Part shown: positions 1 through 64,000 of the stretch, one piece after another
How positions within the stretch are numbered: the first letter of the stretch is position 1
Layout of the letters: every line of letters starts with the position of its first letter
Assembly: GCA_028277885.1 (NCBI GenBank)
Contig: JANQFK010000053.1
Location: 1 to 64,000 of the forward strand
Reading direction: 5' to 3'
From: Myxococcota bacterium
GTDB lineage: Bacteria; Myxococcota_A; UBA9160; UBA6930
Length of the DNA: 64,000 bases
Made by a program: the position numbers and the translations under genes
Notes under the pieces: model-generated
What the model was told of the DNA's origin: nothing
The model's input: the letters and a program-made list of their open reading frames with translations, nothing else
Databases searched by the model: none

Positions 1-2
1 CG

Positions 3-452
3 GCGGGCGCCGACTCGGTGACGCCGATGTCCGCCATCGCGATCGGCTCCATCGCCGGCGTCCTGGTGGTGGGCTCGATCATCTTCTTCGACCGCGTGAA
101 GATCGACGACCCCGTGGGCGCCATCTCGGTGCACCTCACCTGCGGCATCTGGGGCACCCTGGCGGTGGGGATCTTCTCCACCAACCCGGAGCACTCCCTC
201 GGCATCCAGCTGGTGGGCGTGCTGGCCTACGGCGCCTTCACGTTCCTGAGCGCGCTGCTCATCTTCGGGACCATCCGGGCCACCATGGGCCTGCGCGTCT
301 CCGAGGAGGAGGAGCTCGAGGGCCTCGACTACGGCGAGCACGGCATGCACGCCTACGACTTCGGCGGCACGCCTCTCGGCGTCGCGTCGTCGGGTTCCCT
401 GGCGGCTGGCGCCTCGGCGCCCTCGGCCGCCCTGGCACCCGAGCGCGGCTGA
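3..452 (+). CDS. amt: Ammonium transporter (Amt), C-terminal part, cut by window edge
   Basis: This is the last 149 residues of an Amt/MEP/Rh ammonium channel; the start lies before the window. The frame is open from base 3 (AGADSVTPM). Long hydrophobic stretches (about residues 10-30, 45-55 and 68-92 of the fragment) are the last membrane helices. They are followed by a cytosolic tail containing GLDYGEHGMHAYDF, the conserved Amt tail that couples gating to the GlnK trimer. After that tail comes an extra Ala/Ser-rich extension of about 30 residues that most Amt proteins lack. The gene ends 18 bases before a PII gene, the classic amtB-glnK pair, so the product probably imports ammonium across the inner membrane under PII control. 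Family assignment is firm; the substrate is inferred from the family. Confidence 0.95.
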   Translation, partial: AGADSVTPMSAIAIGSIAGVLVVGSIIFFDRVKIDDPVGAISVHLTCGIWGTLAVGIFSTNPEHSLGIQLVGVLAYGAFTFLSALLIFGTIRATMGLRVSEEEELEGLDYGEHGMHAYDFGGTPLGVASSGSLAAGASAPSAALAPERG

Positions 453-812
<360 letters not shown>

Positions 813-837
813 GTTCCGCAGCTCGAAGGTCGAGCTG

Positions 838-872
838 GATGCCCGGGTCCCCTCGCGGGGGGCCCGGGCATC
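838..872 (+). terminator. Hairpin terminator after glnK
   Basis: Perfect inverted repeat GATGCCCGGG (838-847) and CCCGGGCATC (863-872) with a 15-base loop, 26 bases after the glnK stop. No clear T-run follows (only TCTCGTCT), so intrinsic termination is inferred from stem strength and position. Confidence 0.7.
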
Positions 873-893
873 TCTCGTCTCGGGCCCGGCGTC

Positions 894-919
894 TCAAGCG
901 CGCTCCGCCGTCCGCCGAT
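894..919 (+). promoter_or_regulatory. Sigma28 (FliA)-like promoter for the EAL gene
   Basis: TCAAGC (894-899), 14 bases, then GCCGAT (914-919). It lies 43 bases before the GTG chosen as start of the EAL gene. The same two boxes with 14-15 base spacing recur upstream of about ten genes in the window. Transcription would begin near 926, which rules out any start codon upstream of that point. Confidence 0.65.
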
Positions 920-961
920 CCACCCGGGGCAGCGGCCGTCCCGCCGCCGTCCGGAGGAGCC

Positions 962-1819
962 GTGGACTCCCTTCGCCACCTCGACCCGCCCGAGCCCCCG
1001 ACGGGCGCGCCCGACGCCCAGCAGCTCGAGAGCGAGCTGCGCCGGGCGCTCGAGCAGGGGGACCTCCACGTCGACTACCAGCCCAAGCTCGAGCTCGCGA
1101 GCGGGCGCGTGGTGGGGTTCGAGGCCCTGGCGCGCTGGCACCACCCGGAGCTCGGCAGCGTACCGCCCGACCGCTTCATCCCCGTGGCCGAGCAGGCGGG
1201 GCTGATCGCGGCCCTCGGCGAGCACGTGCTGCGCACGGCCTGCCGCCAGGCCCGGAGCTGGCGCGACGAGGGCCTCCCCGCCGTGCGGCTCTCGGTCAAC
1301 TTCTCCGCCCAGCAGTTCGTCGACGAGGCGCTCGCCGACCGGGTGATCGAGACCCTGGACCGGTTCGCCATCACCGGGAGGCAGCTCGACGTCGAGATCA
1401 CCGAGAGCGCGATGGCGCGGAACCGGGGCGTCACCGCACGCGTGCTCGAGCGGCTGAAGGGCATCGGCGTCACCGTCTCCCTCGACGACTTCGGGACGGG
1501 CTGCGCCTCGCTCGTCCAGCTGAGGCGCTTCGCGGTGGACACGGTCAAGATCGACGGCTGCTTCGTGCGCGGCGTGACCCATGACCCCGAGGCCGCGGAG
1601 CTCACCGCCGCCATCATCTCCGGGGCGAAGGCGCTCAGCCTGAACCTCGTCGCCGAGGGCGTCGAGACCGAGGACCAGCGCCTGTTCCTGGCGCGGCTCG
1701 GCTGCGACGAGGTGCAGGGCTACCTGTTCAGCCCGCCGCTCTCGCCCGAGGACGCCACGGCGTTCCTGCGCGAGCGCGCGCCCGCCTCCGAGCCGGCGCG
1801 CGCCTTCGCGTCGGGCTAG
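962..1819 (+). CDS. EAL-domain cyclic-di-GMP phosphodiesterase, stand-alone
   Basis: This cytoplasmic protein of 285 residues is nearly all EAL domain (about 20-270). Catalytic motifs are intact: FEALARW (EAL at 54-56), NFS, EITES, DDFGTG, KIDG, EGVET and QGYLFSPPL, so it should cleave cyclic-di-GMP to pGpG. No sensor or GGDEF domain is present. The frame stays open back to 839, but GTG at 962 is preferred because GGAGGAG sits 3-4 bases upstream and a FliA-like promoter at 894-919 would start transcription around 926. The short N-terminal Pro-rich stretch (about residues 8-17) is not a signal peptide. It follows glnK after a hairpin, so it is probably a separate unit tied to motility rather than nitrogen. 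Confidence 0.93.
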   Translation: MDSLRHLDPPEPPTGAPDAQQLESELRRALEQGDLHVDYQPKLELASGRVVGFEALARWHHPELGSVPPDRFIPVAEQAGLIAALGEHVLRTACRQARSWRDEGLPAVRLSVNFSAQQFVDEALADRVIETLDRFAITGRQLDVEITESAMARNRGVTARVLERLKGIGVTVSLDDFGTGCASLVQLRRFAVDTVKIDGCFVRGVTHDPEAAELTAAIISGAKALSLNLVAEGVETEDQRLFLARLGCDEVQGYLFSPPLSPEDATAFLRERAPASEPARAFASG

Positions 1820-1820
1820 G

Positions 1821-1881
1821 GCGCCGACCCGGGACGGTCGGCCTCCGCCGCAATGCGAGCCCGCAGGCCTCGCTCGGCTAG
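1821..1881. repeat. Dispersed two-hairpin palindromic repeat, copy 1
   Basis: Copy of a roughly 63-base element found at several gene ends in this window. The stems here are imperfect: GCCGACC (1823-1829) pairs with GGTCGGC (1836-1842), and a second GCGAG/CTCGC stem lies around 1855-1873. It ends in CTAG, whose reverse strand gives the stop codon of the cyclase gene. It lies between two convergent genes and may act as a bidirectional terminator. Confidence 0.75.
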
Positions 1882-2669
1882 CGGCCCGCCGGCTCCCCGA
1901 GGATCGCCACGGCGCGCAGCGGGGCGCCGCTGCCGCCACGGATCTTCATGGGCAGGGCCACGACCCGGAAGCCGCGGGGCGGCAGGGCCTCGAGGTTCGC
2001 CAGGTTCTCGAAGGCCGGGACCTCGTGCTCGAAGAGGATCCGGTGGCTCTCGAAGAGCGTCGACCAGCCGGGGTCGATGCTCGCCGTGTCGATCCCCACC
2101 GCGGACGCGCGACGCGTCTCGGCCAGCCAGCGCGCGGCCTCGGGGTGGAGCCCGGGGAAGTGGAGCTTCGCGACGGCGCCGGGGCCACGCTCGGCGGTGC
2201 CCAGGTAGCGCGCCCGGTCCGGCCAGTGGCGGCCGAAGCCGGTGCGCAGCAGCACGATGCTGCCCTCGGGGATCGTGCCGTGGCGCGCCTCCCAGGCGAC
2301 CAGCTCCGCCACGCCCACGGCGTGGCCGGGGTTCCGGGCGCAGGCATCGCTCACGTCCACCAGCACGCCCTGGCCGATCAGTCGCTCGAGGGGGATGGCG
2401 TCCACGGTGGAGCGGCCCTCGGCGAAGTGGATCGGCGCGTCCACGTGGGTGCCGCCGTGCTCCGCCGAGCGGAAGCGGTGGGCGGCGTAGTAGTAGCCGG
2501 CCTCGGTGCGTCCCTCGAACCCGCGCTCGAGCACGAAGCCCTCCTCGGCGGTGGGCCAGTAGACGGTCTCGGCGTCGAAGGCGTGGGTGAGGTCCACCAG
2601 GCGTCCCGGCGGCGCCGAGCCCTCGCAGGCGAGGGCCGAGGCGGCGACGACGGCGAGGGCGAGCTTCAC
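1878..2669 (-). CDS. Cyclase-family (kynurenine formamidase-like) metal hydrolase, predicted lipoprotein
   Basis: This 263-residue protein belongs to the cyclase/KynB family of metal-dependent hydrolases. The hallmark metal site HGGTHVDAPIH spans residues 71-81, with further family features RLVDLTHAF near the N-terminus and VLLRTGF mid-protein. Residues 1-15 (MKLALAVVAASALAC) form a lipoprotein signal with Cys15 after a short hydrophobic core, so it is probably anchored outside the inner membrane, unlike cytosolic kynurenine formamidases. The substrate is therefore not assignable; formamidase or polyketide-cyclase activity would be a guess. The start is GTG with TAGATT (2676-2681) only 6 bases away, a leaderless arrangement. 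The stop codon lies inside a dispersed repeat. Confidence 0.88.
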   Translation of the reverse strand: MKLALAVVAASALACEGSAPPGRLVDLTHAFDAETVYWPTAEEGFVLERGFEGRTEAGYYYAAHRFRSAEHGGTHVDAPIHFAEGRSTVDAIPLERLIGQGVLVDVSDACARNPGHAVGVAELVAWEARHGTIPEGSIVLLRTGFGRHWPDRARYLGTAERGPGAVAKLHFPGLHPEAARWLAETRRASAVGIDTASIDPGWSTLFESHRILFEHEVPAFENLANLEALPPRGFRVVALPMKIRGGSGAPLRAVAILGEPAGR

Positions 2670-2675
2670 GCCCGC

Positions 2676-2681
2676 AATCTA
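2676..2681 (-). promoter_or_regulatory. Minus-10 box of a leaderless promoter (cyclase gene)
   Basis: Reads TAGATT on the minus strand and ends 6 bases before the GTG start at 2669. Normal minus-10 to start-site spacing would put the first transcribed base at or next to the start codon. No clear minus-35 box is visible. Confidence 0.5.
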
Positions 2682-2712
2682 CCGCAGGCGCCGCCGTGGG
2701 CGTGGGGGACGA

Positions 2713-3378
2713 TCAGTCCCCGTGGAAGCGCACCTGCTCGGCGAACCCGATCAGCTCGTCGAGCTGGTCCGGCGTCCGCGCGGTCAGGATGAAGCCGAGC
2801 GCCCAGTCGCCCTCGACGCGCACCAGGTACGCCTGGAGGATCTCCATACGGGGAAGGCGGAGCGCGTAGTCGCGCCGGTGGAAGGTCCGCCCGCCCAGGG
2901 TGAGGGGCTCGATCCCGCCCGTCGGGTGGTAGGGCATGGCGCCGCGCTGGAGGGTGTTGTCCATCACGCCCAGGAAGTCGGGGCCGGAGGTCACGCCCGG
3001 CAGGTGGCCGACGCCCTCGGCCAGCACGATCAGGCTCGGGTTGAAGGGGACCGGCGACCCCAGTGGCTGCTCGGACAGGGTGAGGAGCTGGTGGGTGCGC
3101 GCCAGGGAGTCCTCGAGCTGGGCGCGCAGCAGCGCGTCGTCGCCCGCCAGCGCCGAGTTGCCGACCTTGCGCAGGTGCTCCTCGGCCTCCCGGGGCGCCA
3201 CGGCCCAGCCCTCGCGCAGCGGCAGGGAGAATCCGAAGAAGTCGTTCTCGTAGTGGGTGTCCGAGAGGCGGTCGTCGGTGGGGCCGCCGGAGGCGTCCTG
3301 GGAGACGAAGTTGCACGCCGGCACGAGGGCCAGCGCGAGCAGGGCGCACCGGGCGCCGCGTCGGATCGGGTGGGTCAC
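2713..3378 (-). CDS. Small lipoprotein of unknown function
   Basis: This 221-residue protein starts at GTG 3378, with GGAGG 7 bases upstream, and has a lipoprotein signal (CALLALALVPAC, Cys about residue 21). The mature part begins with an acidic Asn/Asp/Gly-rich linker and then HYENDFFGFSLPLREGWAVA, the style of a secreted domain that contains a 'fits a PsbP/DUF1795-like curve' beta start. The rest has no motif I recognise. A C-terminal helix (ARTPDQLDELIGFAEQVRF) is also typical of such small periplasmic domains. The frame remains open upstream to 3663 inside the next gene, but the signal peptide and ribosome site define the start. A FliA-like promoter at 3407-3435 suggests control with the motility set. 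Function unknown. Confidence 0.8.
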   Translation of the reverse strand: MTHPIRRGARCALLALALVPACNFVSQDASGGPTDDRLSDTHYENDFFGFSLPLREGWAVAPREAEEHLRKVGNSALAGDDALLRAQLEDSLARTHQLLTLSEQPLGSPVPFNPSLIVLAEGVGHLPGVTSGPDFLGVMDNTLQRGAMPYHPTGGIEPLTLGGRTFHRRDYALRLPRMEILQAYLVRVEGDWALGFILTARTPDQLDELIGFAEQVRFHGD

Positions 3379-3406
3379 GCCGGGCCTCCGTGGGGTCCGC
3401 AGGCTC

Positions 3407-3435
3407 GTTTCGGCGCGACGCGGCGGGGGGCTTGA
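3407..3435 (-). promoter_or_regulatory. Sigma28-like promoter for the small lipoprotein gene
   Basis: On the minus strand TCAAGC (3435-3430), 15 bases, then GCCGAA (3414-3409). Transcription would begin near 3400, giving a leader of about 20 bases that carries GGAGG before the GTG at 3378. Confidence 0.5.
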
Positions 3436-3451
3436 GCGGGGCGCGCGCCCA

Positions 3452-3515
3452 GGAGGCCGACCCAGGATGGGTCGGCCTCCGCCGCAAGGCGAGCCCGAAG
3501 GGCTCGCTCGGCTAG
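3452..3515. repeat. Dispersed two-hairpin palindromic repeat, copy 2 (best conserved)
   Basis: Two perfect hairpins in tandem. The first has a 12-bp stem, GGAGGCCGACCC (3452-3463) with GGGTCGGCCTCC (3469-3480), and a 5-base loop. The second has an 8-bp stem, GCGAGCCC (3489-3496) with GGGCTCGC (3500-3507), and loop GAA. It ends with CTAG (3512-3515), which provides the TAG stop of the minus-strand amidotransferase gene. Confidence 0.85.
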
Positions 3516-4207
3516 CCGAGCGCGGCGGCCACGAGGGCGCCGAGCAGGCGCTCGCGGTGCGCGGGCTCGAGGTCCTCGGGGTGCCACTGCACGCCCAGCT
3601 CGAAGCCTTCGCCCCCGGCCTCGATGGCCTCGACGACGCCGTCCTCGGAGCGGGCGCAGACACGCAGCTCCGGGCCCGGGTCGGCCACGGCCTGGTGGTG
3701 CCGGCTGTTCACCGCGCAGGGCCCGGCCCCGAGGATCCCGGCCAGGCGCGTCCCCGCCTCCACCCGGACCGCGTGGCGCTCCTCCGCGGCGAGCCGGTGG
3801 CGCCCGGCGTCGGGCCGGTCGTGGGGCAGGTCGTAGACGAGGCTCCCGCCGCGGTGCAGCGCGAGGAGCTGCATGCCGTAGCAGATGCCCAGCACGGGCC
3901 GCCCCCGCTCGAGGAAGGCGGCGAGCAGCGCCCGGTCGAAGGCGAGCTGCTCCGGCGCCACCGGGGCGAAGCGCACCTCGGGCGGGTAGGGGCGGTCGGG
4001 CAGGAAGTCGTCGCCGCCCGGCAGCAGCAGCGCGTCGACGCGATCGGCGACGGCCTCGGGCGACGCCTGGTGGGAGACGTGAAGCGGCACGCCGCCGGCC
4101 TCGCGCACCGCGCTCGCGTAGGCGACGTCGAGGTAGTGGGTGCGCCGTCCCGCGCGCAGCCGCCGCGCGGCGTCGAGACCGAGGGGCAGCGCGACCAGCG
4201 GACTCAT
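3512..4207 (-). CDS. Class I glutamine amidotransferase-like hydrolase (PuuD/peptidase C26 family)
   Basis: This 231-residue protein matches gamma-glutamyl-gamma-aminobutyrate hydrolase (PuuD-like) enzymes. It has LLLPGGDDF (61-69), the nucleophile elbow GICYGMQ with Cys109, and the catalytic pair in GVQWHPED (His209, Glu211). The NSRHHQAV motif near 167-174 is also typical of the C26 family. Members hydrolyse gamma-glutamyl amides in the cytosol, for example in putrescine breakdown; no other putrescine genes are adjacent, so the substrate is open. Gamma-glutamyl chemistry recurs in the window (cyclotransferase at 18.5 kb, transpeptidase at 44.7 kb), though not in one operon. The stop codon is inside repeat copy 2. 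Confidence 0.9.
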   Translation of the reverse strand: MSPLVALPLGLDAARRLRAGRRTHYLDVAYASAVREAGGVPLHVSHQASPEAVADRVDALLLPGGDDFLPDRPYPPEVRFAPVAPEQLAFDRALLAAFLERGRPVLGICYGMQLLALHRGGSLVYDLPHDRPDAGRHRLAAEERHAVRVEAGTRLAGILGAGPCAVNSRHHQAVADPGPELRVCARSEDGVVEAIEAGGEGFELGVQWHPEDLEPAHRERLLGALVAAALG

Positions 4208-4305
4208 GCCCGGCCCGTCGCCGCGACCCGCACGCCGAGGTAGGATCCCGCCCGACGCTGGACGCCCCGCGCGGCGGCAACCCCCCAGCGCAGCGGAGGA
4301 ACACG

Positions 4306-4788
4306 ATGGCCATCCAGGTGGGAGACAAGATTCCCTCGATCACCCTCAAGGCGGTGACTCCCGAAGGCACCCGCGACATGACGACCGACGAGATCTTCGG
4401 CGGCAAGAAGGTGGTGCTCTTCGCCGTGCCCGGCGCCTTCACGCCGCTGTGCTCCGCCCAGCACCTGCCCGGCTTCGTCGAGCACGCCGCCGCCCTCAAG
4501 GCCAAGGGCGTGGATACCGTGGCCTGCCTGTCGGTGAACGACGCCTTCGTGATGGAGGCCTGGGGCAAGGATCGCGGCGTCGGCGACGCGGTGCTGCTGC
4601 TCGCCGACGGCAGCGCTGACTTCACCCGCGCCGTGGGGCTCGAGCTCGACGGCGCGAGCTTCGGCATGGGGGTGCGCTCCCAGCGCTACGCCCTGATCGT
4701 CGAGGACGGCGTGGTGAAGCATGCCGCCGTCGAGGCGCCCATGAAGTTCGAGGTGAGCAAGGCCGAGGTCATCCTGGAGCAGCTCTAG
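4306..4788 (+). CDS. Peroxiredoxin, Prx5 type
   Basis: This 160-residue thiol peroxidase of the Prx5/redoxin group reduces hydrogen peroxide and alkyl hydroperoxides. The active-site stretch PGAFTPLCSAQHLPGF (residues 42-57) contains the peroxidatic Cys49, with the family Thr46 and, further on, an Arg (GVRSQRY). The only other cysteine is Cys74, and the C-terminal resolving cysteine of mammalian Prx5 is absent, so a 1-Cys mechanism or an external thiol reductant is likely. There is no signal peptide, so it is cytosolic. The start ATG has GGAGG 7 bases upstream. It is transcribed alone and converges on the next gene across repeat copy 3. Confidence 0.94.
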   Translation: MAIQVGDKIPSITLKAVTPEGTRDMTTDEIFGGKKVVLFAVPGAFTPLCSAQHLPGFVEHAAALKAKGVDTVACLSVNDAFVMEAWGKDRGVGDAVLLLADGSADFTRAVGLELDGASFGMGVRSQRYALIVEDGVVKHAAVEAPMKFEVSKAEVILEQL

Positions 4789-4801
4789 GCCGGCCCCGGC
4801 C

Positions 4802-4866
4802 GGCCGAGCGAGCCCTTCGGGCCCGCCTTGCGACGGAGGCCGACCCATCCCGGGTCGGCCTCCTAG
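4802..4866. repeat. Dispersed two-hairpin palindromic repeat, copy 3
   Basis: Same element in the opposite orientation to copies 1 and 2. The 12-bp stem GGAGGCCGACCC (4835-4846) with GGGTCGGCCTCC (4852-4863) is perfect; the second stem (about 4808-4826) has one mismatch. It fills the gap between two convergent genes, and its CCTAGG end gives the minus-strand gene its TAG stop (4863-4865). Confidence 0.85.
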
Positions 4867-5192
4867 GCGTCCCGCGGAGCGCTCGCCCGGCGCGGCCCGG
4901 GCGGCGTGGCGGGCTCGTCGTCGCGGCCGCCGCGGATCAGGCGCAGCTGCGGCGCGGCCGGCTCGGACTTCGCGCCGCCGCGCGGACGCCAGCGCCACCT
5001 TTCGCGTGGCTCCCGGCGCGACCGCCAGCGCGACACCCAGCGCGACACCCAGCGCGGTCGGGCGGGAAGCCAGCGACGCAGCGTCTCGTCCTCGAGCTCG
5101 TCCCGCCACCACGCTCGCGCGACCCAGCGGCCGATGGCAAGGAGCAGGACCATCAGGACGAGCTCGCCGCCCGCCAGGGGAAAGAACGGCAT
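4863..5192 (-). CDS. Small membrane-anchored Trp/Arg-rich protein, unknown function
   Basis: This 109-residue protein starts at ATG 5192 with GGAGG 5 bases upstream. One N-terminal membrane segment (about residues 8-24, GELVLMVLLLAIGRWVA) is followed by a short acidic patch. A basic stretch then repeats a WVSRWVSRWRSR pattern; the DNA has matching tandem GCGACACCCA units around 5028-5057. The tail is Arg/Pro-rich. No family is recognised. Topology suggests an inner-membrane anchor with a positively charged soluble part, perhaps cytoplasmic by the positive-inside rule. The repeat at its end supplies the stop codon. It could be a low-complexity hypothetical, but the ribosome site, membrane start and minus-10 box (5216-5221) support a real gene. 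Confidence 0.6.
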   Translation of the reverse strand: MPFFPLAGGELVLMVLLLAIGRWVARAWWRDELEDETLRRWLPARPRWVSRWVSRWRSRREPRERWRWRPRGGAKSEPAAPQLRLIRGGRDDEPATPPGPRRASAPRDA

Positions 5193-5215
5193 CGACCCTC
5201 CGTCGGGGATGCCCC

Positions 5216-5221
5216 ATTCTA
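5216..5221 (-). promoter_or_regulatory. Minus-10 box for the small membrane protein gene
   Basis: Reads TAGAAT on the minus strand, 23 bases before the ATG at 5192, with a GGAGG ribosome site in between. No minus-35 box is obvious. Confidence 0.4.
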
Positions 5222-5270
5222 ACCCGAACCCGGGCGGGTCGCGCACGGGTGTCGCGCCCGAGGAGGTCCG

Positions 5271-5696
5271 ATGAGCACGCTGGATCCCGCTCGCGAGCGC
5301 TACGTGAGCCTCGCGACGTTCCGCAAGAGCGGCCGCGAGGTGCGGACGCCCGTGTGGATCGCCGCCGCCCCCACCGACCCCGTTGCCCCCGCCGGCTCCG
5401 CCGGTGCCCAGGGAAGGCGCTGCTTCGTCTACACGAACGCCCGCTCGGGCAAGGTGAAGCGGATCCGCGCGGGGAGCCGCGCGCGCCTCGCCGCCTGCGA
5501 CGTGCGCGGGAAGGTCCACGGCGAGTGGGTCGACGCCACGGCGCGGGTCGTCGAGGACCCGGCGGAGGTGGAGCGCGGCTTCGACGCCATCATCGCGAAG
5601 TACGGCTGGCAGATGCGCCTGGCCCTCCTGGTCTCGCGGCTCTCGGGCCGCTACGCGGATCGCTGCATCCTGGGCATCGAGCTCGCGGACGCCTGA
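5271..5696 (+). CDS. PPOX-class (split beta-barrel) F420/FMN-dependent oxidoreductase-like protein
   Basis: This 141-residue protein has the pattern of the PPOX-class F420-dependent family. It starts YVSLATFRKSGREVRTPVWIA, continues CFVYTNARSGKVKRIRAGSRARLAAC, then ends VVEDPAEVERGFDAIIAKYGWQ. Such proteins are split-barrel flavin or deazaflavin binders that reduce small molecules in the cytosol; whether this organism makes F420 cannot be told from the window. An Ala/Pro-rich insert (about residues 30-46) interrupts the barrel. The start ATG has AGGAGG 5 bases upstream. It is transcribed divergently from the small membrane protein gene and upstream of addB, with no sign of a shared pathway. 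Substrate unknown. Confidence 0.85.
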   Translation: MSTLDPARERYVSLATFRKSGREVRTPVWIAAAPTDPVAPAGSAGAQGRRCFVYTNARSGKVKRIRAGSRARLAACDVRGKVHGEWVDATARVVEDPAEVERGFDAIIAKYGWQMRLALLVSRLSGRYADRCILGIELADA

Positions 5697-5723
5697 GGGC
5701 GCACCCCGAGGGTGAGCGGGTTT

Positions 5724-5739
5724 GCCCGGGGCCCCGGGC
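5724..5739. other. Perfect 16-base palindrome upstream of addB
   Basis: GCCCGGGGCCCCGGGC is a perfect self-complementary sequence between the PPOX gene and addB. It could be the end signal of the PPOX gene or an operator; with no loop and no T-run its role is open. Confidence 0.35.
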
Positions 5740-5797
5740 CGGGCGACACTGCCCGTGACCGGATCGGCCACGCCCACGCGGCAGCCTGCGGGGTGCG

Positions 5798-8700
5798 ATG
5801 AAGGGGGAGGTCCGCATCGCGCGCGGTGCGCGCGCTGCCGAAGCCGTGGTGCTGGAGACCCTCCGCGCCCACGCGGCCGCGGTGCGCGCGGAGCCCGACC
5901 AGCCCGGGCGTCTTGCGCGCCCGCTCCACGTGGTGGTGCCGTCGCGCAGCCTGCGCAACCACCTCGCCGAGGCGGCGGTGCGCAGCGCCGGCGCTCTCGC
6001 CGGGGTGTCGATCCAGACCCTCCACGGCCTGGCGCACTCCATCCTCGAGCGCTGCGGCGAGTCGCTGCCCGAGGGCGAGGCGCTCGTTCCGGTGCTGAGC
6101 CGGCGCGTGGCCCGCCGGGAGCCGGCGCTCCGCGAGGCCCTCGACGGGCTCGAGGACGGCTACGCCGCCGTGGCGGGCTGCGTCTCGGACCTCCTCGACG
6201 CGGGCCTCGAGCGCGCCTCGGCCGAGGCCATCGACGAGCTGCTGGGCGAGGAGGTGCGCGGCGCCTCGGGGGCCCGGGCGCGCGCGGTGGTGCGCACCGC
6301 GGCGGGCGTCGCGCAGGAGCTCGCGGCCCTGGGGCTCGAGCCGCGCTCGGGGCTCTTCCGGCGCGCGCGGGAGCAGCTCGCCGAGGATCCCGCCCGCGCG
6401 CTGCCCGGCGAGGTGCTGGTGCACGGCTACGCGGACGCCACCGGGGTGCAGGCCGACCTGATCCACGACCTGCTGGTGTTCTCCGGCGCGCGGGTGGTGC
6501 TGGACCGGCCACCGGACCCCGCCCACCCCGAGCGCGAGGACCTCGGCGCGCGCTTCGTCGAGCGTCTCGAGACGCGGCTCGCGCTGGGCGCGCCCGTCGC
6601 CGGGGAGCCGCTCCTCGACGCTCCGGCGCCCGAGCCGCCCGCACCCGAGCTGCTCTGCGTGGCGGGCGTGCACGGCGGGGCGCGCGCGGTCGCGGAGCGG
6701 ATCCACGGGCTGCTCGCGTCCGGCGTGGCGCCCGAGCGCATCGGGGTGGTGGCCCGCCAGCTCGAGCCCCACGCGACGGCGCTGCGTCTCCACCTGAAGC
6801 GGCGGGGGGTTCCCTTCGCCGGGGCTCCCGGTGCGACGGGGCCGGTGGGCCCCGGCGGCCGGCGCATCCGCGCGCTCCTCGACCTGCTGGCGCGCCGCGA
6901 GCAGGCCGCGACGGATCGCTGGCTCGACGCCCGGAACGATCTCACCGCCGCCGTCCGCAGCGAGCTGCGCCTCGGCTTCCACACCCTGGGCGCGGCGCGC
7001 CTGGTGGACCTCGCCGGCTTCGACGTGGCCGCGCGCCCGGGCGAGGAGGCGGGCCTGCGGCTGCCCGTTCCCGAAGGGCTCGAGGACGACCCGGGCGAGC
7101 GACCGCGCCGCCGCCGGCTCGGGCGCCAGCGGCTCGAGGCCGCCGTCGCCGCCGCGGGCGAGCTCGAAGCGCACCTGCGGGGCTGGCTCTCCGCCCGCGA
7201 CCTCGCCGCGCACCGCCGCGCGCTGGATCGGTTGGTGGGCCTGCTCGGGTGGGGCGAGGACGCGCCCGGGCGGGCGGAGCTGGTCGAGGCGGCGGAGCGC
7301 CTGGGCCGGGCACTGCCGGCCGCGCTGCCCCTCGACTTCGAGGAGTTCCGCCTGCTCGCGGAGCGCGCTCTCGAGGGCCGGGGCCGGGTCGAGCTCGGCG
7401 GCGCGGGCGCGGGGGTGGCGATCCTCTCGGTCACCGACGCCCGGGCGCGCTGCTTCGAGCACCTCTTCGTGCTCGGCCTCGAGCGCGACGGCTTCCCGCG
7501 CATCGTCGCCGAGGATCCGCTGCTCCCCGACGCGCTGCGCTCGCGCATCGAGACGCTGCTGCCCGACGTCCCGATCAAGCGGCGCGGCCACGACGAGGAG
7601 CGCCACCTGTTCGCCCAGCTCGTCTCCTCGAGCCCCCGGGTCACCCTGGTGTTCCAGAGCGTGGACGACGACGGGCGCGAGCGCAGCCCGTCCCCCTTCG
7701 TCGAGCGCATCCGTCTGGCCCGGGGCGGCGGCCCCGTGCCCCACGCGCCGTCGCCCCTCGATCCGGACGCCGACGGGCCCTTCGACGCCTTCGAGGAGGC
7801 GCTGCGCGCGGGTCTCGCGGGGGGCGAGCGCCGCCTCGCGGCGCTGCTGCCCGCGGCGCTGGGGGAGGGGCGGGAGCGGCTGGGCCTCCCCGGCGCGGAG
7901 GACGTCCTCGGCGGGGTCGGCGAGGCGCGGCGGCGCGTGCTGCGCGAGTTCGAGCGCGCGCCGGGCGGCGACCTCGGCCCCTGGTTCGGGTTCCTGGGCC
8001 GCCGCAGCGCGGCCGCCGAGCCGCTCTGGGTGACCCGCCTGGAGGCCCTGGCGTGGTGCGCCTGGCAGGGCTTCCTGTCCCGGAGCCTGGGGCTCGAGGC
8101 CGTGCCCGACGCCCGGGCGGAGCTGCCCCAGCTGACGCCGCTCCGGCTGGGGCTCGTCGTGCACGGCGTCCTCGAGACCATCGCGCTCGACGCGGGCGTG
8201 CCGCGCAAGGTGCCCCTCGAGTCCCTCGTCGCTGCGCGGCCCCATCGCGTTCCGTGGCCCGACGCCGCCGCCGTGGAGCGGAGGCTCGAACGGGCCGCGG
8301 CCGACGTCGTGCGGGAGCACGGGATCGGGCTGCGCGGCTTCGCGCGCCTGCTGGCCTCCGCGTCGCGTCCGCTGCTCGAGCGCATCCGCGACCTCGACTG
8401 GGGGCGGGAGGGCGTGCGCGCCGACGTGGTCGGCGTGGAGATCGAGGGCCGGGCCCCGTTCGCACTGGACGGCGAGGCCCGCGAGCTCTTCTTCCGCGCG
8501 GACCGCGTGGATGCCGGCGACCCCGCGAGCCGGGAGCTGCGCCTCACCGACTACAAGGTGGGCCGCCTCGACAGTACCGCCCGGGCGCCGGACGCCCGGG
8601 CCGAGGCCCTGCGGCGCGAGATCGCCCAGGGTCGCAAGCTCCAGGCCTTCGCGTATGCGGCCTCGGGGGGCGCAGGCCGGGAGGGCCGCTACGTCTTCGC

Positions 8701-9022
8701 GCGCTCGAAGCTCGGCGACGAGGGCGAGGCCCTGGGGCTGCGCGCCGACGACGCGGAGGCCGCCGAGGCCTTCGCGAACGCCACCGCGACCCTCCAGCGC
8801 GCCTGGGAGGCCGGGAGCCTCACGCCGCGGCTGCTCGCGAAGGGCCTGCGCGAGGCGCCGAACGCCTGCGAGCGCTGCGAGGTGCGGGAGGCCTGCCTCC
8901 AGGGAGACAGCGGTGCGCTGCGCAGGCTGCGCGGCTGGCTCGAGGAGGCACCGGGCCGCGGCGAGTCCGGCGCCGAGCAGGCCCTGCGCGCCCTCGCCGC
9001 ACTGCCCGAGGCCGGGTCGTGA
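5798..9022 (+). CDS. addB: AddB-like subunit of an AddAB-type helicase-nuclease
   Basis: This 1074-residue protein reads as the AddB partner of the adjacent AddA. An N-terminal inactivated helicase-like region (LHVVVPSRSLRNHLAE, then GVSIQTLHGLAHSILE) leads to a C-terminal PD-(D/E)XK nuclease domain with LTDYKVG (Asp918, Lys920). Four cysteines, Cys754 (ALAWCAWQGF) and Cys1024, Cys1027, Cys1033 (ACERCEVREAC), fit the iron-sulfur cluster that staples the AddB nuclease domain. A canonical Walker A motif is not evident. With AddA it would resect double-strand ends and load RecA. The gene overlaps nothing, and addA starts 10 bases after its stop. The start ATG has GCGGGG upstream, a weak ribosome site. 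Confidence 0.88.
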   Translation: MKGEVRIARGARAAEAVVLETLRAHAAAVRAEPDQPGRLARPLHVVVPSRSLRNHLAEAAVRSAGALAGVSIQTLHGLAHSILERCGESLPEGEALVPVLSRRVARREPALREALDGLEDGYAAVAGCVSDLLDAGLERASAEAIDELLGEEVRGASGARARAVVRTAAGVAQELAALGLEPRSGLFRRAREQLAEDPARALPGEVLVHGYADATGVQADLIHDLLVFSGARVVLDRPPDPAHPEREDLGARFVERLETRLALGAPVAGEPLLDAPAPEPPAPELLCVAGVHGGARAVAERIHGLLASGVAPERIGVVARQLEPHATALRLHLKRRGVPFAGAPGATGPVGPGGRRIRALLDLLARREQAATDRWLDARNDLTAAVRSELRLGFHTLGAARLVDLAGFDVAARPGEEAGLRLPVPEGLEDDPGERPRRRRLGRQRLEAAVAAAGELEAHLRGWLSARDLAAHRRALDRLVGLLGWGEDAPGRAELVEAAERLGRALPAALPLDFEEFRLLAERALEGRGRVELGGAGAGVAILSVTDARARCFEHLFVLGLERDGFPRIVAEDPLLPDALRSRIETLLPDVPIKRRGHDEERHLFAQLVSSSPRVTLVFQSVDDDGRERSPSPFVERIRLARGGGPVPHAPSPLDPDADGPFDAFEEALRAGLAGGERRLAALLPAALGEGRERLGLPGAEDVLGGVGEARRRVLREFERAPGGDLGPWFGFLGRRSAAAEPLWVTRLEALAWCAWQGFLSRSLGLEAVPDARAELPQLTPLRLGLVVHGVLETIALDAGVPRKVPLESLVAARPHRVPWPDAAAVERRLERAAADVVREHGIGLRGFARLLASASRPLLERIRDLDWGREGVRADVVGVEIEGRAPFALDGEARELFFRADRVDAGDPASRELRLTDYKVGRLDSTARAPDARAEALRREIAQGRKLQAFAYAASGGAGREGRYVFARSKLGDEGEALGLRADDAEAAEAFANATATLQRAWEAGSLTPRLLAKGLREAPNACERCEVREACLQGDSGALRRLRGWLEEAPGRGESGAEQALRALAALPEAGS

Positions 9023-9032
9023 GGGAGGCTCG

Positions 9033-12000
9033 ATGAGCGCCGCCCAGGCCGACGCCCGCGCGCGTCGCATCGCCCAGCGGGGGTTCGCGACGCCGCTCGT
9101 GCTCGAGGCCGGCGCGGGCACGGGGAAGACCGCCGTGCTGGTGGCGCGGGTGGTGGCCTGGTGCCTCGGGCCCGGCTGGGAGCGCAACGCGGCGCGGCTC
9201 GCCGACGCGCCCGAGGATCGCGTCGCCGCCGAGACCTTGCGACGCGTGGTCGCCATCACCTTCACCGAGGCGGCCGCGGCGGAGATGGAGGCTCGCGTCC
9301 ACGACGCCCTGCTGCAGATCGAGGGGGGCGCGCTTCCCATCGGGCTCGACGAGGACGCGCTGGCCTCCCTCGGCGCGGAGGTGCGCAGCGCACGGGCGCG
9401 CTGGCTGGTGGCGAGCCTCGACCAGCTCGGGGTGCGCACGATCCACGCCTGGTGCCGGCGCCTGCTCGCCGCCCACCCCCTCGAGGCCGAGCTGCACCCG
9501 CGCTTCGACGTCGACGCCGACGGGCGGCGCCAGCGCGCGGTGGTGCGCGAGGTGCTGGAGCGTCGCCTCGCCGAGGCCTACGAGGGCGAGGACCTGGCCG
9601 ACCACCTGGCCCTGGCCCTCGAGAACCTCGGGCCGGACCGCATCGAGGAGGCGCTGGTCTACCTGGTCGAGCAGGGCGTGCCCGCCGAGGCGCTCGCCCG
9701 CGAGCCCTTCGACTCGGAGGCCCTGGAGGCCCTCCGCGCGCGCTTCCGGGAGGCCTGCGCGGAGCTGCTCCGGGCCGGCGGCCCGGACCTCCGCGGCCTC
9801 TCGCGCTCGCCCCGCGCTCGGGAGCTGGTGGAGCTCGCCGTCGCCGCCGACGAGCGCCTCGGCGACGCCGCGCCGGCGGAGCTCCCGCCGCTGGTCGAGA
9901 TCGCCGCGGGCTTCGAGGTCCCCCACCGCAAGCTCCTCGGCGAGTGGGCGCGCGGCCGCCTCGCCAAGGAGGTCGAGGCCGCGGTCGGCGACCGCCAGGC
10001 CGCCTTCGCGGCGGCGGCCGGCGTTCTCCAGCTGCGCCTCGCCCACCTGGCGCGCCTGGAGCCGGAGTCCCTCGCGCGGGCCCGCCGTGTGCTCGGTCCG
10101 CTCCTCGCCGAGGCGAGCCGGGAGCTGCGCGCGCGGGGGGTGGAGAGCTTCGACGCGCTGCTCCAGGACGCCTGCCGGCTGGTCGGGAGCTCCGCGGCGG
10201 CGCGCATCCGCGGCGAGATCGACCAGCTGCTGGTGGACGAGTTCCAGGACACCGACGGAACCCAGTGCGAGATCCTGCGCCGCCTGGTGCTGCGCGCGCC
10301 CGCCGAGGAGCGCCCCGGGCTCTTCCTGGTGGGCGACCCCAAGCAGTCGATCTACGGCTGGCGTCGCGCCGACCTGGCCGCCTGGTACGACTTCGTGGCG
10401 GAGGTGGAGGCCGCGGGCGGCGAGCGGCATCCGCTGGTCGTGAACTTCCGCTCGGTTCCCGCGGTGCTGGGCGAGGTGGAGCGCCTGGTCGCGCCCGTGA
10501 TGGAGGAGCGGCCGCGCGTGCAGCCCCGCTTCCAGGCCCTCGAGGCGTGTCCGCGCCTGGCGGCCGAGCCCGGCTTCGTCGCCGGCGGGCGCGCTGCCGT
10601 CGAGCACTGGGTCTCCTGGGTCTGGGATGCCGAGGCGGGGCGGCGCGCCCCGGTGCGCAGCCGGGACGCCACGGAGCTCGAGGCGCGCGCCATCGCGGCG
10701 GACGTGGCGGCGCTGAACCGCGACCACGGCGTGGCGTGGAACGAGGTCGCGCTCCTGCTGCGCTCCCTCGGCGAGCTCGACGTCTACCTGGGCGAGCTGC
10801 GCGCGGCGGGGGTCCCCTACGTGGTGGAGCGCGACCGCACCTACTACCAGCGCCGCGAGGTGATCGAGGCCCAGGCGCTGGTGCGCGCCGTGCTGGATCC
10901 GCTCGACGCCGTCGCCCTCGTGGCCCTGCTGCGCTCGGCGTGGGTGGGGGTGCCCGACGCGGCGCTGCCTCCGCTCTGGCGCCAGGAGCTGCCGAGCCGC
11001 ATGGCGGGCGTCCACGACGCGCGGGACGGCACGCGCCGCGAGATCGCGCGCTGGGTGACGGCCGCCGCCCGGGCGATGCCCCGGGACGTGCCCGGCCTGG
11101 ATCGTGTCGAGGGCTGGGAGCACTCCGCCGTGGCGGCCCTCGAGGCCGTGGGGGCGCTGCGGGAGGCCTTCGATCGCGAGCCCGCGGACCGCTTCGTCGA
11201 GCTGCTGCGCGGGGCCCTCGCCAGCGAGCCCAGCGAGGCCGCCCGCTACCTCGGGGGCTACCGGCTCGCCAACCTCGACCGCTTCTTCCGCGACCTCGTC
11301 GAGGCCCTCGAGGAGACCGGCGGTGATGCGTCGGCGGTGCTGGCCCACCTGCGGCGCGCGGTCACCGACGAGCGCGAGGCCGAGGAGGGCCGGCCCCGCG
11401 ACGCCCGCGATCGCGCGGTGCACGTGACCACGATCCACAAGGCCAAGGGGCTGGGCTTCGGCCACGTCTACCTCGCCCAGATGCACAAGGGCGAGGGGCG
11501 CGACGACGCCCAGGCGCCGCGCGCGGCGCTGCGCGCGGGCCGCCTCGAGTACGCGCTCTTCGGGTGGCCCACCCCGGGCTTCGACCTGGCGCGGGAGGCC
11601 GAGGGGACGGTGCGTGCCGCCGAGCGCGTGCGCCTGCTCTACGTGGCCACCACCCGGGCCCGGGACCGCCTGGTGCTGTGCGGTGCGCCCCAGGAGCGCG
11701 GGGGGGCCAGCTTCGCCGCGCTCGCGCGCCCGCGCTGCGCGGAACTCGACCTTGAGGCGTGGATGGGCGAGCTCGCCGCGCGGCAGGAGCCGGCCCGGGT
11801 CGACGCCGAGGGCGTGCGCTGGCGCTTCCCCGCCCTCGACGCCTCCCTCGCCGCCCCCGTGGAGCGCGACGCCCCCCGCGACGAGCGCTGGGACCGCGAC
11901 GCCACCCTGGCCTCGATCGGGCGCCTCGCCGCCGCCCGCGCCCGGGCGCGCGAGCACGAGGCGCGGCCCTTCTCGGAGCCCGCCTCGGCCAAGGAGGCGC

Positions 12001-12578
12001 CCGGGGAGGAGCGGCGCCCCCCGGACGCCGGCGCGCGGGAGGCCGCGATGCTGGCCGGGGTCGCGCTCCACGCGGCCCTCGAGCACCTCGACCCCCTGGC
12101 GGGCGTCGAGGACCAGCGCGCGGTCGGGCGCGAGCGGATCGCGCGCGTGGTCGCGGAGGCCGGGTCGCCCGAGCTGCGCGAGGACGCCCAGGGGCGCGCC
12201 GTCGAGGAGCTCGAGCGGTTCCTCGGCGGTCCGCTGCGGGACCGGCTGCGGGCCCTCGCGCCCCACGTCGTGGCCCGGGAGCTGCCGGTGCTGCTGGCTC
12301 CCGACGCCGACGCCCGCGCGGTGGGCTTCCTGAGCGGCAAGCTCGACCTGGTCTACCGCGACGGGGCCGGGGCCGAGGCCGCCTGGGTGGTGGCCGACTA
12401 CAAGACCGACCGCGTGGAAGGCACCACGGAGACGCTCCAGCGCGCCGCCGGCTACCGGCGCCAGGGGGCGATCTACACCCGTGCCCTGCGCGAGGCCCTG
12501 GCGCTCCCCCGGGAGCCCCGCTTCGAGCTCTGGTTCATCCACTCCGGCCAGATCCACACGGTGCCTGCCGCCCCCTGA
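9033..12578 (+). CDS. addA: AddA-like UvrD-family helicase/exonuclease
   Basis: This 1181-residue superfamily 1A helicase has a C-terminal nuclease. The ATP site is EAGAGTGKT (Walker A at 26-33) and motif II is VDEFQDT (Asp402, Glu403). Motif III is GDPKQSIYGWRRAD, motif V is TIHKAKGLGF and motif VI is LYVATTRARDRL. The nuclease domain ends the protein with ADYKTDRV (Asp1122, Lys1124) and QGAIYTRAL. Length and domain order match AddA/RecB-type enzymes of double-strand break repair. The frame extends upstream inside addB to 8511, but ATG 9033 is preceded by GGGAGG and begins exactly where the family begins. The addB-addA order with a 10-base gap indicates one operon. Confidence 0.94.
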   Translation: MSAAQADARARRIAQRGFATPLVLEAGAGTGKTAVLVARVVAWCLGPGWERNAARLADAPEDRVAAETLRRVVAITFTEAAAAEMEARVHDALLQIEGGALPIGLDEDALASLGAEVRSARARWLVASLDQLGVRTIHAWCRRLLAAHPLEAELHPRFDVDADGRRQRAVVREVLERRLAEAYEGEDLADHLALALENLGPDRIEEALVYLVEQGVPAEALAREPFDSEALEALRARFREACAELLRAGGPDLRGLSRSPRARELVELAVAADERLGDAAPAELPPLVEIAAGFEVPHRKLLGEWARGRLAKEVEAAVGDRQAAFAAAAGVLQLRLAHLARLEPESLARARRVLGPLLAEASRELRARGVESFDALLQDACRLVGSSAAARIRGEIDQLLVDEFQDTDGTQCEILRRLVLRAPAEERPGLFLVGDPKQSIYGWRRADLAAWYDFVAEVEAAGGERHPLVVNFRSVPAVLGEVERLVAPVMEERPRVQPRFQALEACPRLAAEPGFVAGGRAAVEHWVSWVWDAEAGRRAPVRSRDATELEARAIAADVAALNRDHGVAWNEVALLLRSLGELDVYLGELRAAGVPYVVERDRTYYQRREVIEAQALVRAVLDPLDAVALVALLRSAWVGVPDAALPPLWRQELPSRMAGVHDARDGTRREIARWVTAAARAMPRDVPGLDRVEGWEHSAVAALEAVGALREAFDREPADRFVELLRGALASEPSEAARYLGGYRLANLDRFFRDLVEALEETGGDASAVLAHLRRAVTDEREAEEGRPRDARDRAVHVTTIHKAKGLGFGHVYLAQMHKGEGRDDAQAPRAALRAGRLEYALFGWPTPGFDLAREAEGTVRAAERVRLLYVATTRARDRLVLCGAPQERGGASFAALARPRCAELDLEAWMGELAARQEPARVDAEGVRWRFPALDASLAAPVERDAPRDERWDRDATLASIGRLAAARARAREHEARPFSEPASAKEAPGEERRPPDAGAREAAMLAGVALHAALEHLDPLAGVEDQRAVGRERIARVVAEAGSPELREDAQGRAVEELERFLGGPLRDRLRALAPHVVARELPVLLAPDADARAVGFLSGKLDLVYRDGAGAEAAWVVADYKTDRVEGTTETLQRAAGYRRQGAIYTRALREALALPREPRFELWFIHSGQIHTVPAAP

Positions 12579-12625
12579 GCCTCCGGCGACCGGCAGCTCG
12601 TGCGCAACTCCGCCGCGCGGGACAC

Positions 12626-12649
12626 GCGGGGGTCAAGCGAAACCCCCGC
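12626..12649 (+). terminator. Hairpin after addA
   Basis: Perfect 8-bp stem GCGGGGGT (12626-12633) and ACCCCCGC (12642-12649) with an 8-base loop, about 50 bases after the addA stop and without a T-run. It overlaps the minus-35 side of the promoter for the following gene, so it could also be regulatory. Confidence 0.45.
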
Positions 12650-12658
12650 CTCGCCGAT
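12633..12658 (+). promoter_or_regulatory. Sigma28-like promoter for the DUF945 gene
   Basis: TCAAGC (12633-12638), exactly 14 bases, GCCGAT (12653-12658). Transcription would start near 12665, leaving a leader of about 47 bases. That leader contains GGGTCGA (12662-12668) and TCGACCC (12680-12686), a possible hairpin or operator. Confidence 0.65.
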
Positions 12659-12711
12659 TCCGGGTCGAGTTTCCAACGTTCGACCCCGCCCCCGGGCGGA
12701 ACGAGGCTCCC

Positions 12712-14250
12712 ATGAAGAAGGTACTCGTCCTCGCAGGCCTGCTCGTCGTGCTCGGCGTCGTGGGCGCCGTCGCGCTCGGCAACTTCCGGGCCCACCAGTT
12801 CCACAACGGCATCCTCGAAGGCCTGGAGCAGGGTGGCGGCGAGGAGCTGAACATCGTCGAGTCGAGCTTCGCGCCGGGCGTGCTGGGCTCCACCTCCACG
12901 GTGGTGTTCGCCCTCGAGCCCGACGTCGGCGAGGACGAGCAGCCGGTCGTCTCCTTCGAGATGGAGAACGACATCCGGCACGGCGCGCTCCCGCTGATGG
13001 GCTGGATCGGCTCCGGCGGCGGCGGGACGCCCGTGATCGCCACGATGCACACCACCCTCGCCCTGGAAGGCGAAGTGAAGGACGCGGTGCAGGAGGCCCT
13101 GGGCGAGCTGCCGACCCTGGAGGTCGACACCAAGGTGCGCGCCTCGGGCGTCGGCGAGAGCCACGTGTCCATGAAGCCGATCCGCGCCCAGGGTGGCGGC
13201 GAAGCCGGCGAGTTCGAGCTGAACTGGAAGGGCCTCGAGGGCGACTTCGTCTTCACCGCGGACATGGACAAGGTGGCCGGCAGCATCGAGTCCGGCGGCC
13301 TCGAGATCACCAGCGCGCTGGCGAACTTCACGGCCTCGAGCTTCACCTGGACGCTCGACCAGGACACCGACGCCAGCGGCGTGCCCGTGGGCTTCGGCTC
13401 CTTCTCCCTCGACTCCATCGACTTCCAGCCGATCCTGCTCCCGGCGCCGGTGGTCTCCGTGAAGGGCGTCTCCTTGGAGCAGAGCAGCCGCGTCCAGGGG
13501 GGCAAGTTCACCTGGGACCTCGTCCACCGCGTGGAGAGCGTCACCGCCGGCGACGAGGTGTACGGGCCCGGCGTGGTCCAGTTCGAGCTCCGCGACCTCG
13601 ACGCCAAGGCCCTGGCCGACGTGAGCGAGAGCCTCCAGCAGGTGCAGAAGCAGCTCCAGAAGGGCGAGGCCGGCGCGGCGTTCCAGTCCGAGGTGGGCGA
13701 GGACCTCACCAAGGCGCTGCCCAAGCTGGCCGCCCACTCGCCCGGGCTCGAGTTCACCGAGATCAGCCTCACGACGCCCGAGGGCACGGTGCGCGGCAAG
13801 ATCCTCGTGAACCTCGACGGCTCCAACGCCGAGATGCTCCAGAACCCGCTGATGGCGGTGGGTGCGCTCAGCGCCAAGGCCTCCGCCGAGGCGCCGGCGG
13901 AGCTGTTCGCCTCGATGATCGACCTGTGGGCGCGCAAGCAGGTGGCGAGCGGGACGATGAGCGTCGGCGAGGACATGGAGGAGACCGTCGCCTACGTGCG
14001 CGACAGCCTGATCCACAACCTGCGCAAGCAGGGCCTCGTGGTGTTCGACGGCGAGCGCTACACGACCCGCATCGACTGGAGCCAGGGCCGGCTCACGGTG
14101 AACGGCATCCCCGTGAACCCGATGGAGCTCGGCATGCTGACCGCGAACCCCGGCTCGGGCATGAGCTTCCCCGACGAGGGCGGCCCGGGCGGTGGCTTCG
14201 GCGGAGACTTCGGCGACGGCGACTTCCCGGCGGAGCTCGGGGACTTCTAG
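12712..14250 (+). CDS. DUF945 (YdgA-like) family protein, membrane-anchored
   Basis: This 512-residue protein has one N-terminal membrane segment (KKVLVLAGLLVVLGVVGAVAL, residues 2-22) and a long exported part rich in beta-strand patterns. The family signature of YdgA/DUF945 is visible in the early HNGILEGLEQG region with FAPGVLGSTSTVVF, and in repeated LEFTEISLTTPEGTVRG-like strands. The C-terminus is Gly/Asp/Phe-rich (about residues 488-512). Known family members are poorly understood inner-membrane/periplasm proteins linked to surface or envelope traits in enterobacteria. Start ATG 12712 gives a clean signal anchor. A FliA-like promoter at 12633-12658 suggests co-regulation with motility genes, which would be a new hint to function. 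Confidence 0.85.
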   Translation: MKKVLVLAGLLVVLGVVGAVALGNFRAHQFHNGILEGLEQGGGEELNIVESSFAPGVLGSTSTVVFALEPDVGEDEQPVVSFEMENDIRHGALPLMGWIGSGGGGTPVIATMHTTLALEGEVKDAVQEALGELPTLEVDTKVRASGVGESHVSMKPIRAQGGGEAGEFELNWKGLEGDFVFTADMDKVAGSIESGGLEITSALANFTASSFTWTLDQDTDASGVPVGFGSFSLDSIDFQPILLPAPVVSVKGVSLEQSSRVQGGKFTWDLVHRVESVTAGDEVYGPGVVQFELRDLDAKALADVSESLQQVQKQLQKGEAGAAFQSEVGEDLTKALPKLAAHSPGLEFTEISLTTPEGTVRGKILVNLDGSNAEMLQNPLMAVGALSAKASAEAPAELFASMIDLWARKQVASGTMSVGEDMEETVAYVRDSLIHNLRKQGLVVFDGERYTTRIDWSQGRLTVNGIPVNPMELGMLTANPGSGMSFPDEGGPGGGFGGDFGDGDFPAELGDF

Positions 14251-14275
14251 GCGCCCCGTCCGGCGCCGGCTCTCG

Positions 14276-15841
14276 TCAGGGCCGCGGGCCGAAGGCTCGC
14301 GGCCCGCGCAGCGCCTCGAGGCCCGGGCGCACCGACTCCGCCCAGGCGCACAGCGCCGGGCGGGTCTCGCGCGGATCGATCAGGTCGTGGACGCCGAAGC
14401 TCTCGGCTCGCGGGAAGGGTGAGCGCCCGGCGGCCAGCTGCTCCTCGAGCTCCGCGCGCCGCGCCTCGGGGTCCGCGGCGGCGGCGATCTCGCGCCGGAA
14501 CGCCACGGCCACGCCGCCCTCCACGGGCAGGGCCCCGGTCTCCGCCGACGGCCAGGCCAGCACGTGGCCCTCGGGGCCGAAGTGGGCGGCGGCCGCCACC
14601 CCGTAGGCCTTGCGCACGATCACCGACACCCAGGGCACGCTCGACTGCTGCACGGCGAACAGCGCCGCCGCGCCGTGGCGGATGGTGCCGGCGCGCTCGG
14701 CCTCGGGGCCGATCATGAAGCCGGGCTCGTCCACGAAGCACACCACCGGCAGGTGGAAGGTGTCGCAGAGGTCGACGAAGCGGCGCACCTTCTGGGCCGC
14801 ATCCGCCGTCATGGCGCCGGCGTAGAAGCGCGGGTCGTTGGCCCACACGCCGACGGGCAGGCCGCCCAGCCGCGCCAGGGCCGTGACCTGGGAGCGGCCG
14901 AAGCCGGGGGTGAGCTCGAAGAGCGAGTCGCGATCCACCACGGCGCGCAGCAGGCGGCGCGCGTCGTAGATCCTGCGCCGCTCCCGCGGCACCAGCGCGA
15001 GCAGCTCCTCCTCGCGCCGCTCGGTCGGGTCGGCGCAGGGCGCGACCGGGGGCAGGCGGTCCACGTTGGCGGGCAGGTAGGAGAGGAAGCGCCGGATCTG
15101 GGCGAGGGCGTCCTCCTCGTCGTCGGCGACGTTGTCGACCACGCCGCTGCGCAGGTGCACGGCGGCGCCGCCCAGCTCCTCCTTGCTCGCCGCCACGCCG
15201 AGGGCGCGCTCCACCAGTGCGGGGCCGCCGATCAGCACCTGGGAGGTGTGGCGGGTCATCACCGCGAAGTGGGAGGCGACGAGACGCGCCGCCGGGAACC
15301 CCGCCACGGCGCCGAGGGCCGCCGAGGCCACGGGCGCCGTTGCCATGGCCTGGGCGATGGACCGGAAGCGCGGCGGGGCGTAGACGGGATCGGCGGCCGG
15401 ACGCGGCGCGCCGGAACCTCCTCCGCTTCCTCCGCGGGGCACGCTGCCCCCGCCGCCCTCGAGCAGGCGCACCAGGGGCAGCCGCAGGCGCACGGCGAGG
15501 GTCTCGGCGTAGACGCTCTTGCGCAGGCCGGCGGGGGAGGGCGAGCCGCCGCGCTGGGTGAAGTCCTCGCCGCCCACCACGCAGGGGCGCCCTTCGATCT
15601 TCCCCACCCCGAGCACGTAGTTGGCGGGGGCGAACCGGAGGCGCCCGGCCTCGTCGCGCTCGGCGTGGCCCGCCACGGACCCCTCCTCCCGGAAGGAGCC
15701 CGGGTCGAGCAGGCGGTCCACCCGCTCCCGCACCGTGAGGCGTCCGCGCTCGTGCTGGCGGGCGACGGCGTCCTCGCCCCCGAGGCCCGCGGCCTGGCGG
15801 CGCCGCTCCTCGATCTCCTCGACCTCGGGCCTCCAGCTCAT
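14276..15841 (-). CDS. Acyl-CoA carboxylase carboxyltransferase (beta) subunit
   Basis: This 521-residue protein has the two crotonase-like halves of biotin-dependent carboxyltransferases (propionyl-, methylcrotonyl- or acetyl-CoA type). Markers are RLTVRERVDRLLDPGSF near residues 35-51, the second half starting near DRDSLFELTPGFG, and VDEPGFMIGPEAERAGTIRHGAA around 370-390. It would move carboxyl from biotin to an acyl-CoA. An unusual Gly/Ser-rich insert (GGGGSVPRGGSGGGSG, about 127-142) sits in the first half next to the oxyanion loop. No biotin carboxylase or biotin carrier is within the window, so the partner must be elsewhere. It is divergent from propionyl-CoA synthetase, which fits propionyl-CoA as substrate. 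TAGAAT (15850-15855) lies 8 bases from the ATG. Confidence 0.92.
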   Translation of the reverse strand: MSWRPEVEEIEERRRQAAGLGGEDAVARQHERGRLTVRERVDRLLDPGSFREEGSVAGHAERDEAGRLRFAPANYVLGVGKIEGRPCVVGGEDFTQRGGSPSPAGLRKSVYAETLAVRLRLPLVRLLEGGGGSVPRGGSGGGSGAPRPAADPVYAPPRFRSIAQAMATAPVASAALGAVAGFPAARLVASHFAVMTRHTSQVLIGGPALVERALGVAASKEELGGAAVHLRSGVVDNVADDEEDALAQIRRFLSYLPANVDRLPPVAPCADPTERREEELLALVPRERRRIYDARRLLRAVVDRDSLFELTPGFGRSQVTALARLGGLPVGVWANDPRFYAGAMTADAAQKVRRFVDLCDTFHLPVVCFVDEPGFMIGPEAERAGTIRHGAAALFAVQQSSVPWVSVIVRKAYGVAAAAHFGPEGHVLAWPSAETGALPVEGGVAVAFRREIAAAADPEARRAELEEQLAAGRSPFPRAESFGVHDLIDPRETRPALCAWAESVRPGLEALRGPRAFGPRP

Positions 15842-15849
15842 GGCGCCGG

Positions 15850-15855
15850 ATTCTA
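15850..15855 (-). promoter_or_regulatory. Minus-10 box, leaderless promoter of the carboxyltransferase gene
   Basis: TAGAAT on the minus strand, 8 bases before the ATG at 15841. It shares a 53-base divergent intergenic region with the prpE promoter. Confidence 0.5.
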
Positions 15856-15879
15856 CCCCGGGCCCCGGCCCACGTGGCC

Positions 15880-15885
15880 TATGCT
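15880..15885 (+). promoter_or_regulatory. Minus-10 box, leaderless promoter of prpE
   Basis: TATGCT ends 9 bases before the ATG at 15895, so the mRNA probably starts at or next to the start codon. This supports 15895 over an in-frame GTG at 15874. Confidence 0.5.
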
Positions 15886-15894
15886 GTGCGCCCC

Positions 15895-17805
15895 ATGAGC
15901 GGCGGCAGCCGGGAGACCTGGGAGCGCTGGCGCGCCGACCCCGAGGCGTTCTGGGCCGAGGCGGCCGGGGACCTGCCCTGGCACCGGCGCTGGGACCGGG
16001 TGCTCGACGCCGACCGCGCGCCCTTCGTGCGCTGGTTCCCCGGCGGCGAGCTCAACACCTGCCACGCGGCCCTCGACGCCCACGTCGAGGCGGGCCGCGG
16101 CGACCAGCTCGCCCTCGTCCACGACAGCCCCGTGACGGACACGCGCAGCGCGCTGCGCTTCGCCGAGCTGCGGGACGCCACGGCGCGCTTCGCGGGCGCC
16201 CTGCGCGACCTCGGCGTCGGGGTGGGCGACCGCGTCCTGATCTACATGCCCATGGTGCCCGAGGCGGTGATCGCGATGCTGGCCTGCGCGCGCATCGGTG
16301 CCATCCACTCGGTGGTGTTCGGTGGCTTCGCGGCCCGGGAGCTGGCGACGCGCATCGAGGACGCCCGGCCGGTGGTGGTGCTGGCGGCCTCCTGCGGCAT
16401 CGAGCCGGGCCGCGTCGTCCCCTACGCGCCGCTCCTCGAGGAGGCCCTGGCGCAGGCGAAGTGGCGGCCGCGGCACTGCGTGATGCTGCAGCGCCCGGCC
16501 TGCGAGGCGCCCCTCGTGGCCGGGCGCGACCTCGACTGGCGCGACGCCGCCGCCCGGAGCCGGCCCGTCGAGCCGGTGCCCGTGGCCTCGGACCACCCCC
16601 TCTACGTGCTCTACACCTCGGGCACCACCGGCACGCCCAAGGGCGTGGTGCGCGATACGGGCGGCCACGCCGTGGCCCTCAAGTGGAGCCTGCGCCACGT
16701 GTACGGCATGCAGCCCGGCGAGGTGTTCTGGGCGGCGTCGGACATCGGCTGGGTGGTCGGGCACTCCTACATCGTCTACGCCCCGCTGCTCCTCGGCTGC
16801 ACCACGATCCTCTACGAGGGCAAGCCCGTGGGAACCCCCGACGCCGGCGCCTTCTGGCGGGTGATCGCCGAGCACGGCGTGAAGACGCTCTTCACCGCCC
16901 CCACGGCCTTCCGCGCCATCAAGCGCGAGGACCCCGAGGCGACCCACCTCGCGCGCCACGACCTCTCGGGCTTCGGGGCGCTCTTCCTCGCGGGCGAGCG
17001 CGCGGACCCGGACACGGTGGAGTGGGCCGAGAGCCGCCTGGGCGTCCCCGTGATCGACCACTGGTGGCAGACCGAGACCGGCTGGCCGATCGCGGCCAAC
17101 TGCCTGGGCCTCGGCGCGCTCCCCGTGAAGCGCGGCTCGCCGACGCGCCCGGTGCCCGGCTACGACGTGCGGGTCCTGCGCGAGGACGGCAGCGAGGCCG
17201 ACGTGGGGGAGACCGGCAGCCTGGTGGTGCGGCTGCCGCTCCCGCCGGGCTGCCTGCCGACCCTCTGGAACGACGACGAGGGCTTCGTGCGCTCCTACCT
17301 CTCCCGCTTCCCGGGCTTCTACGAGACGGCGGACGCCGGCCACGTCGACGAGGACGGCTACCTGTGGATCATGAGCCGCACCGACGACATCATCAACGTC
17401 GCCGGGCACCGGCTCTCGACGGGGGGCATGGAGGAGGTGCTGGCCTCCCATCCCGACGTGGCGGAGTGCGCGGTGATCGGCGCCGCCGACGCGCTGAAGG
17501 GCCAGGTGCCCGTGGGCCTGGTGGTGCTCAAGGCCGGGGTGGAGCGCGACGCCGCGGAGCTCGTCGGCGAGCTGGTCGCCCGGGTGCGCGACCGCATCGG
17601 GCCCGTGGCCTCGTTCAAGCGCGCCGCCGTGGTGACCCAGCTGCCCAAGACGCGGTCGGGGAAGATCCTGCGCGGCACCATGCGCCGCATCGCCGACGGC
17701 GCGCCGTGGACGCTGCCCGCCACCGTCGACGACCCGCACAGCCTCGAGGTGGTGGGCGACGCACTGCGCGGGCTGGGCTATCCCGCCGAGGAGGCGCGGG
17801 CGTGA
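15895..17805 (+). CDS. prpE: Propionyl-CoA synthetase (PrpE-like acyl-CoA ligase)
   Basis: This 636-residue AMP-forming acyl-CoA synthetase activates propionate (or acetate) to its CoA thioester in the cytosol. It has the ACS N-terminal piece (TWERWRADPEAFWAEAA), the P-loop YTSGTTGTPKG near residue 240, and WWQTETGWP near 389. The C-terminal KTRSGKILRGTMR carries the catalytic, acetylation-prone lysine near 590. The stretch LFTAPTAFRAIKREDP favours the PrpE branch over acetate-specific Acs. It is divergent from a carboxyltransferase that could act on the product, and overlaps the next gene by 4 bases (GTGA), so the two are translationally coupled. Propionate specificity is inferred. Confidence 0.93.
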   Translation: MSGGSRETWERWRADPEAFWAEAAGDLPWHRRWDRVLDADRAPFVRWFPGGELNTCHAALDAHVEAGRGDQLALVHDSPVTDTRSALRFAELRDATARFAGALRDLGVGVGDRVLIYMPMVPEAVIAMLACARIGAIHSVVFGGFAARELATRIEDARPVVVLAASCGIEPGRVVPYAPLLEEALAQAKWRPRHCVMLQRPACEAPLVAGRDLDWRDAAARSRPVEPVPVASDHPLYVLYTSGTTGTPKGVVRDTGGHAVALKWSLRHVYGMQPGEVFWAASDIGWVVGHSYIVYAPLLLGCTTILYEGKPVGTPDAGAFWRVIAEHGVKTLFTAPTAFRAIKREDPEATHLARHDLSGFGALFLAGERADPDTVEWAESRLGVPVIDHWWQTETGWPIAANCLGLGALPVKRGSPTRPVPGYDVRVLREDGSEADVGETGSLVVRLPLPPGCLPTLWNDDEGFVRSYLSRFPGFYETADAGHVDEDGYLWIMSRTDDIINVAGHRLSTGGMEEVLASHPDVAECAVIGAADALKGQVPVGLVVLKAGVERDAAELVGELVARVRDRIGPVASFKRAAVVTQLPKTRSGKILRGTMRRIADGAPWTLPATVDDPHSLEVVGDALRGLGYPAEEARA

Positions 17806-18446
17806 GCGCGGAGGCCTGGCCCTGGGCGGCGCTCACCGGCGTCTCCCTCGCGGCGCTGCTGGTCGCCGAGGCGCGCGGCCTGCGCGCCGGGGTGTGGATC
17901 GCGAAGCCGCTGGCCTCCACGGGCTTCGTCGGCTTCGGCGTCGCCCTCGGCGCCCTGGGCCTGCCCTACGGCCGGGTCGTCGCCGCCGCGCTGGTGCTGT
18001 GCTGGCTCGGCGACGTGCTGCTGATCCCGCGCGACGCCCGCGGTCCCTTCCTGGCCGGGCTGGTCAGCTTCCTGCTGGGCCACCTCGCCTTCGCGGCGGC
18101 CTTCCTGCTGCGCGGCGTCTCGCTGCCGCCGCTGCTGGTCGCCGCGGGGCTCAGCGCCGTGGCGGCCGGGCTCGCGCTGCGCTGGCTCTCACCCCACGTG
18201 AAGGGCGCCATGCGCGGACCCGTGGTCGCCTACGTGGTGGTGATCTCGGCGATGCTGGTGCTGGCCGCCGGGGCGACGGGGGCCGGTGCACCGTGGGTGG
18301 TGCTGGCGGGCGCGGCGTGCTTCTTCGTCTCGGACCTGGCCGTGGCGCGGGAGCGCTTCGTCGCGAAGGCCTTCACCAACCGGCTCTGGGGCCTTCCGCT
18401 CTACTACGGGGGCGTGCTGCTGCTCGCGGCGAGCGTGGCGCTCTGA
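17802..18446 (+). CDS. YhhN/TMEM86-family membrane protein (lysoplasmalogenase-like)
   Basis: This 214-residue integral membrane protein has about seven to eight hydrophobic helices. The conserved aspartates of the family are present in CWLGDVLLIPRD and FFVSDLAVARERF, the proposed active site of TMEM86B lysoplasmalogenase. The start is GTG 17802, overlapping the prpE stop as GTGA, and no better start exists because the upstream frame runs through prpE. Animal TMEM86 hydrolyses the vinyl-ether bond of lysoplasmalogens; bacterial YhhN function is less settled. Coupling to an acyl-CoA ligase suggests lipid or fatty aldehyde metabolism, but this is only context. Confidence 0.88.
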   Translation: MSAEAWPWAALTGVSLAALLVAEARGLRAGVWIAKPLASTGFVGFGVALGALGLPYGRVVAAALVLCWLGDVLLIPRDARGPFLAGLVSFLLGHLAFAAAFLLRGVSLPPLLVAAGLSAVAAGLALRWLSPHVKGAMRGPVVAYVVVISAMLVLAAGATGAGAPWVVLAGAACFFVSDLAVARERFVAKAFTNRLWGLPLYYGGVLLLAASVAL

Positions 18447-18458
18447 GCCCGCGGACGC

Positions 18459-18926
18459 TCAGATCCGCCGGCGGGCGTGCTCCGTGGGGGAGGTCTGCCG
18501 GCGGGGCAGCGCCTCCAGCCGGGCGATCCAGCCCTCGGGGAGGCCGTGCTCCCGGGCGCCCTCGACCAGCAGCGCGCGGTACCAGTCGAAGGGCGGGGCG
18601 TCGACGGTGCGGTCCGACACGTAGGTGACGGCGGCGAGGCGGGCGCCCTCGCGCGTCTCGACCTCCACCCGCCTGCGCACGTAGCCGCCCTCGTGGCGGT
18701 CGAGGCGCGACCACTCCGCCACGGCGATCTCGTAGAGCACGCCCCAGACGGCGTCGCCGCGGCCCGGCACGAGGTTCGCCTTGCCGGTCCCGTCGGCGCC
18801 GCGCTTCCGGACGCGCAGGCGGTGGTCCCGCAGCAGCGCGGCGCCGAGCGCCCGCGCCGACGGCGCGCGGGAGCGCAGCCGCGCGCTCTTCATGTTCGAG
18901 CCGTAGGCGAAGTAGCGCTCGATCAC
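18459..18926 (-). CDS. Gamma-glutamylcyclotransferase-like (GGCT fold) protein
   Basis: This 155-residue protein opens with the family motif YFAYGSNM (residues 5-12) and later has the predicted catalytic glutamate in LDRHEGGYVRRRVEV. Such enzymes release 5-oxoproline from gamma-glutamyl amines or peptides in the cytosol. The start is GTG 18926, which overlaps the stop of egtD by 4 bases (GTGA), so the gene is translationally coupled to EgtD; a frame continuing upstream is just the egtD region. In actinobacterial ergothioneine synthesis the gamma-glutamyl group is removed by EgtC, an amidotransferase-fold hydrolase. This protein could fill a related role, but that is a hypothesis. Confidence 0.88.
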   Translation of the reverse strand: MIERYFAYGSNMKSARLRSRAPSARALGAALLRDHRLRVRKRGADGTGKANLVPGRGDAVWGVLYEIAVAEWSRLDRHEGGYVRRRVEVETREGARLAAVTYVSDRTVDAPPFDWYRALLVEGAREHGLPEGWIARLEALPRRQTSPTEHARRRI

Positions 18927-19906
18927 ACCGCCGCGAGGAGCTGGACGCTGAACAGCCGCGCCGGGTCGGTCCAGACGCCCTCGACCGCGAAGCCGGCGTC
19001 CCCCGCCAGCGCCGCGAGGCCCTCGAGGGTGTACTTGTGGGAGGACTCGGTGTGGATGCTCTCGTCCCGCTCGAACTCGACGGTCTCGTCGCCGATCCGC
19101 ACCGTCTGCGCCTCGACGCTCACCAGGTGCATCTCGACCCGGGTCTGCTTGGCGTCGTAGACCGCGCGGTGCCGGAAGCGATCCAGGCGGAAGTCGGCGT
19201 CGAGCTCCTCGTTGATGCGACGCAGCAGGTTCAGGTTGAACTCGGCCGTCACGCCGTCGGCGTCGTCGTAGGCGGCCTCGAGCACCTCCGGGTCCTTGTC
19301 GAGGTCGGCGCCCAGGAGCAGGCCGCTTCCCGGCCCGCCGGCCTCGGCGATCCCGGCCAGGAACTCCCGCGCGGCCGCGGCCTCGAAGTTGCCGAGGGTG
19401 GAGCCGGGGAAGTAGCCCACCCGGCGCTCGTAGGGCGCGCCGGGCTCGGGCACCTCGAAGTGTCCGGTGAAGTCGGCGCAGACCGGCAGCACCTCGAGCT
19501 CCGGGTAGCGGTCCGAGATCAGGCTGGCGGACTCGAGCAGGTGCTCGCGGGAGATGTCCACGGGCACGTAGGCGATGGGCTCCTCGAGGTGGTCGAGGAG
19601 GAGGCGGGTCTTGGTGCTGCTGCCGCTCCCGTACTCGACCAGCAGCGGGCGGGGGCCGATGCGGGCCGCCATCTCGCCGGCGTGGCTCTCCAGGATCGCG
19701 ATCTCGGTGCGCGTCGGGTAGTACTCCTCGAGGCCGCAGATGCGCTCGAAGAGCTTCGAGCCGCGCTCGTCGTAGAAGTACTTGCAGGGCAGCTCCTTGC
19801 GCGGCCGGCGCAGGCCCTGGATCACGTCGGCGCGGAAGCGCTCGCGCTCGGGCTCGAAGTCGTGCAGGTCGAGCGCGGCGGGCTCTCGGGTCATCACCCC
19901 CTCCAT
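18923..19906 (-). CDS. egtD: L-histidine N-alpha-methyltransferase (EgtD)
   Basis: This 327-residue protein matches EgtD, which methylates histidine three times with S-adenosylmethionine to give hercynine, the first step to ergothioneine. Family features in order are LPCKYFYDERGSKLFERIC, the SAM site LVEYGSGSSTKTRLLL, VDISREHLLESA, GYFPGSTLGNF, LLLGADLDKD, and the C-terminal ESIHTESSHKYTLEG. Start ATG 19906 has TACGCT 11 bases away; an in-frame ATG 12 bases further in is the alternative. EgtB, EgtC and EgtE genes are not in the window; only a coupled gamma-glutamylcyclotransferase-like gene follows. A stand-alone EgtD could make hercynine only, or work with enzymes encoded elsewhere. Confidence 0.95.
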   Translation of the reverse strand: MEGVMTREPAALDLHDFEPERERFRADVIQGLRRPRKELPCKYFYDERGSKLFERICGLEEYYPTRTEIAILESHAGEMAARIGPRPLLVEYGSGSSTKTRLLLDHLEEPIAYVPVDISREHLLESASLISDRYPELEVLPVCADFTGHFEVPEPGAPYERRVGYFPGSTLGNFEAAAAREFLAGIAEAGGPGSGLLLGADLDKDPEVLEAAYDDADGVTAEFNLNLLRRINEELDADFRLDRFRHRAVYDAKQTRVEMHLVSVEAQTVRIGDETVEFERDESIHTESSHKYTLEGLAALAGDAGFAVEGVWTDPARLFSVQLLAAV

Positions 19907-19917
19907 CGGGAGCGCGC

Positions 19918-19923
19918 AGCGTA
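19918..19923 (-). promoter_or_regulatory. Minus-10 box of the egtD operon
   Basis: TACGCT on the minus strand, 11 bases before the ATG at 19906; it lies between the egtD start and the stop of the phosphoesterase gene upstream on the same strand. A leaderless or very short-leader transcript is implied. Confidence 0.45.
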
Positions 19924-19934
19924 GCGCAGCCCAC

Positions 19935-20420
19935 TCAGAAGCGCGGAAGCTCCACCGAGAGCGTCACCAGGTCGAGGATCCCCACCACGTTCAGGCCGCG
20001 CATCATGCCCGCACACTCGCCGGGGTTGAAGACCAGGCCGCCGTCGTCCCGCTCGAGGGTGGGCCGGTGGGTGTGGCCGTGGAGCGCGATGCGACCGAAG
20101 CGCCCGTCGCCGCGGGAGAGCTCGCGGGGATCGTGGACCACGACGATCTCGCGTCCGGCCCACTGGAGGCGCAGGGGCGGCTCGCCGAGCCGGAAGCCGT
20201 TGCGCCGCGCCGCCGCCTCGAGCCCGGTGCGATCCACGTCGTTGTTGCCGTAGACGCCGTGGAGCGGGGCATCGAGGGCTCCGAACAGATCGAGGGTGTC
20301 GGCCCGGGTGATGTCGCCGGTGTGGACGATGCGCCGCACGCCCGCGGCGTGGAAGATCTCCACGATGCGACGCACGTTGGGGAGGTTGTCGTGGGTGTCG
20401 CTGACGACGCCGATGCGCAC
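19935..20420 (-). CDS. Calcineurin-like metallophosphoesterase (YfcE/MJ0936 family)
   Basis: This 161-residue protein has all metal-binding blocks of the small YfcE-type phosphodiesterases: VSDTHDN (residues 6-12), HTGDITR, YGNND, VVHD and LHGHTHRP. These proteins bind two metal ions and hydrolyse phosphodiesters or nucleotides in the cytosol; the physiological substrate is usually unknown and stays so here. The start is GTG 20420 with TAGACT 7 bases upstream, mirrored by the promoter of the divergent GHMP kinase. It ends 28 bases before egtD on the same strand, so read-through into egtD is possible, although egtD has its own minus-10 box. Confidence 0.92.
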   Translation of the reverse strand: MRIGVVSDTHDNLPNVRRIVEIFHAAGVRRIVHTGDITRADTLDLFGALDAPLHGVYGNNDVDRTGLEAAARRNGFRLGEPPLRLQWAGREIVVVHDPRELSRGDGRFGRIALHGHTHRPTLERDDGGLVFNPGECAGMMRGLNVVGILDLVTLSVELPRF

Positions 20421-20427
20421 GGCCGCG

Positions 20428-20433
20428 AGTCTA
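20428..20433 (-). promoter_or_regulatory. Minus-10 box of phosphoesterase gene, mirror of GHMP kinase promoter
   Basis: TAGACT on the minus strand, 7 bases before the GTG at 20420. It forms a perfect inverted repeat with the TAGACT at 20446-20451, with 12 bases between. Confidence 0.55.
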
Positions 20434-20445
20434 CCCGTTTCGCGT

Positions 20446-20451
20446 TAGACT
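20446..20451 (+). promoter_or_regulatory. Minus-10 box of GHMP kinase gene
   Basis: TAGACT, 12 bases before the ATG at 20464. Each polymerase must contact the other promoter's minus-10 region to reach its own minus-35 region, so the two genes should compete. Confidence 0.55.
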
Positions 20452-20463
20452 CGGCCGGCCACG

Positions 20464-21480
20464 ATGCCCGACCTGCTCCGCTGCTCGGCCCCGGCGCGGG
20501 CCAACCTGATCGGGAACCCGAGCGACCAGTACGGGGGCTGCACCCTGGCCTGCTCGATCCCGCTGCGCGCCCGGGTCGAGCTGCGCGCCGCCGAGCGCTT
20601 CTCCCTCGAGAGCGCGGGCGAGCGCGCCGAGCTGCGCGGCGCGGCGGATCTCACGCCGCGCGGCGACGCCCTCGACCTGGGCCGCGCCACCCTCGCGCAC
20701 CTCGGGCTCGAGGGCTCCGCCGCGGCGATCCGCTACGGGAGCGAGATCCCCCGCCAGAGCGGGATCGGCGGCTCCACGGCGCTGCTGGTCGCGCTGCTGC
20801 GCGCCCTGCTGGCCTGGCGCGGTGAGGAGATCGCGCCCGCCGAGCTGGCCGAGCGCGCCCGGGAGGTGGAGCGCCGCGACCTCGGCGTCGCCTGCGGCTA
20901 CGTGGACCCGTACCTCGCCGTCTTCGGCGGGCTTCGCTTCGTCGACTTTCGCGGCAAGACCCCGGACGGCCGCTTCCCCGACGAGCCTCTGGCGACGGTG
21001 GAGAGCCTGGAGGCGCCGCTTCCCTTCGTGATCGCCGACACCGGCGTGCGTCATTCCTCGGACGCCGTCCATCGACCCCTCCAGGCGCGCTGGCGCGCCG
21101 GCGAGCCCGCGGTGGTGCTCGGCTACGAGCGCGTCGCCGAGCTCGGCCGCGCCGGGCGCGAGGCGCTGCTCGCCGGGGACTGGCCGGAGCTCGGCGAGTG
21201 CATGAACGAGAACCACGCCATCCAGCGCGGCCTCGGCGGCTCCGGCGAGGCCAACGAGGCGCTGATCCAGGCGGCCCGGAGGGCCGGCGCGCCCGGTGCC
21301 AAGCTGGCCGGTGCGGGGCAGGGCGGAACGATCGTCGCGCTGTGGCCCGAGCCCGACCGCGAGCCCCTCGAGCGCGCGTTGCGCAGCGCCGGCGCCGCCG
21401 TGTTCCACCGCCTCGAGCCCTGCGAGGGGGTGCGCCTCGACGAGGAGGCCGACCCGACCCAGGAGGGCTCGCTCAGCTAG
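20464..21480 (+). CDS. GHMP-family sugar kinase (glucuronokinase/heptose-kinase-like)
   Basis: This 338-residue small-molecule kinase is cytosolic. It has the three GHMP blocks: APARANLIGNPSDQYGGCTLA (residues 10-30, sugar site), IPRQSGIGGSTALLVALLRAL (about 97-117, phosphate loop), and GAKLAGAGQGGTIVAL (about 278-293). The first block with NPSDQYGG resembles glucuronokinases and D-glycero-D-manno-heptose kinases rather than mevalonate or homoserine kinases, so sugar-1-phosphate formation is likely; the exact sugar is not assignable. The last 12 residues (EEADPTQEGSLS) and the stop codon are encoded by a shortened copy of the dispersed palindromic repeat, so the natural C-terminus was probably altered by the repeat. 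Promoter TAGACT lies 12 bases upstream. Confidence 0.9.
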   Translation: MPDLLRCSAPARANLIGNPSDQYGGCTLACSIPLRARVELRAAERFSLESAGERAELRGAADLTPRGDALDLGRATLAHLGLEGSAAAIRYGSEIPRQSGIGGSTALLVALLRALLAWRGEEIAPAELAERAREVERRDLGVACGYVDPYLAVFGGLRFVDFRGKTPDGRFPDEPLATVESLEAPLPFVIADTGVRHSSDAVHRPLQARWRAGEPAVVLGYERVAELGRAGREALLAGDWPELGECMNENHAIQRGLGGSGEANEALIQAARRAGAPGAKLAGAGQGGTIVALWPEPDREPLERALRSAGAAVFHRLEPCEGVRLDEEADPTQEGSLS

Positions 21481-21482
21481 CG
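21443..21482. repeat. Dispersed palindromic repeat, shortened copy 4, inside a coding end
   Basis: Contains GGAGGCCGACCC (21444-21455), then skips most of the element and resumes GGGCTCGCTCAGCTAG (21465-21480). Both parts match copies 2 and 3; the inner hairpin arms are missing. It encodes the C-terminus and stop of the GHMP kinase. Confidence 0.7.
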
Positions 21483-21500
21483 GCACCCGGGCGAGCGGGG

Positions 21501-22565
21501 TCAGGAGGCCGCGCCGGCCGCCAGGCGGGCGAGGATGCGCGGCGCCTCCATGGCGACCAGCAGCACCTCGCCGACGTCGGGGTCGAGCTGCCCGCCGGGT
21601 CCCGCGTCGACGTAGAGCGCCATCTCGATCGACCCCTCGTGGTGGACCGGGAACAGGCCCACGGACGCGGCGGGGGGCACGTCGAGGGTGCGGAAGAAGC
21701 GCTCGTGCACCGGGTGGGGGGCGAGGGGGCCCAGGTAGTGGGCGCCGGTGTTGGCGACCAGGCCGAACACGGTGCCCGGGACCGGCGGCACGACCAGCCG
21801 GGAGACGCGCTCCGAGCGGATGCCGCGGCCGGCGCCCGCCCAGCCCACCCAGGCGCGTCCGCGCCGCCCGAGCAGCACCACGCGGGGCGCCTTGCCGAGG
21901 GCGTGGCGGGCCAGGATCCAGCCCACCTGCTCGCGGTCCGTCGCGGCGGCGAGCATGCGCTTGGCCTCGGCCAGCTCGTCCACCGGGCGGATCTCGCGGG
22001 AGGCGTCGCCGTGCCAGTGGCACACGGTCTCCACGAGGTCGAGCTCCTCGGACCAGGGCTCCTCGGCGCGGGGCTCGGGAGCCGGCGGCGCCGCGGCGGC
22101 CGGGACCGGCGGCGCGGGCGCGGGGGCCACGGGGACCGCCGGCGCCGGGCTCGCCGCAGGCGGCGCGGCGGCTTCGCCCTCGGGGGTGAGGGGCGCCAGC
22201 TCGCGCTCCACGGGGGCCCTCACCTCGCCGGGGCGTAGCGGGGCGCTGCGCCCGCTCGGCGGCAGGACGGCGGCCCCCTCCTGGTAGATGCGCTCGAAGC
22301 TGGTCTGGCTGATCAGCTCCTGGTCGCTCGGCTCCCGGGAGGGGCCCAGGATCTCGGTCCGCAGCGCCCGGAGGCGCTCCTCGGCGACGAGGCCGAGGTC
22401 CAGCAGCACCGTCGTGAGGCCGCAGCCGCGGCGCTCCTGCACCTTGCGGGCGCGCTCGAGGTCCGGCGGGTCGAGGTCGGACCGGAGCAGCCGCTCGGCG
22501 AGCTCCGTCTCGAAATCCGCGCCGGCCTGCACGCTACCGGGATCGTCTGCGTCCGAACTGCCCAT
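21501..22565 (-). CDS. MshEN/GspE-N-type domain protein with Pro/Ala linker and C-terminal GAF-like region
   Basis: This 354-residue protein starts at ATG 22565. Residues about 15-85 (ELAERLLRSDLDPPDLERARKVQERRGCGLTTVLLDLGLVAEERL) look like the helical N-terminal domain of type II/IV secretion ATPases (MshEN/GspE N), a fold that can bind cyclic-di-GMP. A Pro/Ala linker (about 145-185) leads to a C-terminal region (about 195-350, RMLAAATDREQVGWILARHAL, VVLLGRRGRAWVGW, SVGLFPVH) resembling a GAF-like sensor. There is no ATPase domain, so this is not a secretion motor. It probably acts as a cytosolic adaptor or c-di-GMP effector; that is inferred. A sigma28-like promoter (22621-22647) precedes it and the dispersed repeat lies 19 bases past its stop. 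Confidence 0.7.
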   Translation of the reverse strand: MGSSDADDPGSVQAGADFETELAERLLRSDLDPPDLERARKVQERRGCGLTTVLLDLGLVAEERLRALRTEILGPSREPSDQELISQTSFERIYQEGAAVLPPSGRSAPLRPGEVRAPVERELAPLTPEGEAAAPPAASPAPAVPVAPAPAPPVPAAAAPPAPEPRAEEPWSEELDLVETVCHWHGDASREIRPVDELAEAKRMLAAATDREQVGWILARHALGKAPRVVLLGRRGRAWVGWAGAGRGIRSERVSRLVVPPVPGTVFGLVANTGAHYLGPLAPHPVHERFFRTLDVPPAASVGLFPVHHEGSIEMALYVDAGPGGQLDPDVGEVLLVAMEAPRILARLAAGAAS

Positions 22566-22620
22566 TGCCGATGTCCCGGCCCGCGTCGCGGCGGGCGGAA
22601 GCCACCTCCGTCGCCGGTGC

Positions 22621-22647
22621 ATCGGCGCGGCCCCCCGGCCGACTTGA
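22621..22647 (-). promoter_or_regulatory. Sigma28-like promoter for the MshEN-type gene
   Basis: On the minus strand TCAAGT (22647-22642), 15 bases, GCCGAT (22626-22621). Transcription would start near 22613, with a leader of about 48 bases before ATG 22565. Confidence 0.6.
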
Positions 22648-22714
22648 GAGGGCGCAGTATGCTCCCGGTCCATTCCCCGGCGACCCACCGTCCACATCGA
22701 CCCAGGAGCCCCGC

Positions 22715-23578
22715 ATGTCCCATCGGACCTACGAGACCCTGCTCACCGAGCGCAGCGATCGCATCCTGACCGTCACGCTGAACCGGCCCGACCGCCTGAA
22801 CGCCTTCAATCCCACCATGCAGGACGAGCTGCTCGCCGTGCTCGACGAGGCCGACGCCGACGACGAGGTCCGGGTGGTGATCTTCACCGGCTCGGGCCGC
22901 GGGTTCTGCGCCGGCGCGGATCTCGGCGCCGGCGGCGCCACCTTCGAGGCCGGCACGCCGGAGTCGCGCACCGCCCACCGCGACGGCGGCGGTCTCGTGA
23001 CGCTGCGCCTCTACCAGTGCCGCAAGCCCGTGATCGCCGCCATCAACGGACCCGCCGTGGGGGTGGGGGTCACCATGACGCTGCCCATGGACGTGCGCAT
23101 CGCCAGCGAGAAGGCGCGCTTCGGGTTCGTGTTCGCGCGGCGCGGGATCGTGCCCGAGGCGTGCAGCTCCTGGTTCCTGCCCCGGGTCGTGGGCATCTCC
23201 CAGGCGATGGAGTGGGTGGCGACGGGTCGCGTGTTCCCGGCCTCCGAGGCCCTCGCCGGCGGGCTCGTCTCCCGGGTGGTCCCGCCCGAGGAGCTGCTGC
23301 CCGCCGCCCGCGCCCTGGCGGCCGAGATCGCCGAGAGCACCAGCGCGATCTCGGTTTGCCTGGCGCGCCAGCTGATGTGGCGGATGCTCGGCGCCGACCA
23401 CCCCATGGAGGCCCATCGCGTCGACTCCCAGGCGATCTGGTCCATGGGCCGGTCCGACGACGCCCGGGAGGGCGTGACGAGCTTCCTGGAGAAGCGCGCG
23501 CCGCAGTTCCCGATGCGCGTCTCCCGGGACCTGCCCGACTTCTACCCCTGGTGGGAGGAGCCGCCCTTCGCCCCGTAG
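22715..23578 (+). CDS. Enoyl-CoA hydratase/isomerase (crotonase family)
   Basis: This 287-residue crotonase-fold enzyme starts at ATG 22715, with AGGAG 6 bases upstream; the frame stays open further up but the ribosome site and the family start (YETLLTERSDRILTVTLNRPDRLNAF) fix it. The oxyanion-hole blocks are FTGSGRGFCAGADLG (about 67-81) and INGPAVGVGVTMTLPMD. The segment FARRGIVPEACSSWFLPR holds one family glutamate (VPEA). Members hydrate or isomerise enoyl-CoA esters in beta-oxidation or related degradation; the substrate is not given by the sequence. A C-terminal EEPPFAP extension is common in this subgroup. No other beta-oxidation gene lies next to it. Confidence 0.92.
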   Translation: MSHRTYETLLTERSDRILTVTLNRPDRLNAFNPTMQDELLAVLDEADADDEVRVVIFTGSGRGFCAGADLGAGGATFEAGTPESRTAHRDGGGLVTLRLYQCRKPVIAAINGPAVGVGVTMTLPMDVRIASEKARFGFVFARRGIVPEACSSWFLPRVVGISQAMEWVATGRVFPASEALAGGLVSRVVPPEELLPAARALAAEIAESTSAISVCLARQLMWRMLGADHPMEAHRVDSQAIWSMGRSDDAREGVTSFLEKRAPQFPMRVSRDLPDFYPWWEEPPFAP

Positions 23579-23614
23579 GCGGAACCGACCACCCCGCCTC
23601 GGGAGTTCCGAGGA

Positions 23615-23640
23615 TCCACCCGGCGGCGCGAGTCGCCGAT
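23615..23640 (+). promoter_or_regulatory. Possible sigma28-like promoter for the EAL-HDOD gene
   Basis: GCCGAT (23635-23640) with the standard 14-base spacing from TCCACC (23615-23620), which matches the usual TCAAGT poorly. Position and spacing are right but the upstream box is weak. Confidence 0.35.
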
Positions 23641-23679
23641 GATCCGAATGGAGTCCCATCGGATCCTGGGAGGGGTGGC

Positions 23680-24933
23680 ATGGGGACGCGCGGCGAGGTG
23701 TTCCTCGCCCGACAGCCGATCCTGGATCGACGCACCCGCATCGTCGGGCACGAGATCCTGTATCGCGACGCCGCCGAGGCCGGTGCGGCGGAGATCCTCG
23801 ACTCCTCCCAGGCGTCGGCGCGGGTGATGCTCAACGCCTTCGGCTCCCTGGACGTGAAGTCGGTCCTGGGCTCGAAGACCGGCTTCTTCAACGTGGACGC
23901 CGAGCTGCTGGCCAGCGACATGGTCGAGAGCCTGCCGCGCCACCGCGTCGTGCTCGAGATCCTGGAGACCGTGAAGCCGGATCCCGAGCTGGCGCGTCGC
24001 TGCCGGCAGCTGCGGCGGCGGGGCTTCTCCCTGGCCCTCGACGACTACGTGCACGGCGATCCGCGCCATGAGCTCCTCGACCTGGTGCAGTACGTGAAGA
24101 TCGATCTGCCCGCGATCCCGCCGCGGGAGCTGGCCCGCCTGGTCGCCCGGCTCCGGGCCAAGGACGTGAAGCTCCTCGCCGAGAAGGTCGAGACCCAGGC
24201 GGAGTTCGAGCGCTGTCGCGAGCTCGGCTTCGATCTGTTCCAGGGCTACTACTTCGCGCGTCCCGCCACCCTGAGCGGCCGCTCCATCGATCCCGCCCGG
24301 GCCGCGGTGATGGAGCTGCTGCGCAAGCTCGCCCGCCACGCCGGCATCCCCGACCTCGCGGCGGACTTCAAGCGCAACGCGGACCTCGGCCTCACCCTGC
24401 TGCGCATCGTGAACTCGGTCGAGTTCGCCCGACGCCAGCGCATCCAGCACGTCGAGCAGGCCCTGATCCTGCTGGGCGAGCGCCGACTGCACCGCTGGCT
24501 CTCGCTGCTGCTCTTCGCCGGGGAGGACGGCACCGGGCTCGCCTCGCCGCTGCTCCAGACCGCGGCCAAGCGCGGCCGGCTCCTCGAGCTGCTGGCGCGC
24601 GAGACCGGCGGGGCCCTGTCCGGCCCCGACGGCGAGAGCCGCGCCTTCCTGACGGGCATGCTCTCCCTGGCCCACGTGCTGCTGGGCGTGCAGCGCAGCG
24701 CGGTGGTGGACTCGTTGAGCCTCGAGGAGGACATCGCGGCGGCGCTGCTCGAAGGGGAGGGCGACCTCGGCGCGCTCCTCGACCTGGCCGAGCGGGTGGA
24801 GCGCGCGGAGTTCGAGGCGGCCGAAGGGCACCTCGAGCACTTCGGGCTCTCCGCGGCGCAGCTCGCGAGCGCCGAGCTCGCGGCCTTCCGCTGGGCGAGC
24901 GGGCTGGAGAGCGCGAACGAGGAGTCGGACTGA
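23680..24933 (+). CDS. EAL-HDOD (YuxH-like) signalling protein with degenerate EAL domain
   Basis: This 417-residue cytosolic protein starts at ATG 23680, with GGGAGG 6 bases upstream. The N-terminal half (about 5-200) is an EAL-like domain: LARQPILDRRTRIVGHEILYRD, FNVDAELL, LEILETV, LDDYVHGD, VKIDLP, AEKVETQAE and FQGYYFARP. The EAL motif reads EIL and the DDFGTG loop reads DDYVHG, so phosphodiesterase activity is doubtful and c-di-GMP binding or a scaffold role is more likely. The second half (about 205-400) is an HDOD domain (LLRIVNSVEFARRQRIQHVEQALILLGERRLHRWLSLLLF). Such proteins act in motility and stress signalling. The gene is monocistronic, ending in a short hairpin before the transporter gene. 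Confidence 0.9.
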   Translation: MGTRGEVFLARQPILDRRTRIVGHEILYRDAAEAGAAEILDSSQASARVMLNAFGSLDVKSVLGSKTGFFNVDAELLASDMVESLPRHRVVLEILETVKPDPELARRCRQLRRRGFSLALDDYVHGDPRHELLDLVQYVKIDLPAIPPRELARLVARLRAKDVKLLAEKVETQAEFERCRELGFDLFQGYYFARPATLSGRSIDPARAAVMELLRKLARHAGIPDLAADFKRNADLGLTLLRIVNSVEFARRQRIQHVEQALILLGERRLHRWLSLLLFAGEDGTGLASPLLQTAAKRGRLLELLARETGGALSGPDGESRAFLTGMLSLAHVLLGVQRSAVVDSLSLEEDIAAALLEGEGDLGALLDLAERVERAEFEAAEGHLEHFGLSAAQLASAELAAFRWASGLESANEESD

Positions 24934-24940
24934 AGCCCGC

Positions 24941-24957
24941 GCCCAGGCCCCCTGGGC
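24941..24957 (+). terminator. Short hairpin between EAL-HDOD gene and transporter promoter
   Basis: GCCCAGG (24941-24947), loop CCC, CCTGGGC (24951-24957): 7-bp stem. It directly abuts the TATGCT box of the next gene, so it may terminate, regulate, or both. No T-run. Confidence 0.4.
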
Positions 24958-24963
24958 TATGCT
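24958..24963 (+). promoter_or_regulatory. Minus-10 box upstream of transporter gene and mini-ORF
   Basis: TATGCT, 6 bases before an ATG at 24970 that opens a 13-codon reading frame, and 57 bases before the GTG at 25021. Confidence 0.45.
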
Positions 24964-24969
24964 CGTTCG

Positions 24970-25011
24970 ATGCTCGAGATGCGGCCGCTCCCCCCCTGCG
25001 TGCGACGCTGA
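24970..25011 (+). CDS. Possible 13-codon leader ORF, in frame with the downstream transporter
   Basis: ATG 24970 opens MLEMRPLPPCVRR and stops at TGA 25009-25011; the frame is the same as that of the transporter beginning at GTG 25021. The ATG is 6 bases from a minus-10 box, the arrangement seen at true starts elsewhere in the window. It is either a leader peptide, or the original start of the transporter cut off by a stop (mutation or sequence error). Coding cannot be shown from 13 codons. Confidence 0.3.
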   Translation: MLEMRPLPPCVRR

Positions 25012-25020
25012 CGGCCCGCA

Positions 25021-26805
25021 GTGGCCGCGACCCGCTCCTCCTCCCCCTCTTCCCTCACGCGCACGGTGAAGATCGGCTACGCGGCCCCCAGCCTGGCCAT
25101 GGCGGGCATGGCGGTCCCGATCTTCATCTACATGAACAAGTTCTACGCCGACGTGGTGCTGGTGCCCCTCGGCTACCTGGCCCTCGCCATCGCGCTGGCC
25201 CGGGCCTTCGACGCCCTCACGGATCCGATGATGGGCTGGCTCTCGGACCGCACCCGCACCCGCTGGGGGCGCCGGCGGCCCTTCCTGTTCCTGGCGGCGC
25301 CGCTGGTCGCCGCCGGCTACGTGGCGCTCTTCAGCCCCCCGGCGAGCCTCTCCGAGGCGGCGGCGGGGGCCTGGTTCGCGGTGAGCTTCCTGCTCTTCTT
25401 CCTGTTCCACACCGTCTTCGTGATCCCCCACAACGCCCTGGGGCCGGAGCTGAGCCTCGACTACCACGAGCGCAGCAACCTGTTCGGCTGGCGCGAGGGG
25501 TTCGTGCTCGTCGGGACCCTGATGGGTGCCCTGCTGCCGGGCGTCCTCGAGACCGTGCTCGGCGACGCCCGCGCCGGCTACTCCGGCATGGCGATGGTGT
25601 TCGCGGCCCTCGCCGTGGGGCTGTCGATCCTCACCCTGGCGACGGTCCAGGAGCGCCGCGAGTACTCGCGGCGCTCGCCCAACCCCTTCGTGCCCGGGGT
25701 GCGCCGCGCCCTGCGCAACCGGCCCTTCCGGATCCTGCTGGGCAGCTACGTGGTGGGCAGCGTCACCGCCGCCATGCCGGGCACCCTGGTGCCGTTCTTC
25801 ATCACCTACGTGATGCGTCCCGAGCGGGTGGTGTTCTGGACCACCGTGGGCGTGGCGGGCTACTTCCTGGCCGGCCTCGTGGCGATCACGTTCTGGATCC
25901 GGCTCGCCGGGCGCCTTGGCAAGAAGCCCGTCTGGCTGGCGAGCATCGCGCTGCAGATCATCTCCCTGGGCGGAGCGTTCTTCCTGGGCGAGGGGCAGAT
26001 CGCGGCGGGGGCGGCGCTCTTCTCCCTCGCCGGCGTGGGCTTCGGGGGCCAGCTGTTCCTGACGCCCTCGATCCAGGCCGACGTGATCGACTACGACGAG
26101 CTCCACACGGGCCGTCGGCGCGAGGCCCAGTACGCGGCGCTCTGGGCCCTGCTCCCCAAGCTCCTGGCCATCCCCGGCGCCGCCATCCCGCTCTCGGTGA
26201 TCGGCGCCCTCGGCTACCGGCCCAACGCCGTGCAGTCGCCGGAGGTGGTCTTCGCCATCCGCGGCTTCTTCGCCGGGGTGCCGGTGATCTTCGCCTCGCT
26301 CTCCCTCCTGATCGCCTCGCGCTTCCCCATCGACGAGCGCATCCACCGGGCGATCCGCGACGGCATCGATCGCCACGCCCGGGGCGATTCCGCCCAGGAC
26401 CCGCTCACCGGCGCCGAGCTGCCGCCGCCGGGCGACCGCGAGGTCGCGGAGGAGACGGGCTGGTTGCTCGACCACCACTCCCCCGGCGAGCTGCGCCGCG
26501 CGCTGCGCCGGGGACCCGGGGTGCTGCTGCGCGACGCGCTGCTCGCCGCCGCCGGCGCCGCGGGCGTCGCGGCGGCAGCCGTCGCCCTGGGCGTCTCGCG
26601 CATCGAGGCGCTCCGCGACCCGCCGGGTCCCGTCCCCGTGGTCTCCATCGTGGTGGCGGGGATCGCGTTCTCCCTGGCCGTCTTCCACACCCTGCGCGTC
26701 CCCTCCGCCCGACGACTGATCCGGAACGGCGTGAAGCCCGAGGTGCTCCAGGCCCAGCTCGACGCCGTGGCCCGCGAGCGCGGGCTCCCACCGAGGCGGA
26801 CCTGA
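25021..26805 (+). CDS. GPH-family sugar:cation symporter-like MFS transporter with C-terminal extension
   Basis: This 594-residue inner-membrane transporter is of the glycoside-pentoside-hexuronide (MelB-like) type, with twelve predicted helices over residues 15-440. The signature is DALTDPMMGWLSDRTRTRWGRRRPF (about 65-90), with IPHNALGPELSLDYHERSNLFGWRE as the second family block. Residues 440-594 are an extra domain with two more hydrophobic segments (about 520-535 and 540-560) and a C-terminal RLIRNGVKPEVLQAQLDA. The extension is unusual. Substrate unknown. GTG 25021 has no ribosome site; an in-frame ATG lies upstream at 24970 but is separated by TGA, so the start is uncertain. Confidence 0.85.
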   Translation: MAATRSSSPSSLTRTVKIGYAAPSLAMAGMAVPIFIYMNKFYADVVLVPLGYLALAIALARAFDALTDPMMGWLSDRTRTRWGRRRPFLFLAAPLVAAGYVALFSPPASLSEAAAGAWFAVSFLLFFLFHTVFVIPHNALGPELSLDYHERSNLFGWREGFVLVGTLMGALLPGVLETVLGDARAGYSGMAMVFAALAVGLSILTLATVQERREYSRRSPNPFVPGVRRALRNRPFRILLGSYVVGSVTAAMPGTLVPFFITYVMRPERVVFWTTVGVAGYFLAGLVAITFWIRLAGRLGKKPVWLASIALQIISLGGAFFLGEGQIAAGAALFSLAGVGFGGQLFLTPSIQADVIDYDELHTGRRREAQYAALWALLPKLLAIPGAAIPLSVIGALGYRPNAVQSPEVVFAIRGFFAGVPVIFASLSLLIASRFPIDERIHRAIRDGIDRHARGDSAQDPLTGAELPPPGDREVAEETGWLLDHHSPGELRRALRRGPGVLLRDALLAAAGAAGVAAAAVALGVSRIEALRDPPGPVPVVSIVVAGIAFSLAVFHTLRVPSARRLIRNGVKPEVLQAQLDAVARERGLPPRRT

Positions 26806-26850
26806 GGTCGGGCTGCGCCCGACAGATCCCGAGGTCGGGCTGCGCCCGAC
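26804..26850. repeat. Two identical 20-base hairpin units in tandem
   Basis: GAGGTCGGGCTGCGCCCGAC occurs at 26804-26823 and again at 26831-26850. Each forms a 7-bp stem GTCGGGC/GCCCGAC with loop TGC. The first overlaps the transporter stop codon. A third, broken unit may follow (CCCGAGGCCGGG). Probable double terminator, possibly a relative of the dispersed repeat family. Confidence 0.7.
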
Positions 26851-26894
26851 GGGACCCGAGGCCGGGAACCGAGCCCGGAGCCGGCGGGAGTCGC

Positions 26895-26900
26895 TACCCT
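26895..26900 (+). promoter_or_regulatory. Minus-10 box, leaderless promoter of GMC oxidoreductase operon
   Basis: TACCCT, 8 bases before ATG 26909. Matches the TANNNT-to-start pattern of at least six other genes here. Confidence 0.4.
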
Positions 26901-26908
26901 CGGGCGCG

Positions 26909-27565
26909 ATGGTGCCCTGGGTCCTCGTCGGTGCGGTGGTGGGCTACGGGCTGGTGCGGGTGTTCGTCGGGCATCCCACACCGCCCGCCGGCCTGGGCCG
27001 GCTCGGGCGCGGCGAGGCCGCCTTCGTGGCCGCCGCCGCCGACGCCCTCTACCCGCCGGGCGGCGCGGTGCCGCCCTCGGGCTGCGAGGCGGGGATCCCC
27101 GGCTACGTGGACCGCTACCTCGACCGCGTGCCGCCGCAGACGCGCGGCCTGATGCGGGCGCTGTTCTTCCTGATGCAGCACGCGACGCTCTTCTTCCCGG
27201 CGCCGGGGCCGACCGGGTTCCGGCGCTTCTCGTCCCTGGATCACGACCAGCGCGTCGCGGTGCTGAGCGGCTGGGCGACGAGCCGCTTCTTCCCGCGCCG
27301 CTTCGCCTTCACGAGCCTGCGCGCCGTGCTCACCATGGGCTACTTCGCGGATCCCGAGGTGCTGCGCCGCCTGGGCCTCGCCCCCTACGCGTTCGAGACG
27401 CCGGTGTGCGAGGCGGACCTGCTGTATCCGCCCATCGGCTCGCCGCCCGAGGCCATCGCGCACCGTCCCGAGGACGTGAGCCGTCCCTCGGCGCCGCCGC
27501 CTCCCCTCGACCTCGACGGTCCGCTGCACCCGGACTACCGCGAGCCCGCCGGGGCGCGCCCGTGA
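26909..27565 (+). CDS. Gluconate 2-dehydrogenase subunit 3-like partner of GMC oxidoreductase
   Basis: This 218-residue protein has an N-terminal membrane or signal segment (residues 2-20, VPWVLVGAVVGYGLVRVFVG). Its body, with EAAFVAAAADALYPPGGAVPPSGCEAGIPGYVDRYLDRVPPQTRGLMRALFFL, resembles the small subunit (subunit 3) of membrane-bound flavoprotein dehydrogenases. That subunit assists export or assembly of the large flavin subunit. It lacks a clear Tat motif. It overlaps the GMC oxidoreductase gene by 4 bases (GTGA), so the pair is coupled. Proteins of this kind are often annotated as hypothetical; the subunit role is inferred from order and weak similarity. The C-terminal 60 residues are Pro-rich. 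Confidence 0.65.
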   Translation: MVPWVLVGAVVGYGLVRVFVGHPTPPAGLGRLGRGEAAFVAAAADALYPPGGAVPPSGCEAGIPGYVDRYLDRVPPQTRGLMRALFFLMQHATLFFPAPGPTGFRRFSSLDHDQRVAVLSGWATSRFFPRRFAFTSLRAVLTMGYFADPEVLRRLGLAPYAFETPVCEADLLYPPIGSPPEAIAHRPEDVSRPSAPPPPLDLDGPLHPDYREPAGARP

Positions 27566-29097
27566 GCGCCGCGGGGTCCGGCGAGGTCCGGGTCTTCGCC
27601 CAGTACGACCGGGATTTCACCGAGCAGGCCGACGTCGTCGTGGTGGGCTCGGGCCCCTGCGGCTCGGTGGTGGCCAAGGAGCTCGCCTGCGCGGGACGCG
27701 ACGTGGTGCTCCTCGAGGAGGGGCCCCCGTTCACGCCGGCGGACTTCGTGCTCGACGGCGCCACCTCGATGGCGCGCACGATGCGCGAGGGCGGCCTGCG
27801 CGCCACCCGCGGCACGGTGATGCCCACCATGCAGGCGATCGCGCTCGGCGGCGGCTCCCTGGTCAACTCCGCGATCTGCGCCCGGGCGCCGGACTTCGTG
27901 CTCGACGACTGGTGCGAGCGCTTCTCCCTCGAGGCGACGACCCGCCGCGACCTCGACCCCCACTACGACGCGGTGGAGAAGTTCCTCGGCATCGCGCCGA
28001 CGCCGGACGCCGTCCAGGGCCAGCGCAACCTGCTGTTCCGCGACGGCTGCGACGCCCTCGGCTGGTCGAGCGAGCCCATCGCGCGCAACGTGCGCGGCTG
28101 CCGCGGCAGCGGCGAGTGCTTCACCGGCTGCCGCGCCCGGGCCAAGCAGTCCATGGACGTCAGCTACGTGCCCGCGGCGATCCGCGCCGGCGCGCGGGTG
28201 CTCACCTCCCTCCAGGTGCAGCGCGTACTCTCCGACGGTCGCCGCGTCACCGGGGTGGAGGGGCAGGTGGTGGCGCCGTTCCGCGGCTCCCCGAGCCACC
28301 GCTTCCGCGTGGACGCCCGCTGCGTGGTCCTGGCCGCGGGCTGCATGGCCACGCCGGTGATCCTCCAGAAGAGCGACGACCTCGCCAACGGCTCCGGCCA
28401 GGTCGGGGAGAACCTCCAGTTCCATCCCGGCGTCTCGATCATGGGCGTGTTCCCGGACCCCGTGAGCCCGCAGTTCGGCGCGACCCAGGGCTACCAGAGC
28501 CTCCAGTTCATCCGCGACGGCTTCAAGCTGGAGACGCTGTGGGCGCCGCCGGGCGTGCTGGCCACGCGGCTGCCCGGCTTCGGGCACGCGCTCAAGCACA
28601 CCCTCGCCGAGATCCCGCGCGCGGCGGTGTGGGACGCCATCGCCAGCACCCACCGCTCCCTGGGCCGGGTGCGGGCGCGCCGCGGCTCCATGGATCCGGC
28701 CCTCACCTGGCACCTGCATCCCGAGGACGTGCCCATCCTGCGCCACGCCCTCGCGGTGATCGCCGAGATCTTCTTCGCCGCCGGCGCCGAGAAGATCGTG
28801 CCCGGCGTCCACGGGCTGCCCGAGGTGATGCACGACCGCGACGAGGCACGGGTGCTGGGGAGCGGGAGCTACGGCGGCAAGGCCCTCACCTTCGCCTCGA
28901 CCCACGCCTTCTGCACCACCCGCATGCACGGTGACCCCCGCCAGGGCGTGGTGGACGAGCTCGGCCGCAGCCACGACGTCGAGAACCTCTACATCACCGA
29001 CACCGGGACCTACCCGCGCTGCACCAGCGTGAACCCGATGTTCACCGGCATGGCGCTGGCCCATCGCACCGCGCTCCACCTCGCCGAGCGGCTCTGA
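27562..29097 (+). CDS. GMC-family flavin oxidoreductase
   Basis: This 511-residue FAD-dependent glucose-methanol-choline oxidoreductase starts at GTG 27562, overlapping the previous stop. The dinucleotide motif is VVVGSGPCGSVVAKELA (about 22-38), followed by LEEGPPF, the second FAD block AIALGGGSLVNSAI, and the C-terminal YITDTGTYPRCTSVNPMFTGMALAHRTA. A conserved Cys/Gly cluster NVRGCRGSGECFTGC (about 176-190) is typical of the membrane-linked alcohol or sterol-oxidising branch. The substrate is likely an alcohol or sterol-like hydroxyl compound, undetermined. With the upstream small subunit it would pass electrons to a membrane acceptor. No twin-arginine signal is present on this chain. Confidence 0.92.
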   Translation: MSAAGSGEVRVFAQYDRDFTEQADVVVVGSGPCGSVVAKELACAGRDVVLLEEGPPFTPADFVLDGATSMARTMREGGLRATRGTVMPTMQAIALGGGSLVNSAICARAPDFVLDDWCERFSLEATTRRDLDPHYDAVEKFLGIAPTPDAVQGQRNLLFRDGCDALGWSSEPIARNVRGCRGSGECFTGCRARAKQSMDVSYVPAAIRAGARVLTSLQVQRVLSDGRRVTGVEGQVVAPFRGSPSHRFRVDARCVVLAAGCMATPVILQKSDDLANGSGQVGENLQFHPGVSIMGVFPDPVSPQFGATQGYQSLQFIRDGFKLETLWAPPGVLATRLPGFGHALKHTLAEIPRAAVWDAIASTHRSLGRVRARRGSMDPALTWHLHPEDVPILRHALAVIAEIFFAAGAEKIVPGVHGLPEVMHDRDEARVLGSGSYGGKALTFASTHAFCTTRMHGDPRQGVVDELGRSHDVENLYITDTGTYPRCTSVNPMFTGMALAHRTALHLAERL

Positions 29098-29111
29098 CGG
29101 GAATCGTCGGG

Positions 29112-29900
29112 GTGATCGAAGCCGTCTGCGAGACCCTCGACACCTACCTGGCGCTGGGCAACGCCTGGAGCGAGACGCCGGACGCCGCCTTCGTCACCTG
29201 CCCCGAGGCGCCGCGCATCCGCGACGCGAACCACGTCTGCCGGGTCCGGGCGGAGAGCCCCGAGGCCGTCGCCGGGGTGCTGGAGGAGGCCGAGCGTCGC
29301 TTCGCAGGCCTTCGCCACCGCATGTTCTTCTGCGACCCGCGCACCCCCGCGCCCTTCGAGGCGCGCCTCGCCCTCGAGGACTACCGGCGCGACGCCGACC
29401 TCCAGCTCCTCCTCGAGGGCGAGCTGCGGGCCGCTCCGCCCCGGGTGGAGATCCGCGCCGCCGAGGACGACGCGGACTGGGCGCGCATCGAGGTGCTGAC
29501 CCGGCTCGACCACGAGGAGGAGATGAAGCTCGAGCAGCGTCCCGTCACCGACCTCGAGGTGACGCGCCACCTGGTGGGGCGCCGTCGCGCCAAGGGCCCG
29601 GAGTTGACCACCTGGCTGGCCCGGGTCGACGGCACCGACTGCGCCTGCTTCTCCTCGTGGCCCGGTCGCAACGGGGTCGGCAAGGTCGAGGACCTCTACA
29701 CCCATCCCGACTTCCGGCGCCGCGGCATCGCGACGGCGCTGATCGCCCACGCCGTGGACGCGGCCCGCCAGGGCGGCGCCTCGGCGGTGGTGATCGGTGC
29801 ACGGACCGACGACCACCCGAAGCGGCTCTACGCCCGACTCGGGTTCCGTCCGCTTCTACTGCGCCGATCCTGGCTCAGGATCCTTCCGACCGAGGCTTGA
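29112..29900 (+). CDS. GNAT-family N-acetyltransferase
   Basis: This 262-residue protein starts at GTG 29112, 14 bases after the oxidoreductase stop, so it is probably in the same operon. The acetyl-CoA binding motif A is VEDLYTHPDFRRRGIATALIAHAV (about 194-217), followed by GASAVVIGARTDDHPKRLYARLGFRP, the usual GNAT end. The N-terminal 110 residues (YLALGNAWSETPDAAFVTCPEAPRIRDAN) form an extra domain seen in some two-domain GNATs. The substrate is unknown. Modification of the product of the oxidoreductase or self-protection are both possible but unsupported. Confidence 0.88.
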   Translation: MIEAVCETLDTYLALGNAWSETPDAAFVTCPEAPRIRDANHVCRVRAESPEAVAGVLEEAERRFAGLRHRMFFCDPRTPAPFEARLALEDYRRDADLQLLLEGELRAAPPRVEIRAAEDDADWARIEVLTRLDHEEEMKLEQRPVTDLEVTRHLVGRRRAKGPELTTWLARVDGTDCACFSSWPGRNGVGKVEDLYTHPDFRRRGIATALIAHAVDAARQGGASAVVIGARTDDHPKRLYARLGFRPLLLRRSWLRILPTEA

Positions 29901-29944
29901 TCCCCCCACATCCCGAACCTCCAATTCGGTGCGCCTGGAGAGAC

Positions 29945-29970
29945 TCAAGTAGGGGGGTTGGGCTCCCGAT
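29945..29970 (+). promoter_or_regulatory. Sigma28-like promoter of the TonB receptor-YfiR-MCP operon
   Basis: TCAAGT (29945-29950), 14 bases, CCCGAT (29965-29970). Transcription would start near 29977, about 70 bases before the ATG at 30048, and drive all three genes. Confidence 0.55.
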
Positions 29971-30047
29971 CTGCCCACTGGCTGCATCCAGGTGTGACCG
30001 GGGGCACGCATCGCGTCCTCGCTCGACACCGGGCAAGGAGGGATGCC

Positions 30048-32090
30048 ATGCCCGACCCGAATCGACGCCGCGCGATCCTCACCGGGCTCGTTGCCCTCGG
30101 GATCCTGGCCGCAAGCCCGGCCGGGGCCGGAACCCCGCCGGTCTCCGCGGGCGATCTCGCCGAGCTGAGCCTGGAAGCGCTGATGGACCTCGAGGTCACC
30201 TCGGTCTCCAAGAAGGCCAGCAAGCTCTCGGACTCGCCGGCCGCGATCTACGTCATCACCAACGAGGACATCCGCCGCTCCGGCGCGACCAGCATCCCCG
30301 AGGCCCTGCGCATGGTTCCGGGCGTGCAGGTGGCCCAGATCTCCGCCAACCGCTGGGCCATCAGCGCGCGCGGCTTCAACGGCGAGTTCGCCAACAAGCT
30401 GCTGGTGCTGATCGACGGCCGCAGCGTCTACACGCCCCTCTTCTCCGGCGTCTTCTGGGACGTCCAGGACGTGATGCTCGAGGACATCGATCGCGTCGAG
30501 GTGATCCGCGGGCCCGGCGCGACCCTGTGGGGCGCCAACGCGGTGAACGGCGTGATCAACATCATCACCCGCACCGCGGAGGAGACCCAGGGAGGCCTCG
30601 TCAGCACCGGCTTCGGCAGCGAGGAGCGCGGCTTCGGCTCCTTCCGCTGGGGCGGCGAGGCGGCGGAGGGCCTCCACTACCGGGTCTACGGCAAGTACTT
30701 CGACCGCGACTCCTTCAAGGACATGAACGGCAACAACGCCCGGGACGAGTGGGAGGTCACTCGCGGCGGCTTCCGCATGGACTGGGACGTCGACGAGGAC
30801 GACCTCCTCACGTTCCAGGGCGACTTCTACCGGGGCGAGGTCGGCGAGCGCCACCTCACCGTGGACGCCCTGGTGCCGGCCCCGGCCACCACCCTGCGCA
30901 ACGAGGACGTGGACATCGAGGGCTGGAACGTGCTGGGTCGCTGGACCCACACCTTCTCGCCGACCTCCGAGGGAAGCGTCCAGTTCTACGCGGACCGGAC
31001 CAAGCGCGACATCGAGTTCGCGTCGGAGGCCCGGGACACCCTGGACCTCGACCTGCAGCACCGCTTCGGCGTGGGCGACCGCCACGACGTGGTCTGGGGC
31101 GGCGGCTTCCGCTGGACCAAGGATCGCACCCAGGACAGCCTGCGCGTCCACTTCACCCCGGAGCAGCGCCGCGACAGCCTGCTCAGCGCCTTCGTCCAGG
31201 ACGAGATCGAGCTGATCGAGAACCGGCTCTCCTTCACCCTGGGCTCGAAGTTCGAGTACAACGACTACACGGGGTTCGAGTACCAGCCCAGCGGGCGCCT
31301 GCTCTACAAGCCCCACGAGCACCACACGCTCTGGAGCTCCGTGGCCCGGGCCGTGCGGACGCCCTCGCGGGCCGACGACGACGTCTCCCTGGTGCAGGAC
31401 ATCGCGCCCCCGGGCGGCCCGCCGCTGTTCTTGGGCACGGACCAGATCATCCAGCTGGACGGCAACACGGACATCACGTCCGAGCGGATGCTGGCCTACG
31501 AGGCGGGCTACCGGTACATCCCGTCGCCCCGGTTCTCCGCGGACCTCGCGCTCTTCTACAACGACTACTCGAACCTGCGCAGCGTCGAGGGCGTGGGGGC
31601 GGACTTCGTCACCGCCGCGCCGAGCGTGATCGTCCTCAGCACCTTCGGCAACAACTTCAGCGGTCGCGCCTACGGCGCCGAGCTGGCCAGCCAGTGGGAG
31701 GTGCGCCCCTGGTGGCGGATCAGCGGCAGCTACTCCTTCATCAACCTCGACCTGAACGCCGAGAGCGACTCCGCGGACGTGACCACCGAGATGGGCGAGG
31801 AGGGCAACGTCCCGACCCACATGTTCCACCTGCGCTCCTTCGTGGACCTGCCGCGCAACTTCGAGTTCGACACGCTGCTCTACTACGTGGAGAACCTCTC
31901 CCAGGGCGACGTCGAGAGCTACGTGCGCGTGGATGCCCGCCTGGGCTGGCGGGCTCGCGACGACCTGCGCCTCAGTCTGGTGATGCAGAACCTGCAGGAC
32001 AGCCGCCATGCGGAGTTCAACGACACGCTGCTCTGGCCGTCCAGCGAGGTCGAGCGAGCCGTCTACGGAAAGCTGGAGTGGACGTTCTAG
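30048..32090 (+). CDS. TonB-dependent outer membrane receptor (plug plus barrel)
   Basis: This 680-residue outer-membrane receptor starts at ATG 30048, with a strong AAGGAGG 7 bases upstream. A cleavable signal peptide spans about residues 1-27 (RRRAILTGLVALGILAASPAGA). The plug domain starts at LSLEALMDLEVTSVSKKASKLSDSPAAIYVITNEDIRRSGATSIPEALRMVPGVQV and runs to about residue 170. The 22-strand beta-barrel follows, ending in aromatic SEVERAVYGKLEWTF with terminal Phe. The start of the mature protein (LTELSLEELM-like) matches a receptor subgroup that lacks a classic TonB box and is often found next to YfiR genes and sensor kinases. Substrate unknown; it may work as a signal receptor rather than a nutrient importer. 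It overlaps the YfiR gene by 13 bases. Confidence 0.93.
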   Translation: MPDPNRRRAILTGLVALGILAASPAGAGTPPVSAGDLAELSLEALMDLEVTSVSKKASKLSDSPAAIYVITNEDIRRSGATSIPEALRMVPGVQVAQISANRWAISARGFNGEFANKLLVLIDGRSVYTPLFSGVFWDVQDVMLEDIDRVEVIRGPGATLWGANAVNGVINIITRTAEETQGGLVSTGFGSEERGFGSFRWGGEAAEGLHYRVYGKYFDRDSFKDMNGNNARDEWEVTRGGFRMDWDVDEDDLLTFQGDFYRGEVGERHLTVDALVPAPATTLRNEDVDIEGWNVLGRWTHTFSPTSEGSVQFYADRTKRDIEFASEARDTLDLDLQHRFGVGDRHDVVWGGGFRWTKDRTQDSLRVHFTPEQRRDSLLSAFVQDEIELIENRLSFTLGSKFEYNDYTGFEYQPSGRLLYKPHEHHTLWSSVARAVRTPSRADDDVSLVQDIAPPGGPPLFLGTDQIIQLDGNTDITSERMLAYEAGYRYIPSPRFSADLALFYNDYSNLRSVEGVGADFVTAAPSVIVLSTFGNNFSGRAYGAELASQWEVRPWWRISGSYSFINLDLNAESDSADVTTEMGEEGNVPTHMFHLRSFVDLPRNFEFDTLLYYVENLSQGDVESYVRVDARLGWRARDDLRLSLVMQNLQDSRHAEFNDTLLWPSSEVERAVYGKLEWTF

Positions 32091-32632
32091 ACGCGGACGC
32101 CGAAGGGCGCCCGGGCGCCGCACGAAGCAGCAGCCTCATCCTGGTTCTCGGCCTCGCGGCCGGGATGCTGGGCGCCAGCGGGCCCGGCGAGTACCAGGTG
32201 AAGGCCGCCTTCCTGTTCAACTTCGCGAAGTTCGTGGAGTGGCCGGGCGGCGCCATGGCGTCCGGACGCGAGTTCTCGATCTGCGTCGTCGGCGACGGCG
32301 ACGTCTCCGAGGAGCTCGAGGCCGTGGTGACGGGTCGCGACATCGACGGCAAGCCCGTGGCGGTGCGGACCCTGTCGGACCCGACGGCGGGCGCGGGCTG
32401 CCAGATCCTCTTCGCCATCGACGACGCCGCCGCCGCCGAGGCCCGCGACAGCTCGCCTCCCGGGACGCTCACCGTGGGGCAGAGCCAGGGCTTCGCGCGC
32501 CAGGGCGGGATGATCAACTTCATCCTGGTCGACAAGAAGGTGCGCTTCGAGGTCAACAAGCGGAGCGCCGAGACGGCGGGCCTCTCGATCAGCTCGCACC
32601 TCCTGAAGCTCGCCCACGACGTGTACGAGTAG
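32078..32632 (+). CDS. yfiR: YfiR-family (DUF4154) periplasmic regulator
   Basis: This 184-residue exported protein starts at GTG 32078, overlapping the end of the receptor gene by 13 bases, which implies translational coupling. A signal peptide covers about residues 1-36 (LILVLGLAAGMLGASG). The mature start YQVKAAFLFNFAKFVEWP is the YfiR hallmark. It is followed by FSICVVGDGDV, GCQILFAIDD, GFARQGGMINFILVDKKVRFEVNKRSAETAGLSISSHLLKLAHDVY, also diagnostic. In Pseudomonas YfiR binds and represses the diguanylate cyclase YfiN through its periplasmic part. Here the next gene encodes a sensor with the same kind of periplasmic domain but a chemotaxis-type output, so YfiR may control it. Two cysteines (positions about 69 and 109) could form the known disulfide. 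Confidence 0.93.
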   Translation: MDVLDADAEGRPGAARSSSLILVLGLAAGMLGASGPGEYQVKAAFLFNFAKFVEWPGGAMASGREFSICVVGDGDVSEELEAVVTGRDIDGKPVAVRTLSDPTAGAGCQILFAIDDAAAAEARDSSPPGTLTVGQSQGFARQGGMINFILVDKKVRFEVNKRSAETAGLSISSHLLKLAHDVYE

Positions 32633-32647
32633 GGGGCGAAGCCCGGG

Positions 32648-34678
32648 ATGTCCGCCTTCCGCGACCGCTCGCTCCGTCGCAAGCTCACCACCACGGTCAT
32701 GCTGACCACGGGGTGCGCGCTGCTGCTCGCCTTCGCGGTGCTCACCGTGAACGAGGTGGTGACGGCGCGGCGCTCCCTGGTCGAGGGCGCCCAGACCCTG
32801 GCTGGCGTGGTCGGGATCAACAGCACCGCCGCCCTGATGTTCGACGATCCGGCGGCGGCCGAGGAGACGCTCTCCGCCCTCGCGGCGGACCGCAACCTCG
32901 AGGGCGCGGCGCTCTACCGCACCGACGGATCGCTGTTCGCCTCCTTCGTCCGGAAGGAGGGCAGTGCGGTGCCCGACCGGCCGGGCCGCGGGCAGGCCTT
33001 CGGCGACGGCTCCCTCGAGGTCTTCCACGAGATCGTGGTCCAGGAGGAGCCCATCGGGACCCTCTACCTGCGCTCGAGCACCCGGGCCATGATGGCCAAC
33101 ATCCGCATCTTCGTGGCGGTGCTGTGCGTCGTCATGGCCGTCGCGATGACCCTCGCCTCCCTGGTGGCGACGAGCCTGCGCCGCGCGGTGCAGGGGCCCA
33201 TCGACGCCCTGGTGGAGCGCTCCGAGGCCATGGCCCGCGGCGACCTCGGCACCGAGGTTCCCGTGGTCAGCCGGGACGAGATCGGCGTGCTGGCGAGCAG
33301 CTTCAACAAGATGGGCCAGAGCCTCCGGGCCGTGGTGGTCCAGGTCCGCCACAACATCCGCGACCTCGCCGGCGTGGGCGAGACCCTGGAGACGACCAGC
33401 GCGAACGTCGTGGCCGAGACCCACCGCCAGGGCAGGACCATCGAGTCGGCGGCCGAGTCCATCGGGCGGGTGACGAGCTCGATCCACGAGGTGAACTCCG
33501 GAGTCAACGAGCTCGCCGAGACGGGCCGTGGCACGTCGCGCTCCATCGCGAAGATGGGCGGCTCCATCGCCCGGGTCGCGGGCCGCATGGACGAGCTGGC
33601 CCCCGCCATCGAGACCACCTCCACGGCCATCGGCCAGCTCACGGCGAGCGTCGAGGAGATCGCCGACAACGTGGGCACGCTGAACGACGCCACGGCCACC
33701 ACCGAGCGCTCCCTCACCGAGCTCACCGCCTCGGTGCGCAGCGTCCGCGACAACGCCCAGCGCAGCCACGAGCTCTCCCAGGACGCCCACCACGAAGCCG
33801 AGCGCGGCATGCGCTCGGTGAACGACACCATCGCGTCGATGCACGAGATCGAGACCAGCTTCAAGCGGCTCGAGGAGATCGTGACCCGCCTCGCCGAGCG
33901 CTCCAACGAGATCGGCGAGATCGTGAAGGTGATCGACGAGGTGGCGGACGAGACCCAGCTGCTCTCGCTGAACGCGGCCATCATCGCCTCCCAGGCCGGC
34001 GAGCAGGGCAGTGCCTTCGCGGTGGTGGCCGACGAGGTGAAGCGCCTCGCCGAGCGCACCGCGCTCTCCACCCGGGAGATCGCCGACCTGGTCCAGGGCA
34101 TGCGCTCCGAGTCCGGCAATGCGGTCCGCGCCATGGCGGACGGCGCCGAGACCGTGGAGCGGGGCGTGGGACGCTCCCAGGAGGCGGGCGACCGGCTGCG
34201 TGGGATCATGGAGAGCTCGTCGCTCTCGAAGTCCATGGTGGACGAGATCGCCGGGGCCACCGAGAGCCAGGCCGCGGCCCTGGTGCGGGTCGAGGAGGCC
34301 ATGTCCCAGGTGCGGGCCTTCGTGGAGCAGATCCACCGCTCCACCCAGGAGCAGAGCCGGGCCAGCGGCGAGATCGCCAACATGGTCGAGCAGGTGCAGG
34401 CCCTGGGGAACGAGGTGAAGACCGCCACCGTGGCCCAGACCCGGGAGAGCGGGCAGATCACCGAGGCCATGGAGGGCGTCACGCGCATGATCGACCGCAT
34501 CTCCCAGGCCACCGAGGAGCAGCGCCGGGAGAGCCAGCAGATCGACCGCGCCCTCGGCGTGTTCCGGGAGCTGGCCGACGAGAGCGTGCGGCGCGTCGCC
34601 GAGCTCAAGCGGGTGACCGCGACCCTGGTGGAGCGCTCCGAGCAGCTCGACGCGGAGATCGGACGCTTCACGGTCTGA
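32648..34678 (+). CDS. CHASE8-HAMP-MCP signal transducer
   Basis: This 676-residue inner-membrane receptor has transmembrane helix 1 at about 14-34 and a small periplasmic CHASE8-like domain at about 35-150 (AQTLAGVVGINSTAALMFDDPAAAEETLSAL, as in YfiN). Helix 2 lies at about 150-175, HAMP at 175-230, and a long helical cytoplasmic signalling region runs to 676. The tip reads ADETQLLSLNAAIIASQAGEQGSAFAVVADEVKRLAERT (about 432-470), close to the canonical chemoreceptor hairpin but with Ile-Ala-Ser in place of Glu-Ala-Ala, so coupling to CheA/CheW may differ. YfiN uses a GGDEF output with this sensor; here an MCP output is used. It is third gene of the TonB receptor-YfiR operon. Confidence 0.93.
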   Translation: MSAFRDRSLRRKLTTTVMLTTGCALLLAFAVLTVNEVVTARRSLVEGAQTLAGVVGINSTAALMFDDPAAAEETLSALAADRNLEGAALYRTDGSLFASFVRKEGSAVPDRPGRGQAFGDGSLEVFHEIVVQEEPIGTLYLRSSTRAMMANIRIFVAVLCVVMAVAMTLASLVATSLRRAVQGPIDALVERSEAMARGDLGTEVPVVSRDEIGVLASSFNKMGQSLRAVVVQVRHNIRDLAGVGETLETTSANVVAETHRQGRTIESAAESIGRVTSSIHEVNSGVNELAETGRGTSRSIAKMGGSIARVAGRMDELAPAIETTSTAIGQLTASVEEIADNVGTLNDATATTERSLTELTASVRSVRDNAQRSHELSQDAHHEAERGMRSVNDTIASMHEIETSFKRLEEIVTRLAERSNEIGEIVKVIDEVADETQLLSLNAAIIASQAGEQGSAFAVVADEVKRLAERTALSTREIADLVQGMRSESGNAVRAMADGAETVERGVGRSQEAGDRLRGIMESSSLSKSMVDEIAGATESQAAALVRVEEAMSQVRAFVEQIHRSTQEQSRASGEIANMVEQVQALGNEVKTATVAQTRESGQITEAMEGVTRMIDRISQATEEQRRESQQIDRALGVFRELADESVRRVAELKRVTATLVERSEQLDAEIGRFTV

Positions 34679-34743
34679 AAGAGTGGTGAAAGCCACCCGG
34701 CCCCCGGGCCCGACGCCCGCGCCGCGCAGGGAAGAACTCCCCC

Positions 34744-34769
34744 TCAACCCGAGCGCAGCTCCGGCCGAA
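34744..34769 (+). promoter_or_regulatory. Sigma28-like promoter for the OLD-like ATPase gene
   Basis: TCAACC (34744-34749), 14 bases, GCCGAA (34764-34769). A GGGAGG/CCTCCC hairpin (34781-34800) lies in the predicted leader, before ATG 34816. Confidence 0.5.
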
Positions 34770-34815
34770 AACTCATGGTGGGGAGGGCCGTCGTCCTCCC
34801 TCGAAGAGGTACGGC

Positions 34816-36831
34816 ATGAGGCTCGAGAAGTTCCGGGTCACCAACTACCGAAGCGTGAAGGACAGCGGCTGGATCGGGGTCGGCGACCAGACGGCCCTGG
34901 TGGGCCGGAACGAGAGCGGGAAGAGCAACCTGCTGCTCGCCCTGCGCAGCCTGAAGCCGCCGGAGCGCCTCGAGCGGCTCTGCGTCTCCTCGGACTTCCC
35001 GGCCGACCGCTCGCGTCTCGACTACTCCGAGGAGCTCGACGTGGTGCAGACCGTGTGGTCCTTCACCGCCGCCGAGCGCGAGCACCTCGCCACGCTCTTC
35101 CCCCGCGCGCGCCACGTCACCCGGGTCGAGATCGGCCGCGGCTTCGAGCCGCTGCGCTGGGTGCGCTTCGCGGACATTCCCGCCGCCGAGGCGCCCCTCG
35201 CCCAGGCGAAGGATCTGTTCACCCGGCTCGGCACCGCGACCGGCGACGAGGCCGTGGAGGAGCAGACCGTGGACGCCGGCGTGCGTCGCGCCCTCCAGGA
35301 CCTGGAGTCCGCCATCGGCCGCACCTCCCCGGACCCGAGCGCCTGGGCCGAGGGCGTGCGCCACGCCCTCGCGGACCTGCGACCGCCCATGGACGCCCAC
35401 GCCCCGGGCCTCGCCGAGGGCGCCCGGGACGCGCTGGCGGAGATCTCGGAGCTCGCCGACCAGGTCGCCAACGACACCGACGCCGAGCACGCCGCCAAGG
35501 ACTGGGTGCTCCAGCAGCTGCCCACCTTCCTCTACCTGGACGACTACGCCGAGATCCAGGGCCACCAGGACCTGGCCGCCTTCCTCGAGCGCCGCCGGGA
35601 GAACCGCCCGGCCGACGGCGACGTCTACTTCGAGAAGCTCCTCAGCGTTGCGGGGCTCGACCCGAGCGCCGTGGAGACCCTGCTCCACGCCGACCACGAG
35701 GCGCGTCGCCAGATCGCCAACCGGGCCGGCGCCGTGGTGACCCGCAAGCTGCGCGAGCTGTGGAACGAGCGGGCGCTGAAGATCCGCTTCAACCTCGACG
35801 GGAGCCACTTCAACACCCTCGTCTCGGACCCGAACTCCCTCTACGACGTGGAGGTGAACCTGAACGAGCGGAGCCGCGGCTTCCGCTGGTTCTTCTCCTT
35901 CTACGTGACCTTCGCCGCCGACGCCAAGAGCGGCTCCACCGAGAACATGATCCTGCTGCTGGACGAGCCGGGCCTCTACCTGCACGCCCTCGGCCAGCGA
36001 GACCTGCTGAACCACTTCAAGTCGGACTTCCCGAACCAGATCCTGTACTCGACCCACTCGCCCTTCCTGGTCCCGCCGGACGACCTCTCGGCGGTGCGCA
36101 CCGTGACCATCTCCGAGGAGGAGGGCACCACGGTGAGCGACCGGCCCACCGGGGACGAGAAGACCCTGTTCCCGATCCTCCACTCCCTCGGGATGGAGGT
36201 GTCGCGGGGGCTGTTCGGCGAGGGCTGGCACCTCGCGGTGTCGGAGCTGACCGACTACTGGTTCCTGCGCGCGATCTCCGACTTCGTGCGCTCGCGCTCC
36301 GGGCGCTGCCTGCCCCGGGACCTCCACATCACGCCGGCCGGCGGCTGCGCGCGGCTTCCCTACATGGTGGCGCTGCTCTCGGGCCAGGCGCCGCGGGCCC
36401 TGGTGCTGCTCACCGACGAGCCCGGCGTCCTGCGCAGCAGCTCCGCGTCCGAGGTGGCCAAGCTGCTGCCGGAGCGGAACCTGGTGCGAGTGGCCGATGC
36501 CCTCGACGAGCCCCTGGGCGAGGGGGCCGGCGGCGCGGACGTCGAGGACCTGATCGACCCGCAGCTCTACGACCGCTTCGTGCGCTACTGCTGGCGCAGC
36601 GAGCTCAAGGAGCGGAAGCTCGAGCCCGACGCCAGCGTGCCCCGGGTGGTGGAGCGCTACGCCAGGGCCCTGGCCGCCCTCGACATCGAGTTCAACCGCG
36701 CGCGCCCGGCGCGGCTCTTCCTGCGCGGCATGGGCAAGAACCCCACCAGCGTTCTGCCCAAGTCGACCCGGGAGCGCTTCGAGCGGCTGTTCGAGCGGAT
36801 CCACGAGCGGGTCCGGGAGCTCGGGGGCTGA
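34816..36831 (+). CDS. OLD-family-like AAA ATPase with degenerate TOPRIM-like end
   Basis: This 671-residue cytosolic protein begins MRLEKFRVTNYRSVKDSGWIGVGDQTALVGRNESGKSNLLLALRSL, with Walker A GRNESGKSN at about 35-43. A coiled insertion follows. The Walker B/signature region is ENMILLLDEPGLYLHALGQRDLL (about 376-398), then the sensor histidine ILYSTHSPFLVPPDD (about 411-425). A C-terminal part has SELTDYWFL, HITPAGGCARLPYMVALL and ALVLLTDEPG, the order of an OLD TOPRIM nuclease, but with Thr-Asp-Glu-Pro where DxD is expected. OLD ATPases include phage P2 Old and GajA of Gabija. No GajB helicase is adjacent, so defence is only one option. A FliA-like promoter argues for a link with motility signalling instead. 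Confidence 0.8.
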   Translation: MRLEKFRVTNYRSVKDSGWIGVGDQTALVGRNESGKSNLLLALRSLKPPERLERLCVSSDFPADRSRLDYSEELDVVQTVWSFTAAEREHLATLFPRARHVTRVEIGRGFEPLRWVRFADIPAAEAPLAQAKDLFTRLGTATGDEAVEEQTVDAGVRRALQDLESAIGRTSPDPSAWAEGVRHALADLRPPMDAHAPGLAEGARDALAEISELADQVANDTDAEHAAKDWVLQQLPTFLYLDDYAEIQGHQDLAAFLERRRENRPADGDVYFEKLLSVAGLDPSAVETLLHADHEARRQIANRAGAVVTRKLRELWNERALKIRFNLDGSHFNTLVSDPNSLYDVEVNLNERSRGFRWFFSFYVTFAADAKSGSTENMILLLDEPGLYLHALGQRDLLNHFKSDFPNQILYSTHSPFLVPPDDLSAVRTVTISEEEGTTVSDRPTGDEKTLFPILHSLGMEVSRGLFGEGWHLAVSELTDYWFLRAISDFVRSRSGRCLPRDLHITPAGGCARLPYMVALLSGQAPRALVLLTDEPGVLRSSSASEVAKLLPERNLVRVADALDEPLGEGAGGADVEDLIDPQLYDRFVRYCWRSELKERKLEPDASVPRVVERYARALAALDIEFNRARPARLFLRGMGKNPTSVLPKSTRERFERLFERIHERVRELGG

Positions 36832-36839
36832 GCGTCGGC

Positions 36840-37097
36840 GTGCGCCGTCGCGCCTGGGGCCGCGCGCTCGTCGCCGTGCTGGCGGTGGTGCCGCTCACGG
36901 CCTGCCTGCTGCTTCCCCGGGGCCGGCCCGTGGCGGTGGACAACCGCGCCGGCTCCTTCTGGACGGGCAACGGCGTGCTGCTCGAGCGGAGCGACGACGG
37001 GAAGCACTGCCGCGTCGCGGTGCGCGGCTCCTCGCTCCTCGTCGAGAAGAAGTGGGTGCCCTGCCGCTACGTCCACGACCGCAGGCTGCAGCCCTAG
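36840..37097 (+). CDS. Small lipoprotein of unknown function
   Basis: This 85-residue protein starts at GTG 36840, 8 bases after the ATPase stop. The lipobox is textbook: VLAVVPLTAC with lipidated Cys22. The mature chain is short (63 residues) and contains VAVDNRAGSFWTGNGVLLER and two cysteines (CRVAV, PCRYVHD) that could form a disulfide. It is probably transcribed with the OLD-like ATPase, an odd pairing of a cytosolic ATPase with a cell-envelope lipoprotein. No family recognised. The frame is open further upstream, but the lipoprotein signal decides the start. It converges on HDOD-GGDEF with only 9 bases between stops. Confidence 0.72.
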   Translation: MRRRAWGRALVAVLAVVPLTACLLLPRGRPVAVDNRAGSFWTGNGVLLERSDDGKHCRVAVRGSSLLVEKKWVPCRYVHDRRLQP

Positions 37098-37106
37098 CGG
37101 GGGCCG

Positions 37107-38657
37107 TCAGGCCGACGCGTCGGCGGTGCTCTCCACCCGGCGGCAGACGAAGCGGTTGCGGCCCGCCTCCTTGGCCTCGTAGAGGCAGGCGTCGGCGAGG
37201 GCCAGCAGGGCCTCGCCGTCCTCCGCGGACGCCACGCGCTCCACGCAGGCGCCGCCCACGCTGGCCGTCACGCTCAGGTCGGGCTCCCCGTCCCGGGAGA
37301 GGGCGGTCTCGGCCACGCGCTTGCGGATCCGCTCGGCCACGGTCTCGAGGATCTCCAGGGTGGTGTTCCCGAGCACCACCACGAACTCCTCGCCGCCGTA
37401 GCGGGCGGCCAGGTCGGTGTCGCGGGTGGCCTCGGAGAGGCAGCGGGCCACGAGCTTCAGCACCTCGTCGCCGGTCTGGTGCCCGTGGGTGTCGTTGAAC
37501 TTCTTGAAGTGGTCGACGTCCACCACCAGCAGGCCGAGGGCGTTCTCGCTGGGCCCGGAGATGCGCGCCGCGACCACGCGCTCGAGGGTCTCGTCGAACT
37601 GGGCCCGGTTCGGGATGCCGGTGAGCTTGTCCGTGGTGGCCTTGGACTCGAGCTCCTGGTTCTTGCGCTCGAGCTCCTCGGCCCGGGAGGTGGTCTGCTC
37701 GAGGTCGAGGGCCGCTCCCAGGCTGATCTGCACCATCTCCATGCGGGCGCGGTCGAGGATGCCCTGATAGGACTCCCCATCCACGTCCATGTTCAGCATG
37801 CTCGCCATCTCGGAAACGTCCTGCTCGAGGCTCACCACGAAGGCGTCGATCTCGTCCTCGGAGACGCCGCAGTACTCGGTGCCCAGGGCGTAGAGGGTCT
37901 TCAGCGCCGAGCCGCACTGTTGGGGACGGCACAGCACCGTGGCCGTGGCGTTGGCGAGGGCCATGATGCGTGCCAGCATGCCGACCGGCTCCTCGGCGTC
38001 GTCGGAGACGTGCTCGGGGTCGCCCCACCCGCGCACGGTCTGGACGATAAGGGGCGGCAGCTGCCAGGAATCCAGCAGCGCGGCTCCCACCTCGTGGGAG
38101 TCGTAGCCGAGCTGCTCCGCCTCGAGGGAGGCCGGCGGGAGCTCCCCTTCGGCCTGCTGGATGAGCGCCCCGTACTCGTCGGGGATGCACTCCGCCATCA
38201 CGATCTGGCCGAGGCGCCCGAGCAGGCCGCACAGGAAGGCCTCGTCACCGTGCGGGTTGCGCACCAGCCGCGCCAGGGCTCGGCCCGCCACCGCCATGGT
38301 GAGGCTGCGGCGCCAGTAGTCGATGTAGTCGAAGCCCCGGTCGCTCTTGCGCGGCAGCTCGTCGGTGAGGGAGAAGCTCAGGGCCATGAGCTTCACGGTC
38401 TTCAGTCCCAGCCGCATGGTCGCCGCGTCCAGGGAGGAGACGGCGTCGCCGCGACGGAACATGGAGGAGTTGGCGAGCTTGAGGATCTTTGCCGAGAGGG
38501 CCGGGTCGCGGGAGAGGATCGCGGCGAGATCGTCGATGGTGGCGTTCTCGTCGTTGCTGACGCGCAGCACCTCGAGCGCGACCGTCGGAGGACTCGGCAG
38601 CTTCTCGGCCTTGGCGATCGCGCCCGGAAGCCGATCGAGCACGCTGGCCTCGCCCAT
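37107..38657 (-). CDS. HDOD-GGDEF diguanylate cyclase
   Basis: This 516-residue cytosolic protein starts at ATG 38657, with GGAGGGG upstream. Residues about 12-210 form an HDOD domain (LPSPPTVALEVLRVSNDENATIDDLAAILSRDPALSAKILKLANSS, then a GYDSHEVGAALLDSWQLPP block). A helical linker (about 215-350, ending SRAEELERKNQELESKATTD) leads to a GGDEF domain. The active loop is RYGGEEF (GGEEF at 421-425) and the inhibitory site RDTD (412-415) stands 5 residues before it. It should make cyclic-di-GMP with product inhibition, opposite to the EAL protein at 0.96 kb. A sigma28-like promoter at 38719-38744 drives it. It converges on the ATPase-lipoprotein unit. Confidence 0.95.
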   Translation of the reverse strand: MGEASVLDRLPGAIAKAEKLPSPPTVALEVLRVSNDENATIDDLAAILSRDPALSAKILKLANSSMFRRGDAVSSLDAATMRLGLKTVKLMALSFSLTDELPRKSDRGFDYIDYWRRSLTMAVAGRALARLVRNPHGDEAFLCGLLGRLGQIVMAECIPDEYGALIQQAEGELPPASLEAEQLGYDSHEVGAALLDSWQLPPLIVQTVRGWGDPEHVSDDAEEPVGMLARIMALANATATVLCRPQQCGSALKTLYALGTEYCGVSEDEIDAFVVSLEQDVSEMASMLNMDVDGESYQGILDRARMEMVQISLGAALDLEQTTSRAEELERKNQELESKATTDKLTGIPNRAQFDETLERVVAARISGPSENALGLLVVDVDHFKKFNDTHGHQTGDEVLKLVARCLSEATRDTDLAARYGGEEFVVVLGNTTLEILETVAERIRKRVAETALSRDGEPDLSVTASVGGACVERVASAEDGEALLALADACLYEAKEAGRNRFVCRRVESTADASA

Positions 38658-38718
38658 GCAAACCCCTCCTGGAACGACACGGGAACCGGGAGTCGCTGCT
38701 CCCGTCTCCTGCGGTGAC

Positions 38719-38744
38719 ATCGTCTGCTGCGTGTTCCTACTTGA
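38719..38744 (-). promoter_or_regulatory. Sigma28-like promoter for HDOD-GGDEF gene
   Basis: On the minus strand TCAAGT (38744-38739), exactly 14 bases, GACGAT (38724-38719). The leader would be about 55 bases to ATG 38657. Confidence 0.6.
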
Positions 38745-38811
38745 CCCGAGCGAATGCATGGAAGCGCGCGGGTCGGGAGATGAACGGACGCGTCGTCGGG
38801 TGTTCGCCGGA

Positions 38812-38837
38812 TCCGATGCGGTGCGCATCGCGCCGAT
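38812..38837 (+). promoter_or_regulatory. Possible sigma28-like promoter for ion channel gene
   Basis: GCCGAT (38832-38837) with a 14-base gap from TCCGAT (38812-38817), a weak match to TCAAGT. A GATGCG-GTG-CGCATC hairpin (38815-38829) overlaps it. If used, transcription would start after GTG 38841, so translation would begin downstream, for example at GTG 38859. Confidence 0.3.
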
Positions 38838-38840
38838 AGC

Positions 38841-39833
38841 GTGCAACGGGGGGCGGAGGTGCGCGCGCGAAGGCGAGTCTTCGAGCTGCTGGAGGTCGCG
38901 GCACCCGGCGACCGCGCCAGCCGCCGGGTCGACACGGCCCTCATCAGCCTCATCGCGCTGAACGTGCTCGCGACCGTGGTCGAGTCGCTGCCGGCCGTGG
39001 GCGGCGCCCTCGGCGAGAGCTTCTACCGCTTCGAGGTGCTCTCGGTCGCGGTGTTCGGCGTCGAGTACCTGGCGCGGCTGTGGTCCGTGGTGGAGGGCGA
39101 GGACCCCCGCTACCGGAGCCCGGTCCTGGGAAGGCTGCGCTACTCGGTGAGCGCCATCGCGCTGATCGACCTGCTGGCGATCCTGCCCTTCTTCCTCGCG
39201 GGGCTCTTCGCGATCGACCTGCGCTTCCTGCGCGTGCTGCGCATCCTCCGCATCTTCAAGCTGAGCCACTACTTCTCGGCCCTCGAGATCCTGCTCGAGG
39301 TGGTGCGCGTGGAGCGCCACGCCTTCGGCGCGGCCTTCTTCCTGCTGGGCGTGGGCGTGCTGTTCGCGTCGAGCGGCATCTACCTGTTCGAGCACGAGGC
39401 CCAGCCCGAGGCCTTCGGCTCCATCCCCGCGGCCATGTGGTGGGCCGTCGTCACCCTCACCACGGTGGGGTACGGCGACGTCAGTCCCGTGACCGCCGCC
39501 GGGAAGATGTTCGGGGCCTCCATCACCGTCATGGGCATCGGCATGGTGGCGCTGCCCACGGGGATCCTGGCCTCGGGGTTCTCGCGGGAGGTGGACCGCC
39601 GCAAGCGGGTCTACGTGGCGCAGCTCCACCAGGCCCTCGAGGACGGCGTGATCGACGCCCGCGAGCGGCGCCAGCTGGAAGGCCTGCGCCACGACCTGGG
39701 CCTCACCGCGGAGGACGTGCGCGGCATGACGACCCAGCGAAGGCGCACCGATCCCGGCCGGGGCACCGGGAAGTGTCCCCACTGCGGCGAGGCCCTGGTG
39801 CCGGACCCGGTCGGGCCGGGCTCCGGCTCCTGA
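38841..39833 (+). CDS. Voltage-gated potassium channel (six-helix, Kv-like)
   Basis: This 330-residue inner-membrane ion channel has six transmembrane segments, S1 near residues 35-55. The S4 voltage sensor is DLRFLRVLRILRIFKL (about 128-143), with arginines every third or fourth position. The selectivity filter is TLTTVGYGDVSP (about 209-220), which identifies potassium selectivity. The cytoplasmic C-terminus has a helical stretch (LHQALEDGVIDARERRQLEGL) and ends in a single CPHCGEAL zinc-ribbon half. The annotated start is GTG 38841; a promoter-like motif at 38832-38837 raises doubt, and GTG 38859 (VRARRRVFELLEV) is the alternative. It may set membrane potential; no direct link to neighbours is evident. 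Confidence 0.93.
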   Translation: MQRGAEVRARRRVFELLEVAAPGDRASRRVDTALISLIALNVLATVVESLPAVGGALGESFYRFEVLSVAVFGVEYLARLWSVVEGEDPRYRSPVLGRLRYSVSAIALIDLLAILPFFLAGLFAIDLRFLRVLRILRIFKLSHYFSALEILLEVVRVERHAFGAAFFLLGVGVLFASSGIYLFEHEAQPEAFGSIPAAMWWAVVTLTTVGYGDVSPVTAAGKMFGASITVMGIGMVALPTGILASGFSREVDRRKRVYVAQLHQALEDGVIDARERRQLEGLRHDLGLTAEDVRGMTTQRRRTDPGRGTGKCPHCGEALVPDPVGPGSGS

Positions 39834-39845
39834 GCTGCGAGACCG

Positions 39846-40421
39846 CTAGCGCCGGCGCCGCACCCGCGCGGCGACGCCCGCCAGGCCCAGCGCGAAGACC
39901 GCCGCGGCGGTGGGCTCCGGGACCCCCGGGCTCGGGACGTCCCCCACCTCCCGGCAGGGCTCGCGGAGCACGCCGCGGATGCCGATCGACGTCGAGCAGA
40001 CGCTGGCGAAGAGCTGCTCGTTCACGCTGTGCTCGCGCAGCAGGTCGGCGATGGCGTCGTCGAAGGGGATCACGCGCTGGTCGGGCAGGAAGATGCCGCG
40101 GGCGTCGAAGTCCACGCGGCCGAAGCGCGCGCTGCCCCCGGGCCCGAAGAACTCGTCGATCACGTCGCACGGCTCGGGCCGGGTGAAGCTGCAGCCCTGG
40201 CCCGGGGCCGGGCGGAACGGGTTCTCGCTGCCGACGGCGGGCGGCGGCTCGAGCCCGGGGTTCAGCAGCACCAGCAGCTCGCCGAAGCCAAGCCCGGCCA
40301 GCTCGCTCCGCGTGAGGCCGCCGAAGGGCCGAACCCCCACCGCCTGGGCGCTCGTCGCGAGCATCCCCACCAGCGCGAGCGCCATCCCCAGGCCTGCCAG
40401 GAACGTCCTTCTCGTGCCCAC
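39846..40421 (-). CDS. PEP-CTERM sorting-domain secreted protein
   Basis: This 191-residue protein starts at GTG 40421 with AAGGAGG close upstream. It has a signal peptide (FLAGLGMALALVGMLATSAQA, about 7-27) and a C-terminal PEP-CTERM tail at 167-191: VPEP, a hydrophobic helix AAAVFALGLAGVAA, then Arg-Arg-Arg-Arg. Such proteins are processed by exosortase and displayed or released with exopolysaccharide; an exosortase gene must lie outside this window. The mature middle region (GLEPPPAVGSENPFRPAPGQGCSF, with CSTSIGIRGVLREPC) has four cysteines and no family I recognise. It is transcribed alone, converging on the ion channel gene. Confidence 0.92.
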   Translation of the reverse strand: MGTRRTFLAGLGMALALVGMLATSAQAVGVRPFGGLTRSELAGLGFGELLVLLNPGLEPPPAVGSENPFRPAPGQGCSFTRPEPCDVIDEFFGPGGSARFGRVDFDARGIFLPDQRVIPFDDAIADLLREHSVNEQLFASVCSTSIGIRGVLREPCREVGDVPSPGVPEPTAAAVFALGLAGVAARVRRRR

Positions 40422-40491
40422 GATCCCTCCTTCGCCGTCCGGTGTTCGGCGTCGAGAGCCGGCCTGCCCGGGTGAGCCGGCTCGGGCAAGC

Positions 40492-41283
40492 CTAGAGGGA
40501 GTCGAGGACGGCGGCCACCGCCTCGCCCCAGCGCACGCCCAGCTCGTCCACGGCGTGGACGTGGAGCTCGTCGGGCTCGAGGGCGAGGTCGTCGGTGGAG
40601 GGCCCCGGCCAGACGTCGGGATGGGCGGCCGCGGCGGCGAGGGTGGCGTCGTGGATGGGCTGCATCACGGGGGAGGGGGTCCCGTCGACGGCGAGGCCCA
40701 GGGAGACCGGGGCCACGACGAGCGGGACCCCGAGGTCCAGGACGACGGCGTCGGCGAGGTCCTCGAGGGCGGCCTGGTAGACCTCCGGCGCGACTCCGTA
40801 CGCAGCGTCGCACTCGCCCTGGTACCAGAGCACTGCGTCGAGCCGCTCGCCCACGTCGGCGTTCGCCACCCACGCGAGCATGCGCTGGTAGAGCGAGCCG
40901 ACCGAGGCCTCCCACTCCGCGGCGCCGGCGACGAGGCAGGTGGCCGGCTCGGCCGCGGCGACGAACTCGAGCGGCCGGCCGCGGTTCTCGTGCCACCACT
41001 CGGCCATCCAGGGCCAGGCCGACGCGGTGTGGCGGAAGGGGTCGTGGAGCGGGTCGTTGGCGAGCTTCCAGATGCCGCCCCACACCAGGTACTCGCGGTA
41101 GGAGAGCGAGTGCAGCCGGTGCGCGTAGCTGCTGGTGGCGCCCCGGGGCAGCGACGAGAACCCCGTCGCGTTCGACTGGCCCGCGATGACGAACGTGTCG
41201 GGGGGCGGGGCGCCACACTGGACGCCGGCCAGCGCCGGGCCCACGACGAGCAGCGCCGCGAGCCCGAGGCTCCATCGCTGCAT
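40492..41283 (-). CDS. Sialate O-acetylesterase-family SGNH hydrolase, secreted
   Basis: This 263-residue protein starts at ATG 41283 with GGGGGAGG upstream. It has a signal peptide (LGLAALLVVGPALAGVQC, with a possible lipobox Cys23). The SGNH blocks are DTFVIAGQSNATG with the nucleophile serine in GQSN (about 36-39), LDAVLWYQGECDA (about 148-160), and a C-terminal DELHVHAVDEL with the Asp/His pair. It belongs to the SASA (DUF303) family of carbohydrate esterases that remove acetyl groups from sugars. Substrate unknown. TATACA (41326-41331 reverse) is a good minus-10 box. The gene lies between a PEP-CTERM gene and a spermidine synthase-like gene, all on the minus strand. Confidence 0.88.
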   Translation of the reverse strand: MQRWSLGLAALLVVGPALAGVQCGAPPPDTFVIAGQSNATGFSSLPRGATSSYAHRLHSLSYREYLVWGGIWKLANDPLHDPFRHTASAWPWMAEWWHENRGRPLEFVAAAEPATCLVAGAAEWEASVGSLYQRMLAWVANADVGERLDAVLWYQGECDAAYGVAPEVYQAALEDLADAVVLDLGVPLVVAPVSLGLAVDGTPSPVMQPIHDATLAAAAAHPDVWPGPSTDDLALEPDELHVHAVDELGVRWGEAVAAVLDSL

Positions 41284-41325
41284 CGGCCTCCCCCTCGCTG
41301 TGGGCCCCTTCCGTCGCCCGGTCCC

Positions 41326-41331
41326 TGTATA
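41326..41331 (-). promoter_or_regulatory. Minus-10 box for the sialate esterase gene
   Basis: TATACA on the minus strand, 42 bases before ATG 41283. It is one of the few AT-rich hexamers in this region. No matching minus-35 box is clear. Confidence 0.4.
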
Positions 41332-41372
41332 CCAGCCGTTCCCCGTCGGGGGCCACGTTCGGCCTGCGCGGC

Positions 41373-43619
41373 TCAGGGGCGGCGGGTCGCGAGCGGGCTC
41401 GAGAAGCCGTCGGTCCACAGCATGCGGGGCTCGTCGGCGCGGGGCACGTCGGCGAGCGGCTGCCAGTCGTGCCGCGCCCGGAAGGCCGCGAGGGCCGCGG
41501 CATCGCGCCCCACCACGACCCACAGCGAGCGCGCCTTGCCGTCGAGCTTCTGCTCCGGCGTCACCTCGGCGTCGTCCCACCACAGCCCCTCGAGCCCCCG
41601 GTCGCGCGCGGCGGCGGCGGCGACGGGCCGCAGGTCGAAGAACCCGTTGGTGAGGTGCAGCGCCAGCAGCCCCTCCGGACGCAGCTTGCGGAAGTACAGC
41701 GCGAAGGCCTCGCGGGTCAGCAGGTGGACCGGCACGGCGTCGGAGGTGAAGGCGTCCACCACGATCAGGTCGAGCCCCGCGTCGGGCTCCCGGCCGAGCA
41801 GCACGCGCCCGTCGCCGGTCCGCACGTGCTGCTCGGCGCGGCCGGACGCCAGGTGGGAGAAGAAGGCCGGGTTCGCGGCGATGCGGGCGACGGCGGGGTC
41901 GAGCTCGAAGAAGACGAAGCGCTGGCCCGGCCGGCCGTAGGCCGCCACCGCGCCCGCGCCGAGGCCGACGAAGCCGGCGTCCCGCAGGCGCGGCCCGAGG
42001 GCGCGGAACACCTGCCCGAGGGGCCCCGTGGCGTGGTAGTAGCTCGCCGGTCGCCCACCGCCCCCGGCCTCCTGCACCTGCCGGCCGTGGCGCGTCGTGC
42101 CGTGCAGCAGGTCGTGGGAGACGATCTCGCGGATCTCCCCGGGTCCCCCCGGCCGGTCCGAGATCGAGACCCGCGCCGTGTTGCGCGTCACCCGGACCAC
42201 GCCGAAGAAGGTCCGCTCGGCGTGCAGGGTCTCGCCGGTGGGGAAGTCGTAGGCGGAGGCCGCGACGAGCACCACGGCGAGCCCCGCCGCGAAGCGCAGC
42301 GGACGGCCCACGAGCGCGGCGCACAGCAGGGCGGCGAGCGCGGCCTCGACCACCATCCGCGACGCCCGGTCCGGCACGGCGCCGGCGAGGAGCGAGTGCG
42401 CCGCCACCACGAACGCCCCGAGGGCCGCGGGCAGCGCGAGATCGCTCCAGCGGAAGCCCGCCGCGCCCGCCCGCGCGGGGATCAGCGCGCAGGCCCCCAC
42501 CAGCACCAGGGGCAGCTCGACCACCGCATCGAAGACCAGCGGCGCGACGAGGGCGTTGAAGACGCCGCCCAGCGCGCCGCCGAGCGCGATCCACAGGTAG
42601 TAGCCGGTGAGCCGCTCCGGCTCCGGCCGCCGGTCCGCGAGCCGGCCGTGGCAGACCAGGCCCACGGCGACGAGGGTCGCGAGGTGGAGCGGGATCCCCC
42701 ACTCCGGCGGAGGCCGCACGAACACCCAGCGGCTCACCGCCACCGCGAGGCACAGCACGGCGAGGGCGACCCCCGTCGCGCGGCGCGGCACGGGCACCCG
42801 CGGCGCGAAGGCGACGACGAAGGTGACGAGGTAGGCGGCCAGCGGGAGCACCCAGAGCAGCGGAACCGCGGCGATGTCGGTGGTGAGCTCGAGGGTGGTG
42901 CCCAGCATCGCGCTCGACGGCACGAAGGCGAGCCCGAGCCAGATCGCGCGCTCGCTCCAGGCACCGCGCGAGTCCCCGTTGCGGGGCGCGCGGGTCGCCG
43001 CCGTGGGGCGCGCCGTCTCCGCGGCCGGACGCCGCAGCATCCAGGCGCCACTCGCCACGCAGCCCGCCGCGCAGGCGAGATAGCCGGCGGACCACAGCCC
43101 GCTCTGGGACGCCAGCGCGAGGGAGGGCTCGAGCAGGAACGGGTAGGCGAGCAGCGCCGCCAGGCTGCCGAGGTTGCTGGCCGCGTACAGGTAGTAGGGA
43201 TCGCGCGCGTCCGGGTGGTCCGAGAGCGAGAGCCAGCGCTGGAGCAGCGGCCCGGTCGCGGCGACGGCGACGAAGGGCAGGCCCAGGCCCGCCACCAGCC
43301 GGGCGAGGATCCAGGCGACCGGCGACTCCACGGCGGCGACGGCGTCGGCGCCGTCCGCGAGGGCCAACGGCAGGAACGCGAGGCCCACCGCCAGCAGCCC
43401 GCCGTGTACCGCCACCTGGGCGCGCGACCCGAGCCAGCGCGTGAGCCCGTGGGCGTACAGGTACCCCGCGAGCAGCAGGCCCTGGAACCCCACCATGCAG
43501 GTGTTCCACACCGCGGGCGTCCCGCCGAGCTGTGGCAGCAGCATCTTGCCCGCCATGGGCTGCACCGCGAACAGCAGCCAGGCGCCGACGAACACGGCGG
43601 AGACGAAGAGAGGGATCAC
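41373..43619 (-). CDS. Fused membrane transporter-like/spermidine synthase-like protein
   Basis: This 748-residue protein starts at GTG 43619 (VIPLFVSAVFVGAWLLFAVQPMAGKMLLPQLGGTPAVWNTCMVGFQ). The N-terminal about 450 residues hold some twelve hydrophobic helices (MFS-like). The C-terminal about 270 residues form a class I methyltransferase fold of the spermidine synthase type: GFVGLGAGAVAAYGRPGQRFVFFELDP, then LDLIVVDAFTSDAVPVHLLTREAFALYFRKLRPEGLLALHLTN, with the Asp-Ala-Phe-Thr-Ser-Asp motif. These fused proteins are widespread and of unknown biochemical role; polyamine synthesis is not proven. The frame extends over the tRNA on the same strand, but GTG 43619 falls just downstream of the tRNA. 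A weak ribosome site makes the start less sure. Confidence 0.87.
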   Translation of the reverse strand: MIPLFVSAVFVGAWLLFAVQPMAGKMLLPQLGGTPAVWNTCMVGFQGLLLAGYLYAHGLTRWLGSRAQVAVHGGLLAVGLAFLPLALADGADAVAAVESPVAWILARLVAGLGLPFVAVAATGPLLQRWLSLSDHPDARDPYYLYAASNLGSLAALLAYPFLLEPSLALASQSGLWSAGYLACAAGCVASGAWMLRRPAAETARPTAATRAPRNGDSRGAWSERAIWLGLAFVPSSAMLGTTLELTTDIAAVPLLWVLPLAAYLVTFVVAFAPRVPVPRRATGVALAVLCLAVAVSRWVFVRPPPEWGIPLHLATLVAVGLVCHGRLADRRPEPERLTGYYLWIALGGALGGVFNALVAPLVFDAVVELPLVLVGACALIPARAGAAGFRWSDLALPAALGAFVVAAHSLLAGAVPDRASRMVVEAALAALLCAALVGRPLRFAAGLAVVLVAASAYDFPTGETLHAERTFFGVVRVTRNTARVSISDRPGGPGEIREIVSHDLLHGTTRHGRQVQEAGGGGRPASYYHATGPLGQVFRALGPRLRDAGFVGLGAGAVAAYGRPGQRFVFFELDPAVARIAANPAFFSHLASGRAEQHVRTGDGRVLLGREPDAGLDLIVVDAFTSDAVPVHLLTREAFALYFRKLRPEGLLALHLTNGFFDLRPVAAAAARDRGLEGLWWDDAEVTPEQKLDGKARSLWVVVGRDAAALAAFRARHDWQPLADVPRADEPRMLWTDGFSSPLATRRP

Positions 43620-43649
43620 GCCGGGGTCACGAGGCGGGGGCGGAAGAAG

Positions 43650-43725
43650 TGGTGGCCCAGGCCAGAGTCGAACTGGCGACACCCTGATTTTCAGTCAGGT
43701 GCTCTACCAACTGAGCTACCGGGCC
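43650..43725 (-). tRNA. tRNA-Phe (anticodon GAA)
   Basis: The minus strand reads GGCCCGGTAGCTCAGTTGG at the 5' end. The acceptor stem is 7 bp (one G-U), the anticodon stem is CCTGA/TCAGG with loop CTGAAAA (GAA anticodon), the T-arm contains GTTCGAC, and a CCA end is encoded (43652-43650). The 73-base body covers 43653-43725. Confidence 0.98.
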
Positions 43726-43740
43726 ACGGCGGCGGAATCT

Positions 43741-43763
43741 AGCCCCTGCTCCGCGCGGGGGCT
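43741..43763 (-). terminator. Hairpin between cyclophilin gene and tRNA-Phe
   Basis: AGCCCC (43741-43746) pairs with GGGGCT (43758-43763). It lies 11 bases after the stop of the cyclophilin gene on the minus strand, 15 bases before the tRNA. No T-run. Confidence 0.4.
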
Positions 43764-43774
43764 AGACGGGTGGG

Positions 43775-44584
43775 TCAGGCGTCCGGGTCCAGGGACGCCG
43801 GCAGCGCCTCCCCTCCGGCCTCGGGCGGCACCGCGTCCGCCCGCTCCCGGTCCCGTTGCTTGCTGGCCGAGAACTCGAGCCCGCCGCTCAGGGACTCGGG
43901 CTCCTCCTCCTCGGCGATGAGCCGCCGGCCGCCCGCTTCCCGCTCGATGCGGACGTCCTCGATCACGATGTTCTCGAGGGGGCGGTCCCGGGGGCCGCGG
44001 CGGCCGTAGAGGTCGCGCTCCACCTCGGCGATGCGGTCCACGACGTCCATGCCGCCCACCACGTAGCCGAAGACCGTGTACTTCCCGTCCAGGGAGCGCG
44101 ACTCGTCCAGGGTCACGAAGAACTGGGAGCCCGCGGAGCTGGGCCGCCCCTTGTTCGCCATGGAGACCACGCCGCGCAGGTGGGAGACGTTGCTGAACTC
44201 GTCGTCGATGCTGTAGCCGGGGCCGCCGCGCCCGTCGTTGCGCGGGTCCCGGTCCTTGGTGAGCGGGTCGCCGCCCTGGATCGCGAAGCCGGGGATGATG
44301 CGGTGGAACGTGGTGCCGTCGTAGAAGTCGCGCTCGGCGAGCTCGACGAAGTTGTCCACGGTGCGCGGGGCGAGGTCGTCGAGCAGCTCGATGCGGACGT
44401 CCCCGAAGCCCTTGATGGAGAGCACGGCCACGTCCCGGGGCCCGTTCGCGGTCGGGACCGGGATCGGCGGAGCGACCCGCACCCGACGCGTGTCGGCATC
44501 CGGCCCGCCGCAGCCCGCGGCGCCGGCCCAGGCCAGCAGTGCGGCCGCCGGCAGCAGCCTCGCAAGGGTTCCTCGTCGCTGCAT
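43775..44584 (-). CDS. Cyclophilin-type peptidyl-prolyl isomerase, lipoprotein
   Basis: This 269-residue protein starts at ATG 44584, giving a lipoprotein signal (RLLPAAALLAWAGAAGCGG, Cys25); an upstream frame to 44662 lacks a signal. The cyclophilin domain (about 55-225) shows AVLSIKGFGDVRIELLDDLAPRTVDNFVELAERDFYDGTTFHRIIPGFAIQGGD. It continues MANKGRPSSAGSQFFVTL and GYVVGGMDVVDRIAEVERD. These carry the catalytic Arg, Phe and Gln (FHRIIPGF, GSQFF). Cis-trans isomerisation of prolyl bonds in the envelope is expected. A C-terminal acidic and Arg-rich tail (about 235-269) is unusual. It is divergent from gamma-glutamyltranspeptidase. Confidence 0.92.
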   Translation of the reverse strand: MQRRGTLARLLPAAALLAWAGAAGCGGPDADTRRVRVAPPIPVPTANGPRDVAVLSIKGFGDVRIELLDDLAPRTVDNFVELAERDFYDGTTFHRIIPGFAIQGGDPLTKDRDPRNDGRGGPGYSIDDEFSNVSHLRGVVSMANKGRPSSAGSQFFVTLDESRSLDGKYTVFGYVVGGMDVVDRIAEVERDLYGRRGPRDRPLENIVIEDVRIEREAGGRRLIAEEEEPESLSGGLEFSASKQRDRERADAVPPEAGGEALPASLDPDA

Positions 44585-44643
44585 GTCTCGCTCTCCACGC
44601 TTCGGCGCGGGCCCCAGCGACCGGGAGGGCCCAGGCGATGTGA

Positions 44644-44649
44644 TACGGT
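44644..44649 (+). promoter_or_regulatory. Minus-10 box upstream of gamma-glutamyltranspeptidase
   Basis: TACGGT, 7 bases before the ATG at 44657. It supports a leaderless start there; otherwise it would give a 40-base leader before the ATG at 44696. Confidence 0.35.
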
Positions 44650-44656
44650 CCTGCCG

Positions 44657-46432
44657 ATGCAAATTCGTCCGTCCAGCCGGGGGGGTTTAGGGCGAATGAC
44701 CCGAATGCGTCGCGGTCTCGCGGTCCTGCTCACGAGCTGCGTGCTCGTGAGTGGAAGTGCCTGGGCGGCGGCCCCGGAGCCGGCTCGCGGCCGGCGCGGC
44801 ATGGTGGTGAGCCCCCAGGCCGACGCCACCCGCGCCGGCGTCGCGATCCTCGAGGCCGGTGGCAACGCGGTGGACGCCGCCGTCGCCACCGCACTGGCGC
44901 TCTCCGTGAGTGACGCCCACCACTCGGGCATCGGGGGCGGCGGCTTCCTGCTGATCCGCCTCGCCGACGGGCGCGCCCTCGCCATCGACGCCCGGGAGAC
45001 GGCGCCGGCGGCGGCCACCCGCGACATGTACCTCGCCGAGGGTGTCCCGGAGAACGCCTCCCGGTTCGGCGCGCTCTCCGTGGGCACCCCGGGCCTGCTG
45101 GCCGGGCTCGTGCTGGCCCTGGAGCGGCACGGGACGCTCGACCTGGCCGAGGTGCTGGCCCCGGCCATCCGCATCGCCGAGGAGGGCTTCGCGATCGGAG
45201 CGAGCCACGCGCGCGCCCTGGCCTTCTGGAAGCGGGTGGGCCTGGCGGCGCGCTTCCCCGAGACGGCCCGCATCCAGCTCGGGCCCGGCGGCGAGGTGCC
45301 CGAGCCGGGCTGGCGCCTCGTGCAGGCCGACAAGGCCCGCACCCTGCGCCGCCTCGCCGAGGAAGGCCCGGACCTCTTCTACCGGGGCGCGCTGGCCCGG
45401 GCCCTGGTGGACGCCGTGCGCGAGCGCGGCGGCATCCTCGCCCTCGAGGACCTGGCCTCCTACCGGCCGCGGGTGCGCGAGCCGATCCGCGGGGCGTACC
45501 GCGGCCACGAGGTGCTCTCCTTCCCGCCGCCGTCCTCGGGCGGCATCGCGCTGGTCGAGATCCTGAACGTGCTCGAGGGCTTCGACCTGGCCGCCCGGGG
45601 CGCCGGCTCCTCGGCCAGCCTGCACGTGATCGGCGAGGCCATGAAGCTCGCCTTCGCGGACCGCGCCGCCTACCTGGGCGACGCCGACTTCGTCGACGTG
45701 CCCGTGGCCGGCCTGGTCTCGAAGGCCTACGCGGAGCGGCTGCGCGCCCGCATCAACCCGCCGCGCTGGCGCCGGGCGCCCTGGACCTGGGGGCGCGACG
45801 AGGTGGCGATCCGGGTCTCCGGGCCCGGCGAGCCCGCCCACGACGCCGGCACCACCCACTTCTCGGTGACCGACGCCGCCGGCAACGCGGTGGCGGTGAC
45901 CCAGACCGTGAACCTGGTGTTCGGCTCGGGCATCACGGTCCCGGGCACCGGCATCGTGCTGAACGACGAGATGGACGACTTCTCCATCGCGCCGGACCGC
46001 CCCAACGCCTTCGGCCTCGTCGACACCCGCGGCGCCAACGCGATCGCGCCCGGCAAGCGTCCGCTCTCGAGCATGACGCCCACCATCCTGGTGAAGGACG
46101 GCCGCCCGGTGATGGTGACCGGCAGCCCCGGCGGCCCGCGCATCATCTCGACCACGCTGCTCACCGTGCTGAACGTGGTCGACTACGGCATGGACGTGAT
46201 GGAGGCCGTCTCCGCCCCGCGCTTCCACCACCAGTGGGTCCCCGACCGCCTGCTCCTCGAGCCCAGCATCCCCAGCGACGTCGCCGACGCCCTGCGCCGC
46301 CGCGGCCACAACGTCGAGTACTCCAAACGCGAGTGGTCGAGCGCCCAGTCCATCACCATCGACCCCACCACCGCCCTCCACCAAGGAGCCGCCGACCCCC
46401 GCAGCGACGGCCTCGCCCTCGGCCTCGACTGA
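44657..46432 (+). CDS. ggt: Gamma-glutamyltranspeptidase (GGT)
   Basis: This 591-residue exported enzyme matches GGT. It shows GMVVSPQADATRAGVAILEAGGNAVDAAVATALALSV at the start of the large subunit, the autoprocessing site DAGTTHFSVTDAAGNAVAVTQTVN with the nucleophile Thr399, and later SSMTPTILVKDGRPVMVTGSPGG. Processing at Gly398-Thr399 gives the two subunits of a periplasmic enzyme that splits glutathione and other gamma-glutamyl compounds. The signal peptide (RRGLAVLLTSCVLVSGSAWA) fits a start at ATG 44657 or ATG 44696 (MTRMRRGLAV), the latter the more classical length; the upstream minus-10 box favours 44657. Divergent from the cyclophilin gene. Confidence 0.94.
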   Translation: MQIRPSSRGGLGRMTRMRRGLAVLLTSCVLVSGSAWAAAPEPARGRRGMVVSPQADATRAGVAILEAGGNAVDAAVATALALSVSDAHHSGIGGGGFLLIRLADGRALAIDARETAPAAATRDMYLAEGVPENASRFGALSVGTPGLLAGLVLALERHGTLDLAEVLAPAIRIAEEGFAIGASHARALAFWKRVGLAARFPETARIQLGPGGEVPEPGWRLVQADKARTLRRLAEEGPDLFYRGALARALVDAVRERGGILALEDLASYRPRVREPIRGAYRGHEVLSFPPPSSGGIALVEILNVLEGFDLAARGAGSSASLHVIGEAMKLAFADRAAYLGDADFVDVPVAGLVSKAYAERLRARINPPRWRRAPWTWGRDEVAIRVSGPGEPAHDAGTTHFSVTDAAGNAVAVTQTVNLVFGSGITVPGTGIVLNDEMDDFSIAPDRPNAFGLVDTRGANAIAPGKRPLSSMTPTILVKDGRPVMVTGSPGGPRIISTTLLTVLNVVDYGMDVMEAVSAPRFHHQWVPDRLLLEPSIPSDVADALRRRGHNVEYSKREWSSAQSITIDPTTALHQGAADPRSDGLALGLD

Positions 46433-46684
46433 CCCACCCCCCAACCCCCAAGCATAGGGCCCCGCGGCGCGTCCGCCCCGAACTCCGCACGAAGACGAAC
46501 CACCCAGAAGCGCGCGCCCGGCTCCAGTGGGGTGTGGGATGCGGAGAACTAGAGCGGAGCGCCCCCGCCGGCGGCAAGGCTCCAGGACGAGCACGTCATC
46601 GTCACGGCGCGCGGAGCCGGTTCGCCCGCGCGAGCCATTCGGAGCAGCCCACACCCCACTGGAGCCGGACTCGGATGCCAGCGC
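46433..46684. other. Convergent intergenic region holding a possible MITE-like element
   Basis: No gene is seen in these 252 bases between two convergent stops. The main content is a 21-bp perfect inverted repeat with ends at 46518-46538 and 46648-46668. The outer flanks are GC-rich without clear target duplications, and the first 50 bases are C-rich. Confidence 0.7.
46518..46668. mobile_element. Candidate 151-base MITE-like element with 21-bp terminal inverted repeats
   Basis: The left arm 46518-46538 is the exact reverse complement of 46648-46668, beginning CCGGCTCCAGTGG. The 109 bases inside are GC-rich and carry no ORF of note. Such a perfect long repeat is typical of MITEs or other non-autonomous elements; as a transcribed hairpin it could also serve as a bidirectional terminator. 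No second copy is visible in the window and no target-site duplication is clear. Confidence 0.45.
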
Positions 46685-49231
46685 CTAGGGGCGAATGACG
46701 GCCAGCGTGTACGCCTCGAGGTTGATGACGCGCCGAGCCACCCGGAGCACGTCTTTGCGCGACACCCCCTCCACCCGCTCCACGTAGTGCCGGTCCGCAT
46801 CCGGGCCCAGCCCGAAGCGCGCGTCGAGGGAGACGTGGGCGGCGCGCACCGCGCTGCGCTGCTGGTCGATGGCGAAGTTCCCGATCAGGTTCCGCTTCAC
46901 CGCATCGAGCTCGGCGTCGCCCGGCGGCTCCGAGAGCACGCCCTCGAGCTCCTCGAGCAGGCCGCGGCGCGCGGTCTCGAGCTTCTCCGGCGCCGTCGCG
47001 ATGTAGACCGCAAAGAAGCCCGGCGCCACGCCCTCGACGTTGGTGGCCGCGACGCTGTAGGCGAGGCTGCGGCGGTCGCGCAGCTCGAGGAACAGGCGAC
47101 CGCCCTGGCCCGAGAGCAGCTGGGCGACCACCTCGAGCCCCTCGCGGTCCTCGTCGTCCACGGTGAGGCCGCGGAAGCCGATCACCAGGTGGGCCTGGGA
47201 GCGGTCCTTGCGGAGCTCGGCCTCGTGGATCCCGGTCACCGGAGGCGGCGGAGCGGGGAGCGCGAGGGGAGGGGCGTCGCCGGCGAGCACGTTCAGGCGC
47301 TGGGCGAGGGCCGCGGCGGCGTCGTCGGGATCCACGTCGCCCGCCAGCCCGATCACCGCGTTGGCGGGCGTCATCAGGCGCTCCTGGTGGGCCACCAGGG
47401 CGTCGTGGTCGACGCGGGCGACGGACTCCGGGGTGCCGAGCACGGGCAGCGCATAGGGGTGGGCGCCGTAGTGCTCCGCGGTGAACAGGTCGAACACCCG
47501 CGCGCCCAGCCGGTCCTCGCGCCGCGCCAGCGCGCCCTCGGTCTCGCGCCGCTCGCGCTCGATCTCGTCCGCCGCGAAGGCGGGCTCGAGCATCGCCTCG
47601 GCGAGCAGGTCGAGCACCGGCGGCAGCCGCTCGCTGGTGGCCTCGAAGGTGAGGCCCAGGGTGTTGCGGCCGCAGAAGCCGTCGATGTCCGCCGCCAGGG
47701 ACTCGATCTCCCGGGCGTAGTCCGCGGCGGAGCGGGTGCGGGTGCCGCGCAGCCACATGCCCGCCAGGAAGCTGCTGAGGCCGGCGGTGTCCGGCGTCTC
47801 CGCCAGCAGCCCGCCGAGCAGCGCCACGCGGCCCGCCACCACGGGCACGTCGCGCCGCGGCACCACGTGGAGCGCGAGCCCGTTGTCGAGCTCGTAGCTG
47901 TGCACGTCGGCGCTGCGGTCCCGGGCCGCGGGGCGCGCCAGGGCGCGGCGCGCCGCCGAGAGCCCGGCCTCCATGGCCCCGGCCAGGGCCTCGCCGTCGA
48001 GCCCCGGCTCGGCGGCCTCGGGCAGCACCACGCCGGCCGTGAGCCGCTCCGGGGCCAGCCACTCCCGGGCCACGCGCAGCAGGTCGTCGGGCGTGGCGCG
48101 CCGGATCGCCTCCAGGTAGGCGGCCTCGTGCTCGTGGTTGCCCGCGATCACGTGGTAGCTGCCGATCTTGCGCGCCAGCCCCGAGACGCTCTCGCGCTCC
48201 CAGTGCTCCATGGCGAGGAAGTTCGCGCGCGCCTTCTCGAGCTCGCGCTCGCTCACCGGGCGCAGGCGCAGGTCCTCCACCTCCCGGGCCACGGCCTCCA
48301 CCACGGCCAGCACCCGGTCGCTCTCGGCGTCCGCGGTGGCGCCGAACACGCCCGGATCGAGGGGCGTGTAGGAGGACGCGTCGATCCGGTCCGCCAGGCC
48401 GTCGCGCTCCTTCACGGCCTGCACCAGGCGCGAGCTCTCGCCCTCCCCGAGGATGAAGCCCAGCAGGTCGAGGTAGGGGGCGTCCAGGTGGCGCAGGCTC
48501 ACGATGGGCCAGGAGAGGTCGAGGCAGGCGCGCTCGAAGGGTCGGCGCAGCACCGCGGTGCGCAGCTGGCGCTGGCGTCGCTCCACCGCGCGGCCGCGCT
48601 CGGCGCCGCCGGTGCGCGCCTCGGCGAAGGCGCCGCGCACCGCCTCGAGCACCGCGTCGGCGTCGAAATCGCCCACCACCACGACGACCAGGTTCTCGGC
48701 GGTGTACCAGCGCTCGTAGAAGGCGCGCAGCTTCTCCGAGGTGAAGCGGCACACGCTCTCGGAGGTGCCGAGGATGGGGGCACGGTAGGGGTGGGTCTGG
48801 AAGCACTCCGCGAAGACGGCGTCCGAGAGCACGTGGTGCGGGGAGTCCTCGGAGCGGCGGATCTCCTCGAGCACCACCTCGATCTCCCGGGCCACCTCCT
48901 CCGGAGCGAAGACCGAGTTCTGGACCGCGTCGGAGAGCACGTCGATGCCGACGCCCACCTGGGAGGCGGGCAGGGTGGCGTGGTAGACCGTGGCGTCGAA
49001 GCTGGTCCAGGCGTTGATGCGCCCGCCCATGCCCTCGACCTCGCCCGCCACCTCGCCCACGCCGCGGCGCTCGGTGCCCTTGAAGAGCATGTGCTCGTGG
49101 AAGTGGGCCAGGCCGGCCTCGCCCTCGCGCTCGTCCGCGGAGCCCACCTTGGCCCACACCTGGACCTCCACCACGGGGGCGACGCGCACCTCGCGCAGCA
49201 GCACGGTCAGGCCGTTGGGAAGGACCTCCAT
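46685..49231 (-). CDS. M16-family metallopeptidase (pitrilysin type), full two-domain protein
   Basis: This 848-residue protein starts at ATG 49231 (or GTG 49237). The N-terminal peptidase half carries the inverted zinc motif HFHEHMLFKG (HxxEH, about 48-52) and the family third-ligand region EEIRRSEDSPHH. The second half, starting near ELDNGLALHVVPRRDVPVVAG, repeats the fold without the zinc motif, as usual for the non-catalytic partner, giving one chain where many bacteria have two genes. It probably degrades peptides or processes exported proteins. No signal peptide is present, so a cytosolic or atypically exported location is possible. A FliA-like signal (49246-49273) lies just upstream. 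It is divergent from hemW. Confidence 0.92.
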   Translation of the reverse strand: MEVLPNGLTVLLREVRVAPVVEVQVWAKVGSADEREGEAGLAHFHEHMLFKGTERRGVGEVAGEVEGMGGRINAWTSFDATVYHATLPASQVGVGIDVLSDAVQNSVFAPEEVAREIEVVLEEIRRSEDSPHHVLSDAVFAECFQTHPYRAPILGTSESVCRFTSEKLRAFYERWYTAENLVVVVVGDFDADAVLEAVRGAFAEARTGGAERGRAVERRQRQLRTAVLRRPFERACLDLSWPIVSLRHLDAPYLDLLGFILGEGESSRLVQAVKERDGLADRIDASSYTPLDPGVFGATADAESDRVLAVVEAVAREVEDLRLRPVSERELEKARANFLAMEHWERESVSGLARKIGSYHVIAGNHEHEAAYLEAIRRATPDDLLRVAREWLAPERLTAGVVLPEAAEPGLDGEALAGAMEAGLSAARRALARPAARDRSADVHSYELDNGLALHVVPRRDVPVVAGRVALLGGLLAETPDTAGLSSFLAGMWLRGTRTRSAADYAREIESLAADIDGFCGRNTLGLTFEATSERLPPVLDLLAEAMLEPAFAADEIERERRETEGALARREDRLGARVFDLFTAEHYGAHPYALPVLGTPESVARVDHDALVAHQERLMTPANAVIGLAGDVDPDDAAAALAQRLNVLAGDAPPLALPAPPPPVTGIHEAELRKDRSQAHLVIGFRGLTVDDEDREGLEVVAQLLSGQGGRLFLELRDRRSLAYSVAATNVEGVAPGFFAVYIATAPEKLETARRGLLEELEGVLSEPPGDAELDAVKRNLIGNFAIDQQRSAVRAAHVSLDARFGLGPDADRHYVERVEGVSRKDVLRVARRVINLEAYTLAVIRP

Positions 49232-49245
49232 CCGCACGAGAGGAG

Positions 49246-49273
49246 CCTTCGGCTGGACGCTTTCTCGACTCGA
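49246..49273 (-). promoter_or_regulatory. Sigma28-like promoter for M16 peptidase gene
   Basis: On the minus strand TCGAGT (49273-49268), 14 bases, GCCGAA (49253-49248). The first box differs from TCAAGT by one base. Transcription would start near 49240, a few bases before the start codon. Confidence 0.45.
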
Positions 49274-49345
49274 GGGGTCCCGGCTCAAGGTGCTCCGGAG
49301 ACTAGACGTTCCGGCTCCCCGCGTCCCGTTCTCCCCGGGCGCGGA

Positions 49346-49351
49346 TATCCT
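49346..49351 (+). promoter_or_regulatory. Minus-10 box, leaderless promoter of hemW
   Basis: TATCCT, 6 bases before ATG 49358. A weaker sigma28-like pair, TCAAGG (49285-49290) and GACGTT (49305-49310), also faces hemW. Confidence 0.45.
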
Positions 49352-49357
49352 CCGCCC

Positions 49358-50536
49358 ATGGACGACGGACGGGTCGGCGTCTACCTCCACGTGCCCTTCT
49401 GCGAGCGCGTCTGCCCCTACTGCGACTTCGCGGTGGTGGCGGTCGGGCGCCTCGCCGCGGCCCGGGAGGACCGCTACGTGGCCGCGCTGCTGGCGGAGCT
49501 CGCCGGGCGCCGGGGCCTGTTCGAGGGCCGGCCCCTGGCGAGCGTCTACCTCGGCGGGGGGACGCCGTCGCTGCTGCGGCCCGACTCCGTGGCGCGCCTC
49601 GTGGCCGGCGTGCGCGCCGCCTTCCCCGAGGCGGAAGCAGGGCTCGAGGTGACCCTCGAGGTGAACCCGAGCCGTCTCGAGCGCGAGCGCCTGCCGGGCT
49701 TCCGCGACGCCGGCGTCACCCGGCTCTCCGTGGGCGTGCAGTCCTTCGACGACCGCAGCCTGAAGGTGCTGGGCCGCGCCCACCGCGCCGACGAGGCGCG
49801 CGCCACCCTCGAGGCCGTGGCCGAGGCGGGCTTCCGCGACGTCTCGCTGGACCTGATCTTCGGCCTGCCGGGCCAGCGGCTCGCCGACGTCGAGCGCGAC
49901 GTCGCCGAGGCGGTCGGCTGGGCGCCGGGTCACGTCTCGGCCTACGAGCTCACCGTCGAGGCGGACACCCCCTACGCCACGGCGGTGGCCCGCGGGCAGC
50001 TGGTGCGGCCCGCCGAGGACGACGTGCTGGCGATGATGGACGCGGTGGGGGAGGGCCTCGCCGCGGCGGGCCTGCACGCCTACGAGATCTCGAGCTACGC
50101 GCGGCCGGGGCGGGAGTCGGTGCACAACCGGCGCTACTGGCAGCGGCGCGCGGTGCTGGGGCTGGGCCTCGGCGCCTGGTCGTGCGAGCCGCCGCGTCCG
50201 GGCGCCGAGCACGGCGCACGTCGCGTGAACCCGCGCGGCCTCGACGCGTACCTCGCCCGGGTCGAGTCCGGCCGCCCCGCCGCGGAGGCGCCGCCCGAGG
50301 TGCTCGACGCCGCCACCGCCCGGAGCGAGGCGGCCTTCCTGGCGCTGCGCACCGCCCGCGGCCTCGACGCCGCCGGCTTCGCGGCGGAGTTCGGCCTGCG
50401 GCCCCGGGACCTCTACGCCGAGGCCATCGACGAGCTGCGCGCGGCGGGGCTCCTGCAGGAGGACGCGTCCGGGGACCTGCGGCTCACCCCCCAGGGAAGA
50501 CGCCTGTCGGACAGCGTGTTCGAGCGCTTCGTGTGA
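49358..50536 (+). CDS. hemW: HemW/CPO-like radical SAM protein
   Basis: This 392-residue radical SAM protein starts MDDGRVGVYLHVPFCERVCPYCDF, with the iron-sulfur motif CxxxCxYC at Cys15, Cys19, Cys22 plus the family's YLGGGTPSLL (about 66-75). HemW features continue with VTRLSVGVQSFDDRSLKVLGRAH, SLDLIFGLPGQ and YEISSYARPGRESVHNRRYW. HemW is a haem chaperone; related HemN-type enzymes make protoporphyrinogen. No HemN-specific C-terminal extension is visible, so HemW is preferred. The frame upstream of the ATG has no ribosome site; a minus-10 box 6 bases away suggests leaderless transcription. Confidence 0.92.
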   Translation: MDDGRVGVYLHVPFCERVCPYCDFAVVAVGRLAAAREDRYVAALLAELAGRRGLFEGRPLASVYLGGGTPSLLRPDSVARLVAGVRAAFPEAEAGLEVTLEVNPSRLERERLPGFRDAGVTRLSVGVQSFDDRSLKVLGRAHRADEARATLEAVAEAGFRDVSLDLIFGLPGQRLADVERDVAEAVGWAPGHVSAYELTVEADTPYATAVARGQLVRPAEDDVLAMMDAVGEGLAAAGLHAYEISSYARPGRESVHNRRYWQRRAVLGLGLGAWSCEPPRPGAEHGARRVNPRGLDAYLARVESGRPAAEAPPEVLDAATARSEAAFLALRTARGLDAAGFAAEFGLRPRDLYAEAIDELRAAGLLQEDASGDLRLTPQGRRLSDSVFERFV

Positions 50537-50540
50537 CGCC

Positions 50541-50569
50541 TTGCAGTGTGGAGGGGGGTCCGGTAGCAC
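50541..50569 (+). promoter_or_regulatory. Candidate sigma70-type promoter upstream of grpE-dnaK
   Basis: TTGCAG (50541-50546), 17-base spacer, TAGCAC (50564-50569). It is one of the few sites in the window with a recognisable minus-35 box at ideal spacing. A GGGGGT/ACCCCC hairpin overlaps the spacer and minus-10 box. Confidence 0.4.
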
Positions 50570-50637
50570 CCCCGGCGCGAAAAGCATTCCAGATCCTGGG
50601 TCCGCCGTTCGATGTAGGGATCGGGGGGTGCCCGCTC

Positions 50638-50662
50638 CTCGCATGCGAGACTCTCGTACGAG
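50638..50662. promoter_or_regulatory. Two adjacent palindromes upstream of grpE (possible operator)
   Basis: CTCGCATGCGAG (50638-50649) and CTCGTACGAG (50653-50662) are perfect palindromes three bases apart. They could be a binding site for a dimeric repressor of the chaperone operon. They do not match the CIRCE element. Confidence 0.4.
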
Positions 50663-50699
50663 GAGGCCGACCCGGGATCCGGGACGAAGCGAGGGCCAG
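50661..50699. repeat. Dispersed palindromic repeat, partial copy 5
   Basis: AGGAGGCCGACCCGGGAT (50661-50678) matches the left part of copies 2 and 3; the rest (GAAGCGAGGGCC) is only distantly alike. It lies inside the grpE upstream region. Confidence 0.45.
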
Positions 50700-50723
50700 A
50701 TGAACCTCCCCACCCAGATGGAT

Positions 50724-50729
50724 TACGTT
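50724..50729 (+). promoter_or_regulatory. Minus-10 box close to grpE
   Basis: TACGTT, followed by the GGAGGAG ribosome site (50741-50747) and GTG start at 50753. It would give a leader of about 15-20 bases. Confidence 0.35.
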
Positions 50730-50752
50730 CCTCGATCGCCGGAGGAGCGAGC

Positions 50753-51445
50753 GTGAGCGGCGGAAACGACGTGGACCACAAGCCCGACGAGCTGGAAGGA
50801 CGCGAGGCCCTGGAGGAGGAGGCCTCCGAGGGGTCGCTCTCGCCGAGCGCCGAGCTCGAGGAGGCCATGCGCGAGGCCGCCGAGGCGGTCGAGGACCGCC
50901 AGGCGTCGCGCAAGCCCAAGGCCCAGGAGCCCGAGAGCGAGGCCCTCGCGGCCGAGCTGGCCGAGGTGCGCGCGGAGCTCGAGGGCTTCAAGGACCGCCA
51001 CCTGCGGCTCCAGGCCGACTTCGAGAACCAGCGCAAGCGCACCCTGCGAGACCGCCAGGAAGCCCACAAGTTCGGCCACGAGAATCTCGTCAAGGATCTC
51101 CTGGGGTCGGTCGATAATCTGGAGCGTGCCATCGATCACGCGCAAAGCAGTGATGGCGGGGACTTCGAAGCCATGTTGCAGGGTGTCGAGCTCGTGCGTC
51201 GGGAGCTCCTGGGAGCGCTCGGCAAGCACGGGGTGACGGCGATCGAGGCGGAGGCACAGCCCTTCGATCCCGAGGTCCACGAGGCGATGGCGCAGGAGTT
51301 CGACGACTCGGTTCCGGTGGGAACCGTCGTGCGCGTGTTCGAGAAGGGGTATCGCATTTGGGACCGGCTGCTGCGGCCGGCTCGTGTGGTGGTCTCGAAG
51401 GCCTCCGAGGAGCCGGCGGGCGGGTCCGGGAGCGGAGAAGAGTAG
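50753..51445 (+). CDS. grpE: GrpE nucleotide exchange factor
   Basis: This 230-residue protein starts at GTG 50753 with GGAGGAG 5 bases upstream. The first 60 residues are acidic and disordered. The coiled coil spans about 60-110 (LAAELAEVRAELEGFKDRHLRLQADFENQRKRTLRDRQEAHKFG). The beta-domain carries FDPEVHEAMAQEFDDSVPVGTVVRVFEKGYRIWDRLLRPARVVVSK, the GrpE signature. It releases ADP from DnaK. The C-terminal Gly/Ser/Glu tail is extra. It opens a grpE-dnaK-dnaJ cluster; no hrcA lies upstream, and heat control may come from the palindromes or a sigma factor. Longer than the usual 195 residues because of the acidic N-terminus. Confidence 0.97.
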   Translation: MSGGNDVDHKPDELEGREALEEEASEGSLSPSAELEEAMREAAEAVEDRQASRKPKAQEPESEALAAELAEVRAELEGFKDRHLRLQADFENQRKRTLRDRQEAHKFGHENLVKDLLGSVDNLERAIDHAQSSDGGDFEAMLQGVELVRRELLGALGKHGVTAIEAEAQPFDPEVHEAMAQEFDDSVPVGTVVRVFEKGYRIWDRLLRPARVVVSKASEEPAGGSGSGEE

Positions 51446-51498
51446 GGAGAAGCCCCGACCGTGTTCGGGGCGCGCGTTCTGGGGGGGTGTGACCGTCG

Positions 51499-53322
<1,824 letters not shown>

Positions 53323-53388
53323 CTCGGGCGGCTCGCTCCCTTCTCAACCTGTGACGGCCGGCTGCCTCGACCCGGCTCCCACGGTCCA

Positions 53389-54513
53389 TTGGCGCGGCGA
53401 GACTACTACGAGGTGCTGGGCGTCTCGCGGGACGCTTCCGAGGACGAGCTCAAGACCGCCTACCGGCGCCTCGCGCTCCAGTACCACCCGGACCGCAATC
53501 CCGACGATCCCGAGGCCGAGGAGAAGTTCAAGGAGGCCTCCGAGGCCTATGCGGTGCTGTCCGACGCCGAGAAGCGCCGCCGCTACGACCGCTTCGGCCA
53601 CGAGGGCGTCGGCGGTCCCGGCGGAGGCGGCTTCCAGGACTTCAGCGGCTTCGAGGGCTTCGGCGACCTGTTCGGGGACCTCTTCGGCGACCTGTTCGGC
53701 GCTCGCGGCGGCGCCCGGGGGCGCGGGCGCGGGCGCGGCCAGCGCGGGGCCGACCTCCGCTACAACCTCGAGATCGAGCTGGCCGACGTCCTGGAGGGCC
53801 AGGAGGCCACCATCCAGGTCCCGAAGATGCTGGCCTGCAAGACCTGCGGCGGCTCCGGGGCGCGCGCCGGCACCCAGCCCGAGCGCTGCTCGCGCTGCCA
53901 GGGCTCGGGCCAGGCGATCTTCCAGCAGGGGCTGTTCCGGATCAGCCGCCCCTGCGACGCCTGCTCGGGCTCGGGCTGGACCGTACGCGACAAGTGCCCC
54001 GACTGCCGCGGCAACGGCCGCGTCGAGGGCCAGAAGACCCTGAACGTGCGCATCCCGGCCGGGGTCGAAGACGGCATGCGGCTGCGCGTGGCGGGCGAGG
54101 GCGAGGCCGGCATCGCGGGGGGGCCCGCCGGCGACCTCTACGTGGTGATCTCGGTGCGGCCGCACCCGCTGTTCGTGCGCGACGGGCCGGACCTCCACTG
54201 CGAGGTGCCGGTCCCCTTCGCCAAGGCCGCCCTGGGCTCGGAGATCGAGGTGCCGACCCTCGAGGGCCGCGTGGAGATGCGCATCCCGGAGGGCACCCAG
54301 GCGGGCAAGGTGATGCGGCTGCGCGGCAAGGGGCTGCCGGCGCTGGGCGGCGCCGGACGCGGCGACCAGTACGTGCGCATCTTCGTCGAGGTGCCCACCA
54401 AGCTGACGTCGCGCCAGCGCGAGCTCCTCCAGCAGTTCGCCGACGAGAGCGGCACCGAGGTCTCCCCGGTCACCCGGGGCTTCCTCGAGAAGCTGCGCGA
54501 CCTGTTCGACTAG
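53389..54513 (+). CDS. dnaJ: Chaperone DnaJ
   Basis: This 374-residue co-chaperone has the J domain [39 protein letters not shown] with HPD (about 33-35), and a Gly/Phe-rich region ([30 protein letters not shown]). Four zinc repeats follow: [32 protein letters not shown]. The C-terminal beta domain comes last. Everything expected of type I DnaJ is present. The start is TTG 53389 since the frame has no ATG or GTG ahead of the J domain and no ribosome site is visible; the motif [11 protein letters not shown] marks the natural start. It is the third gene of the grpE-dnaK-dnaJ cluster, 66 bases after dnaK. An Arg/Gly-rich stretch ([12 protein letters not shown]) is unusual. Confidence 0.97.
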
Positions 54514-54532
54514 CGTGGGGCGAAGGGGGAAC

Positions 54533-56650
54533 GTGGCCGTCGCGTGCGCGCGAGGAGCGCTGGAGCTGGCCCTCCCGGTGCTGGCCCTGGCGGGGCTCGT
54601 GGGCTGCGCCGCCGTGGCGCCGCCCACCGCGGCCACGGAGTCCGACCGCGAGGCCTACGCCCAGGCGGTGGCGAGCCTCGGGCGCGACCCCGACCAGGGC
54701 CGGGCGGCCCTCCAGGCGTTCCTGCGCGAGCGCCCGCGCAGCACCCTGGCCGACGACGCCGCGGTGGCCCTGGCCGAGTGGCACCTCGCCCGGGGCAACG
54801 AGGACGAGGCCCTCCAGCACCTGCTGTTCGCCGTGCGCCGCCATCCCAAGGGCGACCGCACCGACGTGGCGCGCCTCCACCTCGCGCGCCTCCAGCGCGA
54901 GCGCGGGCACCTCCAGGCCGCCTGGCGCAACGCCTCGCAGATCCGCCTCGACGTGCTGACCCGGGACCAGCGCCTCGAGAGCGAGCGGCTGCTGGCCGAC
55001 CTCGCCGCGGAGCGCGGCGACCGCGTGCAGCGGCTGCTGTGGCTCTCCCGGGCCCGCGAGGAGGAGCGCGACCCCGCCGAGCTGCGCCGCCTCGACGAGG
55101 AGCTCGACGGCGTCGTGGCGCGCATGGAGCGCGGCGAGCTCGCCGACGCGGCCCGCGAGCTCGGCCGCCGCGAGCCGGCGGCGAAGCTCTACCTGCGCTG
55201 GGCGGAGCTGGCGCTCGCCGAGGGCGATCGCGAGGAGGCGAAGTCCGCGCTCTCCCGGGCGGCGGGGCTGCCGCTCTCGCCCGCCGCCGCGGAGCGCCTG
55301 GCGGTGCTCGAGGGCCGCCTCGCCAGCGTGGCGCCGGGGCCGGGCATCCTGTCGCGCCTGCCCGGGCCCACCGAGGTGCCGCCGGCGCCCGCGCCGGACC
55401 CCGCGCGGCTCACCGGGACCCTCGGCGTGGTGCTGCCGCTGTCGGGCCCCTACGCCTCCTACGGCGAGGAGTGCCTCGAGGGGATCCTGTTCGCCACGGG
55501 CATGTTCGGCCCCCGCGGCGCCGCGCCCGCCGGCGGGCTGCGGCTCCTGGTGCGCGACTCCCGCGGCACCGCCGAGGGGGCCCGGGAGGCCGTGCGCGAC
55601 CTCGCCGACACGCGGGACCTGGTGGCGATCCTGGGGCCCCTGCTGCGCCTCGAGGCCGACGCCGCCGCCGAGGCGGCGGAGCGCGAGGACGTGCCCCTGG
55701 TGGCCTTCACGCGCCGGGAGGAGATCGCCTACGACCGGCCCCACGTGTTCCGCACGGCGCTCACGCCGGGCCTCGAGGTGGACCTGCTGGTCGACTACGC
55801 GCTGCGCGACCTCGGGGCGCGACGCTTCGCCATCCTGCACCCCAAGGACGACTACGGCCTGCGGCTGCGCAACCTGTTCTGGAACGCCGTCGAGGAGCGC
55901 GGCGGCGACATCGTGGGGGTGGCGGGCTACGACGTGGACGCCACGGACTTCGCCGGCCCCATCCGCAGCCTGGTGGGCTTCACGCTGCTCACCCAGGGCC
56001 AGAAGGCCGCCATCGCCAAGCGCAAGCGCCTCCTCGACGAGGCCAAGCGCAGCACCCGGGAGCGGGCCGTCGAGCTGCGTGCCGAGGCGGCCGAGGTGCG
56101 CGGGCCCGGCGGCGAGCCGCTCCCGCCCTTCGTGGACTTCGACGCGCTCTTCATCCCGGACTCCCACGACAACGTGGCGCTGCTGGCCCCCCAGCTCGCC
56201 TTCCACGAGGTGCGCGGGGTGCGCCTGCTGGGCCCGAGCGGCTGGGACCATCCCGACCTGGTGCGGATCGCGCGCCGGCACGTGGACGGCGCCGTCTTCA
56301 CCAGCGCGTTCCACCGGGAGAGCCGGATCCCCGCGGTGGCGGACTTCGGGCGGCGCTTCGAGGCCACCTTCGGCCACCCCCCGGAGTCGCTCTCCGCCGA
56401 GGCCTACGACGCCACCAACCTGCTGCTCGACCAGCTCGCCCGGCGCCGCGAGGCGCGCCGGGAACTCCGCGAGGGCCTGCTCGAGGTGCGCGCGGTGGCG
56501 GGCGTCACGGGCGTGATCTCGATCCGTGCCGACGGAAACGCCGACAAGCGGCCCCACCTCCTCGGCGTGCAGCGAGGGCGCATCGTATCCCTCGACGAGA
56601 CCGGAGAGCCTCCCACCCTGCGCGGTGCCCCCGCGCGAGCAGGCCGCTAG
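54533..56650 (+). CDS. LpoA/LppC-like lipoprotein (penicillin-binding protein activator family)
   Basis: This 705-residue protein starts at GTG 54533 with AAGGGGG just upstream; GTG 54515 is a weaker choice. The signal ends in LAGLVGC, a lipobox with lipidated Cys25. Residues about 45-270 are TPR-like helices (GRAALQAFLRERPRSTLADDAAVALAEWHLARGNEDEALQHLL). Residues about 285-690 are a type I periplasmic-binding fold (LGVVLPLSGPYASYGEECLEGILFATGMF, LGARRFAILHPKDDYG, SLSAEAYDATNLLLDQLA). This is the architecture of LpoA, which activates the peptidoglycan synthase PBP1A from the outer membrane. It follows dnaJ by 19 bases; an uncoupled role is likely. LIV-type solute binding is the alternative. 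Confidence 0.85.
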   Translation: MAVACARGALELALPVLALAGLVGCAAVAPPTAATESDREAYAQAVASLGRDPDQGRAALQAFLRERPRSTLADDAAVALAEWHLARGNEDEALQHLLFAVRRHPKGDRTDVARLHLARLQRERGHLQAAWRNASQIRLDVLTRDQRLESERLLADLAAERGDRVQRLLWLSRAREEERDPAELRRLDEELDGVVARMERGELADAARELGRREPAAKLYLRWAELALAEGDREEAKSALSRAAGLPLSPAAAERLAVLEGRLASVAPGPGILSRLPGPTEVPPAPAPDPARLTGTLGVVLPLSGPYASYGEECLEGILFATGMFGPRGAAPAGGLRLLVRDSRGTAEGAREAVRDLADTRDLVAILGPLLRLEADAAAEAAEREDVPLVAFTRREEIAYDRPHVFRTALTPGLEVDLLVDYALRDLGARRFAILHPKDDYGLRLRNLFWNAVEERGGDIVGVAGYDVDATDFAGPIRSLVGFTLLTQGQKAAIAKRKRLLDEAKRSTRERAVELRAEAAEVRGPGGEPLPPFVDFDALFIPDSHDNVALLAPQLAFHEVRGVRLLGPSGWDHPDLVRIARRHVDGAVFTSAFHRESRIPAVADFGRRFEATFGHPPESLSAEAYDATNLLLDQLARRREARRELREGLLEVRAVAGVTGVISIRADGNADKRPHLLGVQRGRIVSLDETGEPPTLRGAPARAGR

Positions 56651-56756
56651 CAAGTCCGGCGCAAAGGCCGCGGACCCACGGCGCCGCGCCCGGCGCCGGC
56701 GAGCCCCCAGGGCCCCGCCAGGCCCCGCTCGTCGTCGGTCGCGGCGGCTCTCCTGC

Positions 56757-56782
56757 TCAAGTCGGATCGGGCCCCCGACGAA
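56757..56782 (+). promoter_or_regulatory. Sigma28-like promoter for lon
   Basis: TCAAGT (56757-56762), 14 bases, GACGAA (56777-56782). Transcription would start about 5 bases before ATG 56793, leaving room for a very short leader only, so the second box match may be partly chance. Confidence 0.4.
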
Positions 56783-56792
56783 TCACGAGGCG

Positions 56793-59198
<2,406 letters not shown>

Positions 59199-59202
59199 GC
59201 GG

Positions 59203-59223
59203 GGCGAGTCCTTCGGACTCGCC
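59203..59223. repeat. Hairpin after lon, diverged relative of the dispersed repeat
   Basis: GGCGAGTCC (59203-59211), loop TTC, GGACTCGCC (59215-59223): a perfect 9-bp stem four bases after the lon stop (TAG). It resembles the second hairpin of the dispersed element (GCGAGCCC-TTC-GGGCTCGC) and is followed by GTGGGTCGGC, like its first hairpin. It probably terminates lon transcription. Confidence 0.6.
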
Positions 59224-59273
59224 TCGTGGGTCGGCTGCGGCCCCCACCCGGCTCGAACCCGCGCCGGCGGGGC

Positions 59274-59279
59274 TACGCT
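59274..59279 (+). promoter_or_regulatory. Minus-10 box, leaderless promoter of thiL
   Basis: TACGCT, 6 bases before ATG 59286. It supports 59286 over an in-frame GTG at 59226. Confidence 0.45.
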
Positions 59280-59285
59280 CGCGCC

Positions 59286-60239
59286 ATGCGGCTCGCGGAC
59301 GTCGGGGAGTTCGGCCTGATCGAGCGCATCGCGCGCGCGGCCGAGCGCGTCTCGGGCGTCGCGGTGCGGCGCGGCATCGGCCACGACGCCGCGCTGCTGC
59401 GGGCGCGCCGGGGCGAGGACGTCGCCGTGAGCGCCGACACCCTGGTGGAGGGCGTGCACTTCCGGCTGGACCGGGAGGGCCCGCGCCACGTGGGCCGACG
59501 CGCCCTGGTGGCGAACCTCTCGGACCTCGCCGCCACCGGGGCGCGGCCGCTGGGCTTCACCCTGGCCCTGGCGGCGCCGCCGCGGCTCGCGGTGCGCGAC
59601 GCCCTGGGCTTCGTGAACGGCATGCTCGACGTGGGCGCCGAGCACGACTGCCCGCTGGTGGGCGGCAACGTGGCCCGGGCCCGGGAGGTCTCCCTCGCCA
59701 TCACCGTGCTGGGCGGGGTGGGGCGCGGCCGGGCCCTCGACCGCAGCGGCGCCCGGCCCGGCGACCGGCTGTTCGTGACCGGCGTGCTCGGCGCCGCGGC
59801 CCTGGCCCGGGCCCGCTGCGAGCGCCGCGGCGGGCGGCTGCGCCACTGCCCGACGCCCCGCCTGGCCGCCGGGCGCGCCCTGGGGCGCAGCGCGGCGGTG
59901 CGCGCCTGCATCGACGTCTCGGACGGGCTGGTGGCGGACCTCGGCCACCTCGCCCGGGCCTCGGGGGTGGGGGCCGAGCTCGAGGCGGGCCGGGTCCCCC
60001 GGCCCCGCGGCTTCGAGGCGGCCTGCCGCCGGCTGGGCCTCGAGCCCGACCGGCTGGCCCTGGCCGGGGGCGAGGACTACGAGCTGCTCTTCGCCGTGGC
60101 GCCCCGGGGCCCCGGCGCCGGGGCGCTCGCCCGCCGCCTGGGGGTCCCGGTCCAGGAGATCGGCCGCATCCGGGCCCGCGGCCTGCACCTCCGGGGGGCG
60201 CGGATCGAGCCCGGGGCGGGGGGCTGGCGCCACTTCTGA
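59286..60239 (+). CDS. thiL: Thiamine-monophosphate kinase
   Basis: This 317-residue enzyme makes thiamine diphosphate from thiamine monophosphate and ATP in the cytosol. It begins VGEFGLIERIARA and shows the AIRS/PurM-fold blocks GIGHDAALLR, SADTLVEGVHF, GRRALVANLSDLAATGARPLGF, DCPLVGGNVARA, CIDVSDGLVADLGHLA and LAGGEDYELLFAV. The start is ATG 59286, marked by the minus-10 box; an upstream in-frame GTG exists but lacks support. It is followed 72 bases later by the chemotaxis operon, which has its own promoter-like motif. Confidence 0.95.
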   Translation: MRLADVGEFGLIERIARAAERVSGVAVRRGIGHDAALLRARRGEDVAVSADTLVEGVHFRLDREGPRHVGRRALVANLSDLAATGARPLGFTLALAAPPRLAVRDALGFVNGMLDVGAEHDCPLVGGNVARAREVSLAITVLGGVGRGRALDRSGARPGDRLFVTGVLGAAALARARCERRGGRLRHCPTPRLAAGRALGRSAAVRACIDVSDGLVADLGHLARASGVGAELEAGRVPRPRGFEAACRRLGLEPDRLALAGGEDYELLFAVAPRGPGAGALARRLGVPVQEIGRIRARGLHLRGARIEPGAGGWRHF

Positions 60240-60276
60240 GCCCGCTCCCGGGGGCCGGCGCGGCTCCCCTGGGCCC

Positions 60277-60303
60277 TCCAGAAGGGTCCGGAGGGGGCCG
60301 ATA
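60277..60303 (+). promoter_or_regulatory. Sigma28-like promoter of the chemotaxis operon
   Basis: TCCAGA (60277-60282), 14 bases, GCCGATA (60297-60303), the best minus-10 match to the classic FliA box in the window. The GTG start lies 8 bases further, so the transcript would be leaderless or nearly so. Confidence 0.6.
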
Positions 60304-60311
60304 CGTTCGGG

Positions 60312-61601
60312 GTGCGACTCTCCCTCGCCCACAAGTTCGTCCTCGCCTCGCTGGCGGTGGCCGCGGTGGCGGTGGGCCTGCCCGCCGCGCTGCGCTCCCT
60401 GGGCGTGTTCGTGCCCCCGATCGCCGGGGGGCTGCTCTCGCTGTGCGCCGGCGCCGGCCTGGGCTGGGCCTCGAGCCGCCGGCTGCTGCGCAGCTACCCC
60501 GCCCTCCTCGAGGTCGCCTCGCGGATCGGCGAGGGCGACCTGAGCGCGCCGGCGGAGCTCGGCGCCCGCAGCCGTCTGCCCGACGAGCACCACGACCTCG
60601 CCGGGCGCATCGTCGCCATGCTCGAGCAGCTGCGCGCCCTGGTGGGCCACGTGCAGCAGTCCTCCGAGAGCGTCTCGGCCTCGGTGGCCGAGCTCACGAG
60701 CAACGCCGACGGCATGTCGGCGGGCAGCGAGGAGATCTCCCGCACCGTCGCCGAGCTGGCCGAGGGCGCCCGCACCCAGCAGTCGCTGCTCCAGCAGGTG
60801 AGCGGCCTGATCCGCGACGTCCACGGCGCCATCGACGTGAACGCCTCCCGGGCGCGCGAGGCCTTCGGCTTCGCCGCCGAGGCGAACCAGAAGGCCCACG
60901 CCGGCGTGGACGTCTCGCGCCTCGCCATCGAGAAGATGCGCACGGTGTTCGAGCACGTCGAGCAGGCGGGCGAGCGCGTGTTCCAGCTCGAGGCGAAGAC
61001 CCGCCACGTGCACCAGATCACCGAGATCATCACCAGCGTCGCGTCGCGTACCAACCTGCTCTCGCTGAACGCCTCCATCGAGGCCGCCCGGGCCGGCGAG
61101 GCGGGGCGGGGCTTCGCGGTGGTGGCCGACGAGATCCGCAAGCTCGCCGAGAGCGCGGCCAGCAGCGCCGACGAGATCTCGAAGCTGATCCACGAGATCG
61201 AGGCCGACACCCAGAGCGTGGCCGACGCCATGCGCCAGTCGGGCCAGATGATCACCGAGGGTCGCGAGGACGTGAATACCATCGCGTCGTCCCTGGGCCA
61301 GATCCGGGCCGCCGTGGGCGAGGCCTCGGCGCGCGCCGAGGAGATCTTCCAGGAGGCCGACAAGCAGGCCGACGACGCGGGCCGGCTGGTCTCGTCCATG
61401 GAGGAGATCGCGCGGGTCTCCCAGGGCACCGCCGGCTCCGTCGAGCGCGTGGACGGCACCTTCCGCCGCCAGCGCGAGGCGACCTCGGAGCTCGTCGAGG
61501 GCACCCGGTCGCTCGCGGCCCTCGCCGAGGAGCTGCGCGGCGTGTCCCGGCGCTTCCGCACCCGCGGGCCCATGCACGGCCCCGCCGACGAGGGGGTCTA
61601 G
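60312..61601 (+). CDS. Methyl-accepting chemotaxis protein with minimal sensor
   Basis: This 429-residue membrane-bound chemoreceptor starts at GTG 60312. Two close membrane segments (about 9-27 and 33-53) leave almost no periplasmic loop, so no ligand domain is present. A HAMP-like linker (about 55-105) leads to an MCP signalling domain. The tip is [41 protein letters not shown] (about 236-276), near-canonical with Glu-Ala-Ala. It probably senses an internal or membrane signal. The operon order is MCP, CheW, CheY, CheA, a compact chemosensory unit. No CheR or CheB is seen before the window ends. Confidence 0.93.
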
Positions 61602-62084
61602 GTGGAGACCGGGCGCGACGGCGTGGGCGACCGCCTGCTCACCTTCGAGGTGGGCGGGGCCGCCTACGCGCTGCCCATCGCCGACGTGGCCGAGGTGGCC
61701 GAGATCCCGGCCATCGCCGGCATCCCCACGATCCCGGCCCGGGTGGGCGGCGTGGTGAACCACCACGGCGACGCCCTGCCGGTGGTGCGCCGGGAGGTGC
61801 TCTTCGCGACCCGGGGCGAGCGGCTCGAGGAGCCGCGCCACCTGCTCGTGCTGGCCCGGGATCCCGACGACCCCGAGGCCCTGGGGTTCCCGGTGGACCG
61901 GGTGCTCGGCCTGGTGGAGGGCGCCGGCGGCGTGGCCCGCAGCGCCGACGCGGTGGTGGAGAGGCGGCCCATCGACGGCCGCGTGGTGAGTGTGCTCGAC
62001 ACGCAGCAGCTGCTGCGGCGAGCGGTCGAGGCGATCGAGAGGTCCGTGATCGGTCCCGAGCCGGTTCACGGAGGGGAGGAGTGA
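61602..62084 (+). CDS. cheW: CheW-like coupling protein
   Basis: This 160-residue protein starts at GTG 61602 directly after the MCP stop. The CheW fold is visible from LLTFEVGGAAYALPIADVAEVAEIPAIAGIPTIPARVGGVVNHHGDALPVVRREVLF to LGLVEGAGGVA and LDTQQLL. It links the receptor to CheA. GVVNHHGDALPVV matches the conserved CheW block GLVNLRGEILPVI. It overlaps cheY by one base (TGATG). Confidence 0.92.
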   Translation: METGRDGVGDRLLTFEVGGAAYALPIADVAEVAEIPAIAGIPTIPARVGGVVNHHGDALPVVRREVLFATRGERLEEPRHLLVLARDPDDPEALGFPVDRVLGLVEGAGGVARSADAVVERRPIDGRVVSVLDTQQLLRRAVEAIERSVIGPEPVHGGEE

Positions 62085-62446
62085 TGCGAGTTCTCGTTGC
62101 GGACGATGCGTCGTTCATGCGCCAGATGATCCGGGACATCATCGAGCCCGAGGGGTACGAGGTGGTCGGAGAGGCGTCCGACGGCGTCGAGGTCACGGAG
62201 AAGTTCAAGGAGCTCGAGCCGGACCTGGTGATGCTGGACATCGTGATGCCCAAGCGCTCGGGCATGGACGCGGTGCGGGAGCTCGTCGCTCTCGACTCCG
62301 GCGCGAAGATCGTGATGTGCAGCGCCCTCGGCCAGGAGGCCCTGGTGATGGAGGCGATGCAGGCCGGCGCCCGGGACTTCATCGTGAAGCCCTTCAAGCC
62401 CGACGCCGTGCTCGCCACCCTCAAGAAGGTGATGGAGAAGGAGTAG
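62084..62446 (+). CDS. cheY: CheY-like response regulator
   Basis: This 120-residue single-domain receiver starts MRVLVADDASFMRQMIRDIIEPEGYEVVGEASDGVEV, with acid pair Asp8 Asp9 and GGAGGGGAGGAG upstream. The phospho-acceptor is Asp52 in VMLDIVMPKRSGMD. The conserved Ser (VMCSALGQ, about 81) and Lys (FIVKPFKPD, about 103) complete the site. It is likely the phospho-acceptor from the neighbouring CheA, acting on the flagellar switch or another target; the window shows no flagellar gene. It overlaps cheW by one base. Confidence 0.96.
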   Translation: MRVLVADDASFMRQMIRDIIEPEGYEVVGEASDGVEVTEKFKELEPDLVMLDIVMPKRSGMDAVRELVALDSGAKIVMCSALGQEALVMEAMQAGARDFIVKPFKPDAVLATLKKVMEKE

Positions 62447-62453
62447 GCCGGTC

Positions 62454-64000
62454 TTGGACCTCGCCAAGTACCGGACCCTCTTCCTCGAGGAGGCGCGCGA
62501 CCACCTGGGAGAGCTCGGCGGCGCGCTCCTGGCCCTGGAGAAGAACCCGGGCAACGGCGAGGCCATCGACCTCGCGTTCCGGATGGCCCACTCGATCAAG
62601 GGGATGGCGGGCTCCCTGGGCTACGACTCCATCACCGAGGTCGCTCATCTGCTGGAGGACCGCATGGACGCGGCGCGCGCCTCCGGGCGGGTGGACCCCG
62701 TCGAGGGCCTGCCGGTCCTGTTCCGCGGCCTCGACGGCCTCGAGCTCATGGTGAACGCGGTGGCGGACACCGGCGACGCGCCGCCGCCGAACCCGGAGCT
62801 CGTCGGCATCCTGACCGGCGACTCGGTGCCCGTGGCCGAGGAGGCGCCGGCGGAGCCCGCGCCCGGGGTCGCGCCCGCCGCCCCGGAGGCGCCCGCGGCC
62901 CCGCGTCCCGCCGCGGCCGCGTCGGTGCGCGTCCGCACCGAGACCCTGGACCGCTTCCTCTCCGCGGTGGGCGAGGTGATCCTCACCTCGCGCCAGGCGC
63001 GCACCGCGGCCCACCGCGAGGGCCGCGCCACGCCCTCGGCCCTGGGCTTCGACCGCATGGACCGGGTGGTGGGCGAGCTCCAGCGCCGGGCGCTCAGCCT
63101 GCGCACCGCGCCCCTGCTGCGGGTCATGGAGCCCCTGCCGCGCCTGGCCCGGGACGTGGGCCGGCGCACGGGCAAGCGCGTCGAGGTGGAGCTGCGCGGC
63201 GCCGAGCTCGAGCTCGACCGCTCGATCCTCGACCGCGTGGGCGACCCGCTCGTCCACCTGGTGCGCAACGCCATCGACCACGGCGTCGAGCCGCCGGCGG
63301 AGCGGCGCGAGCGCGGCAAGGCGGAGCTCGGCCGGCTGGTGGTGGACGCCCGGCGCGAGAAGGACTCGATCCGGATCTCGGTGAGCGACGACGGCGCCGG
63401 CATCGACCTCGACGCCGTGCGGGCGCGGGCCGTGGACGCGGGCCTCGTCCACGAGGGCCTCGCCGAGGACCTGCCTCCCGACGAGGTGGCCGCGCTGGTG
63501 TTCCGCCCCGGGCTCTCCACGAAGCCCGAGGTCTCGGACATCTCCGGTCGCGGGGTCGGGATGGACGCCGTGAAGGCCACCATCGAGTCCCTGGGCGGGC
63601 GCGTGGAGCTCGAGTCGCGGCCGGGCCTCGGCACCACCACCTCCCTCGTGGTGCCCATCACCGCCGCGGTGCAGCGCGTGCTGCTGGCCGGGGTGCGCGA
63701 GGAGACCGTCGCGATCCCCATCTCGAAGGTGGAGCGCATCGTCGAGGTGGAGGCGCAGGGCATCGAACGGTCGGGACGCGAGAGCTTCGCACTGATCGAC
63801 GACGAGCCCGTGCTGGTGCTCGACCTGGCGCGCCGGCTCGGCCTCGAGCCCTTCTCCGACGACGGCCAGGCCCCGCTGGTGATCGCCGAGGTGCGCGGCG
63901 AGCGCGTCGCGCTGCGCGTCGAGCGACTCGCCGGCCAGCAGGAGATCTACGTCAAGCCCGTGCCGCGGCTGCTGGCCAGCAGCCGCGCCCTGGCGGGCCT
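62454..64000 (+). CDS. cheA: Chemotaxis histidine kinase CheA, cut by window edge
   Basis: This is the first 515 residues of CheA. The start is TTG 62454 (LDLAKYRTLFLEEARDHL), 8 bases after cheY, with AAGGAG 11 bases upstream. The phosphotransfer domain has the site AHSIKGMAGSLG with His46. An Ala/Pro linker (about 126-156) replaces the usual P2 CheY-binding domain. The dimerisation helix pair (VRVRTETLDRFLSAVGEVI) follows, then the ATPase boxes HLVRNAIDHGVE, SDDGAGID and GLSTKPEVSDISGRGVGMDAVK. The CheW-like regulatory domain begins near residue 400 and is incomplete. Direct transfer to the short-range CheY without P2 is plausible. Confidence 0.95.
   Translation, partial: MDLAKYRTLFLEEARDHLGELGGALLALEKNPGNGEAIDLAFRMAHSIKGMAGSLGYDSITEVAHLLEDRMDAARASGRVDPVEGLPVLFRGLDGLELMVNAVADTGDAPPPNPELVGILTGDSVPVAEEAPAEPAPGVAPAAPEAPAAPRPAAAASVRVRTETLDRFLSAVGEVILTSRQARTAAHREGRATPSALGFDRMDRVVGELQRRALSLRTAPLLRVMEPLPRLARDVGRRTGKRVEVELRGAELELDRSILDRVGDPLVHLVRNAIDHGVEPPAERRERGKAELGRLVVDARREKDSIRISVSDDGAGIDLDAVRARAVDAGLVHEGLAEDLPPDEVAALVFRPGLSTKPEVSDISGRGVGMDAVKATIESLGGRVELESRPGLGTTTSLVVPITAAVQRVLLAGVREETVAIPISKVERIVEVEAQGIERSGRESFALIDDEPVLVLDLARRLGLEPFSDDGQAPLVIAEVRGERVALRVERLAGQQEIYVKPVPRLLASSRALAG

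What the first reader, a model, noticed from the sequence alone, without database searches (positions are those of the whole stretch)
894..60303. A FliA/sigma28-like promoter family links c-di-GMP, chemotaxis, envelope and OLD-ATPase genes
Seen directly: two boxes, TCAAG(T/C) or close, and GCCGA(T/A) or close, separated by 14 bases (15 in two cases). The plus-strand sites are 894-919 (EAL), 12633-12658 (DUF945), 29945-29970 (TonB-YfiR-MCP), 34744-34769 (OLD-like), 56757-56782 (lon) and 60277-60303 (MCP-CheW-CheY-CheA). The minus-strand sites are 3407-3435 (lipoprotein), 22621-22647 (MshEN protein), 38719-38744 (HDOD-GGDEF) and 49246-49273 (M16). Two weaker ones are at 23615 and 38812. Known: FliA (sigma28) promoters have a GCCGATAA minus-10 box and a short minus-35 near this spacing. 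Inference: these genes form one motility-signalling regulon, which gives a testable role to unknown genes such as the DUF945 protein, the OLD-like ATPase and the small lipoprotein.
Basis: partly seen in the sequence, partly recalled or inferred. Interest (0 to 1): 0.82.

Follow-up and report, generated by a model that had tools for sequence, protein, structure and literature searches.

The report
Flagellar-type sigma factor runs pili genes
The repeated two-box DNA signal looks like a real promoter for FliA, a switch protein best known from flagella, but in this uncultured bacterial class it mostly sits in front of type IV pilus, c-di-GMP and chemosensing genes, and FliA is kept in species that appear to have no flagella.

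Summary
TCAAG-N15-GCCGAT is a sigma28-type promoter. In 837 kb of the host genome, 10 of 11 exact copies lie in the 8.8% of DNA between genes, with a sharp spacing peak. The tenth main site and 23615 are weak, and 38812 fails. The genome has one strong FliA/WhiG sigma.

The regulon is not a flagellar one. Flagellin carries a sigma54 box. Strong sites precede pilB, the minor-pilin/pilY1 operon, pilM and a PilT-like gene, plus PilZ, EAL/GGDEF/HD-GYP, MCP and CheY-CheA genes. Across 91 genomes of the class, FliA is found in 78 and FlhA in 24; 58 have FliA without FlhA. The four genomes lacking PilB lack FliA and have 0-3 copies of the motif. The pilB site is present in 29 of 29 testable genomes. 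fliA itself has a conserved sigma54-type box.

Closest precedent: Rubrobacter WhiG (type IV pili and c-di-GMP enzymes), and Bdellovibrio FliA. This is therefore a new variant of a known kind, in a different phylum. No transcription start or mutant was tested.

The parts
894..919 (+). sigma28-type promoter TCAAG-N15-GCCGAT before EAL gene 962-1819
   Evidence: exact match; PWM 21.8; EAL Pfam 247.6 bits
962..1819 (+). EAL-domain (c-di-GMP phosphodiesterase type) gene
3409..3435 (-). sigma28-type promoter TCAAG-N16-GCCGAA before lipoprotein-like gene
   Evidence: PWM 24.0
2713..3378 (-). 221 aa lipoprotein-like protein, no Pfam family
   Evidence: N-terminus with a ...LVPAC lipobox-like stretch
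12633..12658 (+). sigma28-type promoter TCAAG-N15-GCCGAT before DUF945 gene
   Evidence: exact match; PWM 24.6; remote relative in G016 has a site scoring 26.8 about 80 bp before the gene
12712..14250 (+). DUF945 protein
   Evidence: PF06097 224 bits
22621..22647 (-). sigma28-type promoter TCAAG-N16-GCCGAT
   Evidence: intact boxes; PWM 20.8
21501..22532 (-). 343 aa protein (reader: MshEN); no Pfam match
23615..23640 (+). weak candidate (perfect -10, poor -35) before the EAL-HDOD gene 23680-24933
   Evidence: PWM 14.1
29945..29970 (+). sigma28-type promoter (TCAAG-N15-CCCGAT) before TonB receptor-YfiR-MCP genes
   Evidence: PWM 21.4
30048..34678 (+). TonB-dependent receptor, YfiR/HmsC-like protein, CHASE8-HAMP-MCP
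34744..34769 (+). sigma28-type promoter (TCAAC-N15-GCCGAA) before OLD-like ATPase
   Evidence: PWM 19.6; relatives in G002 (23.4) and G085 (20.1) keep an upstream site
34816..36831 (+). AAA_15/AAA_21 (OLD-like) ATPase
38719..38744 (-). sigma28-type promoter (TCAAG-N15-GACGAT) before HDOD-GGDEF gene
   Evidence: PWM 22.4
37107..38657 (-). HDOD-GGDEF protein
49248..49273 (-). weak candidate (TCGAG-N15-GCCGAA) before the likely real M16 start (49231)
   Evidence: PWM 16.1; start placed
56757..56782 (+). candidate (TCAAG-N15-GACGAA) before lon-type gene 56793-59198
   Evidence: PWM 21.7; departs from GCCGAT at two positions of the -10
60277..60302 (+). sigma28-type promoter (TCCAG-N15-GCCGATA) before MCP-CheW-CheY-CheA genes
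   Evidence: PWM 22.8
60312..63998 (+). MCP, CheW, CheY, CheA-type genes (start of a chemosensory cluster)

Best explanation
The motif is the promoter of the single strong FliA/WhiG-type (sigma28) factor of this uncultured Myxococcota-type bacterium. In its class this sigma serves as the type IV pilus and surface-signalling sigma. Proposed order of events: an NtrC-family activator (possibly the response regulator encoded immediately upstream of fliA) fires fliA from a sigma54 promoter. FliA-RNA polymerase then transcribes pilB, the minor-pilin/pilY1 operon, pilM and onwards, a PilT-like gene, PilZ, EAL, GGDEF and HD-GYP genes, chemosensory genes and about a dozen envelope and unknown genes, including the window's DUF945, OLD-like, YfiR/TonB and lipoprotein genes. 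Shown by sequence: promoter enrichment, geometry and position, the sigma, conservation of sites before orthologous genes, FliA without FlhA in 58 genomes, and joint absence of FliA, PilB and motif in four. Inferred: that FliA is the factor that binds, which activator fires fliA, the operon extents, and that the output is twitching or surface behaviour. The spread over the class also suggests (inferred) that this role does not depend on flagella.
For: Spacing peak and intergenic enrichment. Window sites top a PWM trained elsewhere. One sigma over the FliA_WhiG cut-off, 250 bits to the WhiG of PDB 6pfv and 196 to the FliA of 6pmi. Regulon genes by Pfam. Strong sites before pilB, fimT-pilVWX-pilY1 and pilM in the own genome and before the same three in G084 and G052, which lack FlhA; in G061, also without FlhA, pilM is strong (25.7) and pilB weaker (16.2). 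PilB promoter T[AC]AAG-N15-[GA]CCGAT, mostly followed by AA, in 29/29 genomes with enough upstream DNA, own genome included; boxes conserved over most of the spacer. PP2C gene beside fliA: 38 of 47 loci above 18; divergent response regulator: 31 of 37. sigma54-type box before fliA in 63/70 loci, 3.1 in shuffles. FliA 78/91, FlhA 24/91, 58 with FliA but no FlhA. The four genomes without PilB are without FliA and have 0-3 motif copies, against medians of 15.5-18 in FliA+ genomes. 1397 motif copies class-wide against 64 reversed controls.
Against: No transcription start, no binding data, no mutant. The PilB/FliA correlation rests on four genomes, three in one family, so the test (P 0.0003) ignores relatedness. 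Nine genomes have PilB and the motif but no FliA found; for seven the pilB contigs are short (3-35 kb) so fliA could be unassembled, but this is not shown, G001 was not examined and G087 is 96% complete. FlhA absence in incomplete MAGs is not proof of no flagellum. Five of the window's nine good sites depart from the consensus.
Confidence: 0.85

Rival explanations
1. Ordinary flagellar sigma28 regulon: the genes are the usual late flagellar/chemotaxis set plus a few extras.
For: The host genome has FlhA and flagellin and chemosensory genes carry the sites.
Against: Flagellin has a sigma54 box TGGCAC-N5-TTGCA and the only strong site inside the flagellar gene run precedes an NtrC-like activator gene. 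58 of 78 genomes with FliA have no FlhA. pilB, not flagellin, carries the most canonical box.
Confidence: 0.07
2. Another sigma factor (one of the other sigma70-family or ECF proteins) uses these promoters, and FliA is incidental.
For: Binding was not tested; the genome has several other sigma factors. Nine genomes keep the motif with no FliA found.
Against: The boxes are the known FliA/WhiG consensus (-35 TAAA, -10 GCCGATAA in PMC8325347; TTAAG-N16-CCGATA for Bdellovibrio in PMC3627812). fliA lies about 30-40 kb from pilB in many genomes. FliA, PilB and motif are missing together in four genomes.
Confidence: 0.06
3. The motif is a chance or codon-driven pattern in 74% GC DNA.
For: One-mismatch versions are frequent (253 against 66 in the reversed control).
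Against: Exact copies are intergenic with sharp spacing, placed before orthologous genes across the class, 1397 against 64 reversed.
Confidence: 0.01

Closest known systems
Rubrobacter radiotolerans WhiG / RsiG-(c-di-GMP) switch (PMC8325347)
   Same: FliA/WhiG-family sigma; same promoter class; main targets are three type IV pilus transcription units and DGC/PDE genes
   Different: Actinobacteria; regulated by RsiG (reported only in Actinobacteria). No RsiG signature was seen in called genes of about 1 Mb of the own genome, and fliA here carries sigma54-type boxes
Bdellovibrio bacteriovorus FliA as attack-phase master regulator (PMC3627812, PMC5430801)
   Same: Nearly identical promoter geometry (TTAAG-N16-CCGATA); non-flagellar targets including chemotaxis, surface, protease and Tad (type IVb) pilus genes
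   Different: Bdellovibrio is flagellate and its flagellin is FliA-dependent; pilA is described there as not FliA-regulated. Here type IVa-type assembly genes are targets and 58 carriers lack FlhA
Actinoplanes missouriensis WhiG-like/FliA-family sigmas (as cited in PMC8325347)
   Same: Direct transcription of both pilus and flagellar genes
   Different: Zoospore stage of a sporulating actinomycete
Synechocystis SigF (PMC2758279)
   Same: Alternative group 3 sigma for type IV pili
   Different: SigF groups with SigB and reads TAGGC/GGTAA boxes, not the FliA consensus
Pseudomonas putida FliA regulon (BifA, PMC5300878, abstract only)
   Same: FliA partly controls a c-di-GMP phosphodiesterase gene
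   Different: Flagellar context

Membership tests
FliA/WhiG (sigma28) sigma factor | Full-length match to TIGR02479 over its cut-off | tested here: met
   285.3 bits, cut-off 189.6
FliA/WhiG (sigma28) sigma factor | Sigma regions 2, 3 and 4; best solved relatives are WhiG/FliA | tested here: met
   Pfam r2, r3, r4; 6pfv/6pfj 250/247 bits, 6pmi FliA 196 bits
FliA/WhiG (sigma28) sigma factor | Recognises the cognate promoters in vitro or in vivo | not testable with these tools
   needs transcription assay
sigma28-dependent promoter | -35 TAAAG/TCAAG and -10 GCCGAT(AA) with fixed spacing | tested here: met
   spacer 15, one more than the 14 I recall for E. coli
sigma28-dependent promoter | Mapped 5' end downstream of the -10 | not testable with these tools
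   no RNA data
Flagellar (class III) sigma28 regulon | Flagellin transcribed from a sigma28 promoter | tested here: not met
   flagellin upstream has a sigma54 box and no sigma28 box
Flagellar (class III) sigma28 regulon | Sigma retained only with a flagellum | tested here: not met
   58 of 78 FliA genomes without FlhA
FliA-FlgM circuit | FlgM anti-sigma encoded in the genome | tested here: not met
   No FlgM found in own genome or its order; 8 genomes of family f12 have one
[quoted passage not shown]
   no hit in called genes of about 1 Mb of 5.2 Mb
Synechocystis SigF-type pilus sigma | TAGGC / GGTAA core promoter | tested here: not met
   the conserved boxes are T[AC]AAG / GCCGATAA

The most novel reading that the evidence does not exclude
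In one family of the class (f12) a FlgM-type anti-sigma, itself preceded by a sigma28-type box in most cases examined, sits next to fliA even in genomes without FlhA (G003, G004; unlinked in G010, G011). This would be a complete FliA-FlgM checkpoint working on the type IV pilus instead of the flagellum, with FlgM inactivated or removed by a route other than flagellar export.
Probability: 0.2. Interest if true: 0.85.

Novelty: new variant of a known kind. Interest (0 to 1): 0.66.

Why it matters
FliA is usually read as a marker of flagella. Here it marks type IV pili across a class of uncultured bacteria, so annotating FliA as flagellar would mislead. Together with Rubrobacter and Bdellovibrio, it suggests that sigma28 control of pili plus c-di-GMP has arisen or persisted in several phyla. 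It also gives a ready-made list of candidate surface-motility genes, including unknown ones (DUF945, DUF4124, OLD-like ATPase, TonB-YfiR-MCP).

Tried and rejected
My first sigma54 regular expression had a spacing error and found none; the corrected one is. My GC3 gene caller over-extended the M16 gene and fails on lower-GC relatives, so relatives were analysed by tblastn. The own pilB site overlaps the end of the preceding gene call, so it is counted as genic. EAL relatives were uninformative: EAL domains recur in many proteins, only L193 showed a strong site and it may serve a longer protein. FlgM was searched for as a universal regulator: not found outside f12. The idea that 38812 is a site: rejected on score. 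A sigma-factor tree and structure prediction were not run because they would not change the verdict.
Full report
THE OBSERVATION. I tested them against the genome the window lies in (G000, 5.19 Mb, 91 contigs; 73-75% GC in the sampled contigs). In 837 kb taken as long stretches of seven contigs, TCAAG-Nk-GCCGAT was counted for k = 9 to 23 in genes and between genes. At k = 15 there are 10 intergenic and 1 genic copies although intergenic DNA is 8.8% of the sample; at other spacings there is at most one of either (binomial P about 3e-10). A weight matrix was then trained on 31 sites of the own genome outside the window. At score >19, 0.07 hits are expected in the window's 4.7 kb of intergenic DNA and 9 are seen. 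The tenth main site (49246) is weak, 23615 weaker, 38812 no site. Four sites have intact boxes (894, 12633, 3409-3435, 22621-22647); the others have one or two departures and should be held with less confidence, lon (GACGAA) least of the nine.

THE SIGMA. The genome has one protein over the FliA_WhiG cut-off (C12:14004-14681, 285 bits; the next is 113 bits). Its best solved relatives are the WhiG of 6pfv/6pfj (250 bits) and the FliA of 6pmi (196 bits). Among most relatives with named records it is 73-95% identical; these are MAGs labelled Myxococcota, Myxococcales, Deltaproteobacteria or Proteobacteria, one being UBA9160, so the organism is an uncultured member of that group (a GTDB class name such as UBA9160 is an inference, not looked up).

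THE REGULON. Genes after the sites in the own genome: pilB-pilT-pilC-pilS-pilR; a run of N-methyl pilin-like genes leading to a PilY1-sized gene; pilM and the following pilN, O, P, Q-like genes (names after pilM, and pilVWX-Y1, from order and size; PilM, PilB, PilT, PilC, PilS by Pfam); a PilT-like ATPase; NtrC-family response regulators; CheY-CheA; MCPs; three PilZ proteins; EAL, GGDEF-EAL and CHASE2-HD proteins; a roadblock/LC7 protein; bactofilin; FHA-M23; a PP2C gene beside fliA; and three DUF4124 proteins. The flagellin gene by contrast has TGGCAC-N5-TTGCA, a sigma54 box, and no sigma28 box. In the flagellar gene run the one strong site precedes an NtrC-like activator gene.

CLASS-WIDE TEST. 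In 91 genomes of the class FliA is found in 78 (39 of 43 of high quality), FlhA in 24 (13 of 43) and a PilB match in 87. FliA occurs without FlhA in 58, and FliA and FlhA are unassociated in the table (P 0.74). The four genomes without PilB (G005, G080, G083, G086) are also without FliA and have 1, 0, 3 and 1 copies of the motif; FliA-bearing genomes have medians of 18 (with FlhA) and 15.5 (without), and the reversed control averages about one or less. Three of the four belong to one family and have small genomes, so this is two or more losses, not four independent ones. Nine genomes have PilB and the motif but no FliA found; for seven the contig bearing pilB is only 3-35 kb, whereas fliA usually lies about 30-40 kb from pilB where both are on one contig, so an assembly gap is likely but not shown; G001's contigs were not examined. 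In G087 pilB reads into pilQ, which suggests a deletion or misassembly.

CONSERVED SITES. Upstream of pilB, 29 of 29 genomes with enough DNA (own genome included) carry T[AC]AAG-N15-[GA]CCGAT, mostly followed by AA, starting about 94-210 bp before the aligned start. The boxes are invariant or nearly so while most spacer columns are not. G084, G052 and G061, all without FlhA, carry sites before pilM (25.7-26.8), and G084 and G052 before the minor pilin operon (25.7-28.3); G061's pilB site is a weaker N14 form (16.2). The PP2C gene beside fliA scores above 18 in 38 of 47 loci and the divergent response regulator in 31 of 37. fliA itself has TGGC[AC]-N6-[TGC][TC]GC in 63 of 70 loci against 3.1 in shuffles, suggesting the order sigma54, FliA, pili. 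Two rare window genes were followed: the only DUF945 relative found (G016, 34% identity) and the two OLD-like relatives (G002, G085; 48 and 39%) each have a strong site just before the gene.

PRIOR WORK. WhiG of Rubrobacter radiotolerans is inferred to control type IV pilus operons and DGC/PDE genes through the same boxes, with 12 predicted promoters matched by mapped starts, under the c-di-GMP anti-sigma RsiG (PMC8325347). Bdellovibrio attack-phase promoters carry TTAAG-N16-CCGATA in 92 of 140 cases (PMC3627812) and its FliA drives the Tad pilus operon (PMC5430801). Synechocystis SigF controls pilA1 but through unrelated boxes (PMC2758279). I found no paper on this class with FliA and pili, within the limits of that library.

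LIMITS. All evidence is sequence. Binding by FliA, the transcription starts, the identity of the fliA activator and the behaviour controlled are inferred. Correlations over genomes ignore relatedness. The regulon list from the own genome covers about a sixth of it in full plus exact-match and some one-mismatch sites elsewhere.

Noticed in passing
own genome, e.g. G000:C12:16747, C30:168181, C6:61091; L060:3588, L061:3517, L064:3489: In 6 of 40 intergenic sigma28-type sites an ATG lies exactly 9 nt after the -10 hexamer, which would give leaderless or nearly leaderless mRNAs; two are DUF4124 genes.
   Followed up: partly
G002, G003, G004, G006, G007, G009 (next to fliA); G010, G011 (elsewhere); L182-L185, L239:10231: FlgM-type anti-sigma genes were found only in family f12, including genomes without FlhA, usually preceded by a sigma28-type box.
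   Followed up: partly
L221 (G087:C13): pilB breaks at about residue 519 and continues into pilQ from about residue 867, a possible deletion of the pilus locus, in a 96% complete genome with no FliA found.
   Followed up: no
G000:C12:51217, L232 and L235 regions: A sigma28-type box lies inside pilS about 270-315 bp before pilR in own genome, G052 and G061, a possible internal promoter.
   Followed up: partly
G000:C27:21831-21856: Strong sigma28-type site before an NtrC-like activator gene in the flagellar gene run, which would place flagella below FliA through sigma54.
   Followed up: no
G000:C6:60524-61081: 185 aa coiled-coil-like protein of no Pfam family with a sigma28-type, possibly leaderless promoter.
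   Followed up: no
window 49231-50077: A + strand frame over this stretch is open with gene-like GC3, so a divergent gene probably occupies the region called as the M16 N-terminus.
   Followed up: no

Follow-up and report, generated by a model that had tools for sequence, protein, structure and literature searches.

In the window, by which we mean the whole analysed stretch of 64,000 nucleotides of a Myxococcota bacterium, the genes of a TonB-dependent receptor, a YfiR-like periplasmic protein and a CHASE8-HAMP chemoreceptor (methyl-accepting chemotaxis protein, MCP) form one tight unit on the same strand, as determined by translation and profile searches. On balance, we favour the view that this unit is a YfiR-CHASE8 transmembrane relay with the output switched to a chemoreceptor, in which the TonB receptor modulates YfiR and the CheA kinase encoded on contig C28 (CheA-A) carries the output. 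At the sequence level, the parts of the relay, the YfiR-MCP linkage, the contact residues, the tip match and the co-occurrence with CheA-A are all apparent.

The features of the operon are listed in Table 1. Translation and profiles confirmed the three tightly linked genes proposed in the sequence-only reading, with an overlap of 13 bases between the receptor and YfiR genes (32078-32090) followed by a gap of 15 bases before the MCP gene. The ATG of the receptor gene is located at 30048, not at 29945, and its stop codon ends at 32090. The operon is flanked by a GNAT acetyltransferase gene and an AAA ATPase gene (Pfam); a Pfam search of this locus revealed no YfiB lipoprotein in the operon or its flanking genes. 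Close to the operon, the opposite strand encodes a protein with a GGDEF-like motif (GGEEF; window 37107-38657).

Table 1. Positions in the window of the three operon genes and of the elements discussed in the text
Feature	Coordinates	Strand	Basis
TonB-dependent receptor, TOL_0244 family, 680 aa	30048..32090	+	Pfam Plug and barrel; NCBIfam NF053590
N-terminal motif DLAELSLEALMDLEVTSVSKK, immediately before the plug; possible site of contact with YfiR or TonB (putative role)	30153..30215	+	Variants at other YfiR loci
Plug domain of the receptor	30225..30554	+	PF07715
YfiR-like periplasmic protein (DUF4154), GTG start, N-terminus signal-peptide-like	32078..32632	+	PF13689, NF053591, PDB YfiR profile and fold
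YfiR Phe158 (P0002 numbering), equivalent to Phe162 of P. aeruginosa, the centre of the proposed YfiN-binding patch	32546..32548	+	Alignment
CHASE8-HAMP chemoreceptor (MCP), 676 aa, ATG start	32648..34678	+	Translation, Pfam
CHASE8 periplasmic domain, residues 41-141	32768..33070	+	PF17152; structure model
AALMF, residues 61-65, corresponding to AAVVF, the YfiR-binding motif in YfiN	32828..32842	+	Alignment
HAMP domain, residues 177-228	33176..33331	+	PF00672
Signalling hairpin	33332..34675	+	Heptad count
Tip NAAIIASQAGE, residues 442-452	33971..34003	+	Sequence comparison

The receptor, which begins with LSLEALMDLEVTSVSKK just as had been read previously, scored 86 bits for the plug and 119 bits for the barrel in Pfam and 730 bits against the NCBIfam model NF053590 (TOL_0244; cut-off 645), with no Pfam match to an STN domain. 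Variants of its DLAELSLEALMDLEVTSVSKK motif were found upstream of YfiR at 25 named loci belonging to many phyla, and the remaining full-length plug receptors encoded in this genome showed no motif of this type before the plug. At one locus (L132) the order is inverted, so that the TonB-receptor-like protein, whose N-terminal motif is related, comes after YfiR, not before it; at another locus (L210), ECF sigma factor-like and anti-sigma factor-like genes lie close to a short piece of the plug of a similar TonB receptor.

Membership of the second protein in the YfiR family was revealed by profiles, with 139 bits for DUF4154/YfiR (PF13689, cut-off 24.9) and 139 bits for NF053591 (TOL_0243, cut-off 125). 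The YfiR profile also matched the PDB YfiR (4.5e-11), whereas phmmer with the single YfiR sequence found no YfiR match in the PDB. The best PDB matches of its AlphaFold model, which is confident (mean pLDDT 83), were YfiR crystal structures (Foldseek E 1.6e-08). Phe158 of this protein is invariant in alignment A2 and aligns with TFEAN of the PDB YfiR.

The third protein matched CHASE8 with 59 bits (PF17152, cut-off 27), which bears out its previously assumed CHASE8-like nature, and MCPsignal with 152 bits; GGDEF was not matched in Pfam, in accord with the MCP output read earlier in its place. The likewise confident AlphaFold model of residues 1-172 (pLDDT 89) resembles PAS/Cache sensors, including the LapD-type periplasmic domain. 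In the alignment with E. coli YfiN, AALMF falls opposite EAAVVFAD, and all 42 sequences compared share Phe65. Insensitivity to YfiR was mapped to the AAVVF motif in the periplasmic PAS domain of YfiN, with YfiR Val160, Phe162 and Leu183 proposed as the opposite side of the contact, in Malone 2012 (PMC3375315). According to the alignments, the proposed YfiR-YfiN contact residues are retained on both YfiR and the MCP; this is homology evidence suggestive of an interaction, and it agrees with the YfiR contact surface expected in the sequence-only reading.

The signalling hairpin comprises 224 residues from HAMP to Glu452 of the tip and 224 residues back, that is, 32 + 32 heptads, and by counting from the HAMP end and the tip it is consistent with class 64H (heptad class names from PMC6943060). 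In the tip, LNAAIIASQAGEQG, Ile-Ala-Ser replaces Glu-Ala-Ala of canonical receptors. The same tip type is present on the genome's second orphan MCP (contig C39) and on the MCPs of the CheA-A cluster in relatives, and for this reason the possibility that the tip is peculiar to the operon was rejected. Thus, the earlier suggestion that the altered tip implies a special CheA/CheW partner holds insofar as this kind of tip goes with a single CheA/CheW set, but this property is class-wide and not specific to the operon.

MCP homologues matching along the length of the protein were detected in 28 of 97 relatives (35-47% identity, a few being cut by contig ends). In 24 of these 28, YfiR immediately precedes the MCP, including one partial YfiR (G024) and one cut by the contig end (G074), so that the linkage exceeds chance, while the TonB receptor is directly upstream in only eight (G004, G007, G012, G019, G035, G037, G052 and G060). 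Consequently, of the gene order proposed to be conserved in relatives, the YfiR-MCP pair stood and the receptor adjacency mostly did not. The four exceptions are G013 and G047, with an MCP lacking an adjoining YfiR, G054, where YfiR and the MCP are convergent, and G019, where the TonB receptor lies 124 bp before the MCP and YfiR is missing from the interval. Remnants of the pair were also observed: G077 and G078, both without CheA-A, have kept YfiR beside a broken or remnant MCP, and G049, which retains CheA-A, has an intact YfiR and only an MCP remnant (L189, L194 and L192, where YfiR is intact and the neighbouring MCP copy has a broken frame or is largely deleted).

Named genomes were scanned with the YfiR alignment, as the CHASE8-only alignment was too variable, and 80 YfiR loci were obtained. 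A TonB-receptor match ended within 400 bp upstream of YfiR at at least 49 of the 80 loci; it ended farther upstream at 12 more, where perhaps often only the plug half was matched. After omission of four next ORFs encoding non-sensors, one contig end, two fragments, six near-duplicates and three MCPs, 64 downstream proteins were scanned: all 64 contained CHASE8, 49 HATPase_c and five GGDEF, and MCPsignal was not among the 25 commonest families listed for this set, from which the three MCPs had been left out beforehand. The usual arrangement in named genomes is YfiR with a TonB receptor before it and a CHASE8 sensor after it, the sensor being a histidine kinase in most cases. The MCP-type loci of the scan were L080, L081, L102 and, in broken form, L090; of these four, three are labelled Myxococcota or Myxococcales, and the record of L081 reads only 'bacterium'. 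In the tree of YfiR + CHASE8 (quick search), the 19 MCP rows formed a single clade (SH-aLRT 99), and in our sample the MCP version is one clade in one order of Myxococcota, in which kinase-type YfiR loci occur as well (L190, L200, L203). The clade was neither recovered nor rejected in the YfiR-only tree (p-AU 0.83), the YfiR-only and CHASE8-only alignments being too short.

The arrangement resembles YfiBNR of P. aeruginosa (YfiR-DgcN-YfiB of E. coli) in pairing a YfiR-like protein with an adjacent CHASE8/HAMP membrane sensor that bears an AAxxF contact motif, and differs from it by the MCP output in place of GGDEF, by the TonB receptor upstream and by the absence of YfiB from the operon. The output swap itself is not new, since the replacement of GGDEF by MCP in YfiN relatives is stated in one Discussion sentence of Malone 2012 (PMC3375315); the main text of that article, however, mentions neither TonB nor a cognate CheA for the MCP-output YfiN-PAS sensors. 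The operon is also similar to the TOL_0244/TOL_0243/kinase set (NF053590, NF053591, NF053592), as both the receptor and YfiR exceed the cut-offs and the gene order matches that of kinase-type loci. Since these two proteins pass NCBIfam models of a kinase-output set, the triad is known to curators with a kinase output, but the third protein of the window reaches only 178 bits against the sensor-kinase cut-off of 194 (NF053592) and possesses an MCP hairpin, not a histidine kinase. As in the FecA/FpvA TonB-dependent transducers, a TonB receptor is thought to signal inward; unlike them, the receptor has no STN match and the operon no sigma/anti-sigma pair. No description of a TonB-YfiR-MCP unit or of its kinase was found in searches of an open-access library. 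The TonB receptor-YfiR-MCP unit, its restriction in our sample to one Myxococcota order and its CheA assignment appear to be new. As its components occur in other systems with another output, the unit represents a known module wired in a new way.

YfiBNR as a precedent leads one to expect that YfiR shifts the MCP between states and is itself controlled by an outer-membrane element. In the relay favoured here, periplasmic YfiR would use its C-terminal hydrophobic patch to dock on the CHASE8 AAxxF motif and would hold the MCP dimer in one signalling state, whichever sign this putative binding has. The TonB receptor, acting through its N-terminal segment or through ligand import, would alter the amount of YfiR free to bind; HAMP would relay the switch to the 64-heptad hairpin, the IIA[AS]Q tip of which may engage the CheA-A/CheW1/CheW2 array encoded on contig C28. 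CheR and CheB would then give adaptation, with the output directed to the CheY-type regulators of the contig C28 cluster. The presumed step from the TonB receptor to YfiR is the weakest one, because so few of the MCP-bearing relatives have the receptor adjacent (8/28). Most of the distant YfiR-YfiN systems lack YfiB (Malone 2012, PMC3375315), and a natural candidate for their input is the TonB receptor, given its place upstream of YfiR at most of the named loci; its position across phyla and the conserved N-terminal motif make it the best candidate for controlling YfiR. We therefore put forward, quite tentatively and as a proposition still open to doubt, that in YfiR systems without YfiB the TonB receptor is the outer-membrane partner, whose N-terminal segment binds or releases YfiR depending on occupancy or TonB work. 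If so, outer-membrane nutrient uptake would directly set kinase activity or, in the present case, a chemosensory array, and the Myxococcota version would constitute a route from an outer-membrane receptor via a periplasmic adaptor to that array. With a contact motif, a tip class and a cognate CheA to work from, each step of the relay can be tested.

Pseudomonas YfiR may respond to redox or envelope stress, and the core of the system could likewise be only YfiR and the MCP answering such stress, the TonB receptor being a co-transcribed transporter outside the relay. The far more constant linkage of YfiR (24/28) than of the receptor (8/28) speaks for this, as does a Cys pair of the window's YfiR and of several relatives, which aligns with two cysteines of Pseudomonas YfiR; considering, however, that the adjacency of TonB receptor and YfiR recurs over many phyla together with the conserved N-terminal motif, and that G019 retains the receptor beside the MCP even without YfiR, we regard such a restricted core as rather unlikely. 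It is less likely still that YfiR acts as a periplasmic binding protein presenting a TonB-imported ligand to CHASE8, in the way maltose-binding protein presents its ligand to Tar: the YfiR model does match a Rhodothermus marinus substrate-binding protein that has a single domain (5z6v, 6k1x; E about 1e-05) and the tryptophan-binding 3lft, and an FAxxGGxxNF segment is conserved in the alignment of TonB-linked YfiRs, but the YfiR structures match better (E 1.6e-08) and the repressor contact residues are kept.

The identity of the kinase has to be chosen from two CheA clusters in the window's genome, which contains three MCPs. The CheA-A cluster of contig C28 (L056 5365-17130) encodes a DUF4388 protein, two CheWs, a receiver-like/CheY protein, a HEAT-repeat protein, CheR, CheB and a GAF protein. 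No MCP was found in this cluster in the window's genome; in relatives it includes either a single MCP or a pair, the tips reading IIAAQ or IISAQ (10/10 examined). The CheA-B cluster is situated on the same contig as the operon, about 26 kb downstream (window 60312-64058, continuing to about 64650 of the contig), and encodes an MCP, CheW, CheY, CheA-B and a CheC-like protein. Despite this proximity, CheA-B was rejected as the partner, and feeding of the operon's MCP into it is to be considered very improbable: the tip of CheA-B's own MCP (60312-61601) is of the canonical EAARAGE type, G021 and G022 contain the operon's MCP and CheA-A without CheA-B, and none of the 14 CheA-B-only genomes contains an intact copy of the MCP. 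CheA-A, by contrast, is present in all 28 MCP-bearing relatives (at least 53% identity). The co-occurrence within the order gave Fisher p 6e-7 in a 2x2 test that ignores shared ancestry and was applied to incomplete MAGs, which weakens the statistics and not their direction. In 12 of the 14 CheA-B-only genomes, the MCP loci that were read showed no IIAAQ-type tip; the remaining two, G050 and G077, have one. The intact IIAAQ-tip MCP of G050, where CheA-A was not detected, counts against the CheA-A partnership, as does the MCP remnant of G049 despite its CheA-A; the broken or remnant MCPs of G077 and G078, both without CheA-A, speak for it. Taken together, these data indicate that the probable partner kinase of the MCP is CheA-A.

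As the assigned output of the relay, flagella failed: FliG was detected in only 12 of the 28 MCP-bearing genomes and, as the other 16 show none, the controlled behaviour is probably not only flagellar. The window's genome itself possesses FliG together with four PilT-family genes scoring over the cut-off.

What the first reader, a model, noticed from the sequence alone, without database searches (positions are those of the whole stretch)
34744..37097. Stand-alone OLD-like ATPase with a degenerate TOPRIM and a coupled lipoprotein
Seen: OLD-type Walker A, Walker B and His motifs with a C-terminal region that reads like TOPRIM but has TDEP where DxD is expected, followed within 8 bases by a tiny lipoprotein gene, under a sigma28-like promoter. 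Known: OLD proteins act in phage defence (P2 Old, GajA). No GajB helicase neighbours. Inference: the setting argues for a different role, perhaps a surface- or motility-linked ATPase, or a defence gene under motility control.
Basis: partly seen in the sequence, partly recalled or inferred. Interest (0 to 1): 0.5.

Follow-up and report, generated by a model that had tools for sequence, protein, structure and literature searches.

The report
OLD-like ATPase with broken nuclease site
This bacterial gene encodes a relative of anti-phage OLD proteins that keeps its ATP-using motor but has lost key residues of its DNA-cutting site, a change shared with its closest relatives, which suggests that the protein now works without cutting DNA.

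Summary
Window 34816-36831 encodes a 671-aa ABC ATPase-TOPRIM protein with intact Walker A, Walker B and His motifs. Its TOPRIM lacks two metal-A acids: Ser 476 and Thr 533, where all 62 of the 67 aligned homologues not set aside as altered have Glu and Asp. Metal-B residues remain, and the predicted fold is still OLD-like (VIA-align Z 10.6). The nearest relatives (two more genomes of the class, two from Venteria's order) group with the window and also lack Asp 533. The window's ATPase core is about as conserved as in intact relatives; its TOPRIM has drifted. Intact relatives occur on plasmids, in viral-database contigs and in defence settings, including the psu-int slot of a P4-like satellite. 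The altered clade sits alone among ordinary chromosomal genes. The lipoprotein is real but no dedicated partner: its family occurs in 18 of 96 other genomes searched, none with this ATPase nearby. The sigma28-like site exists; its use is unproven. Best reading: a nuclease-impaired OLD descendant that works through its ATPase, in nuclease-independent defence or a co-opted host role. New variant of a known kind.

The parts
34744..34771 (+). sigma28-like promoter site, TCAA-N16-GCCGAAAA
   Evidence: 2 mismatches; 2 in window, 0.15 expected; 4 strict matches in the whole genome, 0 in the reversed-pattern control; function unproven
34816..36831 (+). ABC ATPase-TOPRIM protein of the OLD group, 671 aa, TOPRIM metal-A site lost
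34903..34929 (+). Walker A GRNESGKSN (residues 30-38)
   Evidence: K36 in 59 of the 59 unaltered rows that have a residue there (3 gaps)
35953..35973 (+). Walker B LLLDEPG (residues 380-386)
36052..36063 (+). His motif THSP (residues 413-416)
   Evidence: replaced by TQSP and TQAP in L026 and L027
36151..36828 (+). C-terminal TOPRIM plus helical region (residues 446-671)
   Evidence: structure (pLDDT 87.3); VIA Z 10.6 to 6njx and 6nk8; Pfam OLD-like_TOPRIM in 33 of 37 aligned C-terminal regions, none in the window's own
36241..36243 (+). Ser 476, where 62 of 62 unaltered relatives have the TOPRIM Glu
36412..36414 (+). Thr 533, where 62 of 62 unaltered relatives have the first Asp of DxD
36253..36255 (+). 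Asp 480, retained putative metal-B ligand
   Evidence: role by analogy with BpOLD E404 and TsOLD D381 (PMC6755086, PMC7049728)
36544..36546 (+). Glu 577, retained putative metal-B ligand
   Evidence: role by analogy with BpOLD E508 and TsOLD E480
36840..37097 (+). 85-aa lipoprotein gene, adjacent but of an independent family

Best explanation
Shown: the gene encodes an ABC ATPase (no signal or membrane segment seen, so taken as cytosolic) fused to an OLD-type TOPRIM-plus-helical C-terminal region. The ATPase motifs are intact, and two of the three metal-A acids of the TOPRIM are gone. Inferred: the protein descends from a mobile OLD-type anti-phage nuclease. It still binds and hydrolyses ATP, dimerises through its ATPase heads, and uses the TOPRIM scaffold as a nucleic-acid-binding or regulatory module rather than as a DNA-degrading enzyme. 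Most likely it acts in nuclease-independent phage defence, as reported for E. coli YbjD, whose Toprim domain is dispensable.
For: Metal-A Glu and Asp are invariant in 62 of 62 unaltered homologues and lost here. The ATPase core is 54-61% identical to eight intact relatives (intact pairs 59-67%), while the TOPRIM is 32-39% (intact pairs 47-62%). OLD fold kept. Full-length tree: window, L026, L027 and L005 form a clade, support 99/94. The ATPase-only tree still groups window, L026 and L027, 97/98. Intact relatives occur on plasmids, in 38 viral-database contigs (partial and distant rows included), in the psu-int slot of an E. coli P4-like satellite (slot described in PMC9122126, passages read), and next to Hma, type I restriction or GmrSD-like genes. 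YbjD: Toprim dispensable, ATPase domain essential (PMC13261556, first of two parts read).
Against: No defence gene is known beside the window gene or the other altered-clade members; they sit among ordinary chromosomal genes. GC3 equals that of its neighbours (0.979 against 0.969-0.989), so it is probably a long-term resident. L026 and L027 have lost the H-loop His, so the ATPase may be changing too. Metal-B residues remain, so nicking is not excluded: metal-A mutants of BpOLD and TsOLD still nick plasmids (PMC6755086, PMC7049728, passages read). Cran1 has Leu at the 533-equivalent position and is an active nickase (PMC12796447, passages read).
Confidence: 0.45

Rival explanations
1. The protein has been co-opted from defence to a host role, such as chromosome or DNA-repair maintenance, driven by the ATPase alone, as Cran1 serves the cell cycle in Sulfolobales.
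For: The altered clade is solitary and chromosomal, among ordinary genes. Composition equals that of neighbours. In Cran1 the ATPase, not the nuclease, is critical, although its nuclease residues are mostly kept. The window also carries an AddAB-like pair.
Against: Presence is very patchy: 3 of 90 genomes of the class and 8 of 377 of the phylum, unlike a housekeeping gene. The congener of G007 in the sample (G010) lacks it. No conserved partner was seen.
Confidence: 0.3
2. It is still a nuclease, perhaps a nickase, working through the retained metal-B site and shifted acids (Glu 477, Asp 534, Glu 535).
For: Asp 480, Asp 575 and Glu 577 are retained. Metal-A mutants of BpOLD and TsOLD keep nicking. 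Cran1 lacks the first Asp but nicks.
Against: Single metal-A substitutions abolish P2 Old killing in vivo. Metal-A positions vary freely across the clade, and Glu 577 is also lost in L005.
Confidence: 0.12
3. The gene is decaying and has no function.
For: Catalytic residues lost, TOPRIM diverged, patchy presence.
Against: Open frame without internal stops in 3 of 3 class members, intact Walker motifs, window ATPase core about as conserved as in intact relatives, loss shared by a clade.
Confidence: 0.08
4. A surface- or motility-linked ATPase that works with the downstream lipoprotein under sigma28 control.
For: 8-base gap; sigma28-like site; FliA/WhiG-type sigma factor present; chemoreceptor gene upstream.
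Against: The lipoprotein family lives apart from the ATPase in 18 of 18 loci examined, and G007 and G084, which carry the ATPase, have no clear lipoprotein homologue (G084 none, G007 only E 0.565). Lipoprotein and ATPase would lie on different sides of the inner membrane.
Confidence: 0.05

Closest known systems
Thermus scotoductus OLD (Class 1, PDB 6P74)
   Same: Stand-alone gene; ABC ATPase plus TOPRIM; best Foldseek hit, E 1.1e-10; VIA Z 17.2 over residues 2-670, rmsd 15.4
   Different: Has the full metal-A set E377, D431, D433 and cleaves DNA (PMC7049728, passages); PDB chain 528 aa against 671 aa here
BpOLD / XccOLD C-terminal regions (Class 2, PDB 6NK8, 6NJX)
   Same: Best structural match of the window's C-terminal region: Z 10.6, 165 residues, rmsd 3.6-3.7
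   Different: Those keep E400, D455, D457; window has Ser, Thr, Glu. No helicase gene adjoins here
YbjD/OldB of E. coli
   Same: Solitary OLD gene; its reported phage phenotypes do not need the Toprim domain (PMC13261556, part 1 read)
   Different: YbjD keeps the Toprim acids, 552 aa; not compared by sequence here
Cran1 (class 5 OLD, Sulfolobales)
   Same: ATPase, not nuclease, matters for its role; first DxD Asp replaced (by Leu) (PMC12796447, passages)
   Different: Active nickase, essential, archaeal, in a potential operon with a membrane protein gene; not compared by sequence here
HEC-04 / IbfA, ATPase-TOPRIM phage-defence proteins
   Same: ATPase fused to TOPRIM; HEC genes lie among Hma genes, and two distant relatives of the window protein also adjoin Hma-type genes (PMC12111858 passages)
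   Different: IbfA is 518 aa with a TOPRIM domain; not compared by sequence here

Membership tests
OLD family nuclease | N-terminal ABC ATPase with Walker A, Walker B and H-loop | tested here: met
   PADLOC Old best hit 61.8 bits
OLD family nuclease | C-terminal TOPRIM fold | tested here: met
   Predicted fold matches OLD C-terminal regions at Z 10.6; Foldseek alone gave nothing below E 0.1; Pfam OLD-like_TOPRIM hits 33 of 37 aligned C-terminal regions but not the window's own
OLD family nuclease | Catalytic Glu and DxD (metal A) | tested here: not met
   S476, T533, E535 in the window; Glu and Asp in 62 of 62 unaltered rows at 476 and 533
OLD family nuclease | Metal-dependent DNA cleavage | not testable with these tools
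   needs purified protein
Gabija (GajA) | Adjacent UvrD-like helicase GajB | tested here: not met
   Neighbours are a chemoreceptor, a lipoprotein and HDOD-GGDEF
[quoted passage not shown]
   No shared partner seen in the altered clade
Class 1 OLD | Class 1 architecture without the Class 2 helical insert | tested here: inconclusive
   C-terminal model fits Class 2 regions (Z 10.6) slightly better than Class 1 6P74 (Z 9.0)
PARIS | ATPase (AriA) and TOPRIM (AriB) as two genes (fusions are also reported) | tested here: not met
   One fused 671-aa ORF
Retron-linked (Class 3) OLD | Adjacent reverse transcriptase and ncRNA | tested here: not met
   Adjacent genes identified, no reverse transcriptase; ncRNA not searched
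sigma28 regulon | Promoter used by FliA-type sigma factor | tested here: inconclusive
   Site and sigma factor present; use not testable

The most novel reading that the evidence does not exclude
A lineage of OLD proteins that has shed its nuclease and runs as a pure ATPase. It would be a natural counterpart to the laboratory result that the TOPRIM is dispensable, used by chromosomes of unrelated bacteria (this phylum and the gammaproteobacterial order of Venteria) for a host function or for a non-cleaving form of phage defence.
Probability: 0.5. Interest if true: 0.65.

Novelty: new variant of a known kind. Interest (0 to 1): 0.42.

Why it matters
It is an open question how OLD ATPases act when the nuclease is not needed (YbjD, Cran1). 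A natural clade that keeps the ATPase while the metal-A site has gone gives a direct test object, with intact sister proteins as controls. The survey also exposes an unnamed two-gene cassette (a 160-aa protein with a hydrophobic C-terminal stretch plus the intact ATPase-TOPRIM) on plasmids and in a P4 defence slot.

Tried and rejected
Lipoprotein coupling: rejected on distribution. Functional analogy of the lipoprotein with the upstream 160-aa protein of the enterobacterial and Vibrio cassette: rejected as unsupported, since the sequences and position differ; that upstream protein gave no match in 30 genomes including the window's own, though the tool notes that an empty answer without a positive control shows nothing. 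Foldseek on the C-terminal model alone was uninformative (best E 0.13, generic Rossmann folds); VIA-align on the same candidates ranked OLD domains first. A profile of the C-terminal regions found no PDB sequence at E up to 1. The window's own C-terminal region has no Pfam hit. NCBIfam gave nothing above cut-off. L032 was first counted as altered, but it lies in another clade and keeps Asp 533 in the alignment. L119 also lacks the Asp, in a distant clade. The joint origin of all five altered proteins is only moderately supported without the TOPRIM (79/94, 76% of bootstrap trees). Rows left out before counts: L009 and L012 (short partial matches) and three fragments under 500 aa (L096, L097, L100) before the tree; L118 and L119 were found later and are not among the 67. 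Literature searches for degenerate or pseudonuclease TOPRIM OLD proteins (listings seen) found no description of such a clade; that library lacks most subscription papers.

Full report
What is there. The ORF at 34816-36831 encodes 671 aa. Pfam finds AAA_15 (61.2 bits) and AAA_21 (50.3), PADLOC's best hit is Old (61.8 bits) with AriA and GajA behind it, and the best PDB sequence is the Thermus OLD protein 6p74 (E 0.00059). It is the only match in its genome. Its neighbours are a CHASE8-HAMP chemoreceptor upstream, the small lipoprotein gene 8 bases downstream, then a convergent HDOD-GGDEF gene and an ion channel gene. No helicase, reverse transcriptase or other defence gene adjoins it.

Relatives. 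Matches are sparse near home: 4 of 97 relatives at E up to 0.001, own genome included, one of them covering only residues 1-45; 3 of 90 genomes of the class; 8 of 377 of the phylum. Elsewhere the family is mobile: 88 of 72,556 plasmid records, 44 of them covering at least 80% of the query, 38 IMG/VR loci, but 1 of 50,697 phage records. Eight loci came from the species genomes, among them Microvirga, Phreatobacter, Vibrio and Candidatus Venteria.

Settings of relatives. I read 17 regions from the annotated collections; two carry no annotation (L023, L067), so 15 could be judged. In Enterobacter, Klebsiella, E. albertii, Vibrio and E. coli the ATPase follows a conserved gene of about 157-169 aa by about 7 to 11 bases. 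That protein ends in a hydrophobic stretch, read by eye, and has no Pfam or PADLOC hit where tested. In E. coli MB20 the pair lies between a phage polarity suppression gene and an integrase gene next to ssrA. Rousset et al. describe exactly this psu-int slot of P4-like satellites as a reservoir of antiviral systems (PMC9122126, passages read). More distant relatives adjoin HmaB/HmaC-type genes (Microbacterium, and by annotation Acidovorax), a type I restriction plus GmrSD cluster (Gemmobacter), a type I specificity gene (L028) and a GmrSD-like gene (L031). None of the 15 regions lists a UvrD/GajB-type neighbour, though I did not scan them with a GajB model. Other regions showed plasmid transfer, toxin-antitoxin or metal-resistance genes. 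E. coli itself has a match in 1 of 5,426 genomes at DNA level.

The TOPRIM. Across 67 aligned proteins of at least 500 aa, I set five aside as altered after seeing the motif table: the window, L026, L027, L005 and L032. In the remaining 62, Glu 476, Asp 533 and Glu 577 (window numbering) occur in 62 of 62; Asp 480 in 61, Glu in one. The window has Ser 476 and Thr 533, and keeps Asp 480, Glu 535, Asp 575 and Glu 577. From papers read in passages, Glu 476 corresponds to BpOLD E400 and TsOLD E377, residue 533 to D455 and D431, residue 535 to D457 and D433 (metal A); residue 480 to E404 and D381, 577 to E508 and E480 (metal B) (PMC6755086, PMC7049728). The correspondence is by motif and my own reading; I did not superpose active sites. 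In those papers the metal-A triple mutants lose DNA degradation wholly (Bp, linear DNA) or 12- to 15-fold (Ts) but still nick, and single metal-A mutations abolish P2 Old killing in vivo. So loss of efficient DNA degradation is likely, and loss of nicking is not certain. Single substitutions in BpOLD had no discernible effect, and Cran1, with Leu at the 533 position, is an active nickase, so Asp 533 alone is not decisive; the window has lost Glu 476 as well.

Fold. AlphaFold2 gives pLDDT 85.9 for the whole protein and 87.3 for residues 446-671. Foldseek's best PDB hit of the whole is 6p74; VIA-align gives Z 17.2 over residues 2-670 but with rmsd 15.4, so domain placement differs. The C-terminal model by itself was inconclusive in Foldseek, but VIA-align ranks OLD C-terminal regions first: 6njx and 6nk8 at Z 10.6, 165 aligned, rmsd 3.7 and 3.6; retron Eco2 9.6; 6p74 9.0. 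The scaffold is therefore kept although the site is not.

One lineage. In a 67-row maximum-likelihood tree the window groups with L026 and L027 (100/97) and then with L005 from Candidatus Venteria (99/94), inside a clade whose other members have intact TOPRIMs. A search of 42 genomes of Venteria's order added L118, also with Thr at 533 but with Glu 476 kept. In a tree from the ATPase part only, the class trio holds at 97/98 and all five at 79/94. So all five lack Asp 533; Glu 476 is lost in the window, L026 and L005, kept in L027 and L118. L026 and L027 have also lost the H-loop His, which the window keeps. L005 and L027 sit on long branches.

Constraint. The window's ATPase core (residues 226-445) is 54.1-60.9% identical to eight intact relatives, close to the 58.9-67.3% among eight intact pairs. 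Its TOPRIM region is 31.8-39.4%, against 47.2-61.6%. This does not look like a dying gene: the frame is open, the Walker motifs are intact and codon composition matches the neighbours (GC3 0.979). The altered-clade genes sit among ordinary chromosomal genes with no shared partner seen (the GC-rich L027 region was not resolved into genes).

Lipoprotein and promoter. The lipoprotein family occurs in 18 of 96 other genomes at E below 1e-11. In those 18 loci, none of the other nine window genes tested, the ATPase included, matches at E up to 1e-5 (several loci are short). In 8 of the 18 a common neighbour lies near it, which I recognise from recall, not from a call, as a membrane pyrophosphatase. 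The lipoprotein may be co-transcribed with the ATPase here, but it is not a conserved partner. The sigma28-like site is one of four strict matches in the genome against none for the reversed pattern, and the genome has one FliA/WhiG-type sigma factor above cut-off. The perfect match on contig C12 lies upstream of what looks, by recall, like a type IV pilus ATPase gene. This leaves motility-related control possible and unproven.

How it likely works. Shown: fold, motifs, losses, distribution. Inferred: ATP-driven opening and closing of paired heads, with the TOPRIM as a binding or regulatory part. YbjD's phage phenotypes need the ATPase domain but not the Toprim (PMC13261556, first of two parts read), and Cran1's cell-cycle effect needs the ATPase, not the nuclease (PMC12796447, passages). 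I favour nuclease-independent defence slightly over a co-opted host role, because the gene is so patchy within its class.

Verdict. Part of the interpretation falls: lipoprotein coupling is rejected and motility control is unproven. This is not an OLD nuclease by the catalytic-site test, but it is a descendant of that group and a new variant.

Noticed in passing
L068 14968-17455; also L019, L020, L022, L024, L003, L007: Unnamed two-gene cassette: a protein of about 157-169 aa with a hydrophobic C-terminal stretch, then the intact ATPase-TOPRIM; in E. coli MB20 it fills the psu-int slot of a P4-like satellite. Good candidate defence system.
   Followed up: partly
window 36840-37097; L041-L058: Small lipoprotein family with conserved GTPVFVD and WSGxGxLxEVSxD motifs and two further Cys, in 18 of 96 other genomes, near a likely membrane pyrophosphatase gene (recalled name) in 8 of 18 loci.
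   Followed up: partly
L061 and L063: Distant relatives of the ATPase lie shortly after Hma-type genes (HmaB and HmaC in L061 by PADLOC, DUF1156 and DUF499 in L063 by annotation), like Hma-embedded candidates.
   Followed up: partly
window 5846-12578: AddB/AddA-like pair (PD-(D/E)XK nuclease and UvrD helicase) 22 kb from the ATPase; P2 Old senses RecBC inhibition, so a functional link could be tested.
   Followed up: no
L027: The G007 homologue is far longer (861 aa from the matched start, open frame 1143), with a low-complexity tail and an insert between ATPase and TOPRIM.
   Followed up: no
L132 around 2000: A perfect TAAA-N16-GCCGATAA site about 100 bp upstream of a gene that looks like a type IV pilus ATPase (by recall), so sigma28-type control in this organism may concern pili.
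   Followed up: no
window 30048-34678: Run of TonB receptor, YfiR/HmsC-like (DUF4154) and CHASE8 chemoreceptor genes directly upstream, a likely envelope-signalling operon.
   Followed up: no
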